Positions 1-64,000 of a DNA stretch of 64,000 nucleotides are shown here, one piece after another (position 1 is the stretch's first letter; each line of letters begins with the position of its first letter). Source of the DNA: Dimargaris cristalligena (lineage: Eukaryota; Kickxellomycota; Dimargaritomycetes; Dimargaritales; Dimargaritaceae); assembly GCA_027576995.1 (NCBI GenBank), contig JANBQC010000077.1:1-64000 (forward strand), in the 5' to 3' direction. The translations under genes were made by a program, and so were the position numbers. Below the pieces are notes generated by a model that did no database searches, was not told the DNA's origin, and was given only the letters and a program-made list of their open reading frames with translations.

Positions 1-75
1 CAGGGGCGCAGTCGGGCCAGGGGCAGTGTGAATGCAGGGGTATCATCTGGTCAGGGGCAGGGGTGCATCACAGTC
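1..75 (+). repeat. CAGGGG-rich short repeat cluster
   Basis: The motif CAGGGG or a close variant occurs about six times in 75 bases, with irregular spacing, and once more near 147. It is cut by the window edge, so the full array may extend further left. The G-runs could form quadruplexes, but this is inference. Confidence 0.5.
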
Positions 76-2006
76 AATGGTATAAAATATAATAATAGAA
101 AAAACAATATAATAATGAAAATGAAGGAAAAATGACCATACTCATCAGGGGTGTACTTCCAATAAGTGCGAAAAATAGATAAAAAATAAAAGTAGGTAAA
201 AAATGTGGTAAGTTTACCACACCTGTACTTATCCTTTATTGGTTAGTACTACACCCCCATTCTAATGCTAGTAGCCCACTTAGCTGAGTCTAAGCCCCAC
301 CTACCATTAGAAGCCTATCCTTAGGACTCTTGACAGACTAAGAGTGGTTAACCCAGGTGACAAAAGCATTGGTTTTTTAAATAATTATACCTAAATTATC
401 AGTTGCACTTGTATTTAGTCCAATAAAAATTAAATTAATGGTTTTACATTAGGTACCATTTATACTTATTTTTGCCATTAATGGCCTCTAGAAACTGGTA
501 CTTCCAATGAAGCCATCAATTCTACTAAAACTGACTCAATGTAATGCCTATAGCTGTGTATTGCAATTTTATAGTCTGACTCTAACTCCAACTGGATTAG
601 TTTATTTAAACATTTCTGACTTAGCTTTCCTCATATATTTTATGCTGCACTTTACCAAATCAGATTAAGGAGGTAGCATAGCATTTGCTATATAGACATA
701 TAACCTTTGGAAGGGAGGTGGCAATAACCACCACAAGGAAGGTGCCTTTTAATATTTGACTAGAAATACTTATTTATATATATTTATAGTTACACATGCA
801 GCTAACATGCCAGTATTCACCAATTCCAAAATTCATCTTAATGCCCCTATTCTTTACTATTAGTACGTGTATTATCCAATCCCAATCCCAGCTCCAATGG
901 CAAATATTTGGTATTCCCAGCTACTTATTAAGGAACTTACCCTTTGGTCCAGGATATCTGAGGAATTAGTCCGCATAAAAAATATTACATACCATGCCTC
1001 GTTGGCTCTTAGCTGTTGGCACAGTTTTATTAATCTGTGGAGTAGGTCCAATATCCAAGCGGGCCCTAGCATGTAGCACAGCGACCACACAGGCCTAATT
1101 TTTATGTAAGACGTCGCCAACGCCAGCTACCCAATATTAACTTAAATATACCATCCAGTACTTATTTAATCGAGGAGTCGAATAATTTGTTAGTATATAC
1201 GAACGACGGTACACATACCAGGATAAGTTAATGAACGGGTTTTTTGTGGTAATGGGGATGGGACATCTATTGTTGGTAAAATAATTTAACCGCCTTTAAT
1301 CATTTTGTATTGGTGAATAGCTGAATTGAATATCCCTATTTATATTACTAAATTAGAGCGTGATGGGTTAGGAGTGTGCAATTATTTAGAGTGGAAACAG
1401 CAAGCGAAAATTGAGAAATCTGAGGTGTAAGGATGTTGGAATAAAGGGGTGCTTTGTTAGGTGCACTAGCTACTCACATTAGCCAAATAGCTAGTAGCAC
1501 TAAAAGTATTAAAAGTATCCGATTGGTTGACCCAAAAAAAATGAACCCCAAATTACTATTGCAAGTCGATCAATAAGTAGGCCTGCCCCATGATTATGAG
1601 TAATATTGATCGTAAAATGGCCATTATTGCTGCTCAAAGAAAGGGAGTATAGTAGATACCGAACACACCATGAACGTAGAATATATTTATAATACAAAAA
1701 TTAATAGAACCGTAAGTAATAATATGCCAATGGGCGAAAAAACTTTAGGGTGTAGCAAAACACTCGCTCACACTTTCTCCTTAGAGATAATAGATAATTA
1801 TAATATACTTAGGGGGCTTGTGGCAACGATACCCAATACCAGCTTCAAGGAAAACGGCACACGATATAGTGGTAAATGGGTATCATTTCAGTGGCCGTTG
1901 TGCCACCGGGACTATTACAGTCAATGCATTTGTTGCCCGGATATACAGTCACGCACACCAAGAATCAGTGGATAAATTCGCCTGGTACCCGCATAATAGC
2001 CCCCAT
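1..2006. other. AT-rich spacer, no gene recognised
   Basis: No exon chain or conserved domain was found on either strand. The first 75 bases carry a cluster of CAGGGG units. The rest is AT-rich with short open frames that have no recognisable product. The right end is the 3' flank of the NEM1-like gene. Confidence 0.6.
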
Positions 2007-3391
2007 TCAATTGGTGGTTTGGCTCTTTCTCTCGGAAAACAGTCGGAAGCCCAGGATGGACCGAATATCTTGGGTGAACCGCAGTGCATCAAGAAAGGGA
2101 AGTAGGTCCAATAGGGCCTCATCGTTAGAATTATTATTGTACCACGCCAAGATCGGAATGCCATTTTCTATACTCAGGAAAATTAAGGGATGGGTGTCAG
2201 AAGGAAGTGATGAATTGATATAATGATCGCGTGGTTAGGGTGGTTTGTTAAACCTGTTAGTACCATATATAGACAGAGCAAGAGAGCGAGAGGTAAGGCC
2301 TCTGCCGGGGCTATAGGATCGCTTGTGCCGAATACGGGTTTAAGTAATTGGGTGCAGCCATCACTCCTGAGTCCCAGAGACCTCCGGGTAAAGTGAAACG
2401 CGCCTATGAACTCACCTCTGTTTAAAGCGTACGATGCAGGCGAATTATCAATTAGACAAACATGCGACAAATCGGACTCAATCATCGAGAGATCCTTGAT
2501 AAAATTGTTGCCCCGCTGAATACACGACTAAATGGTATTACGAATATGGTGCAGTGAAGTGTACAAACTCGGTTAGTTATATTGAGCTGATGCGACAAAA
2601 TTATAATTAAGGGATTATACAGCAGTAATAGCGGGAAATATCTAGAAGCCCAGGGCCAATATTAGAGTGTTTTGACTGAATACCGAAGCGGGATTGACAA
2701 TTAATGCAGAACCGCTCGGATAGTGGGGCTCCAACTTACTTCTCGGAAATAGCGGCGTTGAATCATGGTTCCGTTAGGATCAAGGGCGTCAATGACAGGG
2801 TCGGCGTATTCGACGATAGACGCTGTATAAATAACGATATTATACCATTCACTAACCTATCACGGGACAAAGGCGCATGCAGGGTATTTTGGAAAAGATA
2901 CATAACAGTCGTGGGGGGCAGACAAGTAGTGGTTAGTGATTGGTACTAGCCGGTGAAATGTGACCTTTCGGGTATTCTATATTTATATATAAAAGGTAGG
3001 ACAAAGGAACATTCCAAAGGGAGCATCGAGCACCTATTAAACATACTTTCTTGAGGAAATAGTCAACATGGGGGCGTTTGTAAATATAATAAAGGCACGA
3101 GACATTGTCCACCACGACCTCTACTAATTGGTGGTAAGACCCGGACGAGCACAGGAGGGTGCCGTGGATGAGGGTTTCGTCCAAGTCGAGGACCAGAGTC
3201 TTCTTCCGAAGTCCGGACTGGGCCTTGCCGCCGCTGGTGGGTGGGGTGACCGTGGCGGGGCCCCCCTGAACAGTCCGAGAGCGGCGAAAGACGGCCGAGA
3301 GACTAGTTTCGGAGAGGTACGATTTATGGAGGGTTTTCTGAATAGCTTGCCGAGCCGGGGGTGAGGATGGAGAAGTGCTGGTGGTGCTCAT
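2007..3391 (-). CDS. NEM1: NEM1/Dullard (CTDNEP1)-type HAD protein phosphatase
   Basis: Catalytic subunit of the Nem1-Spo7 type phosphatase, which in yeast and animals dephosphorylates the phosphatidate phosphatase Pah1/lipin at the ER/nuclear membrane. Four exons rebuilt on the minus strand: 3391-3047, 2856-2740, 2527-2416 and 2167-2007. Donors are GTATGT, GTAAGT and GTGAGT, and phases 0/0/1 close to 244 aa. The DxDx(T/V) catalytic motif appears as LDLDETLIHG near residue 75. Further family signatures are KRPHVDYFL, VSEWYNIVIYTAS, EYADPVIDALD, KDLS, CLIDNSPASY and the end motif LLDLLPFLDALRFTQDIRS. That last motif favours Nem1/Dullard over Psr-type phosphatases. The length equals human CTDNEP1. 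With the start at 3391 no transmembrane segment is present; an in-frame upstream ATG at 3577 would add 62 residues with a hydrophobic stretch. Confidence 0.9.
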
Positions 3392-4807
3392 GGTGATGGA
3401 GAAAGAAAAACGTAGAGAAGGAAAAAAACCAGGGAGTAGAAAGTAGGCAAAGCGAACTGTGGAAGGAGAGTTGTCGAATGGAAGGTATGGTAAATGCACG
3501 GAAAGAGGACGAAAGCTAAGGAAGCCCCTAGTGTGTCTTCCGGGCACCCATCGCCTCGAAGCCATGTGGCCTGTCATTCATAAATAAGTCGGGGAAATTC
3601 AACCGCTTTAAAATAATTGACCACTTCTTCTATGTTTCATAACCAGCGCACTGTATTCATATTGTGGCATTCCCCTCTGTTCGATATGGTGGGCCGCAAT
3701 GTAAGAGTATATAGGCTGCTAATGTAAGCGGGTACAGCTCACCGTTCCCATACAAACGCAGTCTTCCCATACACGTGATACTCACATGCCCCATTACCAA
3801 CAACACTGCATTTGCACGGAGAAAACCAGTAGGCACTGTGTATTACATCAGCTGGGTTGAAATCAAATAGCCGCGAAATCCCCTTGGCAGCTTCCATGAC
3901 CTAGTGTCCGAGCGATTCTGAACGTATTACCTCTCCTCAATCATGGTTCCCTGGTATAACCAACCTGGCTTCTTAGTCGAGACGAGTAACTATACCCGTG
4001 ATCCACCGGATAAACCCTGCCATGAGACGCTGTCGGAGAGTTGGCGTACAACACTCACCCTTTTACTCCTTTTGCTGTAGTCGGAAAAATAAAAGCCCGA
4101 AGGAGCTACATACATAACAGTACTCCAGTATAATCCATCCCCCCCGTATGACATGGCGGGGAGTTCGATAAGGCCCAGTCACCCAAACCAAATTGCTGAG
4201 ACCCATGAGGCCAATCCCATAGTTAATTGGCATTCTAGCGTGTAATTATAATTACAATACAAAAATAATATCTCAGGGAGCATTGCGAACACGGGATCAA
4301 AAAATAGGATGGCCTATATTAAAAAAACGAGTTTGTTCACTAATCCACAGTTTATTTACCTGGCTCTCACTCGCCAAATGGTAGACCCGCCACCCACCCC
4401 TTAGATGTGCCAAGTATCAATCGCAGTGACCAGTGTCTCCTGAAACCCAACCGTAGGAACACTAGTGTGAAAAAGCCATATAATAAAACTATAAAAGTGC
4501 AGGCAGGCCCACGGCCAATGAGGTCAGCTTCACCTCTGTTGAACTATCTCTTGGTCAGAATACTCGTCCCTTTTCACTTCTATTACTTACTCGATTCCCA
4601 TTGTCTGGGTATTTAACCTTAGGTGCAAGCCGACAGGGGCTCGCGCCATCCCAACAATATACTATTGCAGTTTGTCCCTAACTCGATCCATTGTTGTTAT
4701 TATATTACCCATATTCAAACAGTGCATGTTAATTTGGCTGATTGGCGGATCACATCGCTCGATTTCACCATTACCCGGTCTACCCCCCCCCATCTGCCCT
4801 AAAAACA
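3392..4807. other. Spacer between NEM1 and the MFS relic
   Basis: It holds the presumed leader of the NEM1-like gene, pyrimidine-rich on the minus strand for about 200 bases. A 51-codon open frame lies on the minus strand around 3745-3900 without recognisable homology. Nothing else is supported. Confidence 0.5.
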
Positions 4808-7311
4808 ATGGACAGAAACGAACTACAGGACAAGCGTGTTGAAGATATTCATGACGACAAGGTCATCGTGATCCATGCTAAGCCTGAAGTACAGCACGAC
4901 AAGTCATACAATGAGTCGGCCCGGATCTTAAGAAAGATTGATTGGCGTGCTCTGCCCCTTTTGACCTTGACGTACGCGTGCAATGTTCTAGACCGAACTA
5001 ATATAGGTACGTTATACCCACTGACTTATTACACCCCCTTGGGCATTCATGACCCATGCTATCCACCCTGTTGAATGGCATGATAAGGGTTTTAAAAGAT
5101 TCTCCAAGCGGCAGAACTATCAGCCGGCGGGTGTCAGTTGACTGTCAACTCGTACTTACATATGTAATAATGGGCCATTACAATAAACTGGCCTATCTAT
5201 AGGGGCCACTCAGGCCATCTCAATCCAACCACAGCCTTTATAGAATGGAAACCGTAAACCAGCTGATATCCAATTACCCCATTTACCACAGGCATTACTC
5301 CGGATTTCTCGCATTATTCGAATATCGCCTAATAGTATGTATATATACATGTATGTGGCTCTTATAATCCCAACCCTCCATAGGAAACTCCAAACTGTTA
5401 CATCTGGAATCCGATTTGAACCTCAGCCAGGCCGAATATTCATGGAGCCTTTCCATCTTATTTATCAGAAAGCCAGCATCGATTTTATTGTAATGAACTG
5501 TATCATATTAAAACTGGTTTGAGTATATCCTTTGGCCAGGAGTGTTCGGCATGGGTGGCGGGTGCCGCCTTGCATTGCTGAATCATGTTGGGCATATATA
5601 CGGAGGTCACTCGGACCAAACCCGCATCTACTCAACAGTCCACCTGGTCAACTTCACCTCATAAAAAACCTACTGCTAAATAATTAACTGGCCGTATTTA
5701 TAAGTGTGTTTGTGTATCACTATGCCTTCATCACCGGTGGAACGCACCCGGCTCCGATCTGCAATTCTAAACCTACAACTTTACAACCATCCAATAACGG
5801 ATACTTACTGCTCCTCATTGACTTATTCGCCTATTTATGGTTAAAATACCCCTTTGAAAATGATGCTGAACCGTATAGGCTACGTCCTTCTGGAAATCCC
5901 ATCCAACCTCGTGCTTAAGCGGCTTCGGCCGTCCCACTGGCTCGGGTTCATCACCATTTGCTGGGGTATCCTCGCCTCGTGCATGGCAGCCAACAGCAGC
6001 GCGGCCAGTATCCTCATTATCCGATTCCTGCTGGGTGCCGCGGAGGCGGGTTTCGTGCCCGAAGTACTATATTTCCTCACCTACTGGTACCGCCCCACTG
6101 AAATTGCCATTCGCATGGCCATTTTTTTTAGCGCCATCACTTTGGCGGGTGCTCTGGGCGGTATATTAGCCTTCGCCATCGGACATATGGAAGGAGTCGG
6201 GGATTTAGCCGCTTGGCGCTGGCTGTTTCTGCTGGAAGGCATACCAACTGTAATTATGGGGGTCTGTCTGGTGCTCTTTCTTCCCGATGGACCGACACAA
6301 GTGAAATGGTTATCCCCGAACGAGCAGGCCTTCTGGCATGCTCGCATCGAAGGAGACGAGAAGACGGAGGAATATGGGAATACAGGCCTCCATTTATCTC
6401 AACAGTCTTCGACTATATCGCCACCTACTACGCAATCTGGGCTGCCTTTACCTGCAAATCATGATTCCTGTCGCATCTAGCCCCGTACAAAGTCCAATAT
6501 CACCGCCGTTGTTGCGGTATTTTTGAATTACCGATGCTACCTCCACTCCCTTATCGGCATTTGTTCGGTCATCCCCTCCTATTCCACCCAGTTCCTTCTT
6601 TCGACCGTTATTAAAGAACTGGGTTTTGACAACTTGACAGCCCAGCTACTAACTGTACCTCCCTATGTCTGTGGTGCTATTTTCATGATCGCCGTGGCCT
6701 ACCATTCCGACCGAGTCAACGAACGCGGCATCCACCTTTCCCTGGTGGCCTGGCTGGGTGCCCTGGGATTCCTGCTAGTGACAATAATCACCCACCGGGT
6801 AGCGAAGTACCTGATGCTTTTTTTGGTGGTCTCGGGTGCCAATGGGTTCGTCGCCCTAAATACGGCTTGGCTGTCCGGTAATGTACCCGACAAGACCCAG
6901 CGTGCCGTGGCCATGGCCTTTGTCATATCCGTGGATAATATCGGTGGGTTGATTGCTGGCCAGATGTATCGGAACAGGGAGGCCCCTCTGTATCTGGCAA
7001 GCCACGTGGGTAATGCTGTGTGCCTATTGATAGTTGGGGTTACAGGCTTAACCATGAAATTCCTTCTTCGTCGAGAAAATAGCCGATTGGACTTAAGCGA
7101 GGACCCGCCTATTTTACCGGGGATTTCAGTTGGTCTTCTTGATACATTGCAGCCTGGCTGCCGTCCTCCTCAGCCGTCCCACCCGGTCCATCGGCAAAAG
7201 AAACCTAGTGGCGACATTGATAACTGGAGGTACCGGAAGTCTTCCTTCTTTGGTCAAATTAAGGAGACCGCTCAAGCCTCGCCCCCCAACGGCTTTCGCT
7301 ATCCTACCTAA
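4808..7311 (+). pseudogene. Dal5-like MFS transporter, damaged tandem copy
   Basis: This is the upstream member of a tandem MFS pair related to allantoate permease-type (anion:cation symporter) transporters. The exons match the intact paralogue at 8.6-11.2 kb: 4808-5006, 5384-5467 and 5879-7311. Recognisable pieces are the TM1 region (RKIDWRALPLLTLTYACNVLDRTNIG, split for display), LNLSQAEYSWSLSILFI, and the long third exon with LEIPSNL and RPSHWLGFITICWG. Two lesions are visible. The donor after exon 2 reads AGAAAGCC where the paralogue has AGTAAGTA, so no GT is present. An in-frame TAG at 6478-6480 lies in the central cytoplasmic loop. Downstream of that stop the frame stays open for about 830 bases with mostly conservative changes, so inactivation looks recent. 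Readthrough or an unseen intron around 6478 cannot be excluded. Confidence 0.75.
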
Positions 7312-8643
7312 AGATGATTCCGGCTATACTCCTTAATTTATCGATGACAGTAGTAAAGCAGTAAAAATAAATACATTCCCTACATTTTTTGGACCAACAC
7401 CGCTAGTTCCTAAGTAGATCACATTTTAATAAATTGCAAGAGGGAAGTGAGCAGGCCATACCTTCTGACTATTCTTACATATACGTAACTGCCTGCATAC
7501 TAGCTAGCGTCCGGATAATAACTATGCCTTTAAATAGAGTTTGTTCGTCGGGCTGACTATATGGAGAAGTATGTATTCATTACATTGGATGGATAAGTAT
7601 AAAGGTAATATGGACTGTTTGTTATTATTACCAGTTCTAAAATATAAATACTAATATATCAGCCAAGTCAAATTCAGTGCCCATGTTTCCCGTTTCTATT
7701 CAACCGTCCCACCACCTCACTACGGTCCCCTTGGTAAAGACCGCCTCGCCCCTTCTTCTAGGAGAATGATTACTTTTTATCAGCACACCCATTCTGTGCT
7801 TTTATCCCCTTGCTTAAGACTTGGCCTAGTGAACACCTCCACCCCCCCCCGTTCACACACACGTACTTAGGATGCGCTCAAAGCTATTACTTGGTCCATA
7901 TGAGGGATGCCAGTACTAAGAAATCCTCGGAAGAGTGCAGCCCCTGCGCGGCATGACAGGCATCACGGCGGGGACCAGGCATTTGGACTGAACCGTCTCC
8001 ATCATCACGGAAGCAATTCTGCGACTGATATCGACGGTTAGATGATGCGTGGAAACACACTGTTTTCAGGAGTCTTGAAGATACTATTGCTCGTAGAGGA
8101 AGGGGGAGGGATAACCGACATGCATTCAAATCGCGGGAATGACCGAGCGATACATGGCCTTTTCTCTGTCGCTGTGCTCACCGGTGGTAGGCCTGCCATG
8201 TTATCACTCCTAATAATAATGGGCGACCGGTCTAAAAAATAACCCCCTCCAGCACCCCTTACGACATTATGGGGACAGAAACTGTAGCCGATAAGCTCAA
8301 GGTTGGACCTATAAAAACCCCACTCGCCAGGCTCACGGACAAGGAAGCAACCAATTGTTCCACTGGGATTTTATCTTATTTTTAGTCTTGTTCGGTTATT
8401 GACCTTTCGTTTGAGTTGATCTATTTGTTCTTTTAGTGCCAAGTCAAAGGCGCAAGCTGGTTGATTGATATAATCTACTAGTGCTCGTGCTATCCCAGGC
8501 CTTCAATCCCCCGGACTCTACCCTTGTCGAACAGGCCATTTTTCTACCAGGGTCCTTTTAATTGGGGTGGGCGTTTGATATAGGCACGTCGGCGGCTCAT
8601 ATCATCCAACCCTCTTACAGTATACCGACAATTCGCCGCCAGG
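7312..8643. other. Spacer between the two MFS copies
   Basis: No exon was recognised. A TATAAAAA box sits at 8310-8317, about 330 bases before the start of the intact MFS copy. Short open frames near 7.9-8.2 kb have no family signature. Confidence 0.5.
8310..8317 (+). promoter_or_regulatory. TATA box candidate for the intact MFS gene
   Basis: The sequence TATAAAAA lies about 330 bases upstream of the ATG at 8644. It matches the TATA consensus, but transcription from it is inferred. Confidence 0.3.
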
Positions 8644-11217
8644 ATGGCCATTAAGGAGAAACCGGCTAAGCACTTTGGTAATAGCGACGATGGTGGCGAT
8701 GGCGATAAAGTGGTGGTCATCCACAACTCGTCAGAGGCACCCCACGACTGGTCAGACATGGATTCGGCGCGGATTCTAAGAAAAATCGACTGGCGACTCC
8801 TTCCTATTCTGACCTTAGCATACGTACTAAGTTTTCTGGACCGGGCCAATATAGGTATGTAATGTTATTAATAATCGCCGTTATATTGCAAGAGTACCTG
8901 GGGGGTGGTTATCTTACAATCAATGCAACTTGAAAATAAGCCAGAGAAAAGGACACTTGGCCTCATGGTCCATGGCTTATGGTGAAATGATACAAACGGT
9001 CATATAAACTACCAATACCTAAGCCCTCTCATGGTCCATTCCGAGTCCCACAGGCCCAGGCAGCCCAACCCTAGCATACCTTCGCACCTGGGGTAATTTT
9101 GTTAATAGCGACTGCTGCTGGCATATATAATCCCATTAATACCCCTTAGGCAATTCCAAACTGATGCATCTTGAGGCCGACCTAAACCTCAGCCAGGCGG
9201 AATACTCGTGGAGCCTATCGATTTTATTCATCAGTAAGTAGATTTTCATATATTTTACCTGAAACCAGGCTTTAATCGAACATAATGACTGGAAGTGGAG
9301 TGGGTTTGTATGCATGTGTGGTCCAAGGGGAAGGATATGAACAGTGGGTCCTTAATCAGTATACCTCATTCGTTCTAAGTATTTAAGTTGGAGCCATTCA
9401 GTTTATGTGGCGCCGGCTAACTCCCTTCTACAGTGCTAAATCAGTTAACCTCCAGTGGTATACTAGCCACGTAAACCTTGCTTACAGTGAAGCAGAAACC
9501 AGTGGGATGAAGTTGTGCCTCTGTGCCCTCCCCCCAATTATTATCTAGTGTTTTACTAATATTATTAGTGTAACCTATAAATTTCTTTTATGTGTGGAAT
9601 GGTACTAAACTGGAACTACACACAGGCTATGTCCTGTTGGAAATTCCATCCAACCTTATGCTTAAGCGGATGCGGCCGTCCCACTGGCTCGGGTTCATCA
9701 CCATTTGCTGGGGTATCCTCGCCTCGTGCATGGCAGCCAACAGCAGCGCGGCCAGTATCCTCATTATCCGATTCCTGCTGGGTGCCGCGGAGGCGGGTTT
9801 CGTGCCCGGAGTACTATATTTCCTCACCTACTGGTACCGCCCCACTGAAATTGCCATTCGCATGGCCATTTTCTTAAGTGCCATCACTTTGGCGGGTGCT
9901 CTGGGCGGTATTTTGGCCTTCGCCATCGGACATATGGAAGGAGTCGGGGGCTTAGCCGCTTGGCGCTGGCTGTTTCTGCTGGAAGGCATACCGACTCTCA
10001 TCATGGGGGTCTGCCTGGCGCTCTTTCTTCCGGATGGACCGACACAAGTGAAATGGTTATCCCCGAGCGAACAGGCCTTCTGGCACGCTCGCATCGAAGA
10101 TTGCGAAACAGATGAAGAGAAGGAGAATGATATTATTGATGTTCACCAACTTTCACCACCGCCGGTAGAACCAACCACGGCTTTGGCGCCGGATCATTAT
10201 TACTATACATCTAGCGATCCCCCAGCGGCGAAAAATGCAGCGAATGCTCGTCCTAGTCCACCTACATCTGATATTGCTGCCGCTCCTCGCCTATCCAACT
10301 GGGCAGCCATTGTGGCCGTATTTTTAAATTACCGCTGTCATCTCCATGCCCTTATACATATCTGCACGGTCATACCTTCCTATTCCGTCCAATTCCTACT
10401 CTCGACGGTCATTAAAGAGCTGGGGTTCGATAGCCTGTCGGCCCAGCTTCTGACCGTTCCAGCCCACTTTTGCGGTGCCGTGTTCATGATATCCATGGCG
10501 TACCATTCCGACCGGGTCAAAGAACGGGGCTTCCACATTACTTTTGCGGCAGGGCTGGGTGCCTTAGGGTTCTTGCTGGTTACGTTTGTCAGTGGCCGGA
10601 TAGCCAAATATTTGATGTTGCTAATAGTCGGTATGGGTGTGAATGGGTTTCTCGCTCTTAATACGGCGTGGGTGTCCGGCAATGTAGTCGAAAAGACCCA
10701 GCGGGGCGTGGCCATGGCCTTTGTCGTATCATTTGGTAATATCGGTGGACTAGCCGCTGGGCAGATGTACCGGAATAGTGAAGCGCCTCAGTATATGACT
10801 AGTCATTTGGTAAATACCGCCTGTCTGTTGACGGTCGCGACCTTAAGCATGGTATTGAAGTTCCTTCTTCGACGGGAAAATCGCCTACTTGATCAACAAC
10901 GACATCAGCAGTCGGCTCAACAAGAAGTCACCACCGCCCATATGATACCGAAATTAGGTGAAGGGATCGATGATGGCTTACATCAATTGAATTCGACCAT
11001 GGCGCACGATTCGTTTGACCATCCCTCCAAATACTATTCATTTCAGGATCCCCCCTCGTCACCCCATCTCAACCATCAACTACAGCAGCAATCTTCTAAT
11101 GACAACGGGGATACTACTACACCAAGTGATTTAAACCATCGAATTACCTTATTGTTTCGCCAAGCTTGGTCCATTGCCCTGGCGCCGCCACCTAAGGATT
11201 TTCGCTATCCCAACTAA
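8644..11217 (+). CDS. Dal5-like MFS transporter (anion:cation symporter type)
   Basis: A plasma-membrane secondary transporter of the fungal allantoate/nicotinate/pantothenate permease group; the substrate cannot be told from sequence. Three exons: 8644-8854 (donor GTATGT), 9150-9233 (donor GTAAGT) and 9626-11217, both introns in phase 1, giving 628 aa. TM1 contains RKIDWRLLPILTLAYVLSFL followed by the family motif DRANIG. Exon 2 encodes LNLSQAEYSWSLSILFI, and exon 3 starts at YVLLEIPSNL with RPSHWLGFITICWGILASC and the GAAEAGFVPGVLYFLTYWY motif. An acidic, proline-rich central loop (about residues 245-320) separates the two six-helix halves. The second half contains YHSDRVKERG. A hydrophilic tail of about 110 residues ends in PPPKDFRYPN. 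It is the intact partner of the damaged copy just upstream. Confidence 0.88.
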
Positions 11218-11270
11218 AGATAGCTTTTTCATTGCACTTTTTTGGCAGATTTATTAACCACTTGAACATA

Positions 11271-11408
11271 TGGCAGAAATTCATCCAGTCTGTATAACGA
11301 ATAATCCATTTGATGAGATAAATATTACTGGTCAAAAGTTATTCTCCCGCATATTATCCCATACACATATTGGGTAAAATCTTATACAGTTTGGTTGAAG
11401 TTCACCCA
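11271..11408 (-). mobile_element. 138-bp MITE, copy A
   Basis: One of four elements of exactly 138 bp. It starts TGGCAG and ends CACCCA, with terminal inverted repeats related to TGGGTGAAGTTCAACTTGGC. It is flanked by TA on both sides (11269-11270 and 11409-11410). The palindrome even extends outward as GAACATA...TATGTTC. It contains no coding capacity. Confidence 0.8.
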
Positions 11409-11610
11409 TATGTTCAAGAAGTTTTCAATAAACCGCTGAATTATTTAACTTTACAATAAGCTGAAAGTTGATATTTGAAAATAATTGCTCGCCGTATGAT
11501 TCTATTATTAATATTTTTTTGTTATTAAAGTTTATTATGTATTTTTTGGAAGCTTTATAATATTTTTGAATTGTTTTGTATACAATGATTTAAACTAATA
11601 GAGAGACACG

Positions 11611-11661
11611 GATTGACCGCGCGCCACACGCCTTGGAAAAGGGTGTGGCGCGCGATCAAAT
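11611..11661. repeat. GC-rich perfect-stem hairpin between convergent genes
   Basis: Arms TTGACCGCGCGCCACACGCC and GGGTGTGGCGCGCGATCAA are near-perfect reverse complements, with one mismatch and one bulge. The stem is about 21 bp around a loop of about 4 nt. The surroundings are very AT-rich, so the GC-rich stem stands out. It could form in the 3' ends of both convergent transcripts. Confidence 0.75.
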
Positions 11662-11893
11662 GTGTAAAGCATTATAGTAAAAAAAAATATTAGATGCAGT
11701 GAGAATACCACGGATATAATAAACAGAGGCTATGCTATTTAACTATAAGCTAATAGATACGCCTATTTAGATAAGGGTTGTGGCTAGAAGTGTGTGTCCG
11801 CCTCTTAACGAAAAAGAGTAAGAAGAAAAGAACGCTAGTTAATGCCCGAGAGGAGAGAGAGAAATATACTACCGTGTGCTTAGCCAAATTTGA

Positions 11894-12844
11894 TTAGGCG
11901 GCAGCGCAGTAGGCACCAACACCCTCATTAGACTTGCAGACCAAGCCGGCGGGACAGTTGCCAGTGACCTCGCGACCGTTGTCGTTAACGACAATCACGC
12001 CGGACTTGCCTTCGTCCTGGCAGGAGGGGTAGGTGGAGATATCGTCACTGCGGGCCGCGGCCGAGGTTTCAACAGGGGCAGCCGAGTCCGTTGCAGAGGG
12101 AGCAGACTCGTCGACTGATGCGCTGTTGTTATTATCATCGGCAGCAGCACTAGAAGATTCTTCAGTGTTGCTGTTATCGTTGTTGTTGCTGCCGCTAGAA
12201 GTAGTGGAGGCTCCGGAAGCCGAAATGACGATAGTAGGGCGGTTCTTGTAGTAGTCGCTACCGTCGTCGCCACCGTAACCGAACTCGCCGATGGTGGGGC
12301 CATCGCCGTAGTTGGGGTGGAGCATGGGGGGACCACTGATGGAACCGCCGTCCTTACCCTCAATGGCGATGTCCGAGCACGTCATGTAGAATTCGCGGTT
12401 ACCGACAGCGTTCACCCACGACCAGGCGAACACGACCTTATCGCTGGAAGGGGCGTCTTCCGGAATGGGTACGGAGAACGTGAGACCTTCCGTGAAGCAG
12501 GTCTTCAGGATCGTTTGGATGGCCACAAAGGTTTCCCCCCCGTCGTAGGAAAGGGAGAACTCACAGTGACCGCCACCGTGGGTTGCACCACCTTCGGCAA
12601 ATTTCACCGGGATGGACTCGCCGGCCTTGTAGGTGGCTACGGGCGAACTGTACGGGGTGGTGTGGTGACAAAGGGGAGCGTTGGGAACGCCGTCCGTGGA
12701 AATGGGCGACTTGAGCGAATAGTCCTTTTCAGGATAATTGCAGCTCTCCAGGGGTGAGCCACGGGGGCAGGGAGTTTCGGGCATCATATGGGCGCTGACA
12801 CCGAGGGCCAGGGCGCCGAGAATAGCAATAGCGTAGACCTTCAT
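11894..12844 (-). CDS. Secreted AA11-like lytic polysaccharide monooxygenase
   Basis: Predicted copper-dependent oxidative enzyme acting on chitin or related polysaccharides outside the cell. It is a single exon of 316 aa starting at MKVYAIAI. A 18-residue signal peptide ends GVSA and leaves an N-terminal His19 (HMMPETP), as the copper histidine brace requires. The second brace histidine is His89 in ATHGGGHC. The family block FAWSWVNAVGNREFYMTC (about 139-156) matches AA11-type FAWTWFNKVGNREMYMNC and supplies the likely axial Tyr153. A Ser/Asn/Asp/Ala-rich linker of about 60 residues (about 210-270) leads to a small Cys-containing C-terminal module (CPAGLVCK, YC near the end), possibly a CBM19-like carbohydrate binder. 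An in-frame ATG 22 codons upstream would bury the signal peptide, so I chose the start at 12844. The substrate is inferred. Confidence 0.82.
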   Translation of the reverse strand: MKVYAIAILGALALGVSAHMMPETPCPRGSPLESCNYPEKDYSLKSPISTDGVPNAPLCHHTTPYSSPVATYKAGESIPVKFAEGGATHGGGHCEFSLSYDGGETFVAIQTILKTCFTEGLTFSVPIPEDAPSSDKVVFAWSWVNAVGNREFYMTCSDIAIEGKDGGSISGPPMLHPNYGDGPTIGEFGYGGDDGSDYYKNRPTIVISASGASTTSSGSNNNDNSNTEESSSAAADDNNNSASVDESAPSATDSAAPVETSAAARSDDISTYPSCQDEGKSGVIVVNDNGREVTGNCPAGLVCKSNEGVGAYCAAA

Positions 12845-15273
12845 AATGGTAGTTAGATTGTTGAGTGAAGTGTGTGTTTTGAGAGAAAGTATTGATCGAT
12901 TAGAGATCAAAGAAGGGATAGTACAATTAGGAGGAGTGTCGTAATAAAGTATGGTTTACACCAATGTACAGTCAATGTAGATTGGGTAGTGTTAAGAGGT
13001 GTTTGAGAGAGATCTATGAGAATAAACCACAGCCGGGTGAAAAGTAATTATGGCGTATTAATGTGTAATGGTAATACTGAAAAGGAAGTGAACAGGAATG
13101 GCACCTCTATTTATATTTTTTTAAGAACATCCGAAGCATGACGATAGCAGCATCACCTTACCGAATTTCAGGGCGATAGAGGAGGGCGTGACGTGTTTGG
13201 GAACCCAGTTAGAACCATGGGAAACGGGCGCCCTAGGCACACTTCCCAAGGAACTACCAACCACCATGCCTTGACCGATTAGATGCACCAATCCTTTCAG
13301 CAGGAACACATGCTCCCAGGGCGCTCGGCAACGGATGTGACTGCTCAAGCGAATCACCACTATCCGATGGTTCTACTGCGCCTTATCAGTGGTCCTAAAG
13401 GAACTCATTAATATCGCTAGGGGGAGATAAAAAGGGGACGAGTGGGCAAACTTAGGCATGTGAACCAATAGCACGGTCCCCCCACCTTGCGCTCCTCTTT
13501 TCCATTGACGGTGCGCCATCTCACGCTACATCTCCCTAACCCGTCCAATCGGCGACTCGATGCTTCGCCCAAGTAACGCGGTTTTACGCCAAGCGAAGGT
13601 GATAGTAGCTTCGCTTGCCTTACTTCTCGATGGTATTCGCATAACGATAAACCCGACTGGTCGATCCGTGCTTTCGTCACGCGGCGACTTCTCCCTTTGT
13701 TGGATAGTGTTGGTTTATATAATCGTTGGGTATTGTAGTAGGGATAAAGTAAGCGAAAAGCCACACCCGCCTAAAACTACTGCCGAATCATACCGTACTG
13801 TTGACGTAAACGAGACGGTGTTGTCGCCTTTTTCCTCCATTTGGGGTTCTACGTTCTTCTCTAGCCATATTTGGTCGAAGTATATCCAACTAGAATACAG
13901 AGGCATTGCACCTAATCCGAGTCCACTATCCTATTGGTGAATCATGTAGCCAAGGCATATCCTACTATAATCATTCTATAGAAGATGCTGCCTGGCTATA
14001 CCCGATAACCCGGCCACATTGTGTGGCGTAACAAGGACCAATAACGAAATAAGATATGTGCCAGCTCCATATATCTAACGGATAGTGTATACTAGTGCCC
14101 CCTCCCCTCCCACCCATTAGTATGGCTAGATTAGCCACCGGGTTGAGAGTCGAATCAAGCTTGACCACTCTCTCCATTATCAGGCCCGAGGATGATGACA
14201 TAGAGCTTCGGACATCTATTACATTATCATGCTCCAATAAATAGTTCAGCACTTTCACCAGCCTACCAACCTGCCTTAGTTTACAGAGCAACCCTACTTA
14301 TAGCCAATATATAAACGTAAGATTTAATTGGTAGAATGAGTTTATGGAAGTCTCTGGCACGTTCATCTCCTGCTACGCCTTGGCACGCTGAAAGCCGAGC
14401 CAGCAAACATTCAACCCATACACACACACATACGAATGAGGAACACCTAAGGTATTCCACGCTAGAAGTGCATTTCCAGTTAACCAGTAAAAATCTTTTC
14501 AGGAATTCCACGTTTATACTTCTACCGAATTGCGGGCCCGGCTACGATCACCTCACAACACGTGGAATCCACCCTCCCTAATATAATCTATAACATATAT
14601 ATCCGTGTTTTATATTAATAAATCCACAGCATAAGGAAGTCACCTATTGGCCGGCCGTACCTGACTCTCTTTCTATAGTGATTTCTCCTCATTCGTTCGC
14701 CAGGGCTAATCGAATATAAAATGATGTTGGCGTAGCATGTAATACTGCTGATATGGGCGCCTACTATTAACACGAATGGATGAGAGTCCACTGACATCAC
14801 CGGCTTGGGCTTTATCCAAGCCTTTTAATACCTATTACCCCCTAAAAACATATTATATATTTCAATAATACCCGATTGGTGCGCTGTAGTGGACACTTAG
14901 GGAGAGAGGCCTTTTGGGGAAATCAGCCTTCATTAATCAATGCCGCCATCGTCTAAGCCATGGACTATTAACACCTGCGTAACCGCAACATATCTATGTC
15001 TGGCCTTTGAGGGACTGGACTATATTGGTGGCAGTATGCTGCCTGCTAATTTACTACACCCGTTGATCACTCAGGGGGAGAATTCGCGAGAGAGACTTAG
15101 CAAACGGTCTAGGTAGTCCGAAATGGAGGTTGAACGAATAGTATATGCCTGGACTAAATCCATCATTAGCCAATTGGGTTTATATAGGACTAGAAATATA
15201 CATATGGTAAGGGGAGAAATATCCCATAAATAGGGGGCAATAAAAACAGAAGTGATGGGGACCACATACCCCA
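12845..15273. other. Spacer between LPMO and dephospho-CoA kinase genes
   Basis: The left part is the LPMO promoter side. A GC-richer exon-like block at 13162-13359 (minus) is listed separately. A purine-rich patch lies near 15.6-15.8 kb beyond it. Otherwise no gene is supported. Confidence 0.5.
13162..13359 (-). CDS. Orphan exon-like block, function unknown
   Basis: A GC-rich open stretch in AT-rich surroundings. It is bounded on the minus strand by a possible acceptor (GGATAG) and a possible donor (GTAAGG). It would encode a peptide containing HIRCRAPWEHVFLLKGLVHL and later SNWVPKHVTPSSIALKFG. I do not recognise the family and could not find neighbouring exons, so this may be a relic of a gene or a chance open frame. 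Confidence 0.22.
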
Positions 15274-16585
15274 CTAGCTGCTAAACACTCTCCGGAAGAG
15301 CATGGAGAGGAGAAAAATGCCAGCCGTGGCAAGGGACCCGACGGGCCCCACTAGCCATAGTAAGGTTGTTAAGCGACCCGGTCGCAATCTGGTAATCAGG
15401 CGGTGAACCTGCTCTTGGGTGACCTCTCTTTCCCCTGAATTGTCCAAGACGTGATCGGCCAGTTCACATTTGCGGGCCATACTCATTTGGGCACCCATCC
15501 GTTGGCGACAGGCTTCTTCATCTAGGGTATCCCGGGCCATGAGTCGGTGTAGCTGAGTGTCCTCAGGGCTGGGGGTTTAAAGCGAGAATGCGCGATAACA
15601 GGTGGGTGGGGGGAGGGGCCGGATATATCCGGGTTATAGTGTATAGGGATGGGGGTTAGTATACTTGTGGAGTACTTTACTAAATACGCCAAATGCCCGT
15701 GAAATAATGTCAAACGAGTGGGTTGTGGTGCACTAGCAGCTAGGTAGGCTTATTCCTGATTTATGAGAAAAATAAAGTAGGGCCAGTTAGACGGGTGGGG
15801 GGTAAGGATGGTGGTGAATGGTGGTGGATGGTGAGATTAGCAGGGGCACTTCTTCCATCCCCTGGGGGCTATATACTCCAGTCCGAATCATATTTTGGCA
15901 TATCCAGGCCCGTCTCCATGCGACTTCTTCAGCCCGTTTTGACTTACCAATATACCACAACCGTGTCAGACACAAAGCGATCCAGGCGACTTTCGAAAAG
16001 CAGGGGGATATCCAGGACCACCAAAGGTTCGCCTCTAAGGTAGTGGCCCAGCGTTTCCCAGGCTATTTGGCGTCGAATCGCCGGGTGGGTGATGGCGTTT
16101 AACCGGCGGCGGAGCTGCTCGTCGGCGAATACGATTTGCCCCAATCGAGGCCGGTTCAGAGTACCATCGGGATGTAGAATGGCCTCGCCGAACGTACGGA
16201 CTAGGGCACGGTAGGCCGGCTGGCCGGGCTCCACGACCTGCCGGGCAATACGGTCGGCATCGACAATGGGAATGCGTTCATGCCGGAAGACTTGGGACAC
16301 GGTACTTTTGCCTAGTGTAAGAAAGTGGGTAAAAAACAGGGGGGCCACCATCGTAGTAATCGATATACGGTTCGTTGGGCGAATGGGGACGGAGGTTGCT
16401 GCTGGGGTTAAAGAAGGCGGCAGTTACTCTTGGACAGACAGGAAACCAGAGGCCTGAGGAGGGACATATGGGACGGCTTAGTAAAAGTAGAAAGTTCCTG
16501 AGAAGAGTGGGTACAAGTATCTCCTAGGACTCTGGGTGCGCAACCTACCTGTGGCAATGCCACCAGTTAACCCGAGGATTTTCAT
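15274..16585 (-). CDS. CAB5: Dephospho-CoA kinase, C-terminally anchored
   Basis: Catalyses the last step of coenzyme A synthesis, ATP-dependent 3'-phosphorylation of dephospho-CoA. Three exons: 16585-16549, 16311-15948 and 15568-15274. The donors are GTAGGT and GTAAGT, and the phases close to 231 aa. The P-loop GLTGGIATGKST is split across the first intron (residues 5-16). Further CoaE signatures are IVDADRIARQVVEPGQPAY, LNRPRLGQIVF, ITHPAIRRQI, VVLDIPLLFES, and then in exon 3 the QLHRLMARD, EEACRQRMGAQM, KCELADHVLDNSG block. The final 30 residues (TLLWLVGPVGSLATAGIFLL and following, ending RRVFSS) form one hydrophobic helix, as in animal DCAKD of the same length. This suggests tail attachment to an organelle membrane, mitochondrial or ER. 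Paralogue confusion is unlikely. Confidence 0.93.
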
Positions 16586-17367
16586 GGCGGATTAGTTACG
16601 ACTAAACGCTTCGCTGACCGGTAGAAAGGGGAATCAAAAACACAATGGGGAAGTTGGATGGGAATGGAAATAGCAAGACTATACAAACTGGAGGGCTTTT
16701 GGTTTCTGCGACCCACCGCCACACCATCAGCAGCCCAAGGCCCCCTCTCTCCCAGTCTCCACTGGGGGAGATTGGGAGGGGAATTGCAAACTGTAAATAG
16801 GGGTATTATTTTTAAACTAGTGGTGCCAGCAATTTGGTATAGCTGTGCCGAATTTCGCCCATATAGTCACACCCAACAGATATTTTTGCAGTACGAGACG
16901 ACTGACCTCATATGTTGAAAGGCAAAGAAGGGACTGTAGCCCTCGGGTAATTTACCATAAACACTGTAAGCTGGTGGTATGCCCAACTAACTAACTAACT
17001 ACACTACTTATCGCTCCTGCTCCTGGTTGGTATATATGGCCATTAGCTCCAAGAGTCTACAAAGTTGGATATTGGTGATGACGGATAACTAGGCCAGCCA
17101 TAACAACTAGATCCAGTTGAGGAAACTGGGCCCAAGCTAGGCTTATTTCCCTCCCACGTAAACCCCCCACAGTCACACGAATTGGAAAACGGTCCCGCAG
17201 GTGTGGAGAGTGACTCACTTTCAGGTTTGGCCAGAACCAACAAATGGTCCTCCTATTACATAGGGGAAAGGAGGGGGAAGTGGGGTGTTTGCCCCTCGTT
17301 CTACTTGCTCTTGACTGGAATTACCTCGACCTATAAACCTATAGAGATCCCTTCCTCCAGGGTAGCC
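16586..17367. other. Spacer between dephospho-CoA kinase and Rid genes
   Basis: A divergent promoter region: the kinase reads left and the Rid gene reads right. It contains a degraded relic of the 138-bp element near 16801-16867. No other gene is seen. Confidence 0.5.
16801..16867. mobile_element. Degraded relic of the 138-bp MITE
   Basis: The end TATAGCTGTGCCGAATTTCG followed by CCCATATAG closely matches the termini of copies B and C (TAGCTGGGCCGAATTTCACC). The inner part TTTTTAAACTAGTGGTGCC resembles the element's centre. The middle appears deleted and the other terminus was not found. Confidence 0.45.
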
Positions 17368-18073
17368 ATGATGGCCCTTCGCTTTGCTTTCCGCACTCCT
17401 TCGTCTCGTTTGATCTCGTCTTTAAAAGCCCCCGTTACTACCCCGCTTACCTTTTGGTCCCGTCACTCTCTAATTACCCCCTTCCGCACCATGTCGTCTA
17501 TCCAAACCGTCCACGCCGAGGATGCCCCTCCCGCCCTGGGTCCTTACTGTAAGTCGCAGCATAATTGTATGCATGCATATATCCACCACTTGGCGACCCC
17601 TCCCCCCATTCTTAACCACCCCCCCCGCCCCATATCTTACCATCCCCATTTCTTCCCGCTTTCATATCAAACATATATATATATATATATGTTTATTGTT
17701 TCGTTCTTCCCGCCCTCTGCGCATCAATCATTTTTTATATCTAGCGAGCGCCGTGATTGCCAACGGCCAAATCTTCACCTCGGGCCAAATCGGCATGAAC
17801 CAGAACTGCGAACTGGTTGGTGAGGATGTCCGTAGCCAGACCCGCCAGGTCTTCAAGAACCTCCAGGCCGTGCTTCGGAGCGCCAACTCCGACCTGAATC
17901 GGGTGATCAAGACCACCGTGTTCCTCCAGGACATGAATGATTTCGCCGCCATGAACGAGGTGTACGCCGAGATGTTCGGTGACCACCGTCCGGCCCGCTC
18001 GGCTTTCCAAGTGGCCCGTCTGCCCAAGGATGCTCGCGTGGAAATTGAGCTGGTCGCCCTCCCCAATGCCTGA
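17368..18073 (+). CDS. MMF1: Rid/YjgF/UK114 family imine deaminase
   Basis: Hydrolyses reactive 2-aminoacrylate-type enamines/imines (2-iminobutanoate/2-iminopropanoate deaminase) formed by PLP enzymes. Two exons: 17368-17548 (donor GTAAGT) and 17745-18073, phase 1, 169 aa. The junction restores GPYSSAV. Exon 2 carries IFTSGQIGM, TRQVFKNLQAVL, RVIKTTVFLQDMNDFAAMNE, the catalytic-arginine block PARSAFQVARLP and the terminal VEIELVALPN. The first 41 residues are rich in Arg, Ser and Leu with no acids (MALRFAFRTPSSRLISSLKA), like a mitochondrial presequence. An internal ATG at 17491 in a strong context (ACCATGT) would give a 128-residue cytosolic form, so the gene may serve as both Mmf1 and Hmf1. 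The intron holds a (TA)n tract. Confidence 0.92.
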
Positions 18074-19683
18074 CTCTCCCCGGGTTCCCCTACCTTTCAC
18101 CGAAGCGCATTGTAAGGCTGATTAACTATCGCTGTTTATCCATCAGACATACAGACGCATATATATATATATATATATAGGATGACCACTTCGATTTGAG
18201 GTTAGTTGTCAATAAAGGTACGCTTTAATAAGGATGTCCGCTAGTGTTGCTGATAACCTCCCAACAAACCGCAGATCGCCAGCGAGTGATATTTCTTTAA
18301 AAAAAATGCGGAATGTCTAGCTATTGGACCCGATCAACGAACCACGAGATTAATATGTGTGTGCAGCATGCTATGTACTGACTATACAGTCGTCTGGTTC
18401 AGGTAAGCAGAGAAGTACCTCCCTCTCCCCCCTTTCTCTCTCTGTCTCTCCCATTCTCTGTCTTTCACTTTCCTAAAGAGATGAACGTTTTGGCCAACCG
18501 CTAACCAATCAGTGCAATCATATACGGTGGTCCGCTTAGCATCCCCCTGACCATTCACCAACGGGGGCGCTTTTTTTCAGGCTCATCCCTTTAGGATTGT
18601 CATGACGACCACGGGTGTTTGTGGTTTCGAAAACATTGAAATGGAAGGTGGAAAAAGGGGGGGAGCGAAATATATACGCATAGACGGTATGCATGATTCT
18701 TACCTTGCGTATTATCCACATTCCAAAAAAATATACGTAGCCCAGCTAGACAAATGGGCATTACTTAGAAAAACCCAGCGACTGGCTCTCCGGTTCCCCA
18801 TCATCTAGTATCTTTCTTTGGTCGGTTAGTGGGTTTGTTTGGTGGTCCGCTGGTATGGTCCTCCCCTCAAACAAACCAGGCGTAAAGCCAAAAGATGCTC
18901 ATGAATAGATTCCTAGTCCAGCCGACTATATCCGCAGATGGAACCTGAGTGATAACGGCCGTGCTTGAAAGAAGGGGGCCACTGTATAGACTGGATTACA
19001 AACTACCGACGCTGCAGCCTTGCATACGGACAGAGAAAGATTGAAAGGGAAAGTCAGCAATGGTCCGGTTTAAACAGACGGAATCTAATACCTTCTACTT
19101 TCATCCATGGCCCAAGGGATAACCACCAGCCAAGCTGGCCGGAGGAGGATAGGAGGGGGAAACCTATCCTATATTAGAATAATATAATTAAACATAGCGC
19201 CCTCTCAGTGAAACATATACAGATACATGAGATTCTCTTATTCCCCATTGATTTAGTCTCCCTCTCTGATTGCTATTAGTATTTTCCCTCGATTTCTCTC
19301 GTCTCACCAGCAGTGGCTCCGTTCAGAACCCGCTCCCACTGACCCGCGCTCTACACTGCTCTTTGTTTTTCCTTTTCCTTCGCCCCTTCTTGCCTATCTA
19401 CTAGTTGCTACTACCGTCATCTTGAAGATTCGGCCGCGGCTCACTAATATCCCCAACCCCGTCCCTCCTTCTATTCCACCACTCCTGCTCTCTCTCCCTC
19501 TCTCATCTTAGCGCGTTTTTTTTTTGTTATTAACAGTGTCCCCCGCTTTCAATTCATCTACATCCTTACTCTTCTTCAACCGTCTCGCCTTCCTTCCTTC
19601 CTTACGACTGACTACTCTCTGCCCTCCCCTTGTTAAGTATTCCCGCTACTACCCTTCCTCCTCTTTTCAACTAATCGTTCGCT
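18074..19683. other. Spacer and pyrimidine-rich ARF6 leader
   Basis: A (AT)n tract sits just 3' of the Rid gene (18159-18179). From about 19240 to 19683 the plus strand is strongly C+T rich, consistent with the promoter and 5' leader of the GTPase gene. No gene is seen in the middle. Confidence 0.5.
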
Positions 19684-20820
19684 ATGGGTATCTCCGTCTC
19701 CAAGTTTATGCACAAAATCTTCGGCAACCGGGAAATGCGTATCCTGATGTTGGGTCTTGATGCCGCCGGTAAAACCAGTAAGTCCTTATTCATCCCCCTT
19801 TCTACAGCTACTAGTTACAATCTACTTCCGATAGGACAGAGCGGTGGGACTCAGCCCAGCCCGACCTGGTGGTACTTGGCTTCCTCCCAATCACCCCCAG
19901 TTCAGCGGCTGCTATAGGCCTATAGGACAAGGAATACAGGTACTAGAAACGTTAGCAGTTAGAGGGGTATGCTGTCGCACCCGAATTATCGGCTGTGCAA
20001 CTGACCTTACCCTACTGCACTTTGTCTAGCCATGGCAATATTGGAAGTGGGAAGCCTGATTCAATTTTTGGAGTCGCGCATCCCTGAAATCCTTCCCGGT
20101 TTCTTAATCTTACCTTGGGACCAAAATCTAACGCATCTATCATCACCCACTCTTCACCGCTTATTATTGCCACTTTAGCGATATTGTACAAGCTGAAGCT
20201 TAATCAGTCCGTCACGACGATTCCAACCGTGGGGTTTAATGTCGAAACTGTCACCTACAAGAACGTCAAATTCAACGTCTGGGTAAGTGACTATTCCTTG
20301 GTGGAACCTTTCAGAGGCTGGTGTAACCAACGTGACTGGACTGGCCTATCCTTTCTAGTAACTGGTCGACTAGACATAAACTACTCCGGGTTCACTATTG
20401 TAACCTATATTGGTGGTATACATGTACTAATATAATACCCCGCTTGCTAACACCCTTCCCACCTAATAGGATGTCGGTGGTCAAGATAAAATCCGTCCTC
20501 TGTGGCGTCATTACTACACCGGTACGCAGGGTCTCATTTTCGTGGTTGATTCGGCCGACAAGGACCGTATTGAAGAAGCCCGCCAGGAACTGCACCGCAT
20601 CATCGGCGATCGTGAAATGCGGGACTGCCTCCTGCTGGTGTTTGCCAACAAGCAGGATCTCCCCGAGGCGATGAGCCCGGCCGAAGTGACGGATGCCCTA
20701 GGACTTACCCGTATCCGGGAACGCCTCTGGTATGTACACCCGTCTTGCGCTACCACGGGTGAGGGTCTGTTCGAAGGTCTGAATTGGCTGAGTCAGAACA
20801 TCAAAACCCCGGCCAAATAA
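19684..20820 (+). CDS. ARF6: ARF6-type small GTPase
   Basis: Myristoylated ADP-ribosylation factor acting at the plasma membrane and endosomes in membrane traffic and polarity (yeast Arf3 group). Three exons: 19684-19777, 20179-20282 and 20470-20820, 182 aa, with donors GTAAGT. Gly2 follows the start (MGISVSK), fitting N-myristoylation. The P-loop GLDAAGKT is at residues 24-31, and the effector region [20 protein letters not shown] is intact. DVGGQ is at 67-71, NKQD at 126-129, and the SCATTGEG region follows. [19 protein letters not shown] and [14 protein letters not shown] match ARF6 rather than ARF1, which has TIGFNVETVEYKNISF. The intron inside the P-loop codon after Lys30-Thr31 is phase 1. 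A C+T-rich leader precedes it. Confidence 0.94.
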
Positions 20821-20942
20821 ATGGATCTCAGTGAGACCACAACCCCCGGCCCACTTTAATGTATTTGGAATGTCACCCCATCCACCATATTAGCATCTCT
20901 CCCCATACCCGCCTCTCCTATGCGCCCCGCCCCCTTTCTAGC

Positions 20943-20986
20943 CTACTACTACTACTACTACTACTATTATTATTATTATTATTATT
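20943..20986 (+). repeat. (CTA)n/(TTA)n trinucleotide microsatellite
   Basis: Uninterrupted CTA units change to TTA units. The tract lies about 120 bases after the ARF6 stop codon, probably in its 3' untranslated region. Confidence 0.85.
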
Positions 20987-23149
20987 TCACTACGCATTCG
21001 GTTTGTTTATTTTTGGTCTTATTTGCGTTTCTAAGTTTGTTTCGAATTTCTCCAATTGCTTTTTGCTCGTCGTCCTCTTTTCCTGTGTCGTTCATCAATG
21101 GATATTTCCCGCCCGTTTATCGTATGCCAATAATTTAGCACCCAAGATTGATTGGCCCTTGATGGAGTAAATGTAGGCTATCGATTCTTCCAACCCGCAA
21201 GGACATCCATGATGGTTTAACTGGGTTCATTTTAGCCCGTCTCTTTGAGATTGGTCTAATTTTCGCTAGCTTCTCTGCCCTGCAACCTAAACCTGGATGT
21301 CGCTGTATCTTCACTCCCCCACGTTCACTCCTTCCAGTACCTTGCTTTACTCTAGCAGCTGTCTTATTTGAATAGTGCTATTCCTTCCCAACCCCCAAAT
21401 TGACCAAGAGTCCTCTTTATTCCATCACTCCCTGCTGCTGTTTAAAACTGTTGTCACCTAGCCTCTGAAACCATTTGCTTTATTTGTCACCTTGCCTGTG
21501 TTCACCTCTACCCAATAGTTGTTAATCGGGCTAGCCCTTAATCTTCGATGGTGTAGCCTTATTTTCGCTTGTGTGGCTTCTTTTAATCGCATCTCTCCCT
21601 CCCAGTTCGGGTGAGAGCTAGCCAAGTATTGCTATTTCGTTGGTCTACTCTACATGGCCATTTTTGCTCGGCTTTTCTACCCAACCCTTATTTGCCCTTC
21701 TTTTTATTTTATTTATCCTAGTTATCCCAGGTACTATTCTTGCTACTAGTGCTTTAGCTTTTATGGCCCTTTTAATAGCGATGGATCGACATTGGCTTAC
21801 TATACTTTATACCCACCTCCTCTATCTTCGCATATCCCACAGCATTTGTCATAAATACATATTGAATAGCATCGCTGCTTTCCATAGGCAATGTAATGGA
21901 GCGCGTGTGTGTTGAGGGCCGTAACTCAGATGAAGTAGAGTTTTATTTAATGTGAATCTCAGGCAGGCGACCTTTTGGTCATAATTTGCCATCCACAGGG
22001 AACATATTAAAGGATAGGTGGCTCAAAAACCCTCAAAAGCTACAGATGTAGAGGGAAAAGACAGAAGGTAGAATAATGAACAGACCCTGGGAAGAAACCA
22101 GGTCCTTATGACAACCTACCTAACTTAGCTGGACAGGGAGGGCCGTAACTCAAGTAAACGGACCGAGTGTTACCAATGGTCTGCATTAGCGGATTGGTGA
22201 ATAGTTTTGTTATTATCATTATGGGTATTTTGTTGGGTGGATGGCCTCATTCCGCAGCAAAGTAAAGTCCCACCATGAGCTTAATTAAGCCTGCCCCTAC
22301 CTTTAATGTCTAATGATATTTACCCTTTAGTGAAATTACTTGGGGAAGATTGATCTCCCTTTCCTTCCGTTGCTTGATTCCCGGTGTGCCAGAAACCGCA
22401 ATGGGGCCTATTGTTCCTTGTTTAATCGATTCATTGACCTTTTTTTTCTTATTTAGGTATAGGGATTCCGCGGACGATGGTTCCAAGCCTTCCCAGGGCT
22501 TCTCATTCCGTACCCTTGGTCCGCTTGTATCCGTCGGTTAGGGGGAAGGCATCAAAGAGAGTCCCCTATAAATAGAAACAATGGTATGATTGTGAGGCTG
22601 CCCTGTACTCCATCTCTCTTCCCTCCCCTTCTACTGAGGAAATCCGTTATTTTGGATCAATTAATCAAATGCCATCTGAACAAAAGAAAAGAAAATTCAG
22701 CCCAGGCAAATGCACAAGTAATGGGAAGTAATAATGTAGTCCGTTCTCGTAATTGTAATTCATAGATTTACCTATACGTTATTTTTCCCTCAGGAGGGCC
22801 ATTGTACTGTGATTTAAACAAGGGCGGCTGTAATACCGTTTTAGGGGAACTTATCCTTCTCGGGCTAATGCCAGTATGAAATAGAGTATATTATTATTAT
22901 TATTTAAAAAAATGGGGGGGGGATAACAGTCATAGAAATAGGATCATGGGCAGGAATACACACACGGTAAGTATGAATTAACCGAAGTAAGAAGGATATA
23001 TACGTGTGTATATCGATTATCCACGATCCGAAACTATCGCTTTTTCATGAATAGATGTAGATATTCTCAGGTGCGCGGACCCGCAGGGGAAAAAGGCCAG
23101 TTTCCCATTCCCGCCCTGATTTTCCGGCCGTGTATGGAGGAGAATAGCT

Positions 23150-23225
23150 GCGCCCACTCCCACTCCCACTCCCACTACTCCTACTCCTACTCCTACTCCC
23201 ACTACTCCTACTCCTACTCCTACTA
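23150..23225 (+). repeat. CTCCTA/CTCCCA hexamer minisatellite
   Basis: Repeated six-base units CTCCCA, CTCCTA and variants run for about 75 bases. An open reading frame through it gives only a His/Ser/Tyr repeat and is probably not a gene. Confidence 0.8.
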
Positions 23226-24101
23226 TACGTCTATATACATATCATGCGACAGCTCCACTAACCCACGGATGCGCAGTAAACGGCGACCGAAACGACCAAG
23301 TTCCGCCACCACCACCATGGCATCACTATATCCATTATTCCGGTGAGACGCTACGGATAGCCATAGCCGTGTATTGCGTAGCTACTACTGCTACTATTTA
23401 ATTTCTTCCGGCTTGCCTACCTACCTAGAGTGACTGAGCCGCCACCTCACCCTCTTCCTCATTTGTTTGGCCCCCGCATTTCGACCGCAGTCTCAGTGTA
23501 AAGTCAGCAGGAGGGGGGGATAGACGATAAGGGTTTGATTTGGTGTGTATAGTGTTCCAAAATAAACAACGGATCATCAAGTGAATATAGGGTGCGGGGT
23601 ATACTCTGTAGTTCCACTTAAGGGCGTTTCTTGGGAACTACAGCCCTCTCAGGACATGGGTAAAAAGACAATAGAGTCCCTTCTCGATGGATATACAAAG
23701 AAGCGAGAGATCAGTCACCAAACCCCTCACAGGTTGTCAATGAAAGAATAATAATATATTACACTATGGCCGATGGGATCCTCTCCCTGTCAGGCTGTGC
23801 CGAGTGGTTTCTACAAAAGGAAGGCAAGTAGGAAATAAGAGGAAAATGCGGAAGCTATTTAAAATAAGTACGACTGGATGGTCTAGGAAGCCCCCCCCCA
23901 CGCACTTCTAGTAGCCGGTCTCTCTCTCTCTATAATCTTATAAGGGCAATGGAAACGGTGATGGGCTTTTCCAATGTTCCAGAGCCGCCCCCTCCCTCAT
24001 TATAGTCAACACCATAGACAATCGCCCCTGCCTTTCCTGTCCCTCGCCGTTACACCGATAAAATGATACTCCCTCTCTCCCTTATTAGTCGCGGGTCTTG
24101 G

Positions 24102-24109
24102 TATAAATA
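24102..24109 (+). promoter_or_regulatory. TATA box candidate for the small ORF at 24.8 kb
   Basis: TATAAATA is followed about 20-40 bases on by C+T-rich sequence ending in CACTCACCAAC, a plausible fungal initiator. The leader to the ATG at 24794 would be roughly 650 bases if unspliced. Confidence 0.35.
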
Positions 24110-24793
24110 CCCGCCACTCTTCCTTCCCCTTCTTCCCTCACTCACCAACGTTTTCCTTCATCTCTTGTATCCTTCAACAACCAGTCGAGAGTATACCATA
24201 CCTACTACTCTTCGCACTCGGCAACTGCAGTAGTTCCTCCTTCATCATCAGCCCGAATTCACAGACCTCCGCTGCTCTAGCCTGGCTTTTCCCGTCAATC
24301 TTCCTGATTCGGCTACCGTGAATCTTCATCATTTCTCCTTACCGTCCGCATTTCCGCCTGAACCGCACCTTCCTTCATATACTGTCGTATTGGGCTAACC
24401 CCCCCCCCTCACACACACACACACATAACAGCAACGAACAGGGCTCTTCTACAGTATAGTATAGTATAGTATACAGTACTGTGTTGTGTGGACTGTGCTT
24501 CGCATTGGATTATCGCGCGAATAAAAAAACGTCTCCATCGAATATTACCAACTGAATCCGGTTTACTTACTTACTACTCGCCCGGCCATTATATCATCAG
24601 CTCCCCTCGCCCCCTCCTTCTCCTTGTTTCAATATCTCCACCATTTTCTTACTTTTCAGCAACCGTGACCCTCCCCCTCCGTTACTATTAAATTTCCCAA
24701 TCGGTAATACCCGCCAACCCCTTCCACCCCTCTCCGCCCTAAAGACCACCCAGAACGCCTCTCTCCACACCCCTTAGTCAATCCTTCGCCAGT

Positions 24794-25144
24794 ATGGCTG
24801 ATACCCGTTACCACCGTACTCCCTTTAACCGCCCGCGCACTTCCACCTCGGCCTCTAGTACCGCTCCCAACCCTAACCCCGACGCTACTGCCGCCATTAT
24901 CATTGCCCGGCTTCCCATTTCCGTCAAACTCAGCTCGATTGTCCGGGAGTTCCGCCGGGAGGAAGAAGCCGAGCTCCAACGCCGCGCCCGCCTCGCTGAT
25001 TCGGGGCAAAGCCTCCTGGCTGATCGCCGCATCCTACTGGCCCCCGCCGCTCCGTTCTCCCAGCCCGGGGGCGGTAGTTTGGGCTACCGGTGGTGGGTGA
25101 CGTTCCTGTCGCACCTCTGGCAGCTCGGCCAGTATACCGCCTAA
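24794..25144 (+). CDS. Small hypothetical protein (116 aa)
   Basis: Family not recognised. The frame is GC-rich with C-ending codons like the real genes here. It follows a long C+T-rich leader and a TATAAATA box. The protein starts MADTRYHRTPFNRPRTS, with a Ser/Thr/Pro/Asn-rich basic N-terminus (1-33). A segment IIIARLPISVKLSSIVREFR is followed by a charged helix-like stretch REEEAELQRRARLAD. It ends with an aromatic, amphipathic tail (YRWWVTFLSHLWQLGQY). A minus-strand frame overlaps it but lacks a comparable leader. It may be complete or the first exon of a longer gene; I found no convincing second exon. Confidence 0.45.
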   Translation: MADTRYHRTPFNRPRTSTSASSTAPNPNPDATAAIIIARLPISVKLSSIVREFRREEEAELQRRARLADSGQSLLADRRILLAPAAPFSQPGGGSLGYRWWVTFLSHLWQLGQYTA

Positions 25145-27079
25145 AGAATCCAACAGGGCGGCCACCTGGGGCCCATGCCCCACAATTAACCATACCCTGC
25201 TCAACTCTCTACAACACCCATACTCCACTTCACTCCAATCAACTCAACTTAGCGGACCCTTAATCAGATCTGATCCAATTCAATTCAATTCAATTCAAAG
25301 CAATTCAAAGCAAAACAAAGCAACTGCCGCCCATCTAATTTAATAGGCACATTTCCCGTCGACATCCCCAACCCCGGTTGGCCTGAACTGTCCACTATAT
25401 CGCCTGGACACTGCATCTCCGCATTTCACTAATAGTGATTTTACTGCCTCCCATTCCCATCACCATTTATATCCTTATTGCCCTCCCTCACTTCACTTAT
25501 TTGTCTTGAGATTCCCGTATTCTGTATATTTACCATAGTCAAACCAACCCTTCACAGCGGAATATAGGGAGGGCCGGAAAACACAGCATCCCCCTCCTCC
25601 CCCGCTCTACTATATATCCTCCTATTTGACCCTTCCCTCTCACCCTTCCCAAGTATTTCTATTCATCTAATTCCTCTCAGCCCTCCATTTTCCATTCAAA
25701 CTTGTTAGTCTATTTACAATAAATCGTATGATATAGCCCTTTCCATTGATTAGAGTACCTTCTGCATGATATCCAGCATTTTTGAGTCATCATCTCACAC
25801 GGTTTGACCAAAAGTAGTCCCTCCCTTCCAATGACCACCCCTAGCATAGTTAAATAGTCGATACGTCTCCTCGATTCCTTGTCAGCCGCATGATACGCCT
25901 TAAGTTGGACCAGCGAGCCCACCACCACCGCACCAAATGAATTAATAGGAGCTACCCCTTTTCACTGGGACACATCCTCCACCTCTTCCTTTCATTATTT
26001 TCTTTTTGGAGTAGCGCCTGTTACTCGCAGGACTTCCCCAATCTAAACCTAACACCACCCTATATATAACTAAACGGTGGATAGATAAGTAGCCCTCCTA
26101 CCCTTGTGCCACAATATCCTTTGAATAGCATTAGCAGTCTCGCCCAACACCCATACTCCCTCCTCCCGGAGTTCTCCGCTAAAAAACTATTGGAATGGCT
26201 GGTTAAGCGAGCAAAAAAATCCTTACGACCGTAGAGATCGGACCAATTATCGTCTGTCGATGAAATGGGTTTGGCAATTTGATGATGTAGAGCGGTGGTA
26301 GCTTAGCCAGTAAGACCGACCCCCCCCCAAGTAAACGGTGTCCATTGGCATACAGGAGGGGGGCGGGTGCCAGTAATAGGGTAATTTAATAAAATAAAAA
26401 TACTTGCCAAAACAAAATATGCAAATCCCCTAGGGCAATTAATGCAGGGATTATAGATGAACGCAGTGCTAGCAGTGTTTGTCAAAGAGGGCGAAGTAGG
26501 TTGAAAATCGAACTTAGATACATAGTTGGCCAACCGTTACTCCAGTTATTCGTAAATAAATCAAAGTGACACACCAACACACAACCAAACATATATTAGG
26601 TCAACTTACTATATTGGGAAAGAGGGGGTATGATCTGCCCAATCTACAAATTACGAGACGGAGCTAATCCCAACACCCTAATACCATACCTGCCCAACCC
26701 AACGAATTACCATAACACTATTATATCCCTCTACTTACCCCGAATCGCCGTGACTCAATCATTTACAACTTCATTGACCAGCATTACTGGGTGCAAAATG
26801 AACCAGACTACTATGTAGTGTATTATTAGTGAATTGATATTAAATGGCATTAGTATGCATATACGGATATTTTTTTCTACAGTCAATAACAAGATCGATA
26901 ACGTACAGGAGGTGTGTGAGAAAGGATGGCGACACTCTAGATTCGGGTCGGGGTTAAAAGCAACTGAAATAGTGGGGGGGGAGGTAACAGAAAAAGAGAG
27001 GACATGCTATGTCGGAAAGAACTCCTCAGAGGCATTTCAATAGGAAAGTATTTATACAATATATGCACACAGTTCGGTC
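25145..27079. other. Spacer between small ORF and receptor gene
   Basis: C+T-rich for the first 900 bases, with a (CAATT)n patch at 25276-25300. From about 26.1 kb it is AT-rich. No exon is recognised. It is the convergent 3' side of both flanking genes. Confidence 0.5.
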
Positions 27080-28228
27080 TTAAAGGACCAACCGCGGGGG
27101 TTCAAAGGCGGGCGATAGGTGGGAGGGTTTGGGCTCAACGGCTTGGATGACGATATCCCAGGGGATGACTTGAGGCGACGGGGGAGTCATGGAGGCTGAA
27201 TGGCGCATATTGCGCGATGAAGCATCGGGATCCCGGTAATCGCGGTGTGCCTCCCAAAGCGACGGCTCGAAGAAGACGACCACGAGAGTGAACACCGCCT
27301 GCAGACTTAGAAGCAACTGCGAGGTAAAAAATCCGTATGGGGAGAAGGTTGAACCGGTGATTTGTTGGAATGCGTTGTATAGTTCGACCGTGTGGCAGAG
27401 AATGACAATGAGGGGGTACCAGAGAATCCGCTGAATGATTTTTTTGACAAGAATCCAGAATTTGTGCGACTCGTCGGTGGCGATGAGATGGGCGGGGCCA
27501 CTCTTGTAGGCGTTGTGGAGCTTCATGCGGTCCCGGACCAGCTGATAAAGTAATGTAAGAAATACGCATAAGCAAAACACCACAAGAAAGACAATCCACC
27601 CGTAGTAGGAGGCCCACTTCCAGAGCAACATGTTGACCCGGTCGGATGGTACGGCGTAAAACTCAGAGGGGCGCGGTCCACACATCTGGGACATTTCCGT
27701 CCAACCGTACATGGAACTAATGACCGGTAAACAGCTTAGGATGGTCGAGGCCAAAAATGATAGAAGCAGGTACTGCCGTTCATAAAATGGAATGTGGTAC
27801 TGCTTGAAGAATAAAATTTTGAGCAGGTGAATAGGTAAAAGGATACGAATAAAAAGAGACAGCAACGAGCAGTTGATGTAAAACCAAAGGATGGTGCCGC
27901 AAGCAGCGTTGGTTTGGAAAGCGGACGATTCGCGAGTGGCAATTAAAACGATCCGGAAGATGGTAAAAATGCCCTCGACAAAGCTGGCATAAAAGGCAAG
28001 ACGTAATGGAATGGGCTTGACGAGGTAGGCGTTCACCGACCTAATAAATATATATATACAAATGACAGCGAAACTGCAGATAATCGAGAGACCGTTGGAC
28101 ACGTATAGGGCGGGTAGGCCGGGGATGGCACTTGGGAACATGAGCTGGGACGTGCTCGTGTCCACAATGTTAGCTGGGGAAATGGCGGTACCATCAAATG
28201 CTCGCGATAGTATTGGAGGGGTATCCAT
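27080..28228 (-). CDS. Seven-transmembrane G-protein coupled receptor-like protein
   Basis: A single exon of 382 aa with seven hydrophobic helices, at about residues 40-63, 75-98, 110-137, 152-172, 208-232, 267-288 and 300-322. The extracellular N-terminus is about 40 residues and the cytoplasmic tail about 58. The third cytoplasmic loop is basic (LVRDRMKLHNAYKSG). TM6 contains ILWYPLIVILCHTVELYNAF and TM7 ends VVVFFEPSLWEAHRDYRD. This layout resembles the cAMP-receptor-like/Git3-like fungal GPCRs, which have WYP in TM6. The ligand and G-protein partner cannot be read from sequence. A paired Cys at TM3 and in the second extracellular loop (MCGPRP) could form the usual disulfide. About 2 kb of pyrimidine-rich minus-strand sequence lies upstream. 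Confidence 0.78.
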   Translation of the reverse strand: MDTPPILSRAFDGTAISPANIVDTSTSQLMFPSAIPGLPALYVSNGLSIICSFAVICIYIFIRSVNAYLVKPIPLRLAFYASFVEGIFTIFRIVLIATRESSAFQTNAACGTILWFYINCSLLSLFIRILLPIHLLKILFFKQYHIPFYERQYLLLSFLASTILSCLPVISSMYGWTEMSQMCGPRPSEFYAVPSDRVNMLLWKWASYYGWIVFLVVFCLCVFLTLLYQLVRDRMKLHNAYKSGPAHLIATDESHKFWILVKKIIQRILWYPLIVILCHTVELYNAFQQITGSTFSPYGFFTSQLLLSLQAVFTLVVVFFEPSLWEAHRDYRDPDASSRNMRHSASMTPPSPQVIPWDIVIQAVEPKPSHLSPAFEPPRLVL

Positions 28229-31200
28229 CGCTACCGAATGTAAATTTTAAAAAAGCGAGGAAAAGAACAGAAGAAAATTAGATATCGATGGAGTATATCA
28301 GAACTATTGGAGCGATGGCTGTGGAATAAATAGCGAATATTAGGTGAAGCCAAACGAGCACTAGTGAGAGAGTGCATCAAGTGGAATGCAGGTAGCGGAT
28401 AATTAATGTCAGGAGAAAGAAACGAAATGATATATATATATATATAAGAATGTATAGTGGAGCAGAGATGGGGGGGTGACAAAACAAGTTGAAAGGGGGA
28501 GTGGCAATACAGTGGAATCTTATGCGCCCGTTTAGGTATGCATTTGAGAAATAATAAAGAAGGGTCAAGGGCAAAAAAGAGCGCACTATTGAATTAGCAC
28601 TGAATAATTACTATTACGTAGACGATAATACTATAGATAAAAAAATAGGGAGGACAGGGTCAATATATAGATAGATATTTATCTATACTAGTAGGGCGAA
28701 ATAGAATATCCCAGTAAGAGACGGTTCAAGGAACACTTAGAGCCGCTTCGGAACAAGAAGGATATTTGGTAGCGGACGCTGCGGGAAATCGACGGAGAGC
28801 AAGCGTCGAGCGACACGCCCAGACGGCGGTGGTTGACGTAGGAAACCCCGGTCGACACCAGTAGTTCGGGGAGTCGACGGGAGAAGGGGGGTGGTGAGGT
28901 AAGGGGTGAGAAAAGGGATTGTCGTTGAGGGGTATGGGGGATTAGGGGTTGAGTGGGTAGTAGCCATCCATAAACCTCACAGCGGGGAGAGTTCGTTTCG
29001 GGGGGGGGGGAATAATTAAAATACTCTAGCAGAACACGACAGTACAGGTGCTAAAAAAGGGGGGAAGGTGTCACAAGGCTGAGTAGTTAGTAACCGGATA
29101 GGTTCAAAGAAATACCAGGTAAGAGTGAAGAGTATTTTATAAACGATGGGGAGCACGAAGGGAGGGGTGACTGAAGAAACAGGTGTAGGCCAAGTGATAC
29201 GAGACTAGAGAGAGTTGGTATTGAGAACGGCACGAAATAAAGAGAGTAGAGTTGGTCAAAGGATGGGCTACGGGATGGGAACGATGAACCTGGAGGAATC
29301 CGCCAGTGGGTGAGAACTGATAAAGAGGTTAAGTGACAAACGATCCCTGGAGCAGGGAAGCAGTAAAAAGAGAGAAAAAAGTGGGGTATTTAAAATAGCC
29401 GCGCGTGAAGAAAAGGGTAGGGAAATAGTTCAGCGACCCAACCAGGCTACTAGGAAGTCAGGAAGGGTGACAACTAGTGTACGATGGACCAAGCAAGATA
29501 TGTGAAGGGTACGTGGACAAAGAGGACGTTAATAGAGATACTATAGGATGGAAACAAGAAGGGAGTAAAATAGCTGTGAGAAGGAGGCAGCTCTATCGGG
29601 GCTTCGATATGGAAAAGATGGGTTGATGCAAGTGAGTGACTGGAGAGAGGAAGCCAATAAGGGAAGAGACAAGCAGGATAGGCCCAAAGAACCAGTTAAA
29701 TCAAGGAATCGGAAAGGGGAAGAATAACAGTGAGGAAGGGGAGTTGGATGATTTTGAATAACAGCAAAAGAAGCAGTAGTAGGGAAATAGAAGACGCACA
29801 GTATTCATTGCCCAGACCGAAGGGGGAAAGAAACGGGATCCGGGGAGAAGCAGGCCACGTCCTTATATATATAAGAACAGGTCGAGGATGAGCAAGGCCT
29901 AGAAGAGACTATATGCGGGTGAGGGAATAATAATATATCAGTGAGTAGCGACCTCCCACAGTGGGCGACGGGAAGGAACGACAGGGAAGAGTGAGAATAT
30001 AACGAAAAGCGAGGCGAGAATCCGTTAAAGTACTGAGGGGCAAAATAGTAGTGGGAGGAGGGATTGGCCACCCCCCTCCTCCATAGTCCACAAAAAAGAG
30101 AACAGGTGAACGACGCCGCTCTCTGCAGCAGGAGCATCAAGCAAAGACCAGCAGTTGGATCAGCCATTTGGTGAGGCCAGCCAGGTACGGGAAAATTGAG
30201 TCTAGAGAGCCCACCGAGTGTATGCGCATATAGCATAGATGGAGTAGCCACTCAACAAACAAGCTGTCCCCACCTACTTACTTACCTACTACCCTACAAA
30301 GCATACAGGGGAACCACCGCATTTAAGGACTCATCCGAAGCCGGCTGCGAGACGCCTCCGCTAGATCGCCTCTATGCGCATACAGTCTCCCCTTTAGCCT
30401 ACTCTACCGTGAACTGAATCAAATAAACCGGTCCGTATCCAGCTGGTATAAAAATACCTTTCCTATATCCACCCACCTTGCATTCCATTGTATTGTATTG
30501 TATTCACCAACTCATCTCGGTAGCTTATACTTCCTCCCTCCCTATCGAATCTACCGCCACTCCGATTTGAGCAGCCCCTCTCTCTCTCTTCCTCTCGGCC
30601 ACTTTTCCTCGCCAGCCCCCAGGATTCTACAGCCGCAATCACGCTCGCTGGGTGGGATGGCTGACGTTTCGCCACCAAATTGACAAACAAGGGCGAGGCT
30701 GAGAGACCAGAAGGGTAAGGATTGTCCGTCAATTATATCCCAAATGGGTTGGGATAGTCCCATTTAGGGCTGTAGAGCCCATTCAAACACTTCTAAACCG
30801 AATTCACTCCCTGTCTTGGAATATTGGTTTATTGTCCCACCTTTTAATTCGACCTTTTTCCGTTGACTTATTCCGCCTACTGAAAGAGGAGAGGGACAAT
30901 GAGAGGGGGTGGTAAACAGCAGAGGCAGGAGATCCGGGGGGAGGCTGGCCTTCTGGGTCTAAAGAAGGGGAGGGGGTCTAGGCATTGGGTTAAATTGCAT
31001 GACGTTATTATTATACCCGGTGACCGCTCTTTACTTGACTCGGGTGCCCCAGTTGATTTACCTCTCTCTCTCTCTCTCTCTCCCGGCATAACCCCGGACA
31101 AAGGAAATGAAAGAGCACTGTTGACTCCCCATTCTTAAGCGACCGCGCGAGGCACTGACGGATAGAAACCCCGAAAGGTTATACGCCTAGTGGAAAAACC

Positions 31201-34200
31201 GAGCCACCCGTACCTCCACTGGAGGCGATCTCTAGAATCAATAGATAAAACGAACCACCCACTGCGACAGGCTCAGAGCTCCGGTATTCCTCACTGAGTC
31301 CCATCAAACTCGGCGCATCCGAACGTTCATCAGCCAAAGTAGCAGGCCCACTTGACCCTATACTTGGATAGAGAAGGTAGTAAGGATATACGTCCACTCA
31401 AACCGAACCTCTTACTGGTGTTGGTAAAATGACACCACCATTCTCCCTTCGCAATATATTTCCCCCGGCTACCCCTGCTCAATCGAATCCGGAGTATTAG
31501 AGGACGTCGCTTTCAATGGGTAACCGAGACCAACCATACCTTTTTGTCTGCCACCATCCTTATTCACCTAGACTTAACATATTTTAGCCATTGATATCCA
31601 CCCCCCCTCCCATTTGATTTCCCAGAACCAATGGCAGTGAGTAACGCAAGCACAACCTGACCCGCCTGCTATTTTTGAGAAGCCCAAAGCGCGGAACAAT
31701 GAGCGTGGCCCACGCAATTTCTTGGCAGCATACCCCTCGTTGAATTCATGAAGGTTACTCTGGCCTCATTCCATAAGGTCAACATGTCTCCGACCCACAT
31801 TCCGGTAATCTAATTCAATCCCATGGAAAAGGGGGCAACCTAAATCCGTGTGCAATGTTCTTCCGAGAGGGGGGCATCCTTCGTATTTAATGTAAAGACG
31901 CATAAGGCCGCTCCCCATTCATTGGATCCCTTCCGTTTACCGCTGCTTATCTGACCAACCTTATCGCGGACCCGATCGACAAATTTGTATAGCCGGCTTG
32001 TACAGCATAACACCGGCCACGACTGTCCCTCCGCATCCTTCATGTTTCCCTCCCTTTCTCCATTTATAACTTGCAACTTCCTATGGCAGCCCTTTACTCC
32101 AGCTAAGTAAGTACCCGTGGATTATCCTCTTATCCGACTGTGCGCTCCCCTTGCCTTCTATGGACTGGCGGAGCCCCAGTTGACTTCCAATCCATAATAG
32201 TGTTATTCTCCACAGTGCAATACGCTAGACACGTGCTACTCTTGTATCAGTGGAGTATAATCAGTAAGTTGATGTATTAGAATTTGGTAGATGGTTGGCA
32301 TTTTGTTCTAATTCACCCCCCTCCCTTTATTTTGTTTCATACCGTGGCAGTCTCCCCTCGTCGCCGCTTTCAAATACCTCAACTAATTAAATAGAAGAAA
32401 CCAATGTATATTAGGTTGTAGTGATTTGATTTCATGCGCTTGGTATAATACTATTTTGGGGGAATTGTTGTTATTTGTAAACCGGACCTGCACAGGACTG
32501 CACATAAAGATTACACCCCCTCCCCCCACCTGTATCCCCATATACATGCACGATATCGCGTCGCTATACCAGTTGTGACTTGGCAGATGGCCCCCCTCCT
32601 TCATTGGGTGCTGAACAGTCAGCAACAGGTTGCAGCATGCCAATCGCCCAGTCAGCCTCCTATTACTTATCACCAAATTGATATTAGTGTGATTTGGATC
32701 CCTTTGTTATGTGTACAAAGGGGGGTCTTACTTTTAGTCGCACGGGCTCTATTCCCTCTCTCCCATACCTATAAGCAACCACTTAAAAGCACCATTAACA
32801 AGCTGGGTAGGCGTTGGAAGGGATAGATTAACCAACCAGTCACTTTGTACGCTACCTATTGCCAATGATAAGAATAGAGATGACCAACGGAATGGAAAGA
32901 CAGTTTCGACAGGAGGAGAGTCCTCTGCTACTGTTATGTTGGTATATCATCCTACTCTGTCGATTGAACCCTAGTATCATGCCCAATCAAACGTTGCCTG
33001 GAGGTACACTCACCCATATGTATCCGACACATAGCGTCAATCCTAAATTGGTGCTATTGATCCCCAACTTAACTGGACTTCTTTTATTCTCCTCTCCCTC
33101 TCTCTCATCCCCCAGAGCTATGTGAAACGAGCAGCTCTCCAATATATCCCAGGGGCATCCATTTTTGGGCTGGATTTTCATGTAACTACATTTCCCTGGG
33201 CAGTGTCCCCCAGTCAGCCACTCCAATCCAGACTGTCATTCTCCATCATGTTGCTATATTTATACATTCGCCTATTCACCACAGGAGTCTTCCCAGTTCC
33301 CTCGGGAGTAGGCATACTGAAAACAGAGAAATCCCCATACAAGGAAGCGTGGGCGAATTAGGGAAGTGAACTGACGTTGTTAAAAAGTGTTAAACCACTA
33401 TTCGGCTCGCTTAGCGGGACAGGGGACTCGTTTGACCTTGTGAACATGGCCATCGTCAGGTTAACCACATCTATCCTACGAGAAATTTGATGCGGTTAGG
33501 TAACAATCCGTTGGCCATTTGGGGAGTATTAGTTGATATATTTTGCGGCTATAAGGGTTATATTGATTACCATCATACACATCGTCCCTTGAACCACTAA
33601 CAACATCATTAACTAACCCCACATCATAAGATTTGGGTAGATATTTGATTAATTCATCGCTATAAATCAGTTGGTGACTTTGCACCTATGATTATGACTG
33701 TAATAATTAAACCCAATAACTCGGCCCGATACTTGATGAACTAGTTGGCAGCAGATAAAAGGTAATTTCATCAAGAAAACACACAATCTAGTCTGTAGTA
33801 TATTACCAAGATTCTATAGTTCTTCTGGCGAAACTACGAAAAACCTGTTTGGTGGTATTGGTACGCCATTGTATTATATATATTATCATTATTACTATTC
33901 AGGATTAGTAACTCAACTGGTCATGGCCAACTGCCTGGTATAGTAGGCGGATTAGTTCGTATTAGGTAGTATGTTTTGATGGACAGCCGCCAAAATTGAC
34001 AATCTTTCTTTCAAAGTACTGCCTGAAACCATTACTTCCATTAGTACTTCTTTGATACTTATAGACCCAAATTAGATACGGTGGTCTATTTCAGTGAAAG
34101 TGTTGGTGAACTACACCTATTCGAGTAGTAGAACTATATCCAAAATAAGGGGAAAATACTGGCGAAGTATTGTGGCTGGCTGGGAGACATGGCGGTAAGT

Positions 34201-35582
34201 AGATACCGTGGGTAACTCTAAAGGTCGCCTGGTTCGGCAATCCCAGAGATGGGCATACCGCTAGGAACCGGATGGTATTACAGCGGGGTGATTTTTTTTC
34301 TGAAGGGGGAGGGGGTCGTTACAGCCTGCGTCAAGTAGTAGAGAGGGCGGAAATGTCCTATGGGGGATACTACGAGTAGAAGTCACTCCTCCTCCCTATC
34401 CTAAACGTCACAGTCCGGTGGCGTTAGGGCCTATGTAGGCGCTAATTGGTAACATTCTTAATTGGGCCACTTGACACTTCATGAAGAAAAGTGGCCCAGT
34501 ATTAAATGTTTAAAGGGTATAAGATTATGCCCATATAAGACTGGGCGGCTCAAAACCCTCCGCCGGATTTTCTGTTCTAATACCACCAGGATGATCATTT
34601 TGCCATTTAGCACTCAGTCCCCATCTATCAATGAAGGTGAATATACTAGTTTGCCATGGTGACAATCCAACTATAATATATCTTGAGCTGCGCTGAGGCT
34701 TTAGACAGTTACGGGACTAGCCCAGCCTAGTTCGATAATAGCTGAGTGCCCTATAGTGGTAGAGAAATCATCACATAGTGAGTGCTCGACTATACTCGAC
34801 GAGACAAGGTAGGAGGGGGTGGTGAGGTTAGACGAAGTAAACAAGAAAACGAGTAAACTGTACGGGTTTGAAATTGTCAATGATAGTAGCGAAACCTGTC
34901 CAGCCAATGGGGATGTTAGCCATGTAAGAAATTGGCGGCATTGGTCCAATGGTGGAATTCGGTGGGTACTGTTGATTCAGGGTCAATCTTGTCTGTCCTT
35001 TGGAATCGGCGGCATGCTAATAGTCCATTTAGGCTTGCCGCTGTTCCTCTTTAACCTTCATTCTACATCAGCTCAGGCCATACTGTAACCCAGTCTGGTC
35101 CATTCGCGTCGTTCGGCTAGGTATGTTTAAAAAGTATGTTTCATCGAATTCAGTCGATGCTAGAAAATTACTATTTACTTGGGTACTAATTAGTGGATTC
35201 GTTGATAGAGGAGGTAATTAACAAAGAAAGTCGGGGGATATTTGATTGGGTGTTTTGTCATTAGATAGGGCTGTGGTAGAAGAGTGTGAGGTACATGATG
35301 AATACGCCAATCAGTCGTGAGGCTCTCAGGTAAGTCGAAGTCCGCCTGACGCCTAGACAACAAGAGTGTTCTTTTTTTAAAAAAAAACGACGAAAGAAAA
35401 CCTGATCAACACCGCAGGTCGTTCACGTCGAAGATTTAGCAGCAGAGTGGCTTGGTCAGAAGAAGAAAAGGCAATTCCGAAAGGAAAAATAATGCGTATT
35501 TAAATTACGGAGAAAGTTCCATAGGCACCAAGTGCCGAATAGGGGAGACGAAGGACTACTCTACCAGTGGTGATGGTGGTTT
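28229..35582. other. 7.3-kb gene desert
   Basis: The largest gap in the window. From 28.25 to 30.25 kb the minus strand is strongly pyrimidine-rich, consistent with a long leader/promoter for the receptor gene. It includes a 76-codon minus frame (28737-28967) that could be an upstream ORF. From 30.3 kb on I see mixed sequence, a (CT)n tract at 31061-31081, homopurine patches and a small inverted repeat at 34463-34498. No conserved exon was found. Confidence 0.5.
34463..34498. repeat. Short perfect inverted repeat
   Basis: TGGGCCACTT and AAGTGGCCCA form a 10-bp perfect stem around 16 bases, which itself contain CTTCATGAAG. Could be a protein site or chance. Confidence 0.5.
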
Positions 35583-38133
35583 TTACGACCAAACCACCAT
35601 ACGGCCACTGGCGTTAGCCGACACCACGACGGGCAAGTGGGCGTGGAATACATTCACTGCCGGTACGGCCGTGATCCGGTCGGGGTCATAAAGCTGGGTG
35701 ACCAGCTCACCCGTCGAGCCACAGAAAATGTCGACGTATCGCTTCATATTGCCCACAACGAAACACGGGGGCATGGTTGGGTCGGGGTGCCACTGGGCCC
35801 GGAACATGGTAAGCCATCTAAATAAACAGGTATATAGTTGCGGTTGTTGGTAATATGTATAGGTATCGGTATAAGTATCACAGGGGGGTGGTTAGAAGGC
35901 GGTGTATAAAACTCTACATAGGGGGATGGATTGACTATAGATAGGCCCTAGTTTAAAATGCGATCATCCGGCATTGCTACCCCCGGTACTCGAAAGGTGA
36001 GCCCTGGCTCCTTCTTTATACATGGGGGGAATCCTTCATTATGGTCACCCGACCATCATTTGAATGTATGACAAGATTGGCTTTTAAACAGGAGGTTGGC
36101 CCCAGTCGTTCGTGACTGTTTACAACTGCACAAGTCATTGAATACCACTATTACCCCTCCCCCACACACCCTGGTCTAGGAGCCGGGTCTAGCCAAGGGG
36201 ACGGCACGCTCAACAGTTTTTCAGAAACTACAAAATCATAACCATACTCCAATACATTGGCATCAACTTACCTTCCCGTTTGGTTATTATGCCGAATTAC
36301 GAACCGCTCCCGTAAATTAGGGGACCCACCCTTGGCATTGCTGTCACCGGTCGCTGTTAAAGACGACGACGAATCTGGTGCCGAGGACCAGTCCATAGTA
36401 CTCAAACGAATTGTATCGTCAAAATTAGTGTTTACAATGTGATTGCCCGTAGGATCCCAGTAGGCCGCGGTCACTGACTTGGGATAGTCAAACGTCGACA
36501 CCTCGACCGGATCGTCCGTACCCGGGGACAGTTGCACTACTGTGTCAGTGAACCCCGCACCTTGTTTCGAGCGGGCGCCACCCATCCACCGCAGGTCCCA
36601 TACCCGCATCGTTCGGTCCAGCGAGGCCGTGACCAAGTACTGGGGTTCGACCGGGTTCAAATGCATACCCCCGATTTTACGTTCCTGCAATTGCCACGCC
36701 GTAATATCGGTTGCGGGGGTTCGGAGGTCGTGAAAACCAAGTGTGCCGTCACTCGTCGTATAGTAGAGAAGCTGGCCCGTTCCGGGATCGTTATCGAAGC
36801 CCGTGATAAACCGGTCCCCCGTCTCCGTGACGCAGGCTTCGGTAAAGGTCTGGTGAATCAAATCGAGACAGCGGATCGAGCCGTCGTAGGAACTGGTGTA
36901 CAGTTTAGTGGCGTCCCGTTTGTTATAGAGAAGCTGGGTGAGGGTGGCCGTATGCGGGCGGAAACTAAAGACGTCGGCGGTGGTCATATCCGCCATTGAA
37001 ACCGACTGGCGAATGGATTTTAGTGGACTCTGATTGGTAGCCAAATTCCCGGGAGCATCGGTGGTCAAGTCCGCCTCCTCCTCCTCCTCCATCTTCACCT
37101 TCACCGCTTCGTCGGGAGTCTTTTGGGAAGCGGAGGTAAATTGATCGGTGGAACCGATATTCCAAAAACCCAGCACCCCTGACTTATCCCCCGCGGCGAC
37201 CAAGAACTGCCGCGGGTCGGGATGTAGAGCCACGGTATAGATGCGTTCGGGGGTGACTTTGCAGGTGGGCTCCCAGGATGAAGCCGCCGGTGGGCCGGAT
37301 GTGCTATCGTCGCCTCCGTTTCCGTCTTCGTTGGTGGCCATGCGGGGATGCGTGATTCGCAGGTTTTGGAACCGACTCGCTAATTGCCGGTAGTTGGCCT
37401 GGGCCGTCTGACTGTCCTCCGCAGTCGACGGGTACGTCTCCGGACCTTCTGTTTCCCCTTTCCCGTCCGTGGTCAACGCGGTGGTTGGGTCAGAGGTGTC
37501 TGATTTACGGTGTGGAGCCGCCAGCGACTGACAGATACTCACGAAGGTTTGGATAAGCGAGGGTGGGGTAGCCGCCACTGATGCCGATGACTCACCGTCC
37601 TCGGTTTTAATACTACCCTGCGCCTCCTTTTCGGTTTGTAACCGCCCCGGTTTGGCGACAAGCAGCATCGTGTCTGCCAGGGACAGCTCACCACTGTAGC
37701 GTCTTTTCCGCGCCGGTTCCAACACGGGAAATGACGGGCTTGGCGCTCCACCGTCGCCCCCCGCGGCCTTGGCCACCATCAAGTTCGTCAATAACCGCGC
37801 CGCAGGGTCTTCCGGATCGTCCCGTAAAGCCACGTCCGGTTCCTGGTTTTGCAAGCGCCGGGACACCCGCCGGGTAGTGGCGCTCATCGGCGAGTCCGTT
37901 GCTGGGGAGGCCATACTATCCTCTAGCCGCGACGTGGCCCGCCGTTTCTGACCTTTGGGGGTCGTGGGGATGGCGGCCCGACCCAAAGCCGTGCCGGAAG
38001 TTTTCGCGGAACGACTCGCTGTTGGGGACGAGAAACCAGAGGGCCCGCCGAGATTGAGTTCCTTGAGGATAGCCGCGTTACGCTGGATATTTTCCAGGCG
38101 TTTCTTTTCGTACTCACTCTGGTCGACGGTCAT
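35583..38133 (-). CDS. CMR1: CMR1/WDR76-type WD40 protein
   Basis: Nuclear WD40 protein that in yeast binds DNA and chromatin, is involved in DNA-damage responses and gathers at intranuclear quality-control sites. Two exons: 38133-36272 (donor GTAAGT) and 35817-35583, phase 2, 698 aa. The N-terminus has the family start SEYEKKRLENIQRNAAILKE (residues 6-25). A long low-complexity Ser/Thr/Pro-rich region follows to about 290. WD repeats then include VTPERIYTVALHPD, AAGDKSGVLGFWNIG, the SFRPHTATLTQLLYN block, LYTSSYDGSIRCLDL, YYTTSDGTLGFHDLR, LVTASLDRTMRVWDLR and the C-terminal FRAQWHPD, FVVGNMKRYVDIF, ITAVPAVNVFH, SANASGRMVVWS. The junction restores NNQTGRWLT. It is longer than the usual 500-620 aa because of the extended N-terminal half. 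Confidence 0.92.
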
Positions 38134-39719
38134 GGTGTGGAGCGTAACCTGGGGAGGAATTGGGAAGGGGAGTTCGGGTTGGGGTTGAAAGGAATGAGGT
38201 CAATGTCGGACCGCTAATACGAAAATAATAAAACCGCGCTGGAGCAGAGACACCGCCTCTATATGATTAAGCACACGGAGAATGGGAGGGTCCCGACTTG
38301 ACTAAAAGGAGTAGAAAACCCGAAAGTCAACAAGTCGGTTGGGGTTGAAGAAAAAAAACAATATAGAATGAGCAAAGGAAAACAAACACGCATTACAGCT
38401 TGGAAAAAGGCACTGTAAAGGGGCTGCTAGCTAATGTAAACAATGCCTGAGCCAGATAATGATGTATCAGCTCTTTACCCTATCAGCTAGTTTTAGGCAG
38501 ATTTAATAATATTAGTTACATCCAGGCCGCCACAATTTTCTTTACTGAAATGGTCTTAATAAAAGAGGGTATACCAGATGATACAGGCCTTCTTGCCTAA
38601 TAAACGAAAATGGAGAGGATATTGGGTCAACTAACGGAAAAGAAATCACCACCATAAAATAATATCCAAATCGAATGTTGGGTTGATTGTTGTCTACCAT
38701 TCGTCGGGGCGAGTTTAACACTTAGTGCACACTACTGGCCAGGTCGGCCCGGATCGTAATATCCAACGCCAAATGAATCAAGCACACTGAAAACCTAAAT
38801 ATTCAACCAGTGTTCCTTCTTCTATCTCGCTAATCACATTGAAGTATCATTTCATTAGAGGAGAACCCCCCTCCTCCGCTATTTCTACATTACCAGGGAC
38901 AACGGCGATAGTAGGATAGCTTTCGTCAAATCACAAACTTGCATAAGGAGTGGTTCGAATCAGCATCCTGTCCTTATATTATTGCCAAATACTTGGTATT
39001 CAGCAGTCAAGGGATCTGGCTAATGTTCCCCTTTATAGCCCAGATGATACTTGATAATTTTCGGTGGCGTTGTTTGTGGAGTACACTTGAATAATAGTTG
39101 TGTGAACCTTTGGGATTATACGTATGATTAAGGATCGATTAATTTGGCGTGCAGAGAACTAGTGCAGCATTGTTATTTAAACTAGCAGCGAAGAATAATC
39201 TGATTTCTGGAACTGCTGGTAGATGCCAATTGGAACCCAACAGAAACGTTAATTTACGGATATTGCATATTATAGTCTAATTATTTTTTTATTTAAATGG
39301 CTAAAATCAAATGAACAGTTCTAATGGGGGGAGTCATACATACAGTGAAAATAAAGCGGAATAAATAACATACGAATAGTTATCATAAACAAGGGGAGGG
39401 GGGATTTGAAATTTAACGGACAGTGGGCCGCTGGGTGGAGAAGGGGAGAGGAGAGGAATGGGGTGACAGAAAGATTGCCCGGTCCAGCAACTCTTTCCTT
39501 TAGACCCGAGAACAAATAGGTCATTTTTTGAAATTACCGGATCAGATAGACATTATCTGGTATTATTTTTTCTTTGGCTGTTGTTCACACCGCCACTACC
39601 CGCCGGTCATTTACATAGCCCTGCCCGCGTCAAAATGACACACACACACAGACACGAAATGAAATATACGTAACGAGGAGCCACCACCGCCTCCTCCACC
39701 TTTCCTATGCTTCTTCCCT
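38134..39719. other. Spacer between CMR1 and HAP2
   Basis: Upstream of CMR1 and downstream of HAP2 (both read leftward). AT-rich, with no exon recognised. A purine-rich patch lies at about 39390-39470. Confidence 0.5.
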
Positions 39720-41025
39720 TTACTTGGAGATGGATGAATGGGGACTGTGACTCTGTTCCTTCAACTCGCCGTTCTTTTCGAGTTCCGCCACTTCCGCGGC
39801 CGTCAAAAACCGACCCCCGGGACCCCGGGGCCTACGCATCGCATGGCGGTGCCGCGATTCGTGCAGGTACTTCTTGCGGGTACGCGAAATACGGTGGGCC
39901 GCTTCGAGTTTAGCCCGCGCCGTCCGGCGTTTCAGAATACGGTGATATTGTTTCGCATTAACGAACATGGGCTCGTCGCTGTCATCCACGGAAATACCGT
40001 GCGGGGCACCACCAACGGCACCAGCACTCATCGGGCCGGCGGCTACATTGGTATGGCCACCACCACCCGAGGGTGAAGACAACATTAGTGGGTGAGGAGG
40101 TTGCGTCGACATGAGCGACTATATATACGGGCAACGGATAATAAATACATACACGCAGCGCCAACGATGATATATATATATATATGGGATATAGGGGAAT
40201 GGATGGATTCGCAATTTAGGTTAGATTTCTATAAATAAAATGTATAGACACCATCCGACACACACAGACTAGCTCTATCTTCCCTTTTGGATTAAAGGGA
40301 TGGGGGCAGGATTATTTTTTACAGCGTAGCATGTATATTGCAGTGAATCGTGCCTTTGATGCTACTACCTACTAGGAGAGAGCCTTGCGTGCTGTCAGCC
40401 TGGTGTCAATAAACACGGAATATCCGCGCGTATAGAGTGCGGGGGTATCAGCTAGCGCCGCACTTTCGTAGTAATAAACACCATGTATGATGATGGCACA
40501 CATTCACATTATACGGGGATCTACACTGAAACCGGCCCCACCACACCATATACAGATAATATATATGTACGTAACGCCGCGCCACCACTCTCATTCATTC
40601 ACCCATCCACTCTCCTCTTTACGAGAAAGATGATGAGGAAAAGAGAGAGATAGGTACGCGGGATTTACGACGACGTTTTCGCTATAGGGTACACTTACCA
40701 ATCCATTGTATTGCCCATGCTGGCTGTATGAGGGGCCCATCGCGTGGGGATTCGGGTCGTATCCCAAGTGCGACGAGGTAGCCACCCCACGGGCGTGGTC
40801 CGCGGCCGCTGCGCCACTGACGCCTCCTCCGTTGGCGTAGGCCAGAGCACCACCACCACCGCCATGGCTACCCACTCCGTTCATGTCAAAATGGGTATTG
40901 GCGCCACCACTGCTGTGGCCGCTGCGGTCGTACGCCGCGGCGGCCTGGTGGTGGTGGGGATGTGTGGGTTGGGTGTGGTGGGGATGGTGCATATTATAAC
41001 CGTTGGTCGATTCAATGTTCAACAT
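39720..41025 (-). CDS. HAP2: HAP2/NF-YA subunit of the CCAAT-binding factor
   Basis: Sequence-specific subunit of the trimeric CCAAT-binding complex (with HAP3/NF-YB and HAP5/NF-YC). Two exons: 41025-40699 (donor GTAAGT) and 40118-39720, phase 0, 241 aa. Exon 1 encodes a His/Gly/Ala-rich N-terminus (MHHPHHTQPTHPHHHQAAAA). The conserved core occupies residues about 158-213. Its subunit-interaction helix is VNAKQYHRILKRRTARAKLE, and after the linker comes the DNA-binding helix RKKYLHESRHRHAMRRPRGP followed by GGRF. All core residues I can check are present. The C-terminal 28 residues are acidic, then Ser-rich. No HAP4-recruitment domain or partner gene is nearby. The upstream ~1 kb is pyrimidine-rich on the minus strand. 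Confidence 0.94.
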
Positions 41026-44000
41026 ATTACAGTGAAAAGGGGGGAAAGAGTTAACGGTGGGGCGAAATTAAAGGAAGATTGGATAAATTAAATTATAAGG
41101 ATCGAGTAGAGTATAAAAGAAAGAAACAATTAAAGAGGAGTAGTCTAGTTTTTGGATAATGTGATATATAAATGATATATTTATATACGGATCACGAGAG
41201 AATTGATTATTCAAGGAGGACAATGGCGCAAAGGTTAGGTGTACATTCACAAAGCGATGAAAATGAAAAACGCGACTGTGGGTGTGACTACTTGTATTCA
41301 ACCTGACGGGAAATAGTCGGGAATATAACAGCGGGATTAGGGCACGAATCAGCCAATGATTTCCCGAGTGGTGGGTAGACAAAGGCGTACTGTATGGAGT
41401 GTGTACCGATTAAACAACACTCCAAGCAAAGATGTGTGATTCTGCTTGAAGGAATAGTATATAATGAGGTAAAAATCCGAAAAGAACGGTTTTAGGAATC
41501 GCGAAAGAAATCTCGGGATCGAGTAGTAATATAATAGGAAGAAGAGCCACAAATAGGAAAGACAGTATATAGCAATCAAGTAATTTGCGTGAATAAACGA
41601 GAAAGCAGGAGAGAAAGAAGGAAGGAAGAGCGAGTCTGGACGAATCGGCCAGCTATAATCAAAAAACGGCAGGCGCGCACACGCAATAGTACGTCGTCGC
41701 CAATTCGATAGATAAGAGATGGATTCAAGATATAGGACAACAGCAGCCCTCCTACCAGAAGCCAAGCCGACGCGGGAGAGGTGAAGTATAGTAAGGGAAA
41801 AAGGCTGATGGAAAATATGGTATAAAGGCGAAATATTACAGGTGCAGAGGTGGGGCCGATGCCGCAAACGATTTGTCGGTTGGAATGGGCTGGGGCCGGC
41901 GCCTTGGCTTTTATACGCCTTGGTAGTGGACAGTGTAAGACCACCTCCCCAAAAATCTATCCCCGTGATTTCCGAAACTCCCCGTGCCTCTTTTCTCTTC
42001 TCTCATCTACCTGTATTTTCTGCTGCTTTTCTTAGTTAATCACTCCCGTATTATATATTACGCCGACGTAATAATATAATGTGGATGTGCCCAGCGAAAA
42101 CAACTTCGCTGCCCTGTCCTCTCGCAACACGGGCCACACCCTCGTCTATTTTTTACACACCCCCTAATGTCTCCTCCAATAACCGCCCGTTTTCGCACCA
42201 AATACCTTGAACAGCCAATCATTGGATTGACCAGGTAAACGAAGAACATGGCTTTTCTCCCGTGAACCTGCTCGTCGAAAAAGAAAGAACGAAAGAAAGA
42301 GACTGCGTCTTATACATACGAGAAATAAATGAAAAGAAACCAAGTAAAGCCGATCAACGACGGCGCACTCCTTCAATTCTAACCCTAGCTAGGAGGTTTG
42401 TTCTGTTTTGGCCAGCAAGGAAGAACCCGGGTCATCGGATGTGGCGCAGGGAGAAGCTCCAGCAGCGCTCACATAAAAAAACTAATGAAAACACGTGTGA
42501 TGCTTATAGATTGCATTTTCCTCCGGGGTATCGGCGGTTGGCGTGGTATATAGATAGATAAACATAATGTTGGGTGTGGTGGGGGGTCACACACACACAT
42601 AGTCACCTCTCTACCTATATGCTTCTACACCACTTTTACTACTTTACTCTTACGGTGGAATGGGGGTGTGTGTGGTCTCAGTCACAGCACCCCCCCCCCA
42701 TAATAAGCCACGTGAATGAGCCGCCGCGCTTAATGGGTTTACCCGGCGGCACCACCACCCCATGTCCCAAACTAAAACCTCCGCCGCCTTTCTCACTATA
42801 CCTAAACGGGATGCTGGGCTAGGGAAAATAGATAACCGCTAATTTATACTATCCGTTCCAACAATAAGAACTAGCGTGGTATTAGTTCAAACCAAACAAT
42901 GCTCCTTTGTTAAGCGGGGGACCTTCCCTCTGAAATTGAAATATAAATAGGTTGGAGTATTTATTAACGGCACGCCACTCATACACATGGACTGTTTAAG
43001 CAGGTCCGCTGTACTACCACACCACTACCACCACTACCACTACCACCACCACATAGCCCCCATTAATAAAGCCGAGTTCGCCATGTTTCACCCGATTGAT
43101 TCTTTTGGCCTCCCTTTTGTTTGGTGCCACTACAGTACCTACCTATGTTAGAGCGAGCAACATTGATGACGGTGGGGCTCTTGATAGGCCCAGCTACACA
43201 TCAGATACATATCCCCGTCCACTCATTATAGCCATTCCTTAATGAAATTAGAGGCGGAGAAATCGTGCGTGCACCTTATTGAGTCCGCTGAATTATTCGC
43301 AGGGAGGTGGTGTGGGAGATGGGCGCGAATCGTAGGGGATGTGTGATATAATAATAATAGTGTCGCATTCCTGGAGGGTAAAATAATGATAATCGACCGA
43401 CCCCTCACCCATTCACCTCCCTACCCGCTTCCCACTCCCACTCCCTTCCCCCCACCCCCTCTCCCACTTTCAGTCCTGCTCCAGTAAGCAGCTATGCCGA
43501 GGGATGGGCAGCTAATCAGCTGTCATTCGGCGGTTCTATTATGCCGATCATTTTACATATATGATCAGGTTTATGTGATATTGTGCGTGGTATATTCTTT
43601 TTTTGCCCCTTTCCCCTGTAATCTTTTTAGCCCCATATGTGACAATAATTCCAAGGTAGGTTTTGGTCATCGATCCCGCTTAAGCCCTTCATCCCGCCGT
43701 TTTGGCCATTTTCCATATCCGGCTAGCTGAATAGTAGTTAGTCTCCATTTAGTAAAACATAGCCCTGCTTCGGCGCTGAACTGGCTACCCATGTGTTTTT
43801 ACCCACCCATACTCCCTTTGGCTAATCTATTTCGAAGACAGTCCTCTCTACCCCCGCCGTCCCCAAGTGAAGGAGGGCAAAGGAGAGGGAGAATCCAGGC
43901 CACTTATTTCCATAGTTGGCAGTCGGGGCAGATGGGAGGACCATCCCCTAGTGTGATCACAAGGACTAGAGCCCTGTTTGACATTAATGTTGGATTATGG

Positions 44001-46825
44001 CCATGCCACGTCGTGGTCAATGTGAAGGGAAGAATACGCGGACTTTCTAATGAGGCGTAGATAGTATCACAGTCCTTCGAAATGCAAATCAAATCGTTAG
44101 GCCGGACAAAAATTCACGGAATCTTAGAGTAAATGTCACTTTTGATTCAGGGCACGGCGCCATTGACCATCCCTAATGCATAAGAAAGAACGACTGCTAC
44201 CTTGATGAGCGATATGATATGATCACTTTAAAGTGGGCTAGTAGTGTGGATTGAAGTTTAGCTCCATAAAAGCCCGTTTTGATTCATTAGCTTAGTGTTT
44301 TTTGTTGTTTTTTCCTTATCTATTGGTTTTCGTCCGTGTGGGCGGGTCTAGAAGAAAATATAGCAGCGCGCAGTCTATACCGCGGCTGGATTAAGGTACA
44401 GCAAAAGACGCCATTTCTACCATTTGGCCTCTTCGGTGATCTTCCTATAGAACATCTTAAACGAATAGCAGTATCATGAGGTACGGGCAACCCTTCCAAT
44501 CCCAGTAAAGAGGTGCTGGGCAGTTTGAATGGGAATCGTCGGTTACCCTTAAAGAGGTAGAGCCACCACCGAAAAAGTCGAGATCGATCCAGCCTAGTAC
44601 ATTGCACATGGGTGAACTGGACTGGCCTGGATCAGTTGATTTGGGTGATCATAGAGCAGTTAGTCGCTTTAGTCTCACCCACCACTAGCCTCAATGGGTG
44701 GGAGGGGGGGATAAGCAAGGGTACCGGTAATAGGGGTGACCTGCGCACGGGTCAACTGTATACTATATTTGGTCGAACAATGGTGAGTGGTATAGTAGAA
44801 GAATAGAATCCCTGGAGAAACCCACATTTACCACCTCTTTTCATCACCATCCACCGCCCTTGGCCCTGTTGGAAACGGGTAGAAGTGATCAGTAGTATCG
44901 CGCACGTGCAATTATGCCAGGGAAGGGAGATGGGGAGGGGGGGTTCAACGCTTTTTAGTTCAGGGATACCAATGTAGTGAGAAGGACGTGTGTGAAAATG
45001 AGCAGTCAGTCAAACGAGGGCGGGATTGCGTGTGTATATGGGTATGGAGTACAGGGTGCTAAACAGTGTGGTATAGTAGTAGGCCCAGTAATTGAAGCAC
45101 GCGTGTTTGTGAAGGGATAATATTACCCGTGACACAGCACAGCACAGGGCAAGTCTTAACTGATCCTGGTAATATATATAGAATCCGTAGGCTCCGGGAT
45201 GATGATGAGAACGGGAAAGGGGGTGCCCACCATTTCATACTGACCAGGGGCAGGCAGACTAGGTGATTGGACCTCTCGTTGCCCGGCACGTCCTTGGGGA
45301 TTGGGTGAAGGGGATTCGGGACTAAACTCGCCATCGATTGGTAGGAACGGTTTTGGCTCGACTCGATTGACCACCTCCTTCCCCTAGGAACCAATAGGCA
45401 ATCCACTATAGTAAGGAATCCTTGACTCGCCGATAGTCTAAGGCTCCGTATAATTCAATCAAAACATCCATTTAGTCTCATAGAATCCCCCTTTCACCTC
45501 TCTCTCTTTCTCTCGCACCGGGTGTAAATATATCAGTTGAATTGAAAATGGGAGGCTGTAAAAAAGGTGTCATTAACCTATATTTGGGATGTGGGAATCC
45601 GATCAATTGAACCCAGATGATGTAGCATCCATGTAGGTAGGTAGGTATAGAGTGACAATAAGGAAAAGGGGGGGTGGTGCTAGGAGGCCGAAAAAAGAAA
45701 ATCCGGAAAGAAAGCAAGAGAACCTGGTGGTGAACCATGTCTATCAATGGTGGGGGGGATAATATCAGATTTGGTGAGCTCCAAAGAAGTGAGGAGGAGA
45801 GAAAGAGGCCTGTGCTAAAAAAACAACCGATTACCCAATACTATCCAACCACACGGTTTATCAAGGCGCGCGTTGTTATAGAGTGGCCATGGTAGATTAC
45901 TTATTGTACGTTCCCACTGCTAAGAAATAATAGGGCGCTTTTTAACTGGCGAGCGACGGCAACTACTCGGCGACCTACTCCAATCATATTACAAGGGGTG
46001 TACAATCCCGAAACCATCAGTTCATTAGGCATGGTATTCTATTATACGAATATATGGGTGAAATTCGGTCTAGCTGTATAGGGTTTTGACTGATATGTGT
46101 ACGCGGAGATGGGTGGGATATTCATATTTAACCAGTAGTATTCGCCTCATCCAGTGGATTTTTCGTTATACAGCTTGGTTGAACCTCCCCCATATATATA
46201 TATATGTTCTAGTTTTACTTAGTTTCCCGGCAGGTTTATTGGAATGTCCACGCCAAAGACCCAAAAAGAGTAGGGTGTGGGGGGGGGATCCATTAAATGC
46301 CAAGGCAAATTAACAAGTAATAGGTCAAAAGTTGCAAATGTTTTCGGGACTCTCCTGTGAAGCAAGCCTATAAAATCACATTGGCGACACGGATTTCTGC
46401 CCAATGAACCAACCACGCAACCCGTGCAGTTGCTACAGTATAAACTGGCTTTTATAAGTCGTCTTCAAATGGGACGTTTATTAATTATACGGGCCGAATC
46501 CGGCTTGCAAAAGAGCTATCAAGACGCTTTAACCAATGCTCCCAATGACACGCCAAAGCAAGTGATTGCTATACATGGGAACCGGAATGGAAACATCCCT
46601 CTCCTCCAGCAAGGGAGGGGGGTGGTGTACTAGCCCTAAAATATTGTATTGAACCAACCAAAGTATACCGCACTAGACTGCCCACTTCCCCATATATGTC
46701 CCCCCATCGGGCTACACTTTGACGTATTAAATTAGTTTGGAAACCCACACAAAACAATGGAGGCCGTTCAATGTGATTCATTGGCGAAAATGGGTGGTGT
46801 CAAACCCCCCCCCCCCTTCCGAACT
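41026..46825. other. 5.8-kb spacer upstream of HAP2
   Basis: The first kilobase is the probable HAP2 leader/promoter. The rest has short open frames without family signatures, for example 45156-45374 (minus) and 46424-46633 (plus). (ACC)n patches lie near 43020-43052. A 138-bp element sits at 46055-46192. Confidence 0.5.
46055..46192 (+). mobile_element. 138-bp MITE, copy B
   Basis: Starts TGGGTGAAATTCGGTCTAGC and ends GGTTGAACCTCCCCCA, exactly 138 bp. It is flanked by TA at 46053-46054 and 46193-46194. Internal blocks GACTGATATGTGTA, CCAGTAGTATTCGCCTCATC and TTTTTCGTTATACAGC are shared with copy D in the same orientation. Confidence 0.85.
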
Positions 46826-48579
46826 TCAATTTTCCGAATCATAGTCGCAGATTGTCACGCAGTTTTGTAGTAGGTCCTCCGCCCATTTCCGTAAGTCAGC
46901 GCCAACCGGCAGAGCAAAAGACACCTCCTGGAACACTTCCGAAAACCCGGTTTCCTGGAACCCCAGTTTGGTGGCAAAGAGGCGGCGACTGGATTCGTTC
47001 TTGCTCAAGATTTTGGCGGTGAATTGGGTGACCTTGAGGTGTGTAATACCTGGAAGAAAGATGGCAGGAGCAGATTGATATATAATTAATAGAGGGGCGA
47101 TTAAGTGGGTGAGGTATATATCTATTGTATTACACGTGCCGCCGGCCGTCAGAGTAAACTATTCAGAGTAATATGAAGAGGTGGGACATTACTTACCGTA
47201 CATAAGCATGAGGCGAATAGCTTCCGTGCCATAGCCCCGGTTACGGTAACTCGGCTCTAGTACAGGTTAATATATTCGATTTCAATTCGTACATAGCGGT
47301 CACGTTATAACTCAGATTGCAGATCAGTATAGTATCCCGTGAGGTAAAGGAAACGACATGTTATGGTTAGGTATGGCTATTCTTACCTGCAATCATGGCC
47401 TCGATCTCGCATGATGTGGGGATTTCAAAGTCATTGAAAAATAAATTCACGTCACCGATCATCGCTGATTCACGCCGATTAAAAATAATAACACATGTAT
47501 TTGGTATTGAATTAGCTGATATATCCATAGGTAGAGTTCCCAGCAGTAGTCCGTTTATCGGGGGAAGATGGACTAGGTATATTTCCTTGTTGAATTCATT
47601 CCATCAATGAAAAGTATCGAGCACCTGAATGAAGGCTATGTAATGCACATATATATTTAAACTTACCGGAAAGGTCATGAATGTTCTGATCTACGGGCGC
47701 GTCATTTCGGGCTAATACGATGAACGTACATTCTAAGGACGGGATATAGGAGGATGGATAGTATGGCAATTGGTAATGAGCACTTCTGATTTTGCCCAAC
47801 AGTGGGAAAAAATAAGGAAAACTGAAGTATAGTTTGATGTTTTTTCGTCCCCCGCAATTCATACACGCGAACCATATAAATCAGGAAGAAAGGGGGCTTA
47901 CTATCTTCGTCCGTGGCCCATTTTTGCTGCATTTCGAATTCTTCTTCCAGGGTTAAAGGTTCCGAGGCGGTCATTTCTAATCGATAATGTATTAATAGGA
48001 AGTATGCATAGGAATTTTGGAGGCGTTTGGTTTTAGAATTAGTACATAGAGATACCACTTGACCGGTTGGAATGTATTAACGATCGAACGTAGGCATGCC
48101 CTCGAAAAAAAAAGGAACTGGGACATCCTAATATAGAGTACGGCAGCTAATTGGGCTCACTTTCAATACACTACACTTGGCCTGTTTTCAACTAACTCGT
48201 CCTTACCTAGGAGGAATGGATCTTTCATCCAGGCATGGTATGCTGGGACGTGCTCCTTCTTGTAAGGCACCAGGATGACCTTGCTGCCCACCTACAGATG
48301 ATATAAATACATGATCCCCAATGGTTAAAAAGCAATAATTGGTAAATTAATGGCCCAATAAGGAGTTTAAGTCTGCGGCCCAAACACGCGACCAGTGGGG
48401 GGGGGAGGGGTGTTAGGCCTGAACAAGAGAGTTTAGTAATGGCCCTGGACATGAAAGGATAACAGGGATGTGGTATTGCACCCAAGCCTTGCTGGCGGGG
48501 AGGCAGCCCTAGTGCTGTGAGTTCCCTCTTTTGAGCTATACCAGTTACATACAAGGACAGTGTTGGAGTTGATTTTCAT
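46826..48579 (-). CDS. NAT9: N-acetyltransferase 9 (NAT9) family protein
   Basis: GNAT-fold acetyltransferase of the NAT9 family, reported in animals to act on tubulin or stabilise microtubules; the substrate here is unknown. Seven small exons: 48579-48553, 48291-48207, 47976-47902, 47732-47667, 47464-47387, 47256-47197 and 47049-46826. They total 205 codons including stop, so 204 aa (human NAT9: 207). All junction phases agree. In order: MKINSNTVL, VGSKVILVPYKKEHVPAYH, MTASEPLTLEEEFEMQQKW, KCTFIVLARND, MIGDVNLFFND, CEIEAMIAEPSYRNRGYGTE, ITHLKVTQFTAKILSKNESS and GFSEVFQEVSF. The acetyl-CoA-binding motif R-x-x-G-x-G is RNRGYG at residues 115-120. It is divergent from the RED gene. Confidence 0.93.
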
Positions 48580-49075
48580 GGCTAGCTAAGGAAGTTGCCA
48601 GTAAATGACGACTAAGACAATGTGGACTAGAAATGCCACACCCGTAAATATTCCAAACTCGGGGAGAATGCCAAACCAAGAAGAAAACTTAATTGACCTA
48701 ATGAAACGTTGAATGAGAAAGACAGGCAGTAAGCTGGTCACCCAAAGAACACAGAGCAGTGTGGAAGGGGAGGAGGGGACAATGTCCTAAACAATCCCAA
48801 CAGAGCTCCCCCCCCCACACATTTGTTTTTACTGGCCTTGATGTGTGCTTTTACAAGAAGGGCCACGATTCACTTTCCTTTTGAATGACTTCAAATTGTA
48901 TTCTTATAAAAAATTTAAACATTCCCTTATAGTTTGGTTTCCCTATTTACCTTCCACTGAATGAACCCCATACGCGTTTAAATATATATATATATATATA
49001 TAAAAGTACCACCACCACTCCCATTCGCTCACATTTCTCCACCCGGAACACAATCCACGGCATTGACTTTCCACC
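48580..49075. promoter_or_regulatory. Divergent promoter between NAT9 and RED
   Basis: 496 bases separate the two start codons. A (TA)n tract (48982-49002) ends in TATAAAAG at 48999-49006, about 70 bases before the RED start. A C-run follows a purine-rich patch at 48765-48830. Confidence 0.45.
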
Positions 49076-51021
49076 ATGGCTGACCAGGGGCTGACCCAGG
49101 ACGATTTCCGAAAATTTCTTGCTACGCCACGACCAGGGGCATCCGCCGCGTCCAACGACGGGACTGCTCGACTTAAGCGGTCCTTTTTGCCTCCTAAATC
49201 AGGGTAGGTGAATCTTTCCCATTCCGGTCTATTTACCATGCCCCATCGTGGGCCTTCCGTCCCGCCATAGTTTGTCGTAGGACCGCTTTCAAGCTATCCT
49301 ATCTGCACAATATTAACGTTACTCACTAATGTTTATATCGGTATATATGGTTTTTGATTTTGATCCTTAATTACAATGGTATCCCTCATTAGACGAACGG
49401 GCCCGGGTCCCACAGACGAGGTAGCACCCGAAAATAAGAAACCCAAAAGGTTAGTAGTTCCCCCCTTATATCCAATAACCCGGATGAATCATCATCCAAC
49501 GATACCATATCATTTGTAATATATAGGACTGTTCTCCCTAAACTGTATATAAAGTGTCAGGTTAGAGTTGGGCTGGCCTTGAAATCAGGAGTCCCTATTT
49601 AGTAATCCAAACTTGAGTAAATTAGCTAACCTGAAATATATATACCCCAATTCTGCGATACCCTTGCACGCCACAGTAATCAGCACTGGAAAAAACCGGG
49701 GAATGAACAAGACGATGCACCCAAGTATCGTGATCGAGCGGCCGAACGACGTCAGCGGGAAAAAGCGGAGCGCCAGTACGAAATCGACCGATTCGACGAA
49801 GATCCCGCCGACCTAGGCGGTGGTGGGGGTCCCTCGGCCGCTACGACGAGCGGACCCTTTGCGTTTAACCAAACCCCCGATGAACGGGAAATTACCTACG
49901 AACAATCCAAGTTTCTCGGGGGTGATGTCGAACACACCCATTTGGTGAAAGGGTTGGATTTCCTGTTACTCGAAAAAGAAAAACGGCGGCTCCAACTGGC
50001 GCGGGGCAACGGCGACGCTGGGGAAACGGATACCGCCGCCACTCTTATGGATGCAGACGCGGCTCTAGAATCACTCCTCCAACACCCCGCCCGGCCCGAC
50101 TCGGAGGCCAATACTGCTACTACTACTACCTCCACTGGATCGGTAGGTAAGGCCAAACTCACGCCAGCTGCTCTGCAAGAAGCGGCCCGTTTACGGCGCC
50201 GCCAACTCGTCGAACAATTAAATATACCCCGACTCTGTCAGGATCCCCGGGCCCAGACCATTTATCAGGCGGCCGTGGTCGAACCCTTGACCTATCCCGA
50301 CCGGGAACTGCCCCGTCGAAACCCCCATTTCCAACCCGGGCGGATGCTCTTCGCTTTCGAATTGGCGGATGCGAACGGTCGGTATGCCGATCCCTTCGCC
50401 ATTCCGCCCACCGTGATGCGGAGCAAAGCCGAATTGGCCCGGTTGGTGGGCACTGGCACTGGCCCAGGGACGGGGACAGGGACAGGGGCCAGCACGAGTA
50501 CAGGTGCGGGAATGGATATGGGAGGCGGTGATTCCACGGAACCGGGGCAGAACGATGATGATTCCCATACGCGGTTACTTATGGGTAAGATCATCGATAT
50601 TTTAGCGCAGAGGCGTCGGGAAGAGGAACAGCAGCAGGGGCAGGGGCGGAGTCTAACATCCCGGTCGAACCAACCTCAACAACCGCATCATCATTCGGGG
50701 AAACGGGTCGGTAAAATAGTTAGGTTCGCGGATGACTCGCCTCCACCAAGTGAAACGACCCTTCCCCTCCAACAGGACGCCGGCGGATCGCTCCCACCAC
50801 CACCATCATCATCATCATCATCATCGTCATCGTCACTATCGCCCATTAACGGGGGCGGTCATGCTGCCGCCGTTTCTTCGAGCCCAACTGGCTCCAGCCT
50901 TACCACTAAGGCCGAAGACCCTAAACCAGTAGTTACCCCGGCCGCTGGAGATGGTGAGGACGATGATGACGATGATTTCGACATATTTGCCGGAGTTGGT
51001 CATGATTACCAAGTTGGATGA
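49076..51021 (+). CDS. RED/IK-type spliceosomal B-complex protein
   Basis: Homologue of RED (IK), the SMU1 partner that joins the spliceosome as a B-complex protein before activation. Three exons: 49076-49203 (donor GTAGGT), 49393-49449 (donor GTTAGT) and 49677-51021, phases 2/2, giving 509 aa. Signatures are LTQDDFRKFLATPR near the start, KYRDRAAERRQREKAERQYE, then ITYEQSKFLGGDVEHTHLVK followed by GLDFLLLEKEK, matching RED's SKFLGGDMEHTHLVKGLDFALL. Later come FQPGRMLFAFEL, IPPTVMRSKAELARL and a C-terminal acidic run before DIFAGVGHDYQV (RED: NIFEDIGDYVP). The middle contains Gly-Thr, Gln and Ser-rich low-complexity tracts. The third exon's 5' end was chosen by phase; an extra tiny exon between 49450 and 49676 cannot be excluded. 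Absent from budding yeast. Confidence 0.9.
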
Positions 51022-51628
51022 TAGAAGGCCTTTTATAAAATCGTATGGCCCACACCAAAAGACAGGAGGGGGAGGAGACTATAGATGGATACTTGTATAT
51101 TTCTTTTTAAACGGCCATTTAGTAATAGAGCATCGATGTGAGTTTTTTTTATTGCCAATCGCTTGTGTTAAGAGAATACTATGATTTATCAAATGTGTTA
51201 TTTGCGATGTAAAGATGGAATACATAAAAGGTAATTTAGAAAGATAAAAAAACAAGAATACAAAATTGACCTTGGTTGAAGTAGAATATAAGCGGAAATC
51301 GCTAATAGCAGTCATAAAAATAAAACAAAACATGATAATATTAATCGCAAACAAAAATATATATATGCAAGGACAAGGGCAAGGGCAAAAAAAATCTATA
51401 TACTAGCGTTAGGATTATTAGGCAATATTTACGGGTATAGAAATATAGTATAAATGTGCTCAACACGGGAAGGTTAATGATTCCGCTGATATGTGTTGTG
51501 CGTCCTCCAACGAAATAGAGTGGAGGTTGGCGAATCACATTCGGTTTTTCCTCGCCTTCACCAACTCTTCTGTCCTTCTCTTTATAAGACCCGACAACCT
51601 GGGGAAACAACGGCACTTTGGCGCCCAC
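51022..51628. other. Convergent 3' spacer between RED and TGL1
   Basis: AT-rich, with AATAAA-like runs on both strands. No gene is seen. The two flanking stop codons are about 600 bases apart. Confidence 0.55.
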
Positions 51629-53957
51629 TCAGTTGGTGGAATAGGTGCCGTTCATTTCGGCGTACGACGTGGCCACCGCAGCGTGGTTGTTGCCGGCTTT
51701 GCCGGCTGTGGTGTCATCGTCAAGACTGATGCGACGGGAAGAACCAGTACCCTCGCTTTCCCCAGATAGGGTGATTTCCGAGTCAGACAGCGACATGGCC
51801 ACGGTATCATCGGCGGGTTGGGGGAAATTAGGGTCGTTGGAGCGGAGAACAGCAATCAAGTCGTCCAATACTTCCCGGCGTAGATCATCGGCCCATAGAA
51901 AATCTATGTAATGGGAATAGTAAGCGACATCAATAACATTGAAGAGGGGGGAATGTAATAATAATTCACAAGAATAATAAAAATACTTAAGTGGTTAGAG
52001 ATATGATTGGTCAATGGATAGCGATCATTACACATGGGAGAAGTTCAGCCAAGCTGTATAACGAAAAATCCATTAAATTCGGCCAATATTACTAGTTAAA
52101 AATACATTCCCCATGTATTTTCCCATCCACGTATAATGCAAACCCTTATATAGCTGGGCCGAATTTCACCCACATGGATTTTCAGAGCAGATAGTCTCCT
52201 CTATTCTAATCTTTTGAAACGAAGTAGGGTAAAATGGCACAGACATGTTTCCATCAATGCAATCGAAAAATATATATGAGGAGGGGGGGGCGCAAAACTC
52301 AATAAAAAAAAGCGGCAAATAAATGATCAATCAACTTACCAAGATGTTCGTAATGGGGGACCTCCTTAACATAGACCGGTTTCCGCAGCTCTTTGGTAAT
52401 CAGCTGCTCGGCACTCGACAAACTATCCCGACCACCGTGGAACAGCGCAATGGGGATCCGAATCTGACGGGTTAAGTAGCGGTGACAAAAGTGGCCCGAC
52501 CGGAACACGGGGTTAGGGGTCACGGGAATTTCATCGTAGTATTGGAGGCGACCGGTGCGGATAATCTGCATCCAATGCACGATACTTTTGACGCTCGAAA
52601 ACGAGTACAGGTGGTGGTAACACACGGCTTTCGTGGTGGGACTCATATTCAGCGTTTTCCAGCCGAACAAGAAATCCAGGCACACGTCGAGGACGGAAAC
52701 AAACAGGTCCGTGGGGAGCAGCTCCTGCCACGTCAGGGCAATGGACAGGGCTTCCCGGCGGCCCAAAAGTAGGTAGAGGACCTGCGGGGACGTTTTGATC
52801 ATCGCATTGACCACGTCGCTATCAAAACCCCGCGGGGTGGTGGCGGGCGCTAAGGCTACGAAAAGGGATACCTTGTCGTTCAGTTCGGCGTTGGAGGACA
52901 GGGCGCAGAACATTTGGGCGGTGCCCTGGGAGAACCCAATGTAAGCCAGCTTGGATACGCCGGTGGTGGCTAGGATATAGTCGATCGTGTTGGGGACATC
53001 GAACATGGCCAAATCATCAATAGCAAAGTCCCAGAACTCGGTCTGCCAGGTCCGTTTGGTTAGATGGCGGTAGGAATACTTGTTACCACGGGAATTGCCT
53101 AGCCATACATCATAGCTATAGTTATAGGAGGAGACAGTATCAGAAGGGATATATAGTCAAAACACACATCAGTAATCGCGTAATGGGATTTTAGACAATC
53201 GATTTCGGGGTCCGGATTCGGATTCAGTAGAAGTCATGTAATTAAACTACAGTACGAGATGGATCCGTTTGTAACAAATAGGATGCGCTTGAATACTTAC
53301 CCAGCGTCGACTAGCATAAGGGCCATGACGTTCTCCTTTTCGGGGATACTGACGAACACCTCGGATGACATCATGAAGCCATGCCAGAGTAGAACCACGG
53401 GGCGGGGAGGTCGTTGGCCATCCTTACCGTTGCCGTAACCATCCGACTCCGATTCAACCGGCGATCGGCTAAGTAAACGGTGGATACCTAATACATAACC
53501 GTCCCGGGTCACCACGGTGTGTTCCTCCATCGGGTAGCCCCAGTACTCCATAAGGTCACAGAAACTGTCCTTGTTGTGGATCGAGTTTTTCGGGCATTTG
53601 ATTTGGGGGCTATACGTGAAGTCGCGTGCATGTGTGTGTGTGTGTGTGTACAAAGTGAAATGGTAAGTAAAGCGAAGATATAGAGAGAGAATGGGTTTTA
53701 GTTGATCGGTCTTGGCCATACTACTGTTGGCTTATTATACCGGCCAGTCAGGATCAGATCAGTGGGGCATAATGATATTAACATATCGGGTGGACTTACC
53801 TATTGGTTAGCTTGGCTAACGTACGGGTAATGAGTTTGACGGGGATAAAGAACAGAAACAGACGCAGGATTCGCTCGATAAAGAAGAAAATGGCAGCGAA
53901 AACAAGCGACTGGTACTCCATAAAGGAGAGCCGGCCGAGAATGGGAATGCGGAACAT
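51629..53957 (-). CDS. TGL1: TGL1/YEH-type steryl ester hydrolase (lipase)
   Basis: Acid-lipase-type alpha/beta hydrolase that mobilises steryl esters (and possibly triacylglycerol) from lipid droplets or membranes. Four exons: 53957-53800, 53609-53301, 53115-52340 and 51903-51629, all with GTAAGT donors, closing to 505 aa (yeast Tgl1: 548). An N-terminal hydrophobic anchor at about residues 16-45 begins MFRIPILGRLSFMEYQ. Lipase signatures are EEHTVVTRDGYVLGIHR, VVLLWHGFMMSSEVF, DVWLGNSRGNKYS, FWDFAIDDLAMFDVPNTI, and the nucleophile elbow GFSQG with Ser at about 218. Then APATTPRGF, SVKSIVHWMQIIRTG, the Asp in GGRDSL (about 386) and the catalytic His in YEHLDFLW (about 413), which is split by the last intron. 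The tail is acidic/Ser-rich. The last intron (51904-52339) contains a 138-bp MITE. Confidence 0.94.
52035..52172 (-). mobile_element. 138-bp MITE, copy C, inside a TGL1 intron
   Basis: Starts TGGGAGAAGTTCAGCCAAGC and ends GGGCCGAATTTCACCCA, exactly 138 bp. It is flanked by CA on both sides (52033-52034 and 52173-52174) rather than TA. Internal TGTATAACGAAAAATCC and ACCCTTATATAGC match the other copies. It lies within the last TGL1 intron, in the same orientation as copy A. Confidence 0.85.
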
Positions 53958-55468
53958 GTTGACCGCTGGTTGGGTATGAGAGAGGTGTGCACTAATTCAG
54001 AATAACTAATTGGGAATGGCAGAGAGAGATAGAGAGCCAACCAGGCGGTAGTCGTATGATCTATTTAATAGTAGGTATGTAATAATCAAACTATATAAGT
54101 AATAGCTTTCTGTATAATGAATGGGCAACCCGTAATTAGAGTCTATGAATCCGAACGGCTAGGACTAGAGATAGTAGGCAAGAGATGATATATATATGGG
54201 TGTGTATAAATAATATATAAAATTACATATTCAAATGATGATGATTAGTAGTTGGTCCAGACCAATGGGCAACATTTCCAACAGTCTCGCGCATGCGGGT
54301 TCAGCCGCGTTTCATTTGGCGTGGAGAATATCCCTTCCCCATCCACTCAACCTCTGTATTATCAATCTAACGAGGGGCAACGAATAGGGAACGGGTCCGG
54401 GAATTGGCGGGGAGCCCTTGCCTATGATGAACAGCATTACATTAAAGGGGGGGAATAGGCGCCATTAGGCAGGTAGGTTGTACATGTGTGTATAAAAGGG
54501 GGGTTTGTGTACCCCTCTGTTCATCCACCAATGGTACATCGTCTAGCGCTCATACGACTTGGGCGGGCTGGGTCCACTTGACCACTTATATGGCCGGGAG
54601 AGAGAAAGTGGGGAAACCTTCTCTCTTCCATTCTCTCCAGCCTTGTTACAAAAAGCGGCGATCAGCACCGCGTCTTGTCAGCAGAATAATAGGAGCCGTT
54701 AAGAGAGAGTAGTCAGTCATGCGAGAAAAATGGGCCTGCTCCATATTAGCTTTTACACCCTCTAACCCAGTCAGTGGTGTAACTCCAAACCCCGCCCCTT
54801 CTCCGTAACTTGTCGAAATAAACGACCGGCCGAACATTGGCAGGTGATAAAGACTAGGGTAGAGGGGGGGACTGAATGGGTGAGAAGGTATTTGTGTAAA
54901 TTGCCTACCTATACACCACGCCATAATGATTTCTCTGTCCATGGGGGCACTACTACGCCAAATACGAAGTAAACCATTGCCCTTTCAAGACTGAGGGAAT
55001 AACGGGACGCGGACATTGGCGTTCGAACATTCCGTCTCTCTCTCACTCCTCCCCCACTCTATATTGTAAGTAGTACAGGCTAAAACCGAAGCTTAGAAAA
55101 TAAACCTACCTGACGAAACGAAGCCTCCGGAAAATAGCGCAGGTCGGTGTTGGGAATGAGTGCACAGTACGATGGACTCGCTAAGTATAAACCACGATGG
55201 GCGGAATGCACAGCAAGCGCGGGTATGATGAAGGTGTCGAAAAGGGGTGCACAAGTTGTCCCAGATAGCGGCTGGAGTACAATATAAGTAGTAGTCTTTC
55301 GAGAGAATTAGACGAGACTTGGAGCAACAAACCAAATTAACTTAGAAACGAGGGGGTTAGTTGGGAGGGGGTGAGGAGGAGGGATAACACTATAGGCGCA
55401 TACTGAAAGTGGCTGGAGAAAGGCTGAACAGCACGAGTGGATGGGGTGGTTTTGGTATGTATATTCTA

Positions 55469-55470
<2 letters not shown>

Positions 55471-55500
<30 letters not shown>
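55471..55500 (+). repeat. (CT)n microsatellite
   Basis: About 15 uninterrupted CT units in non-coding sequence. Confidence 0.9.
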
Positions 55501-55509
<9 letters not shown>

Positions 55510-56329
55510 TTGGGCCTATTAGCTCTCCCTAGAACTGGAGGGGGTTTGGCTGGCTCTATTATATTAAATATCACCACTGTATACTACATTAACATTAATA
55601 TCATTATCCCCCTTTCTACTCGACCAAAGGCCTGACAGCCTAGATAGTGATTGGCCAGCTCTCGCATCGAGCAGAGAGGATCTCAGGGTCTCTGGCCCAT
55701 AGAATGCCTGTTGCCACGTGAAAGTCCAATTAAGATCCTTCTAATTAATGAAATGGTGATGATTTCAAGACAGTTAAACCGAAACGACCCAGGCATCTAC
55801 GACCGAGATATAGTCCCAACTTGCGGACTTTCCCACATACTTATATCCTGGCCCCTCTCTCCAAGCATGAAAATACTGCCCTACTGTATCACCGACGACG
55901 ACCTGGTGGGATCAAGTACTCTGACCCGCCGCTCTACAGAGAACTGAATCCATAGATGCAGAGTACCCCCAACATTAAAACCGGCCCACTCTGCACTTTC
56001 CCGCCTTGTTGGACTCTATTCAAAAGAGCATTCGAGCCAAGGCGGGTAGAATAACTATTATTTACCACTTCTGCTTGGACTTACATTATATATGTGTCCC
56101 ATGATCAGTGGACTCTAACCCTGGACTGGACATAGTCAGATATGCAACTAGCATGTGGTCAAGGCCAACCACATTGGGCGCTTAGACCAGGTGTCCTGAA
56201 GGACATTTAATAGCGGTTTTCTTAGGATTTCACCTCGTGTTGTGCGAAATACATCAGGCAGCATGTCCTCTACCCATGAATATAAACCGATACGAATAAC
56301 CCCCCCCCCTCCTGCCCCAACTCCTCCAT

Positions 56330-56355
56330 TTATATATATATATATATATATATAT
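56330..56355 (+). repeat. (TA)n microsatellite
   Basis: About 13 TA units following a C+T-rich stretch. Similar tracts occur in the Rid intron, the RED promoter and a PPG1 intron. Confidence 0.9.
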
Positions 56356-56859
56356 TTGGTATTTATCCACGCTGCCCTCCCTTTCATAAAACACTGGTTG
56401 TAAACTACAAAACCGCAGTGGTAAATTATTACAGCCTAGCCTTCCAATGACAAGCGAGGCCCCATTAATCGACTAGGTTCTAGCTAGCGGCCCCCATTAA
56501 TAATTAGATCATTAAGCTATTATCGAAGAACGGTTGCTCACAAGGTCTATAGTATTCCAGTGGGTTGTAAGGTCGCGGAGGCACCACCATTCTGGATAAT
56601 TCTAAAATACGTAATGTAGTAGATCTACCAAATCTAATAAGCCCACCTCTACATTCGGGTGTGCAAACTAGGCAATCCGACCGACTGAACGGTAACCATG
56701 ACGTAGTGGGTGAACTACCACCATGCGTTGTATCCTATAGCCTACCTTCCGATGTTGTTTGCGAACCTCTGGTATTTAATTCGCATTGCAGGGCTGAGGA
56801 TAACGACATTATGGTGGGTGTCCAAAAGTAAAGGACTAGTCAGCAGTTCATGTTTAATA

Positions 56860-56997
56860 TGGGTGAAGTTCAACTTGGCTGTATAAGGGTTTAACTGATA
56901 TGTGTATGGGAAAATCCGCGGGATGTTTATTTTCAACCAGTAGTATTTGCCTCATCAAATGAATTTTTCGTTATACAGCCTTGTTGAACTACTCCCA
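56860..56997 (+). mobile_element. 138-bp MITE, copy D
   Basis: Starts TGGGTGAAGTTCAACTTGGC and ends GTTGAACTACTCCCA, exactly 138 bp. It is flanked by TA (56858-56859 and 56998-56999). The two termini match at about 23 of 27 positions when inverted, making this the clearest copy. Confidence 0.88.
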
Positions 56998-59618
56998 TAT
57001 CATCCCACTCGCTCCACCTCAGCTGGCCAAAATACCGAATGGCATGTATGGGTGGTTATTGTTCTGGTATTAATCCCGTATCCATCATTCTTTACGGCTA
57101 AGGGTTCCCGTTGGCGTCCTGGTGATATTGCCGGGGTATCAGTAGGTTCTATACTACCAGTGTACTGGCCCGAGGTCATTTGGAATATTTAATGGGCCTA
57201 GTTAACTATACCGACATTGTATGATCAGCAGAATTGGCGGAGAAATTTCGGCTGATTTGTTAGTGATGCTTTGATCAATTACTATACTTGAGAGAAAGGG
57301 GCGGGGGGTCCCTCCCGACAAGTCGGGCCGCCTAATAAAGAACGGGAGTTCCAATTAAAGGTACACTGGTGCTGTATTACGTATTCTCTGTGCAATCCAC
57401 AGTTTTTCTTGCGATTTTTAGAATAAGCATAAAGCAGAATACGGCAGTTACCATTGAAACACCCGACGTTGGGTCTGCTGGCTCATTTCGATCGAACTTC
57501 TCGGGAGGCTTGATTGTTTAACTACAGGTCCGCTGCGAATCAATCGCCCGGGCTAGTAGTCCGTGGTTCTAGCAAGCCCTATTTTTGTTGTTGTTATTTT
57601 TATTTATTTTTTTGAAATAGCACCACCCTCTGGCACTTTACCAGCGGATTGCCAGAATTGGCTTGCGAAGAAGATTCCGAGCCATGCATTTTGGTGTGAC
57701 GCGATATGCTGGTTCTCACCAGTCACAGTAGTTGAATGCCAGCTGACTCTGACGGATAAAACTATTTCCTGATTCGCCTGGCTGGAGCTCCAGTAACCAT
57801 TGGAATATACGTTCAGTGGCACCCTCCTTTTTAAATCCCACATAGCGTCATTAACTAAAAGACGCACCATTGTAGTATTATTAGTTATTGTAGGAGGGGG
57901 GGGTGGTTTGTGGGCACACGTGTGCACTGAAATTGATATCAGCCGACCGACCCAATGGACGAAAAAGAACCGACCATCGTAAATACGACTAGTCGCAAAC
58001 TAAGGCTCGTTTTGGATATTGCTTTACGGTGTTTTGTCTTCCGTTGCGTCACGGGGCCCGCTCGCTGGGTCTGAGTGGTGTGACTCCCACCAGTGGGTTA
58101 TCCATTAAGAGCCCGATGATCGGAGAAATAAGGGTGGGTCCAGCAGACTGGTTCCCATTGGATTATTCCTGCTGGGTTGATTTACTCGCGTCCACCCTCC
58201 CTCCATACATACACATCCCTCACCCTCACTCCCAGTAGTACCCATCGGACCTTACGGGCCCGACAATACTTCTTACAGGGGGGTGCCTTAGCAGCAGCTG
58301 ACCCGCTACACCGCGACCAAAATGGGCCTGGTAGTATCACCAACCAGGGAGGGAGGGTCCCCGTAGTAGGGAGCTGCATTAGGTCGGACAACCTCCTCCG
58401 TACGGGGAATTTCCTCGGCCTTGCTCGAGAGCAGACTGGGAGGCCACAGTAATGGGTGTTTTTTTATTTCTGTATATATATACAACTATTATTAAAATTA
58501 ATAAAAAGGCCAAAGGGTGGGGAGGGAATCTAAACCAGAGGATAGGGGATTTCTTTTTGCACCACGCGTCTGCGGGATTCCTCGGTGAATAGGCCGAATA
58601 CATGCAATATAGTCGAGGAGAAGTGGGGTCGGTAGCCGGAGGTGAATGGCCATTATGCCTGTTCTATGAAATAGCTGAATTGCGTTGCACTACAAAGTCC
58701 GGCCGGGGTAGCGCGGCTAGTGGTCAAATGTCGAGCAGGGGAAATATAGGTTTGTGGTGGATGCAGATGCCATTATTCCCCTGGTTCAATAATGGCTCTG
58801 TGCCATTGTATATAGATATATATATATTAAAATGGCTTAGTGGAAAAGAAACGGCACGTTACAGTGGCCTCTTTAGTAAACATAGGCTATTTTTCCCCTG
58901 GGAGTTAGTCGCTTGCTCCACCCTAACAGGCCAAATCGGTTAAAAAGCCCCATTACTACTATATCCCATCCACACACCCATTCTCCAAGGGCGACTGAGT
59001 TTGAACTTTCTCTACACCCTCACCCTTTGTATTTCTCTCTCTCTCTCTCTTTCTCATCCCCTTTCCCTTCTTTTCCAATACACACCCCATTCGCTTCTTT
59101 TATCCCAAGTGTCCCTCTTTTCTATTTCCTATGCTGCCCCCGGCGCCTGCAGAGAGGTCCCCCATTCATTGAACCCGAAGGACATCTTCCCTCCCCCAAT
59201 TCCCTGTACTCTGCTGCCATTGACCGATTGCCACCCTGAATACCGGGATAATCCCTCCTCCCTTTCAGTCCGCCAACACCGAGCCCCGTAACTTACTTAG
59301 CTAGTCCAACCTCCCCATACCTCTTCTGCCAAAAACCCCACTTCTCCAGCCCGGTCTATCGAGTCAGTTCCGCCTTATACGACCCTCTACTCTCTCTCTC
59401 TCTCCTTCATCGAGCTACTATTTATCTTTATTTGTTCTGTCCTACCAATAGCGCTGTTCACTTATCTGTATCTTTCCAATACCCTGTGTACCGTGGGTAT
59501 ATATCCAACTCCGTCTCTTCTATAGCGTGCATTCAACCCCGCTCGATTGACTCCGCCCAGCCGTTTTTCATTCTCTTTTTATTGATTTCTTCCGCTACCC
59601 CACCCACCACCGCCAACC

Positions 59619-62470
59619 ATGCATGACGTGGACGAGTACATTGCATGTCTGCACCGCGGTCAGATACTTCCTCCGCGCGCCGTTCGAAACCTCTGTGACG
59701 CAATCACCGAGATTCTATTCGCCGAGAGTAACGTCGTGCAAGTCGACTCCCCGGTCACCGTAGTCGGTGATATTCACGGGTAAGTAGGAGTAGTCTAGAG
59801 AAGGCTGCTATAATGCCAGTCGGGTAGTAGAGTGGGGTATGGTTGGAAAGAACCTGGCCAATATCCGCCTTGGTGAAATATCCGGCGTGGCTTAAGCTCA
59901 CTGCTGGTCGTGCACCTTCCCCGAATAGCCGTTTTATTCACATAATTACGTAACCTTCGTCTGAATTGTTTGCATACCCTTCACAACGTCCCTTGGCCCA
60001 ATACTCTTATTTTTGGTGTGTGTGTGTGTGTGGGACTCGTTGATAAAATGTCGGCTCTACCCCCTATATCCACGCCGATCCGCGCGCGTACTCAATGGCA
60101 AAAAAAATAATGATGTATATATAGCCAATTTTACGATTTACTTGCGCTGCTCGAGATTGGCGGTCCGCTGCCAAACACCAACTATCTTTTTTTAGGTAAG
60201 CCATTATGGAATGCAGAACTACCTGTTAATGATGTATACTCCATGGGGTTGAGTAATAGCTCGGGGAGGGAGGTTTGGTTTGGGCTGGGGGATTAGTAGT
60301 GGCTGATCCCAATTCCAAATCTGTTATTACGGAAACCCATGTCAAATACGGTCTGGATTACCCTCTGTCGCTCTGGCTCCTCCTTTTCACCATGGACGCT
60401 AATTAGTTTTAATTTACACTGTCTTTATATAAATATATATATATATGGATACACCCCCCATCCTAACTATTCACAATGGTTCGGGCGGTATCCGACCTAC
60501 ACCCTCCCTTCATTGCTAATTGCGACACCTGGAATAACAGGCGATTTTGTCGATCGGGGAAATCGCAGCGTCGAGACAATCAGCTTGCTCTTTTGCCTTA
60601 AACTTAAATACCCTGCCAATGTATTTCTCATTCGGGGTAATCACGAAACACGAATGACTACAACGGTATGTAATTTGAATAATGATTCCTTGGCCGTAAA
60701 TATACTGACTATCCCCTTTATTTATTTTTATATGAAAGCAGTAGAGTAACTCACATCCTCCTTCTCCCCCTTATTTTACGTGGGTCACCTTGATTGCCAT
60801 CCTCCTCCAGATATACGGGTTTCTAAGGGAATGCCAGGCAAAATACAACGGCTCCAACGCGGAATGGAATTATTTTGTCGAGGCCTTTAATTTCCTGCCG
60901 CTGGCTGCGGTCATTGCTAATTGTATATTTTGTGTTCATGGAGGTAAGTTAACCGGGAACCTGGGCTCGAATATGTTACCGCTAAGCATTTATTGGCCAT
61001 ATGGGATCTATCTATATATATATATATATATATATAGAGATGGAATGTTCCCACCACCCCTAACCATCCTCGGCCCCAGCTAACCCCTATTAACCGAGAG
61101 GGATAATCTGACACTCACGCTTCACCTTTTCATCGCTGTATTTTACTACCACATATCCTAATCGCATTAATAAACGCGTAGGTATGTCACCTTCTATCCA
61201 AGTCATCGACCAAATCAAAATAATCGATCGATTCAAAGGTACGCCGATACTTGATAAGTAATATAGCCCAAGGAATACTAGGAGAAGGAAACGGAATCCT
61301 AATGATGTAAAGAAACCAGGGCTTAGACCCGCTTTATACTAACCCGAGTGACGATACAATGGATGATATGTATGGCTACTCCTTTGTATATACTAATATC
61401 CCAGAAATACCGAGTGAAGGGCCCATGTGCGACTTGGTGTGGTCTGACCCGGACCACACAATCCAGAACTACAATGTCAATTCACGGTAAGTGTGTGACT
61501 GTTTTAACCTATAATAATTGACACATTTCCACTATACTCATGTCCTATAGCACCGGTGTCGGGTGGGAGGGAAACTTCTCATATTCTACGGATATTTATT
61601 GTTCAGAATGACACGCGTCACCGTTTGTTATTTTGTGTGGGTTTGATATAATCTAATATTTATATCGATATCATTGAATTATACTTTACATTTCCCTTTC
61701 CTACAAACTATATATATATACATATATATCTATATTTTAAATGCAACCTACGATAGGGGGGCGGGTTTCACCTTCGGTGCCCAAATCGTTTATAGATTCC
61801 TACAGGCCAACGGAATGGATACCATTCTACGTGCGCACCAGCTCTGTCAAGGCGGCTATGAGGTAGGCTGAGTTTAAGAGATGTGCACTAGTATCCATAT
61901 AGCATATTATCTTTTGGACACAACGGTACCACCCACCATCCATTATTTTCTACGACTCGGGCTAATTGGACCTGCCCCCTTTACTCTACCCTACCCTATA
62001 CCCTATGCCACAAAGTCCTACTTCAACAACGGCCTACATACGGTTTGGTCAGCCCCGAACTATTGTGGACGGTGCGGAAATATGGCATCAGTATATAAGA
62101 TAGACCACCAACTTCACGGCCGGTTCCTCACGTTCCATGCCGCGGCCCGGAGTCTCGAAGAATCACAGGCCGTCCAGATGTTTGTAAGTTTTACTATTAC
62201 ATCCCCCTCCTCCTACTAATTTATCGAGGAACACCTATGGAGAAGGGGAGATATTCACTCCTACCCATACCACCCAGCCCTGGTGGACACTGTTTCACCT
62301 CTACACGCCCACACCTACTAACTAATCATTATATGAACATGTACGCGATTGGGGATTTATTCCGGTTACGTCTCGGCGATGTGGTCTATATTACCGTCGG
62401 ATTGGTATTCATCATAGCCACCACACCGGCGCTACTTTACCTAAGTCGGTGTGTTCTATCTAGTAAATAA
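59619..62470 (+). CDS. PPG1: PPG1-like PP2A-family Ser/Thr phosphatase
   Basis: Metal-dependent PP2A-like phosphatase catalytic subunit; yeast Ppg1 works with the Far (STRIPAK-like) complex and affects glycogen. Exons: 59619-59779, 60125-60195, 60541-60665, 60811-60943, 61182-61238, 61405-61486, 61757-61862 and 62016-62183, 301 codons with matching phases, plus an uncertain C-terminal end. All metal/catalytic motifs are present: GDIHG (split), GDFVDRG, RGNHET, CVHGG, RAHQLC and [32 protein letters not shown] and RGAGFTFG favour Ppg1 over Sit4/PP6. After 62183 the frame either runs to a stop at 62217-62219 (312 aa), or splices over 62184-62242 to an exon 62243-62470 encoding a hydrophobic anchor ([20 protein letters not shown]), giving 376 aa. 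No DYFL tail for methylation is seen. Confidence 0.85.
61012..61036 (+). repeat. (TA)n microsatellite in a PPG1 intron
   Basis: About 12 TA units within the intron between the exons ending 60943 and starting 61182. Confidence 0.85.
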
Positions 62471-64000
62471 CGACAACACCCCCACCTCCACCTCCGTGCG
62501 CTCGCTCCCCCACTCTACCATACACTCTCTCGCGAGAGTTTGAAATTTTATTTCGAAAACTAAAAAAAATAATCAAACATGAGCCATAAACTTTCAATAT
62601 CAACAGCCGTAGTCTCCCGAAGCTGTGTGGGGGGGAGGGGGGAAGGCACACGCTTGAATATATAACCCAACCTGTACACACACCGCACCGGCCTTTCGCT
62701 TCTATTCACTACTTAATCCCAATCCTGTCCCAAATCCCCGACCTTTCCTTTACCCCATTACCCCTTTTATTCGTCGACTAGCTATTATTTATAGGCTACC
62801 CTTTCGCCGTGTTGATGCATTGAATCTCTCAATCCTTCCCTCAACCTAATAAACACCAAGGATTAATTTTCATTTTCATATATATATATGTATACTGTTT
62901 TCTATCGCACCCTTCTCTCTTACTTTCGCACAGTATCGCCCTTCCCCTAGCCCATTATCGTTTAATTGAATACTTAAACTCATATATTTATTGCCGGGGC
63001 TGGTTTTACCCCCAACATCTGGGCCATATGACATATAACCCTTCCAGCTCCTAATCTACCCTTCGGTGACTTATGTGGTATATAAATACACACCCCTCCT
63101 ATACATGTTATATACTAAAACTACCCTTTGATATGTGACATGAATGGGTGGGGCTCCATTGATTAATTCGGAGAAATTTGACCAAAATAAACTATTGGCG
63201 TATTGAGTGGTGTTACTTTAGAATGCCATAATTTATGGTCAGTGGTAGATAGTATATCCCGCTTATGATTCAACCAACCAACCGATGTTACGCTCTGGCA
63301 TTTACCCCGCCACTGTCAATTCGGATAATCTCCATCTAAGCAATGCTGCAATCAATACCTAGTAAGTTTATTTTGTTGTTGATGTATTTCCAACGAATTC
63401 ATTACATTACCAATTTTACTTGCAATCCTTTTTGTAATGTAGTTAGTCCCTTTAGAGTATTCGATTTTTGCATGTATAAGATGTGGGAATCCCGTGAAGA
63501 AAAACACAGCACCCGGCAATACGTTGCTGTTCAAAAGATGGCGAGACTATTCTATTTTTAAATAAATCGGTATTATTATTTTTTCTAATACTGTCCGAGC
63601 ACTTTGGCAAGTATTATCACTTGTTTCCAACAATTTTACCCGCCGTCTACCGTGAGTTTCAGCGCTGCGGAATCCAGCTGGTTTGTGTTGGTGAGAAACC
63701 CCAAGCCTGTTGGTCGAAGACCCTCCATTTCGGCGTCCAAGTAAGCTGTAAAGGATGCCAAACTCATATACCTCACATTCCAAAGACCTGCACGCCAAAG
63801 GTGGAGCAGCCCAGTACTGCATATTGCCCCTCCCTTCCAACACTAAATATCCATGCTAAGATAGCTCACTCGCCCTCGCCGTGTTTGAATTAAAAGCCCC
63901 GTAAGTACATAAAATGAACCCACTAAATTGATGTATACTAATTAATTTTGGGTAATGGGTTGGTCCCTAGAATGGGTCGGTGTAGTCAAAACTGCATTTT
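62471..64000. other. Spacer right of PPG1
   Basis: C+T-rich 3' flank, then AT-rich sequence. Open frames at 63343-63561 and 63621-63893 (plus) have no recognised family. Any gene further right is outside the window. Confidence 0.5.

Follow-up and report, generated by a model that had tools for sequence, protein, structure and literature searches.

A 138-bp inverted-repeat element (MITE) of Dimargaris cristalligena and its A-NN-T target site

Four dispersed repeats of the same length occur in a 64,000-nt stretch of DNA (the window, as the whole stretch analysed is called here) from Dimargaris cristalligena, a fungus of the Kickxellomycotina. The question they raise is whether they are copies of one mobile element and, if so, where that element inserts and which kind of transposase moved it. 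An earlier note on the window had taken them for a Tc1/mariner-type MITE family, probably undescribed. The analysis presented here makes it very probable that the repeats are one MITE family, mobilised by a DDE transposase and inserted precisely at A-NN-T sites; the assignment to Tc1/mariner is less secure and is weighed below against other readings.

Four repeats in the window and their precise insertion

All four copies described in the earlier note were recovered, each 138 bp long and two in each orientation. The flanking dinucleotides were likewise as it had given them, with TA on both sides of three copies and CA on both sides of the fourth.

11271..11408, minus strand: copy 1, 138-bp element; subfamily '5', 94.2% to the subfamily consensus
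46055..46192, plus strand: copy 2, 138-bp element; divergent, best 80.4% to subfamily '10'
52035..52172, minus strand: copy 3, 138-bp element; subfamily '3', 95.7% to the consensus
56860..56997, plus strand: copy 4, 138-bp element; subfamily '10', 95.7% to the consensus
11269..11270, unstranded: TA duplication, low-coordinate side of copy 1
11409..11410, unstranded: TA duplication, high-coordinate side of copy 1
46053..46054, unstranded: TA duplication, low side of copy 2
46193..46194, unstranded: TA duplication, high side of copy 2
52033..52034, unstranded: CA duplication, low side of copy 3 (TG on the element strand)
52173..52174, unstranded: CA duplication, high side of copy 3
56858..56859, unstranded: TA duplication, low side of copy 4
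56998..56999, unstranded: TA duplication, high side of copy 4

The window copies aligned with one another without gaps at 71-79% pairwise identity, as against 42-43% for controls in which one copy was shuffled three times and each version set where it fitted the window best. Their inverted ends, of the type TGGG-GAA-TTC...CTGTATAA, agreed at 19-23 of 27 positions, which bears out the imperfect terminal repeats of about 27 bp first reported, and no coding capacity was seen. A profile search of the window returned exactly these four full copies, a result that is partly circular since the profile was seeded with the family consensuses and the 46055 copy. As in the earlier note, no transposase was seen in the window, here among the 10 ORFs scanned against Pfam out of 51 of at least 100 aa; Rfam at gathering scores gave no match in the window either. 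The longest ORF of the window (36268-38133, minus strand) matches a D. cristalligena protein at 100% identity along its entire length. Two features of the surroundings of copy 1 were considered and set aside. Removal of this copy together with one TA leaves an 18-bp perfect palindrome, which was taken as coincidence because pairing beyond the fixed A..T position was near chance over 141 copies. The MFS transporter paralogs beside the copy were examined as a possible empty site and proved uninformative, their similarity ending at about position 11221, short of the element.

Copies inserted into other copies of the same family provided filled and empty sites, the comparison that the earlier note had proposed. 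Five such nested copies were found in the fetched loci (two irregular overlaps, L012 and L102, were left out of this count), and in all five, once the inner copy and one dinucleotide had been removed, the outer copy could be aligned gap-free across the junction to a subfamily consensus. Three of the restored outer copies (L015, L109 and L112) were 138 bp long; the diverged copy in L057 came to 137 bp and that in L094 to 139 bp, in both cases through indels away from the junction. Insertion was thus precise, and it duplicated TC in L015, TA in L057, L109 and L112, and AA in L094. Identical dinucleotides also flank 131 of 141 complete copies in the fetched loci, 117 of them TA and 14 another dinucleotide. 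A short unit with fixed ends and terminal inverted repeats, duplication of the target and a high copy number were all found, and the four repeats are confirmed as members of a genuine MITE family that inserts precisely.

Abundance, fixed length and subfamilies

The assembly searched comprises 27,093,018 bases (27.1 Mb) in 779 contigs. A right-end motif, counted with up to two mismatches and therefore undercounting diverged copies, matched at 934 places (477 + 457), as against 3 (1 + 2) for the reversed control. A single DNA query gave at least 42 matches, 41 of them spanning positions 1-138, from the 40 of 754 first-look candidates that were scored. A profile search of 137 loci plus the window yielded 173 distinct hits, of which 32 partial ones (at contig ends, nested halves or diverged) were dropped before counting, leaving 141 complete with flanks; these loci are a non-random sample, picked by end motifs, junction patterns and contig order, and loci L138-L164 stand outside the 141-copy set. 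Taken together these searches show that the copy number is at least several hundred. They also answer the question of fixed ends for which the earlier note had advised a genome-wide search: the ends are fixed and the flanks differ among copies. In 10 of the 141 copies the flanking dinucleotides do not match, which was read as later mutation or misplaced ends.

Exactly 138 bp was the length of 118 of the 141 complete copies; the others ranged from 125 to 143 bp, 126 bp occurring four times and 128 bp three times. Clustering of 96 of the 138-bp copies gave five groups of at least four members (32, 26, 16, 8 and 4) along with smaller groups, and these subfamilies look like the products of separate bursts. 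Mean divergence was 4.5% in the 124 copies lying near a consensus; the other 17 of 141 lie farther from every consensus. Three window copies belong to subfamilies present elsewhere in the assembly (94-96% to consensus), and the 46055 copy is divergent, at best 80%.

Target site, duplication length and candidate transposases

The sequence context of insertion was determined from 108 complete copies. Position -3 was A in 106 and position +3 was T in 105, where the background for either base is about 29%, while the dinucleotide between them was T in 100 and A in 99 on the left and T in 96 and A in 102 on the right; positions -6 and +6 were A or T in 102 of the 108 each. The 131 coherent duplications consisted of 117 TA, 6 AA, 3 TG, 2 CA and one each of TT, TC and GA, and the A before and T after were kept in all 14 cases in which the duplicated dinucleotide was not TA. 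Since TA makes up only 12% of 707 ANNT sites in nearby flanks, it is preferred within ANNT and not required. Insertion is therefore almost only at A-NN-T, mostly ATAT, and the outer A and T vary no more than the TA between them. Palindromic motifs reaching past the duplication are the rule in Drosophila, according to the available part of one study (PMC3276498), so that symmetry of the MITE target is not unusual in itself; the target rule is atypical but not unprecedented.

The mechanism suggested by these observations would begin with a DDE transposase, made elsewhere, that binds both ends and excises the element. It would then join the element into a symmetric A-NN-T site, with either NN or all four bases duplicated, and the insertion would rebuild A-NN-T at both junctions; reuse of the rebuilt sites would give chains of the form element-TA-element. 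At least five subfamilies would have multiplied in this way, and the transposase may belong to Tc1/mariner, to a PHIS-type (ISL2EU-like) group or to another superfamily.

Since the element ends in T...A and its flanks read ANNT/GGG...CCC/ANNT, filled and empty sites look alike at ANNT whether 2 bp or 4 bp are duplicated, and the element measures 138 bp, or 136 bp with its terminal T and A assigned to the target. Copies with deviant bases were compared instead. Among exact right ends genome-wide, the last base was not A in 10 and the outer +3 T deviated in 4. The last-base comparison covered nine copies, namely eight of those 10 with a readable left flank and L048; three others were omitted, L122 because it aligned poorly, L141 because its left end lay beyond the contig and C717 because the contig ended within it. 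Three of the nine shared the unusual base with position -3 (L059 and L138, GTAT; L139, CAAT) and six disagreed with it (L018, in which a base seems to have been inserted, L029, L048, L140, L142 and L143). The chance of at least three agreeing is about 0.0003, a value computed post hoc from a base rate of 2 unusual -3 bases in 141 copies, the poorly aligned L044 being omitted, in a test chosen after L059, itself part of the base rate, had been seen. The T side did not show such agreement. The first base was not T in eight copies, and none of the six with both ends agreed; of four exact right ends without the +3 T none was coherent, L014 and L163 disagreeing, as did the strongly diverged L154, and L162 duplicating TG without the outer base (C), which favours 2 bp. 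Three copies thus favour a duplication of 4 bp and one favours 2 bp, and 4 bp is possible.

The search for a mobilising enzyme gave four matches to DDE_3 (PF13358) in the assembly, three of them over the cut-off. Two, L041 and L042, we take to be Tc1-like and mariner-like, respectively, from motifs in their translations. The ends of L041 contain CAGTCATGGCCA and those of L042 contain GTCTGACC, and both are unlike the MITE ends. No transposon ends were recognised for the other two matches, L039 and L040, which have stops or short frames. In L039, which carries stops, a stretch of 26 bp matches the left end of the MITE; this was considered as the transposon's own end and rejected in favour of a MITE remnant, the alignment with its relative L040 diverging there. 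The remaining profiles gave no match in the broken draft assembly: DDE_1 (PF03184) and piggyBac (PF13843), for each of which the control was also silent, and DDE_Tnp_4 (PF13359), for which the control matched in 1 of 14 genomes.

A longer element with the same ends and a DDE transposase of its own, which the earlier note had advised looking for, was not confirmed, and half-copies with unrelated interiors remain from that search. Terminal inverted repeats with a non-MITE interior gave no exact match in the assembly and 52 matches with one mismatch. All of the 10 most foreign-looking among the 52 matched the MITE profile throughout their roughly 131-152 bp, the matches of L152, L154 and L155 being weak; the other 42 were judged by their matched letters alone. 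Half-copies joined to an unrelated interior were seen in L012 (718-771), L043, L109 (1840-1895), L126 and L144. The interiors of L043, L109, L126 and L144 had no match in the other fetched loci, and their other ends were not found, so that these four look truncated, though a rare longer element may exist. C741 (L164), whose first 57 bp are common to the L012 half-copy, turned out to be an ordinary short copy. Neither the four Pfam profiles nor the TIR patterns, then, revealed an autonomous partner with MITE ends in the broken draft assembly; the transposase may have been lost, may be missing from the assembly or may reside in an element whose ends were not recognised.

Stowaway-like and fungal Tc1/mariner MITEs are short and gene-less, have inverted ends, mostly duplicate TA and occur in many copies, and in all these respects the Dimargaris family resembles them. 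It differs in that TA is not obligatory, the outer A and T being at least as strict, in that its ends begin TGGG (or GGG), and in that no Tc1 partner with MITE ends was identified. A Tc1-like transposase that duplicates the 2 bp TA and very strongly prefers ATAT, its non-TA duplications being rare errors, is a quite possible explanation, if one that stops short of being probable. The predominance of TA among coherent duplications agrees with it, as does the outer C of L162, and the genome holds broken elements that, by motifs in their translations, are presumably Tc1-like and mariner-like. Against it stand the ends of these elements, unlike those of the MITE where they were recognised, and the strictness of the outer A and T. 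Sleeping Beauty, which prefers TA, also enters some other dinucleotides (PMC5801840, PMC7987939, in the parts available), but its insertions outside TA are reported to be asymmetric, for the most part aberrant and still bordered by TA on one side (PMC7987939), whereas in Dimargaris the two sides are identical and the symmetric A..T persists. Of the earlier classification as a Tc1/mariner-type MITE, the second half stands on fixed ends, differing flanks and nested duplications; the first half is not established, given the 14 of 131 duplications other than TA, the strictness of the outer A and T, a duplication that may span 4 bp and the failure to find a transposase with these ends.

The alternative is a 136-bp element, GGG...CCC, that duplicates all four bases of ANNT and is moved by a PHIS-type transposase (ISL2EU-like or Pangu-like, IS5-related) or by an undescribed DDE transposase, and we put it forward tentatively. 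A single rule would then account for both the strict flanking A..T and the nearly invariant terminal T..A. The agreement of three last-base deviants with position -3 points the same way, as does the deviation of the outer +3 T in fewer exact right ends than the element's own last base; the six disagreeing deviants and the absence of any coherent case on the T side, where L162 favours 2 bp, speak against it. In the available text of PMC4482050, ISL2EU of the PHIS superfamily has the target A/AT/T and ends that usually start with GG, and the target duplication length of NuwaII is similarly ambiguous. The Dimargaris element likewise starts with GG if ATAT is the target, and its two-base core has a conserved A before and T after; its core, however, is mostly TA where that of ISL2EU is AT, the assembly holds no PF13359 match, and ISL2EU is reported there from animals only.

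As to novelty, no description of the 138-bp element was found in the literature searched, including the accessible portion of a paper that mentions both Dimargaris and transposable elements (PMC6784888). The earlier judgement that the family is probably undescribed holds to that extent, the search having covered literature, with RepBase and Dfam outside its scope. It is thus a new MITE family as far as the literature searched goes, of an ordinary kind. It documents a high-copy miniature transposon in the Dimargaritales, a little-studied fungal order, and could help to tell strains apart. A clear natural target rule, combined with many self-insertions, makes the family suitable for finding out whether it is the central dinucleotide or the bases around it that a transposase recognises.

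Chains, constant length and genomic setting

A pattern corresponding to the junction of two elements occurred at 77 places in the assembly, as against 22 for the control, and the fetched loci contained 16 distinct pairs in which the elements stand exactly 2 bp apart. L109 holds three consecutive elements, one of which has a further element inserted in it. Since A-NN-T is restored at either junction whenever an element inserts, reuse of the rebuilt sites is expected. IS30 of bacteria has a 2-bp duplication and a symmetric target and forms dimers with 2 bp between the copies, and the Dimargaris chains look alike, a likeness of pattern only. Orientation was the same (head-to-tail) in 13 of the 16 pairs; in the other three the left ends face each other, and in none do the right ends. 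The one-sided probability of at least 13 of 16 in the same orientation is 0.011, for loci many of which were fetched by the junction pattern, which picks up right-right junctions of subfamily 10 slightly less readily, and a preferred orientation in chains is suggestive only.

One reading joins the chains to the longer duplication: an undescribed DDE lineage might duplicate the palindrome A-NN-T as four bases and favour its own rebuilt junctions in one orientation, leaving unrelated copies head-to-tail with one ATAT shared between them, and we regard this combination as unlikely. Still less likely is that the chains arose as tandem duplications by recombination and not by fresh insertion. The head-to-tail majority is what tandem duplication would give, but neighbouring elements in L009, L020 and L025 best fit different query copies, and three pairs are in opposite orientation. 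That the repeats are instead a conserved host element, such as a regulatory site, an origin or a structural RNA kept at 138 bp by selection, is highly improbable: length is indeed constant among five consensuses that differ at 19-34 of 138 positions (consensuses made from 138-bp copies only), but copies jump into one another at exact sites, as the nested filled and empty sites show, indels are rare anyway (16 events as against 764 substitutions in 124 copies), and the window is without an Rfam match. The shortest tree of the five consensuses has 90 substitutions, for which 1.9 indels would be expected, and zero has a probability of 0.15. Since indels are rare across the family, the constant length needs no selection, and selection on length was rejected as an explanation.

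The genomic setting was assessed in 53 loci with a length of at least about 3 kb, the window included, with open frames defined from stop to stop, so that introns and short exons may still hold copies. None of 74 copies overlapped an open frame of at least 150 codons by more than 20 bp, whereas random placement within these loci gave such an overlap in 25.5% of cases.

Apparent CpG decay, half-copies and contig ends in the MITE family

Among the 124 genome-wide copies of the 138-bp inverted-repeat element (MITE) that lie close to a consensus, 131 of the 764 substitutions and 114 of the 516 transitions fall at CpG positions. Since each consensus holds only one to four CpG, the share of substitutions at these sites looks like the decay of methylated CpG. 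Half-copies that pass into unrelated sequence were found at five of the loci fetched from the assembly (L012 718-771, L043, L109 1840-1895, L126 and L144), and these are either truncated copies or the ends of a longer element. Several contigs, for example those of L024, L043, L047 and L123, stop within or beside a copy, suggesting that the family may break the assembly.

Other DNA transposons

Two loci with DDE_3 (PF13358) matches hold elements whose labels are our reading of motifs in the translations.

L042 1236-2544: presumed mariner-like element, about 1.3 kb
L041 570-2508: presumed Tc1-like element, about 1.9 kb

The inverted ends of the former span 43 bp (81%), and its transposase region contains many stops. 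The latter has 30-bp inverted ends (93%) and a transposase scattered over several frames; a MITE copy adjoins it.

Transporter genes and microsatellites in the window

MITE copy 1 (11271-11408, reverse strand) lies just beyond the second of two tandem MFS transporter genes.

5845-7308: first MFS gene, split across two open frames
9574-11214: second MFS gene

One 476-bp stretch at 94.5% identity adjoins 587 aligned positions in which identity drops to 73%, as if the pair had been partly homogenised. Short CT and TA microsatellite stretches are numerous in the window (55471-55511, 59010-59078, 31047-31095 and others).
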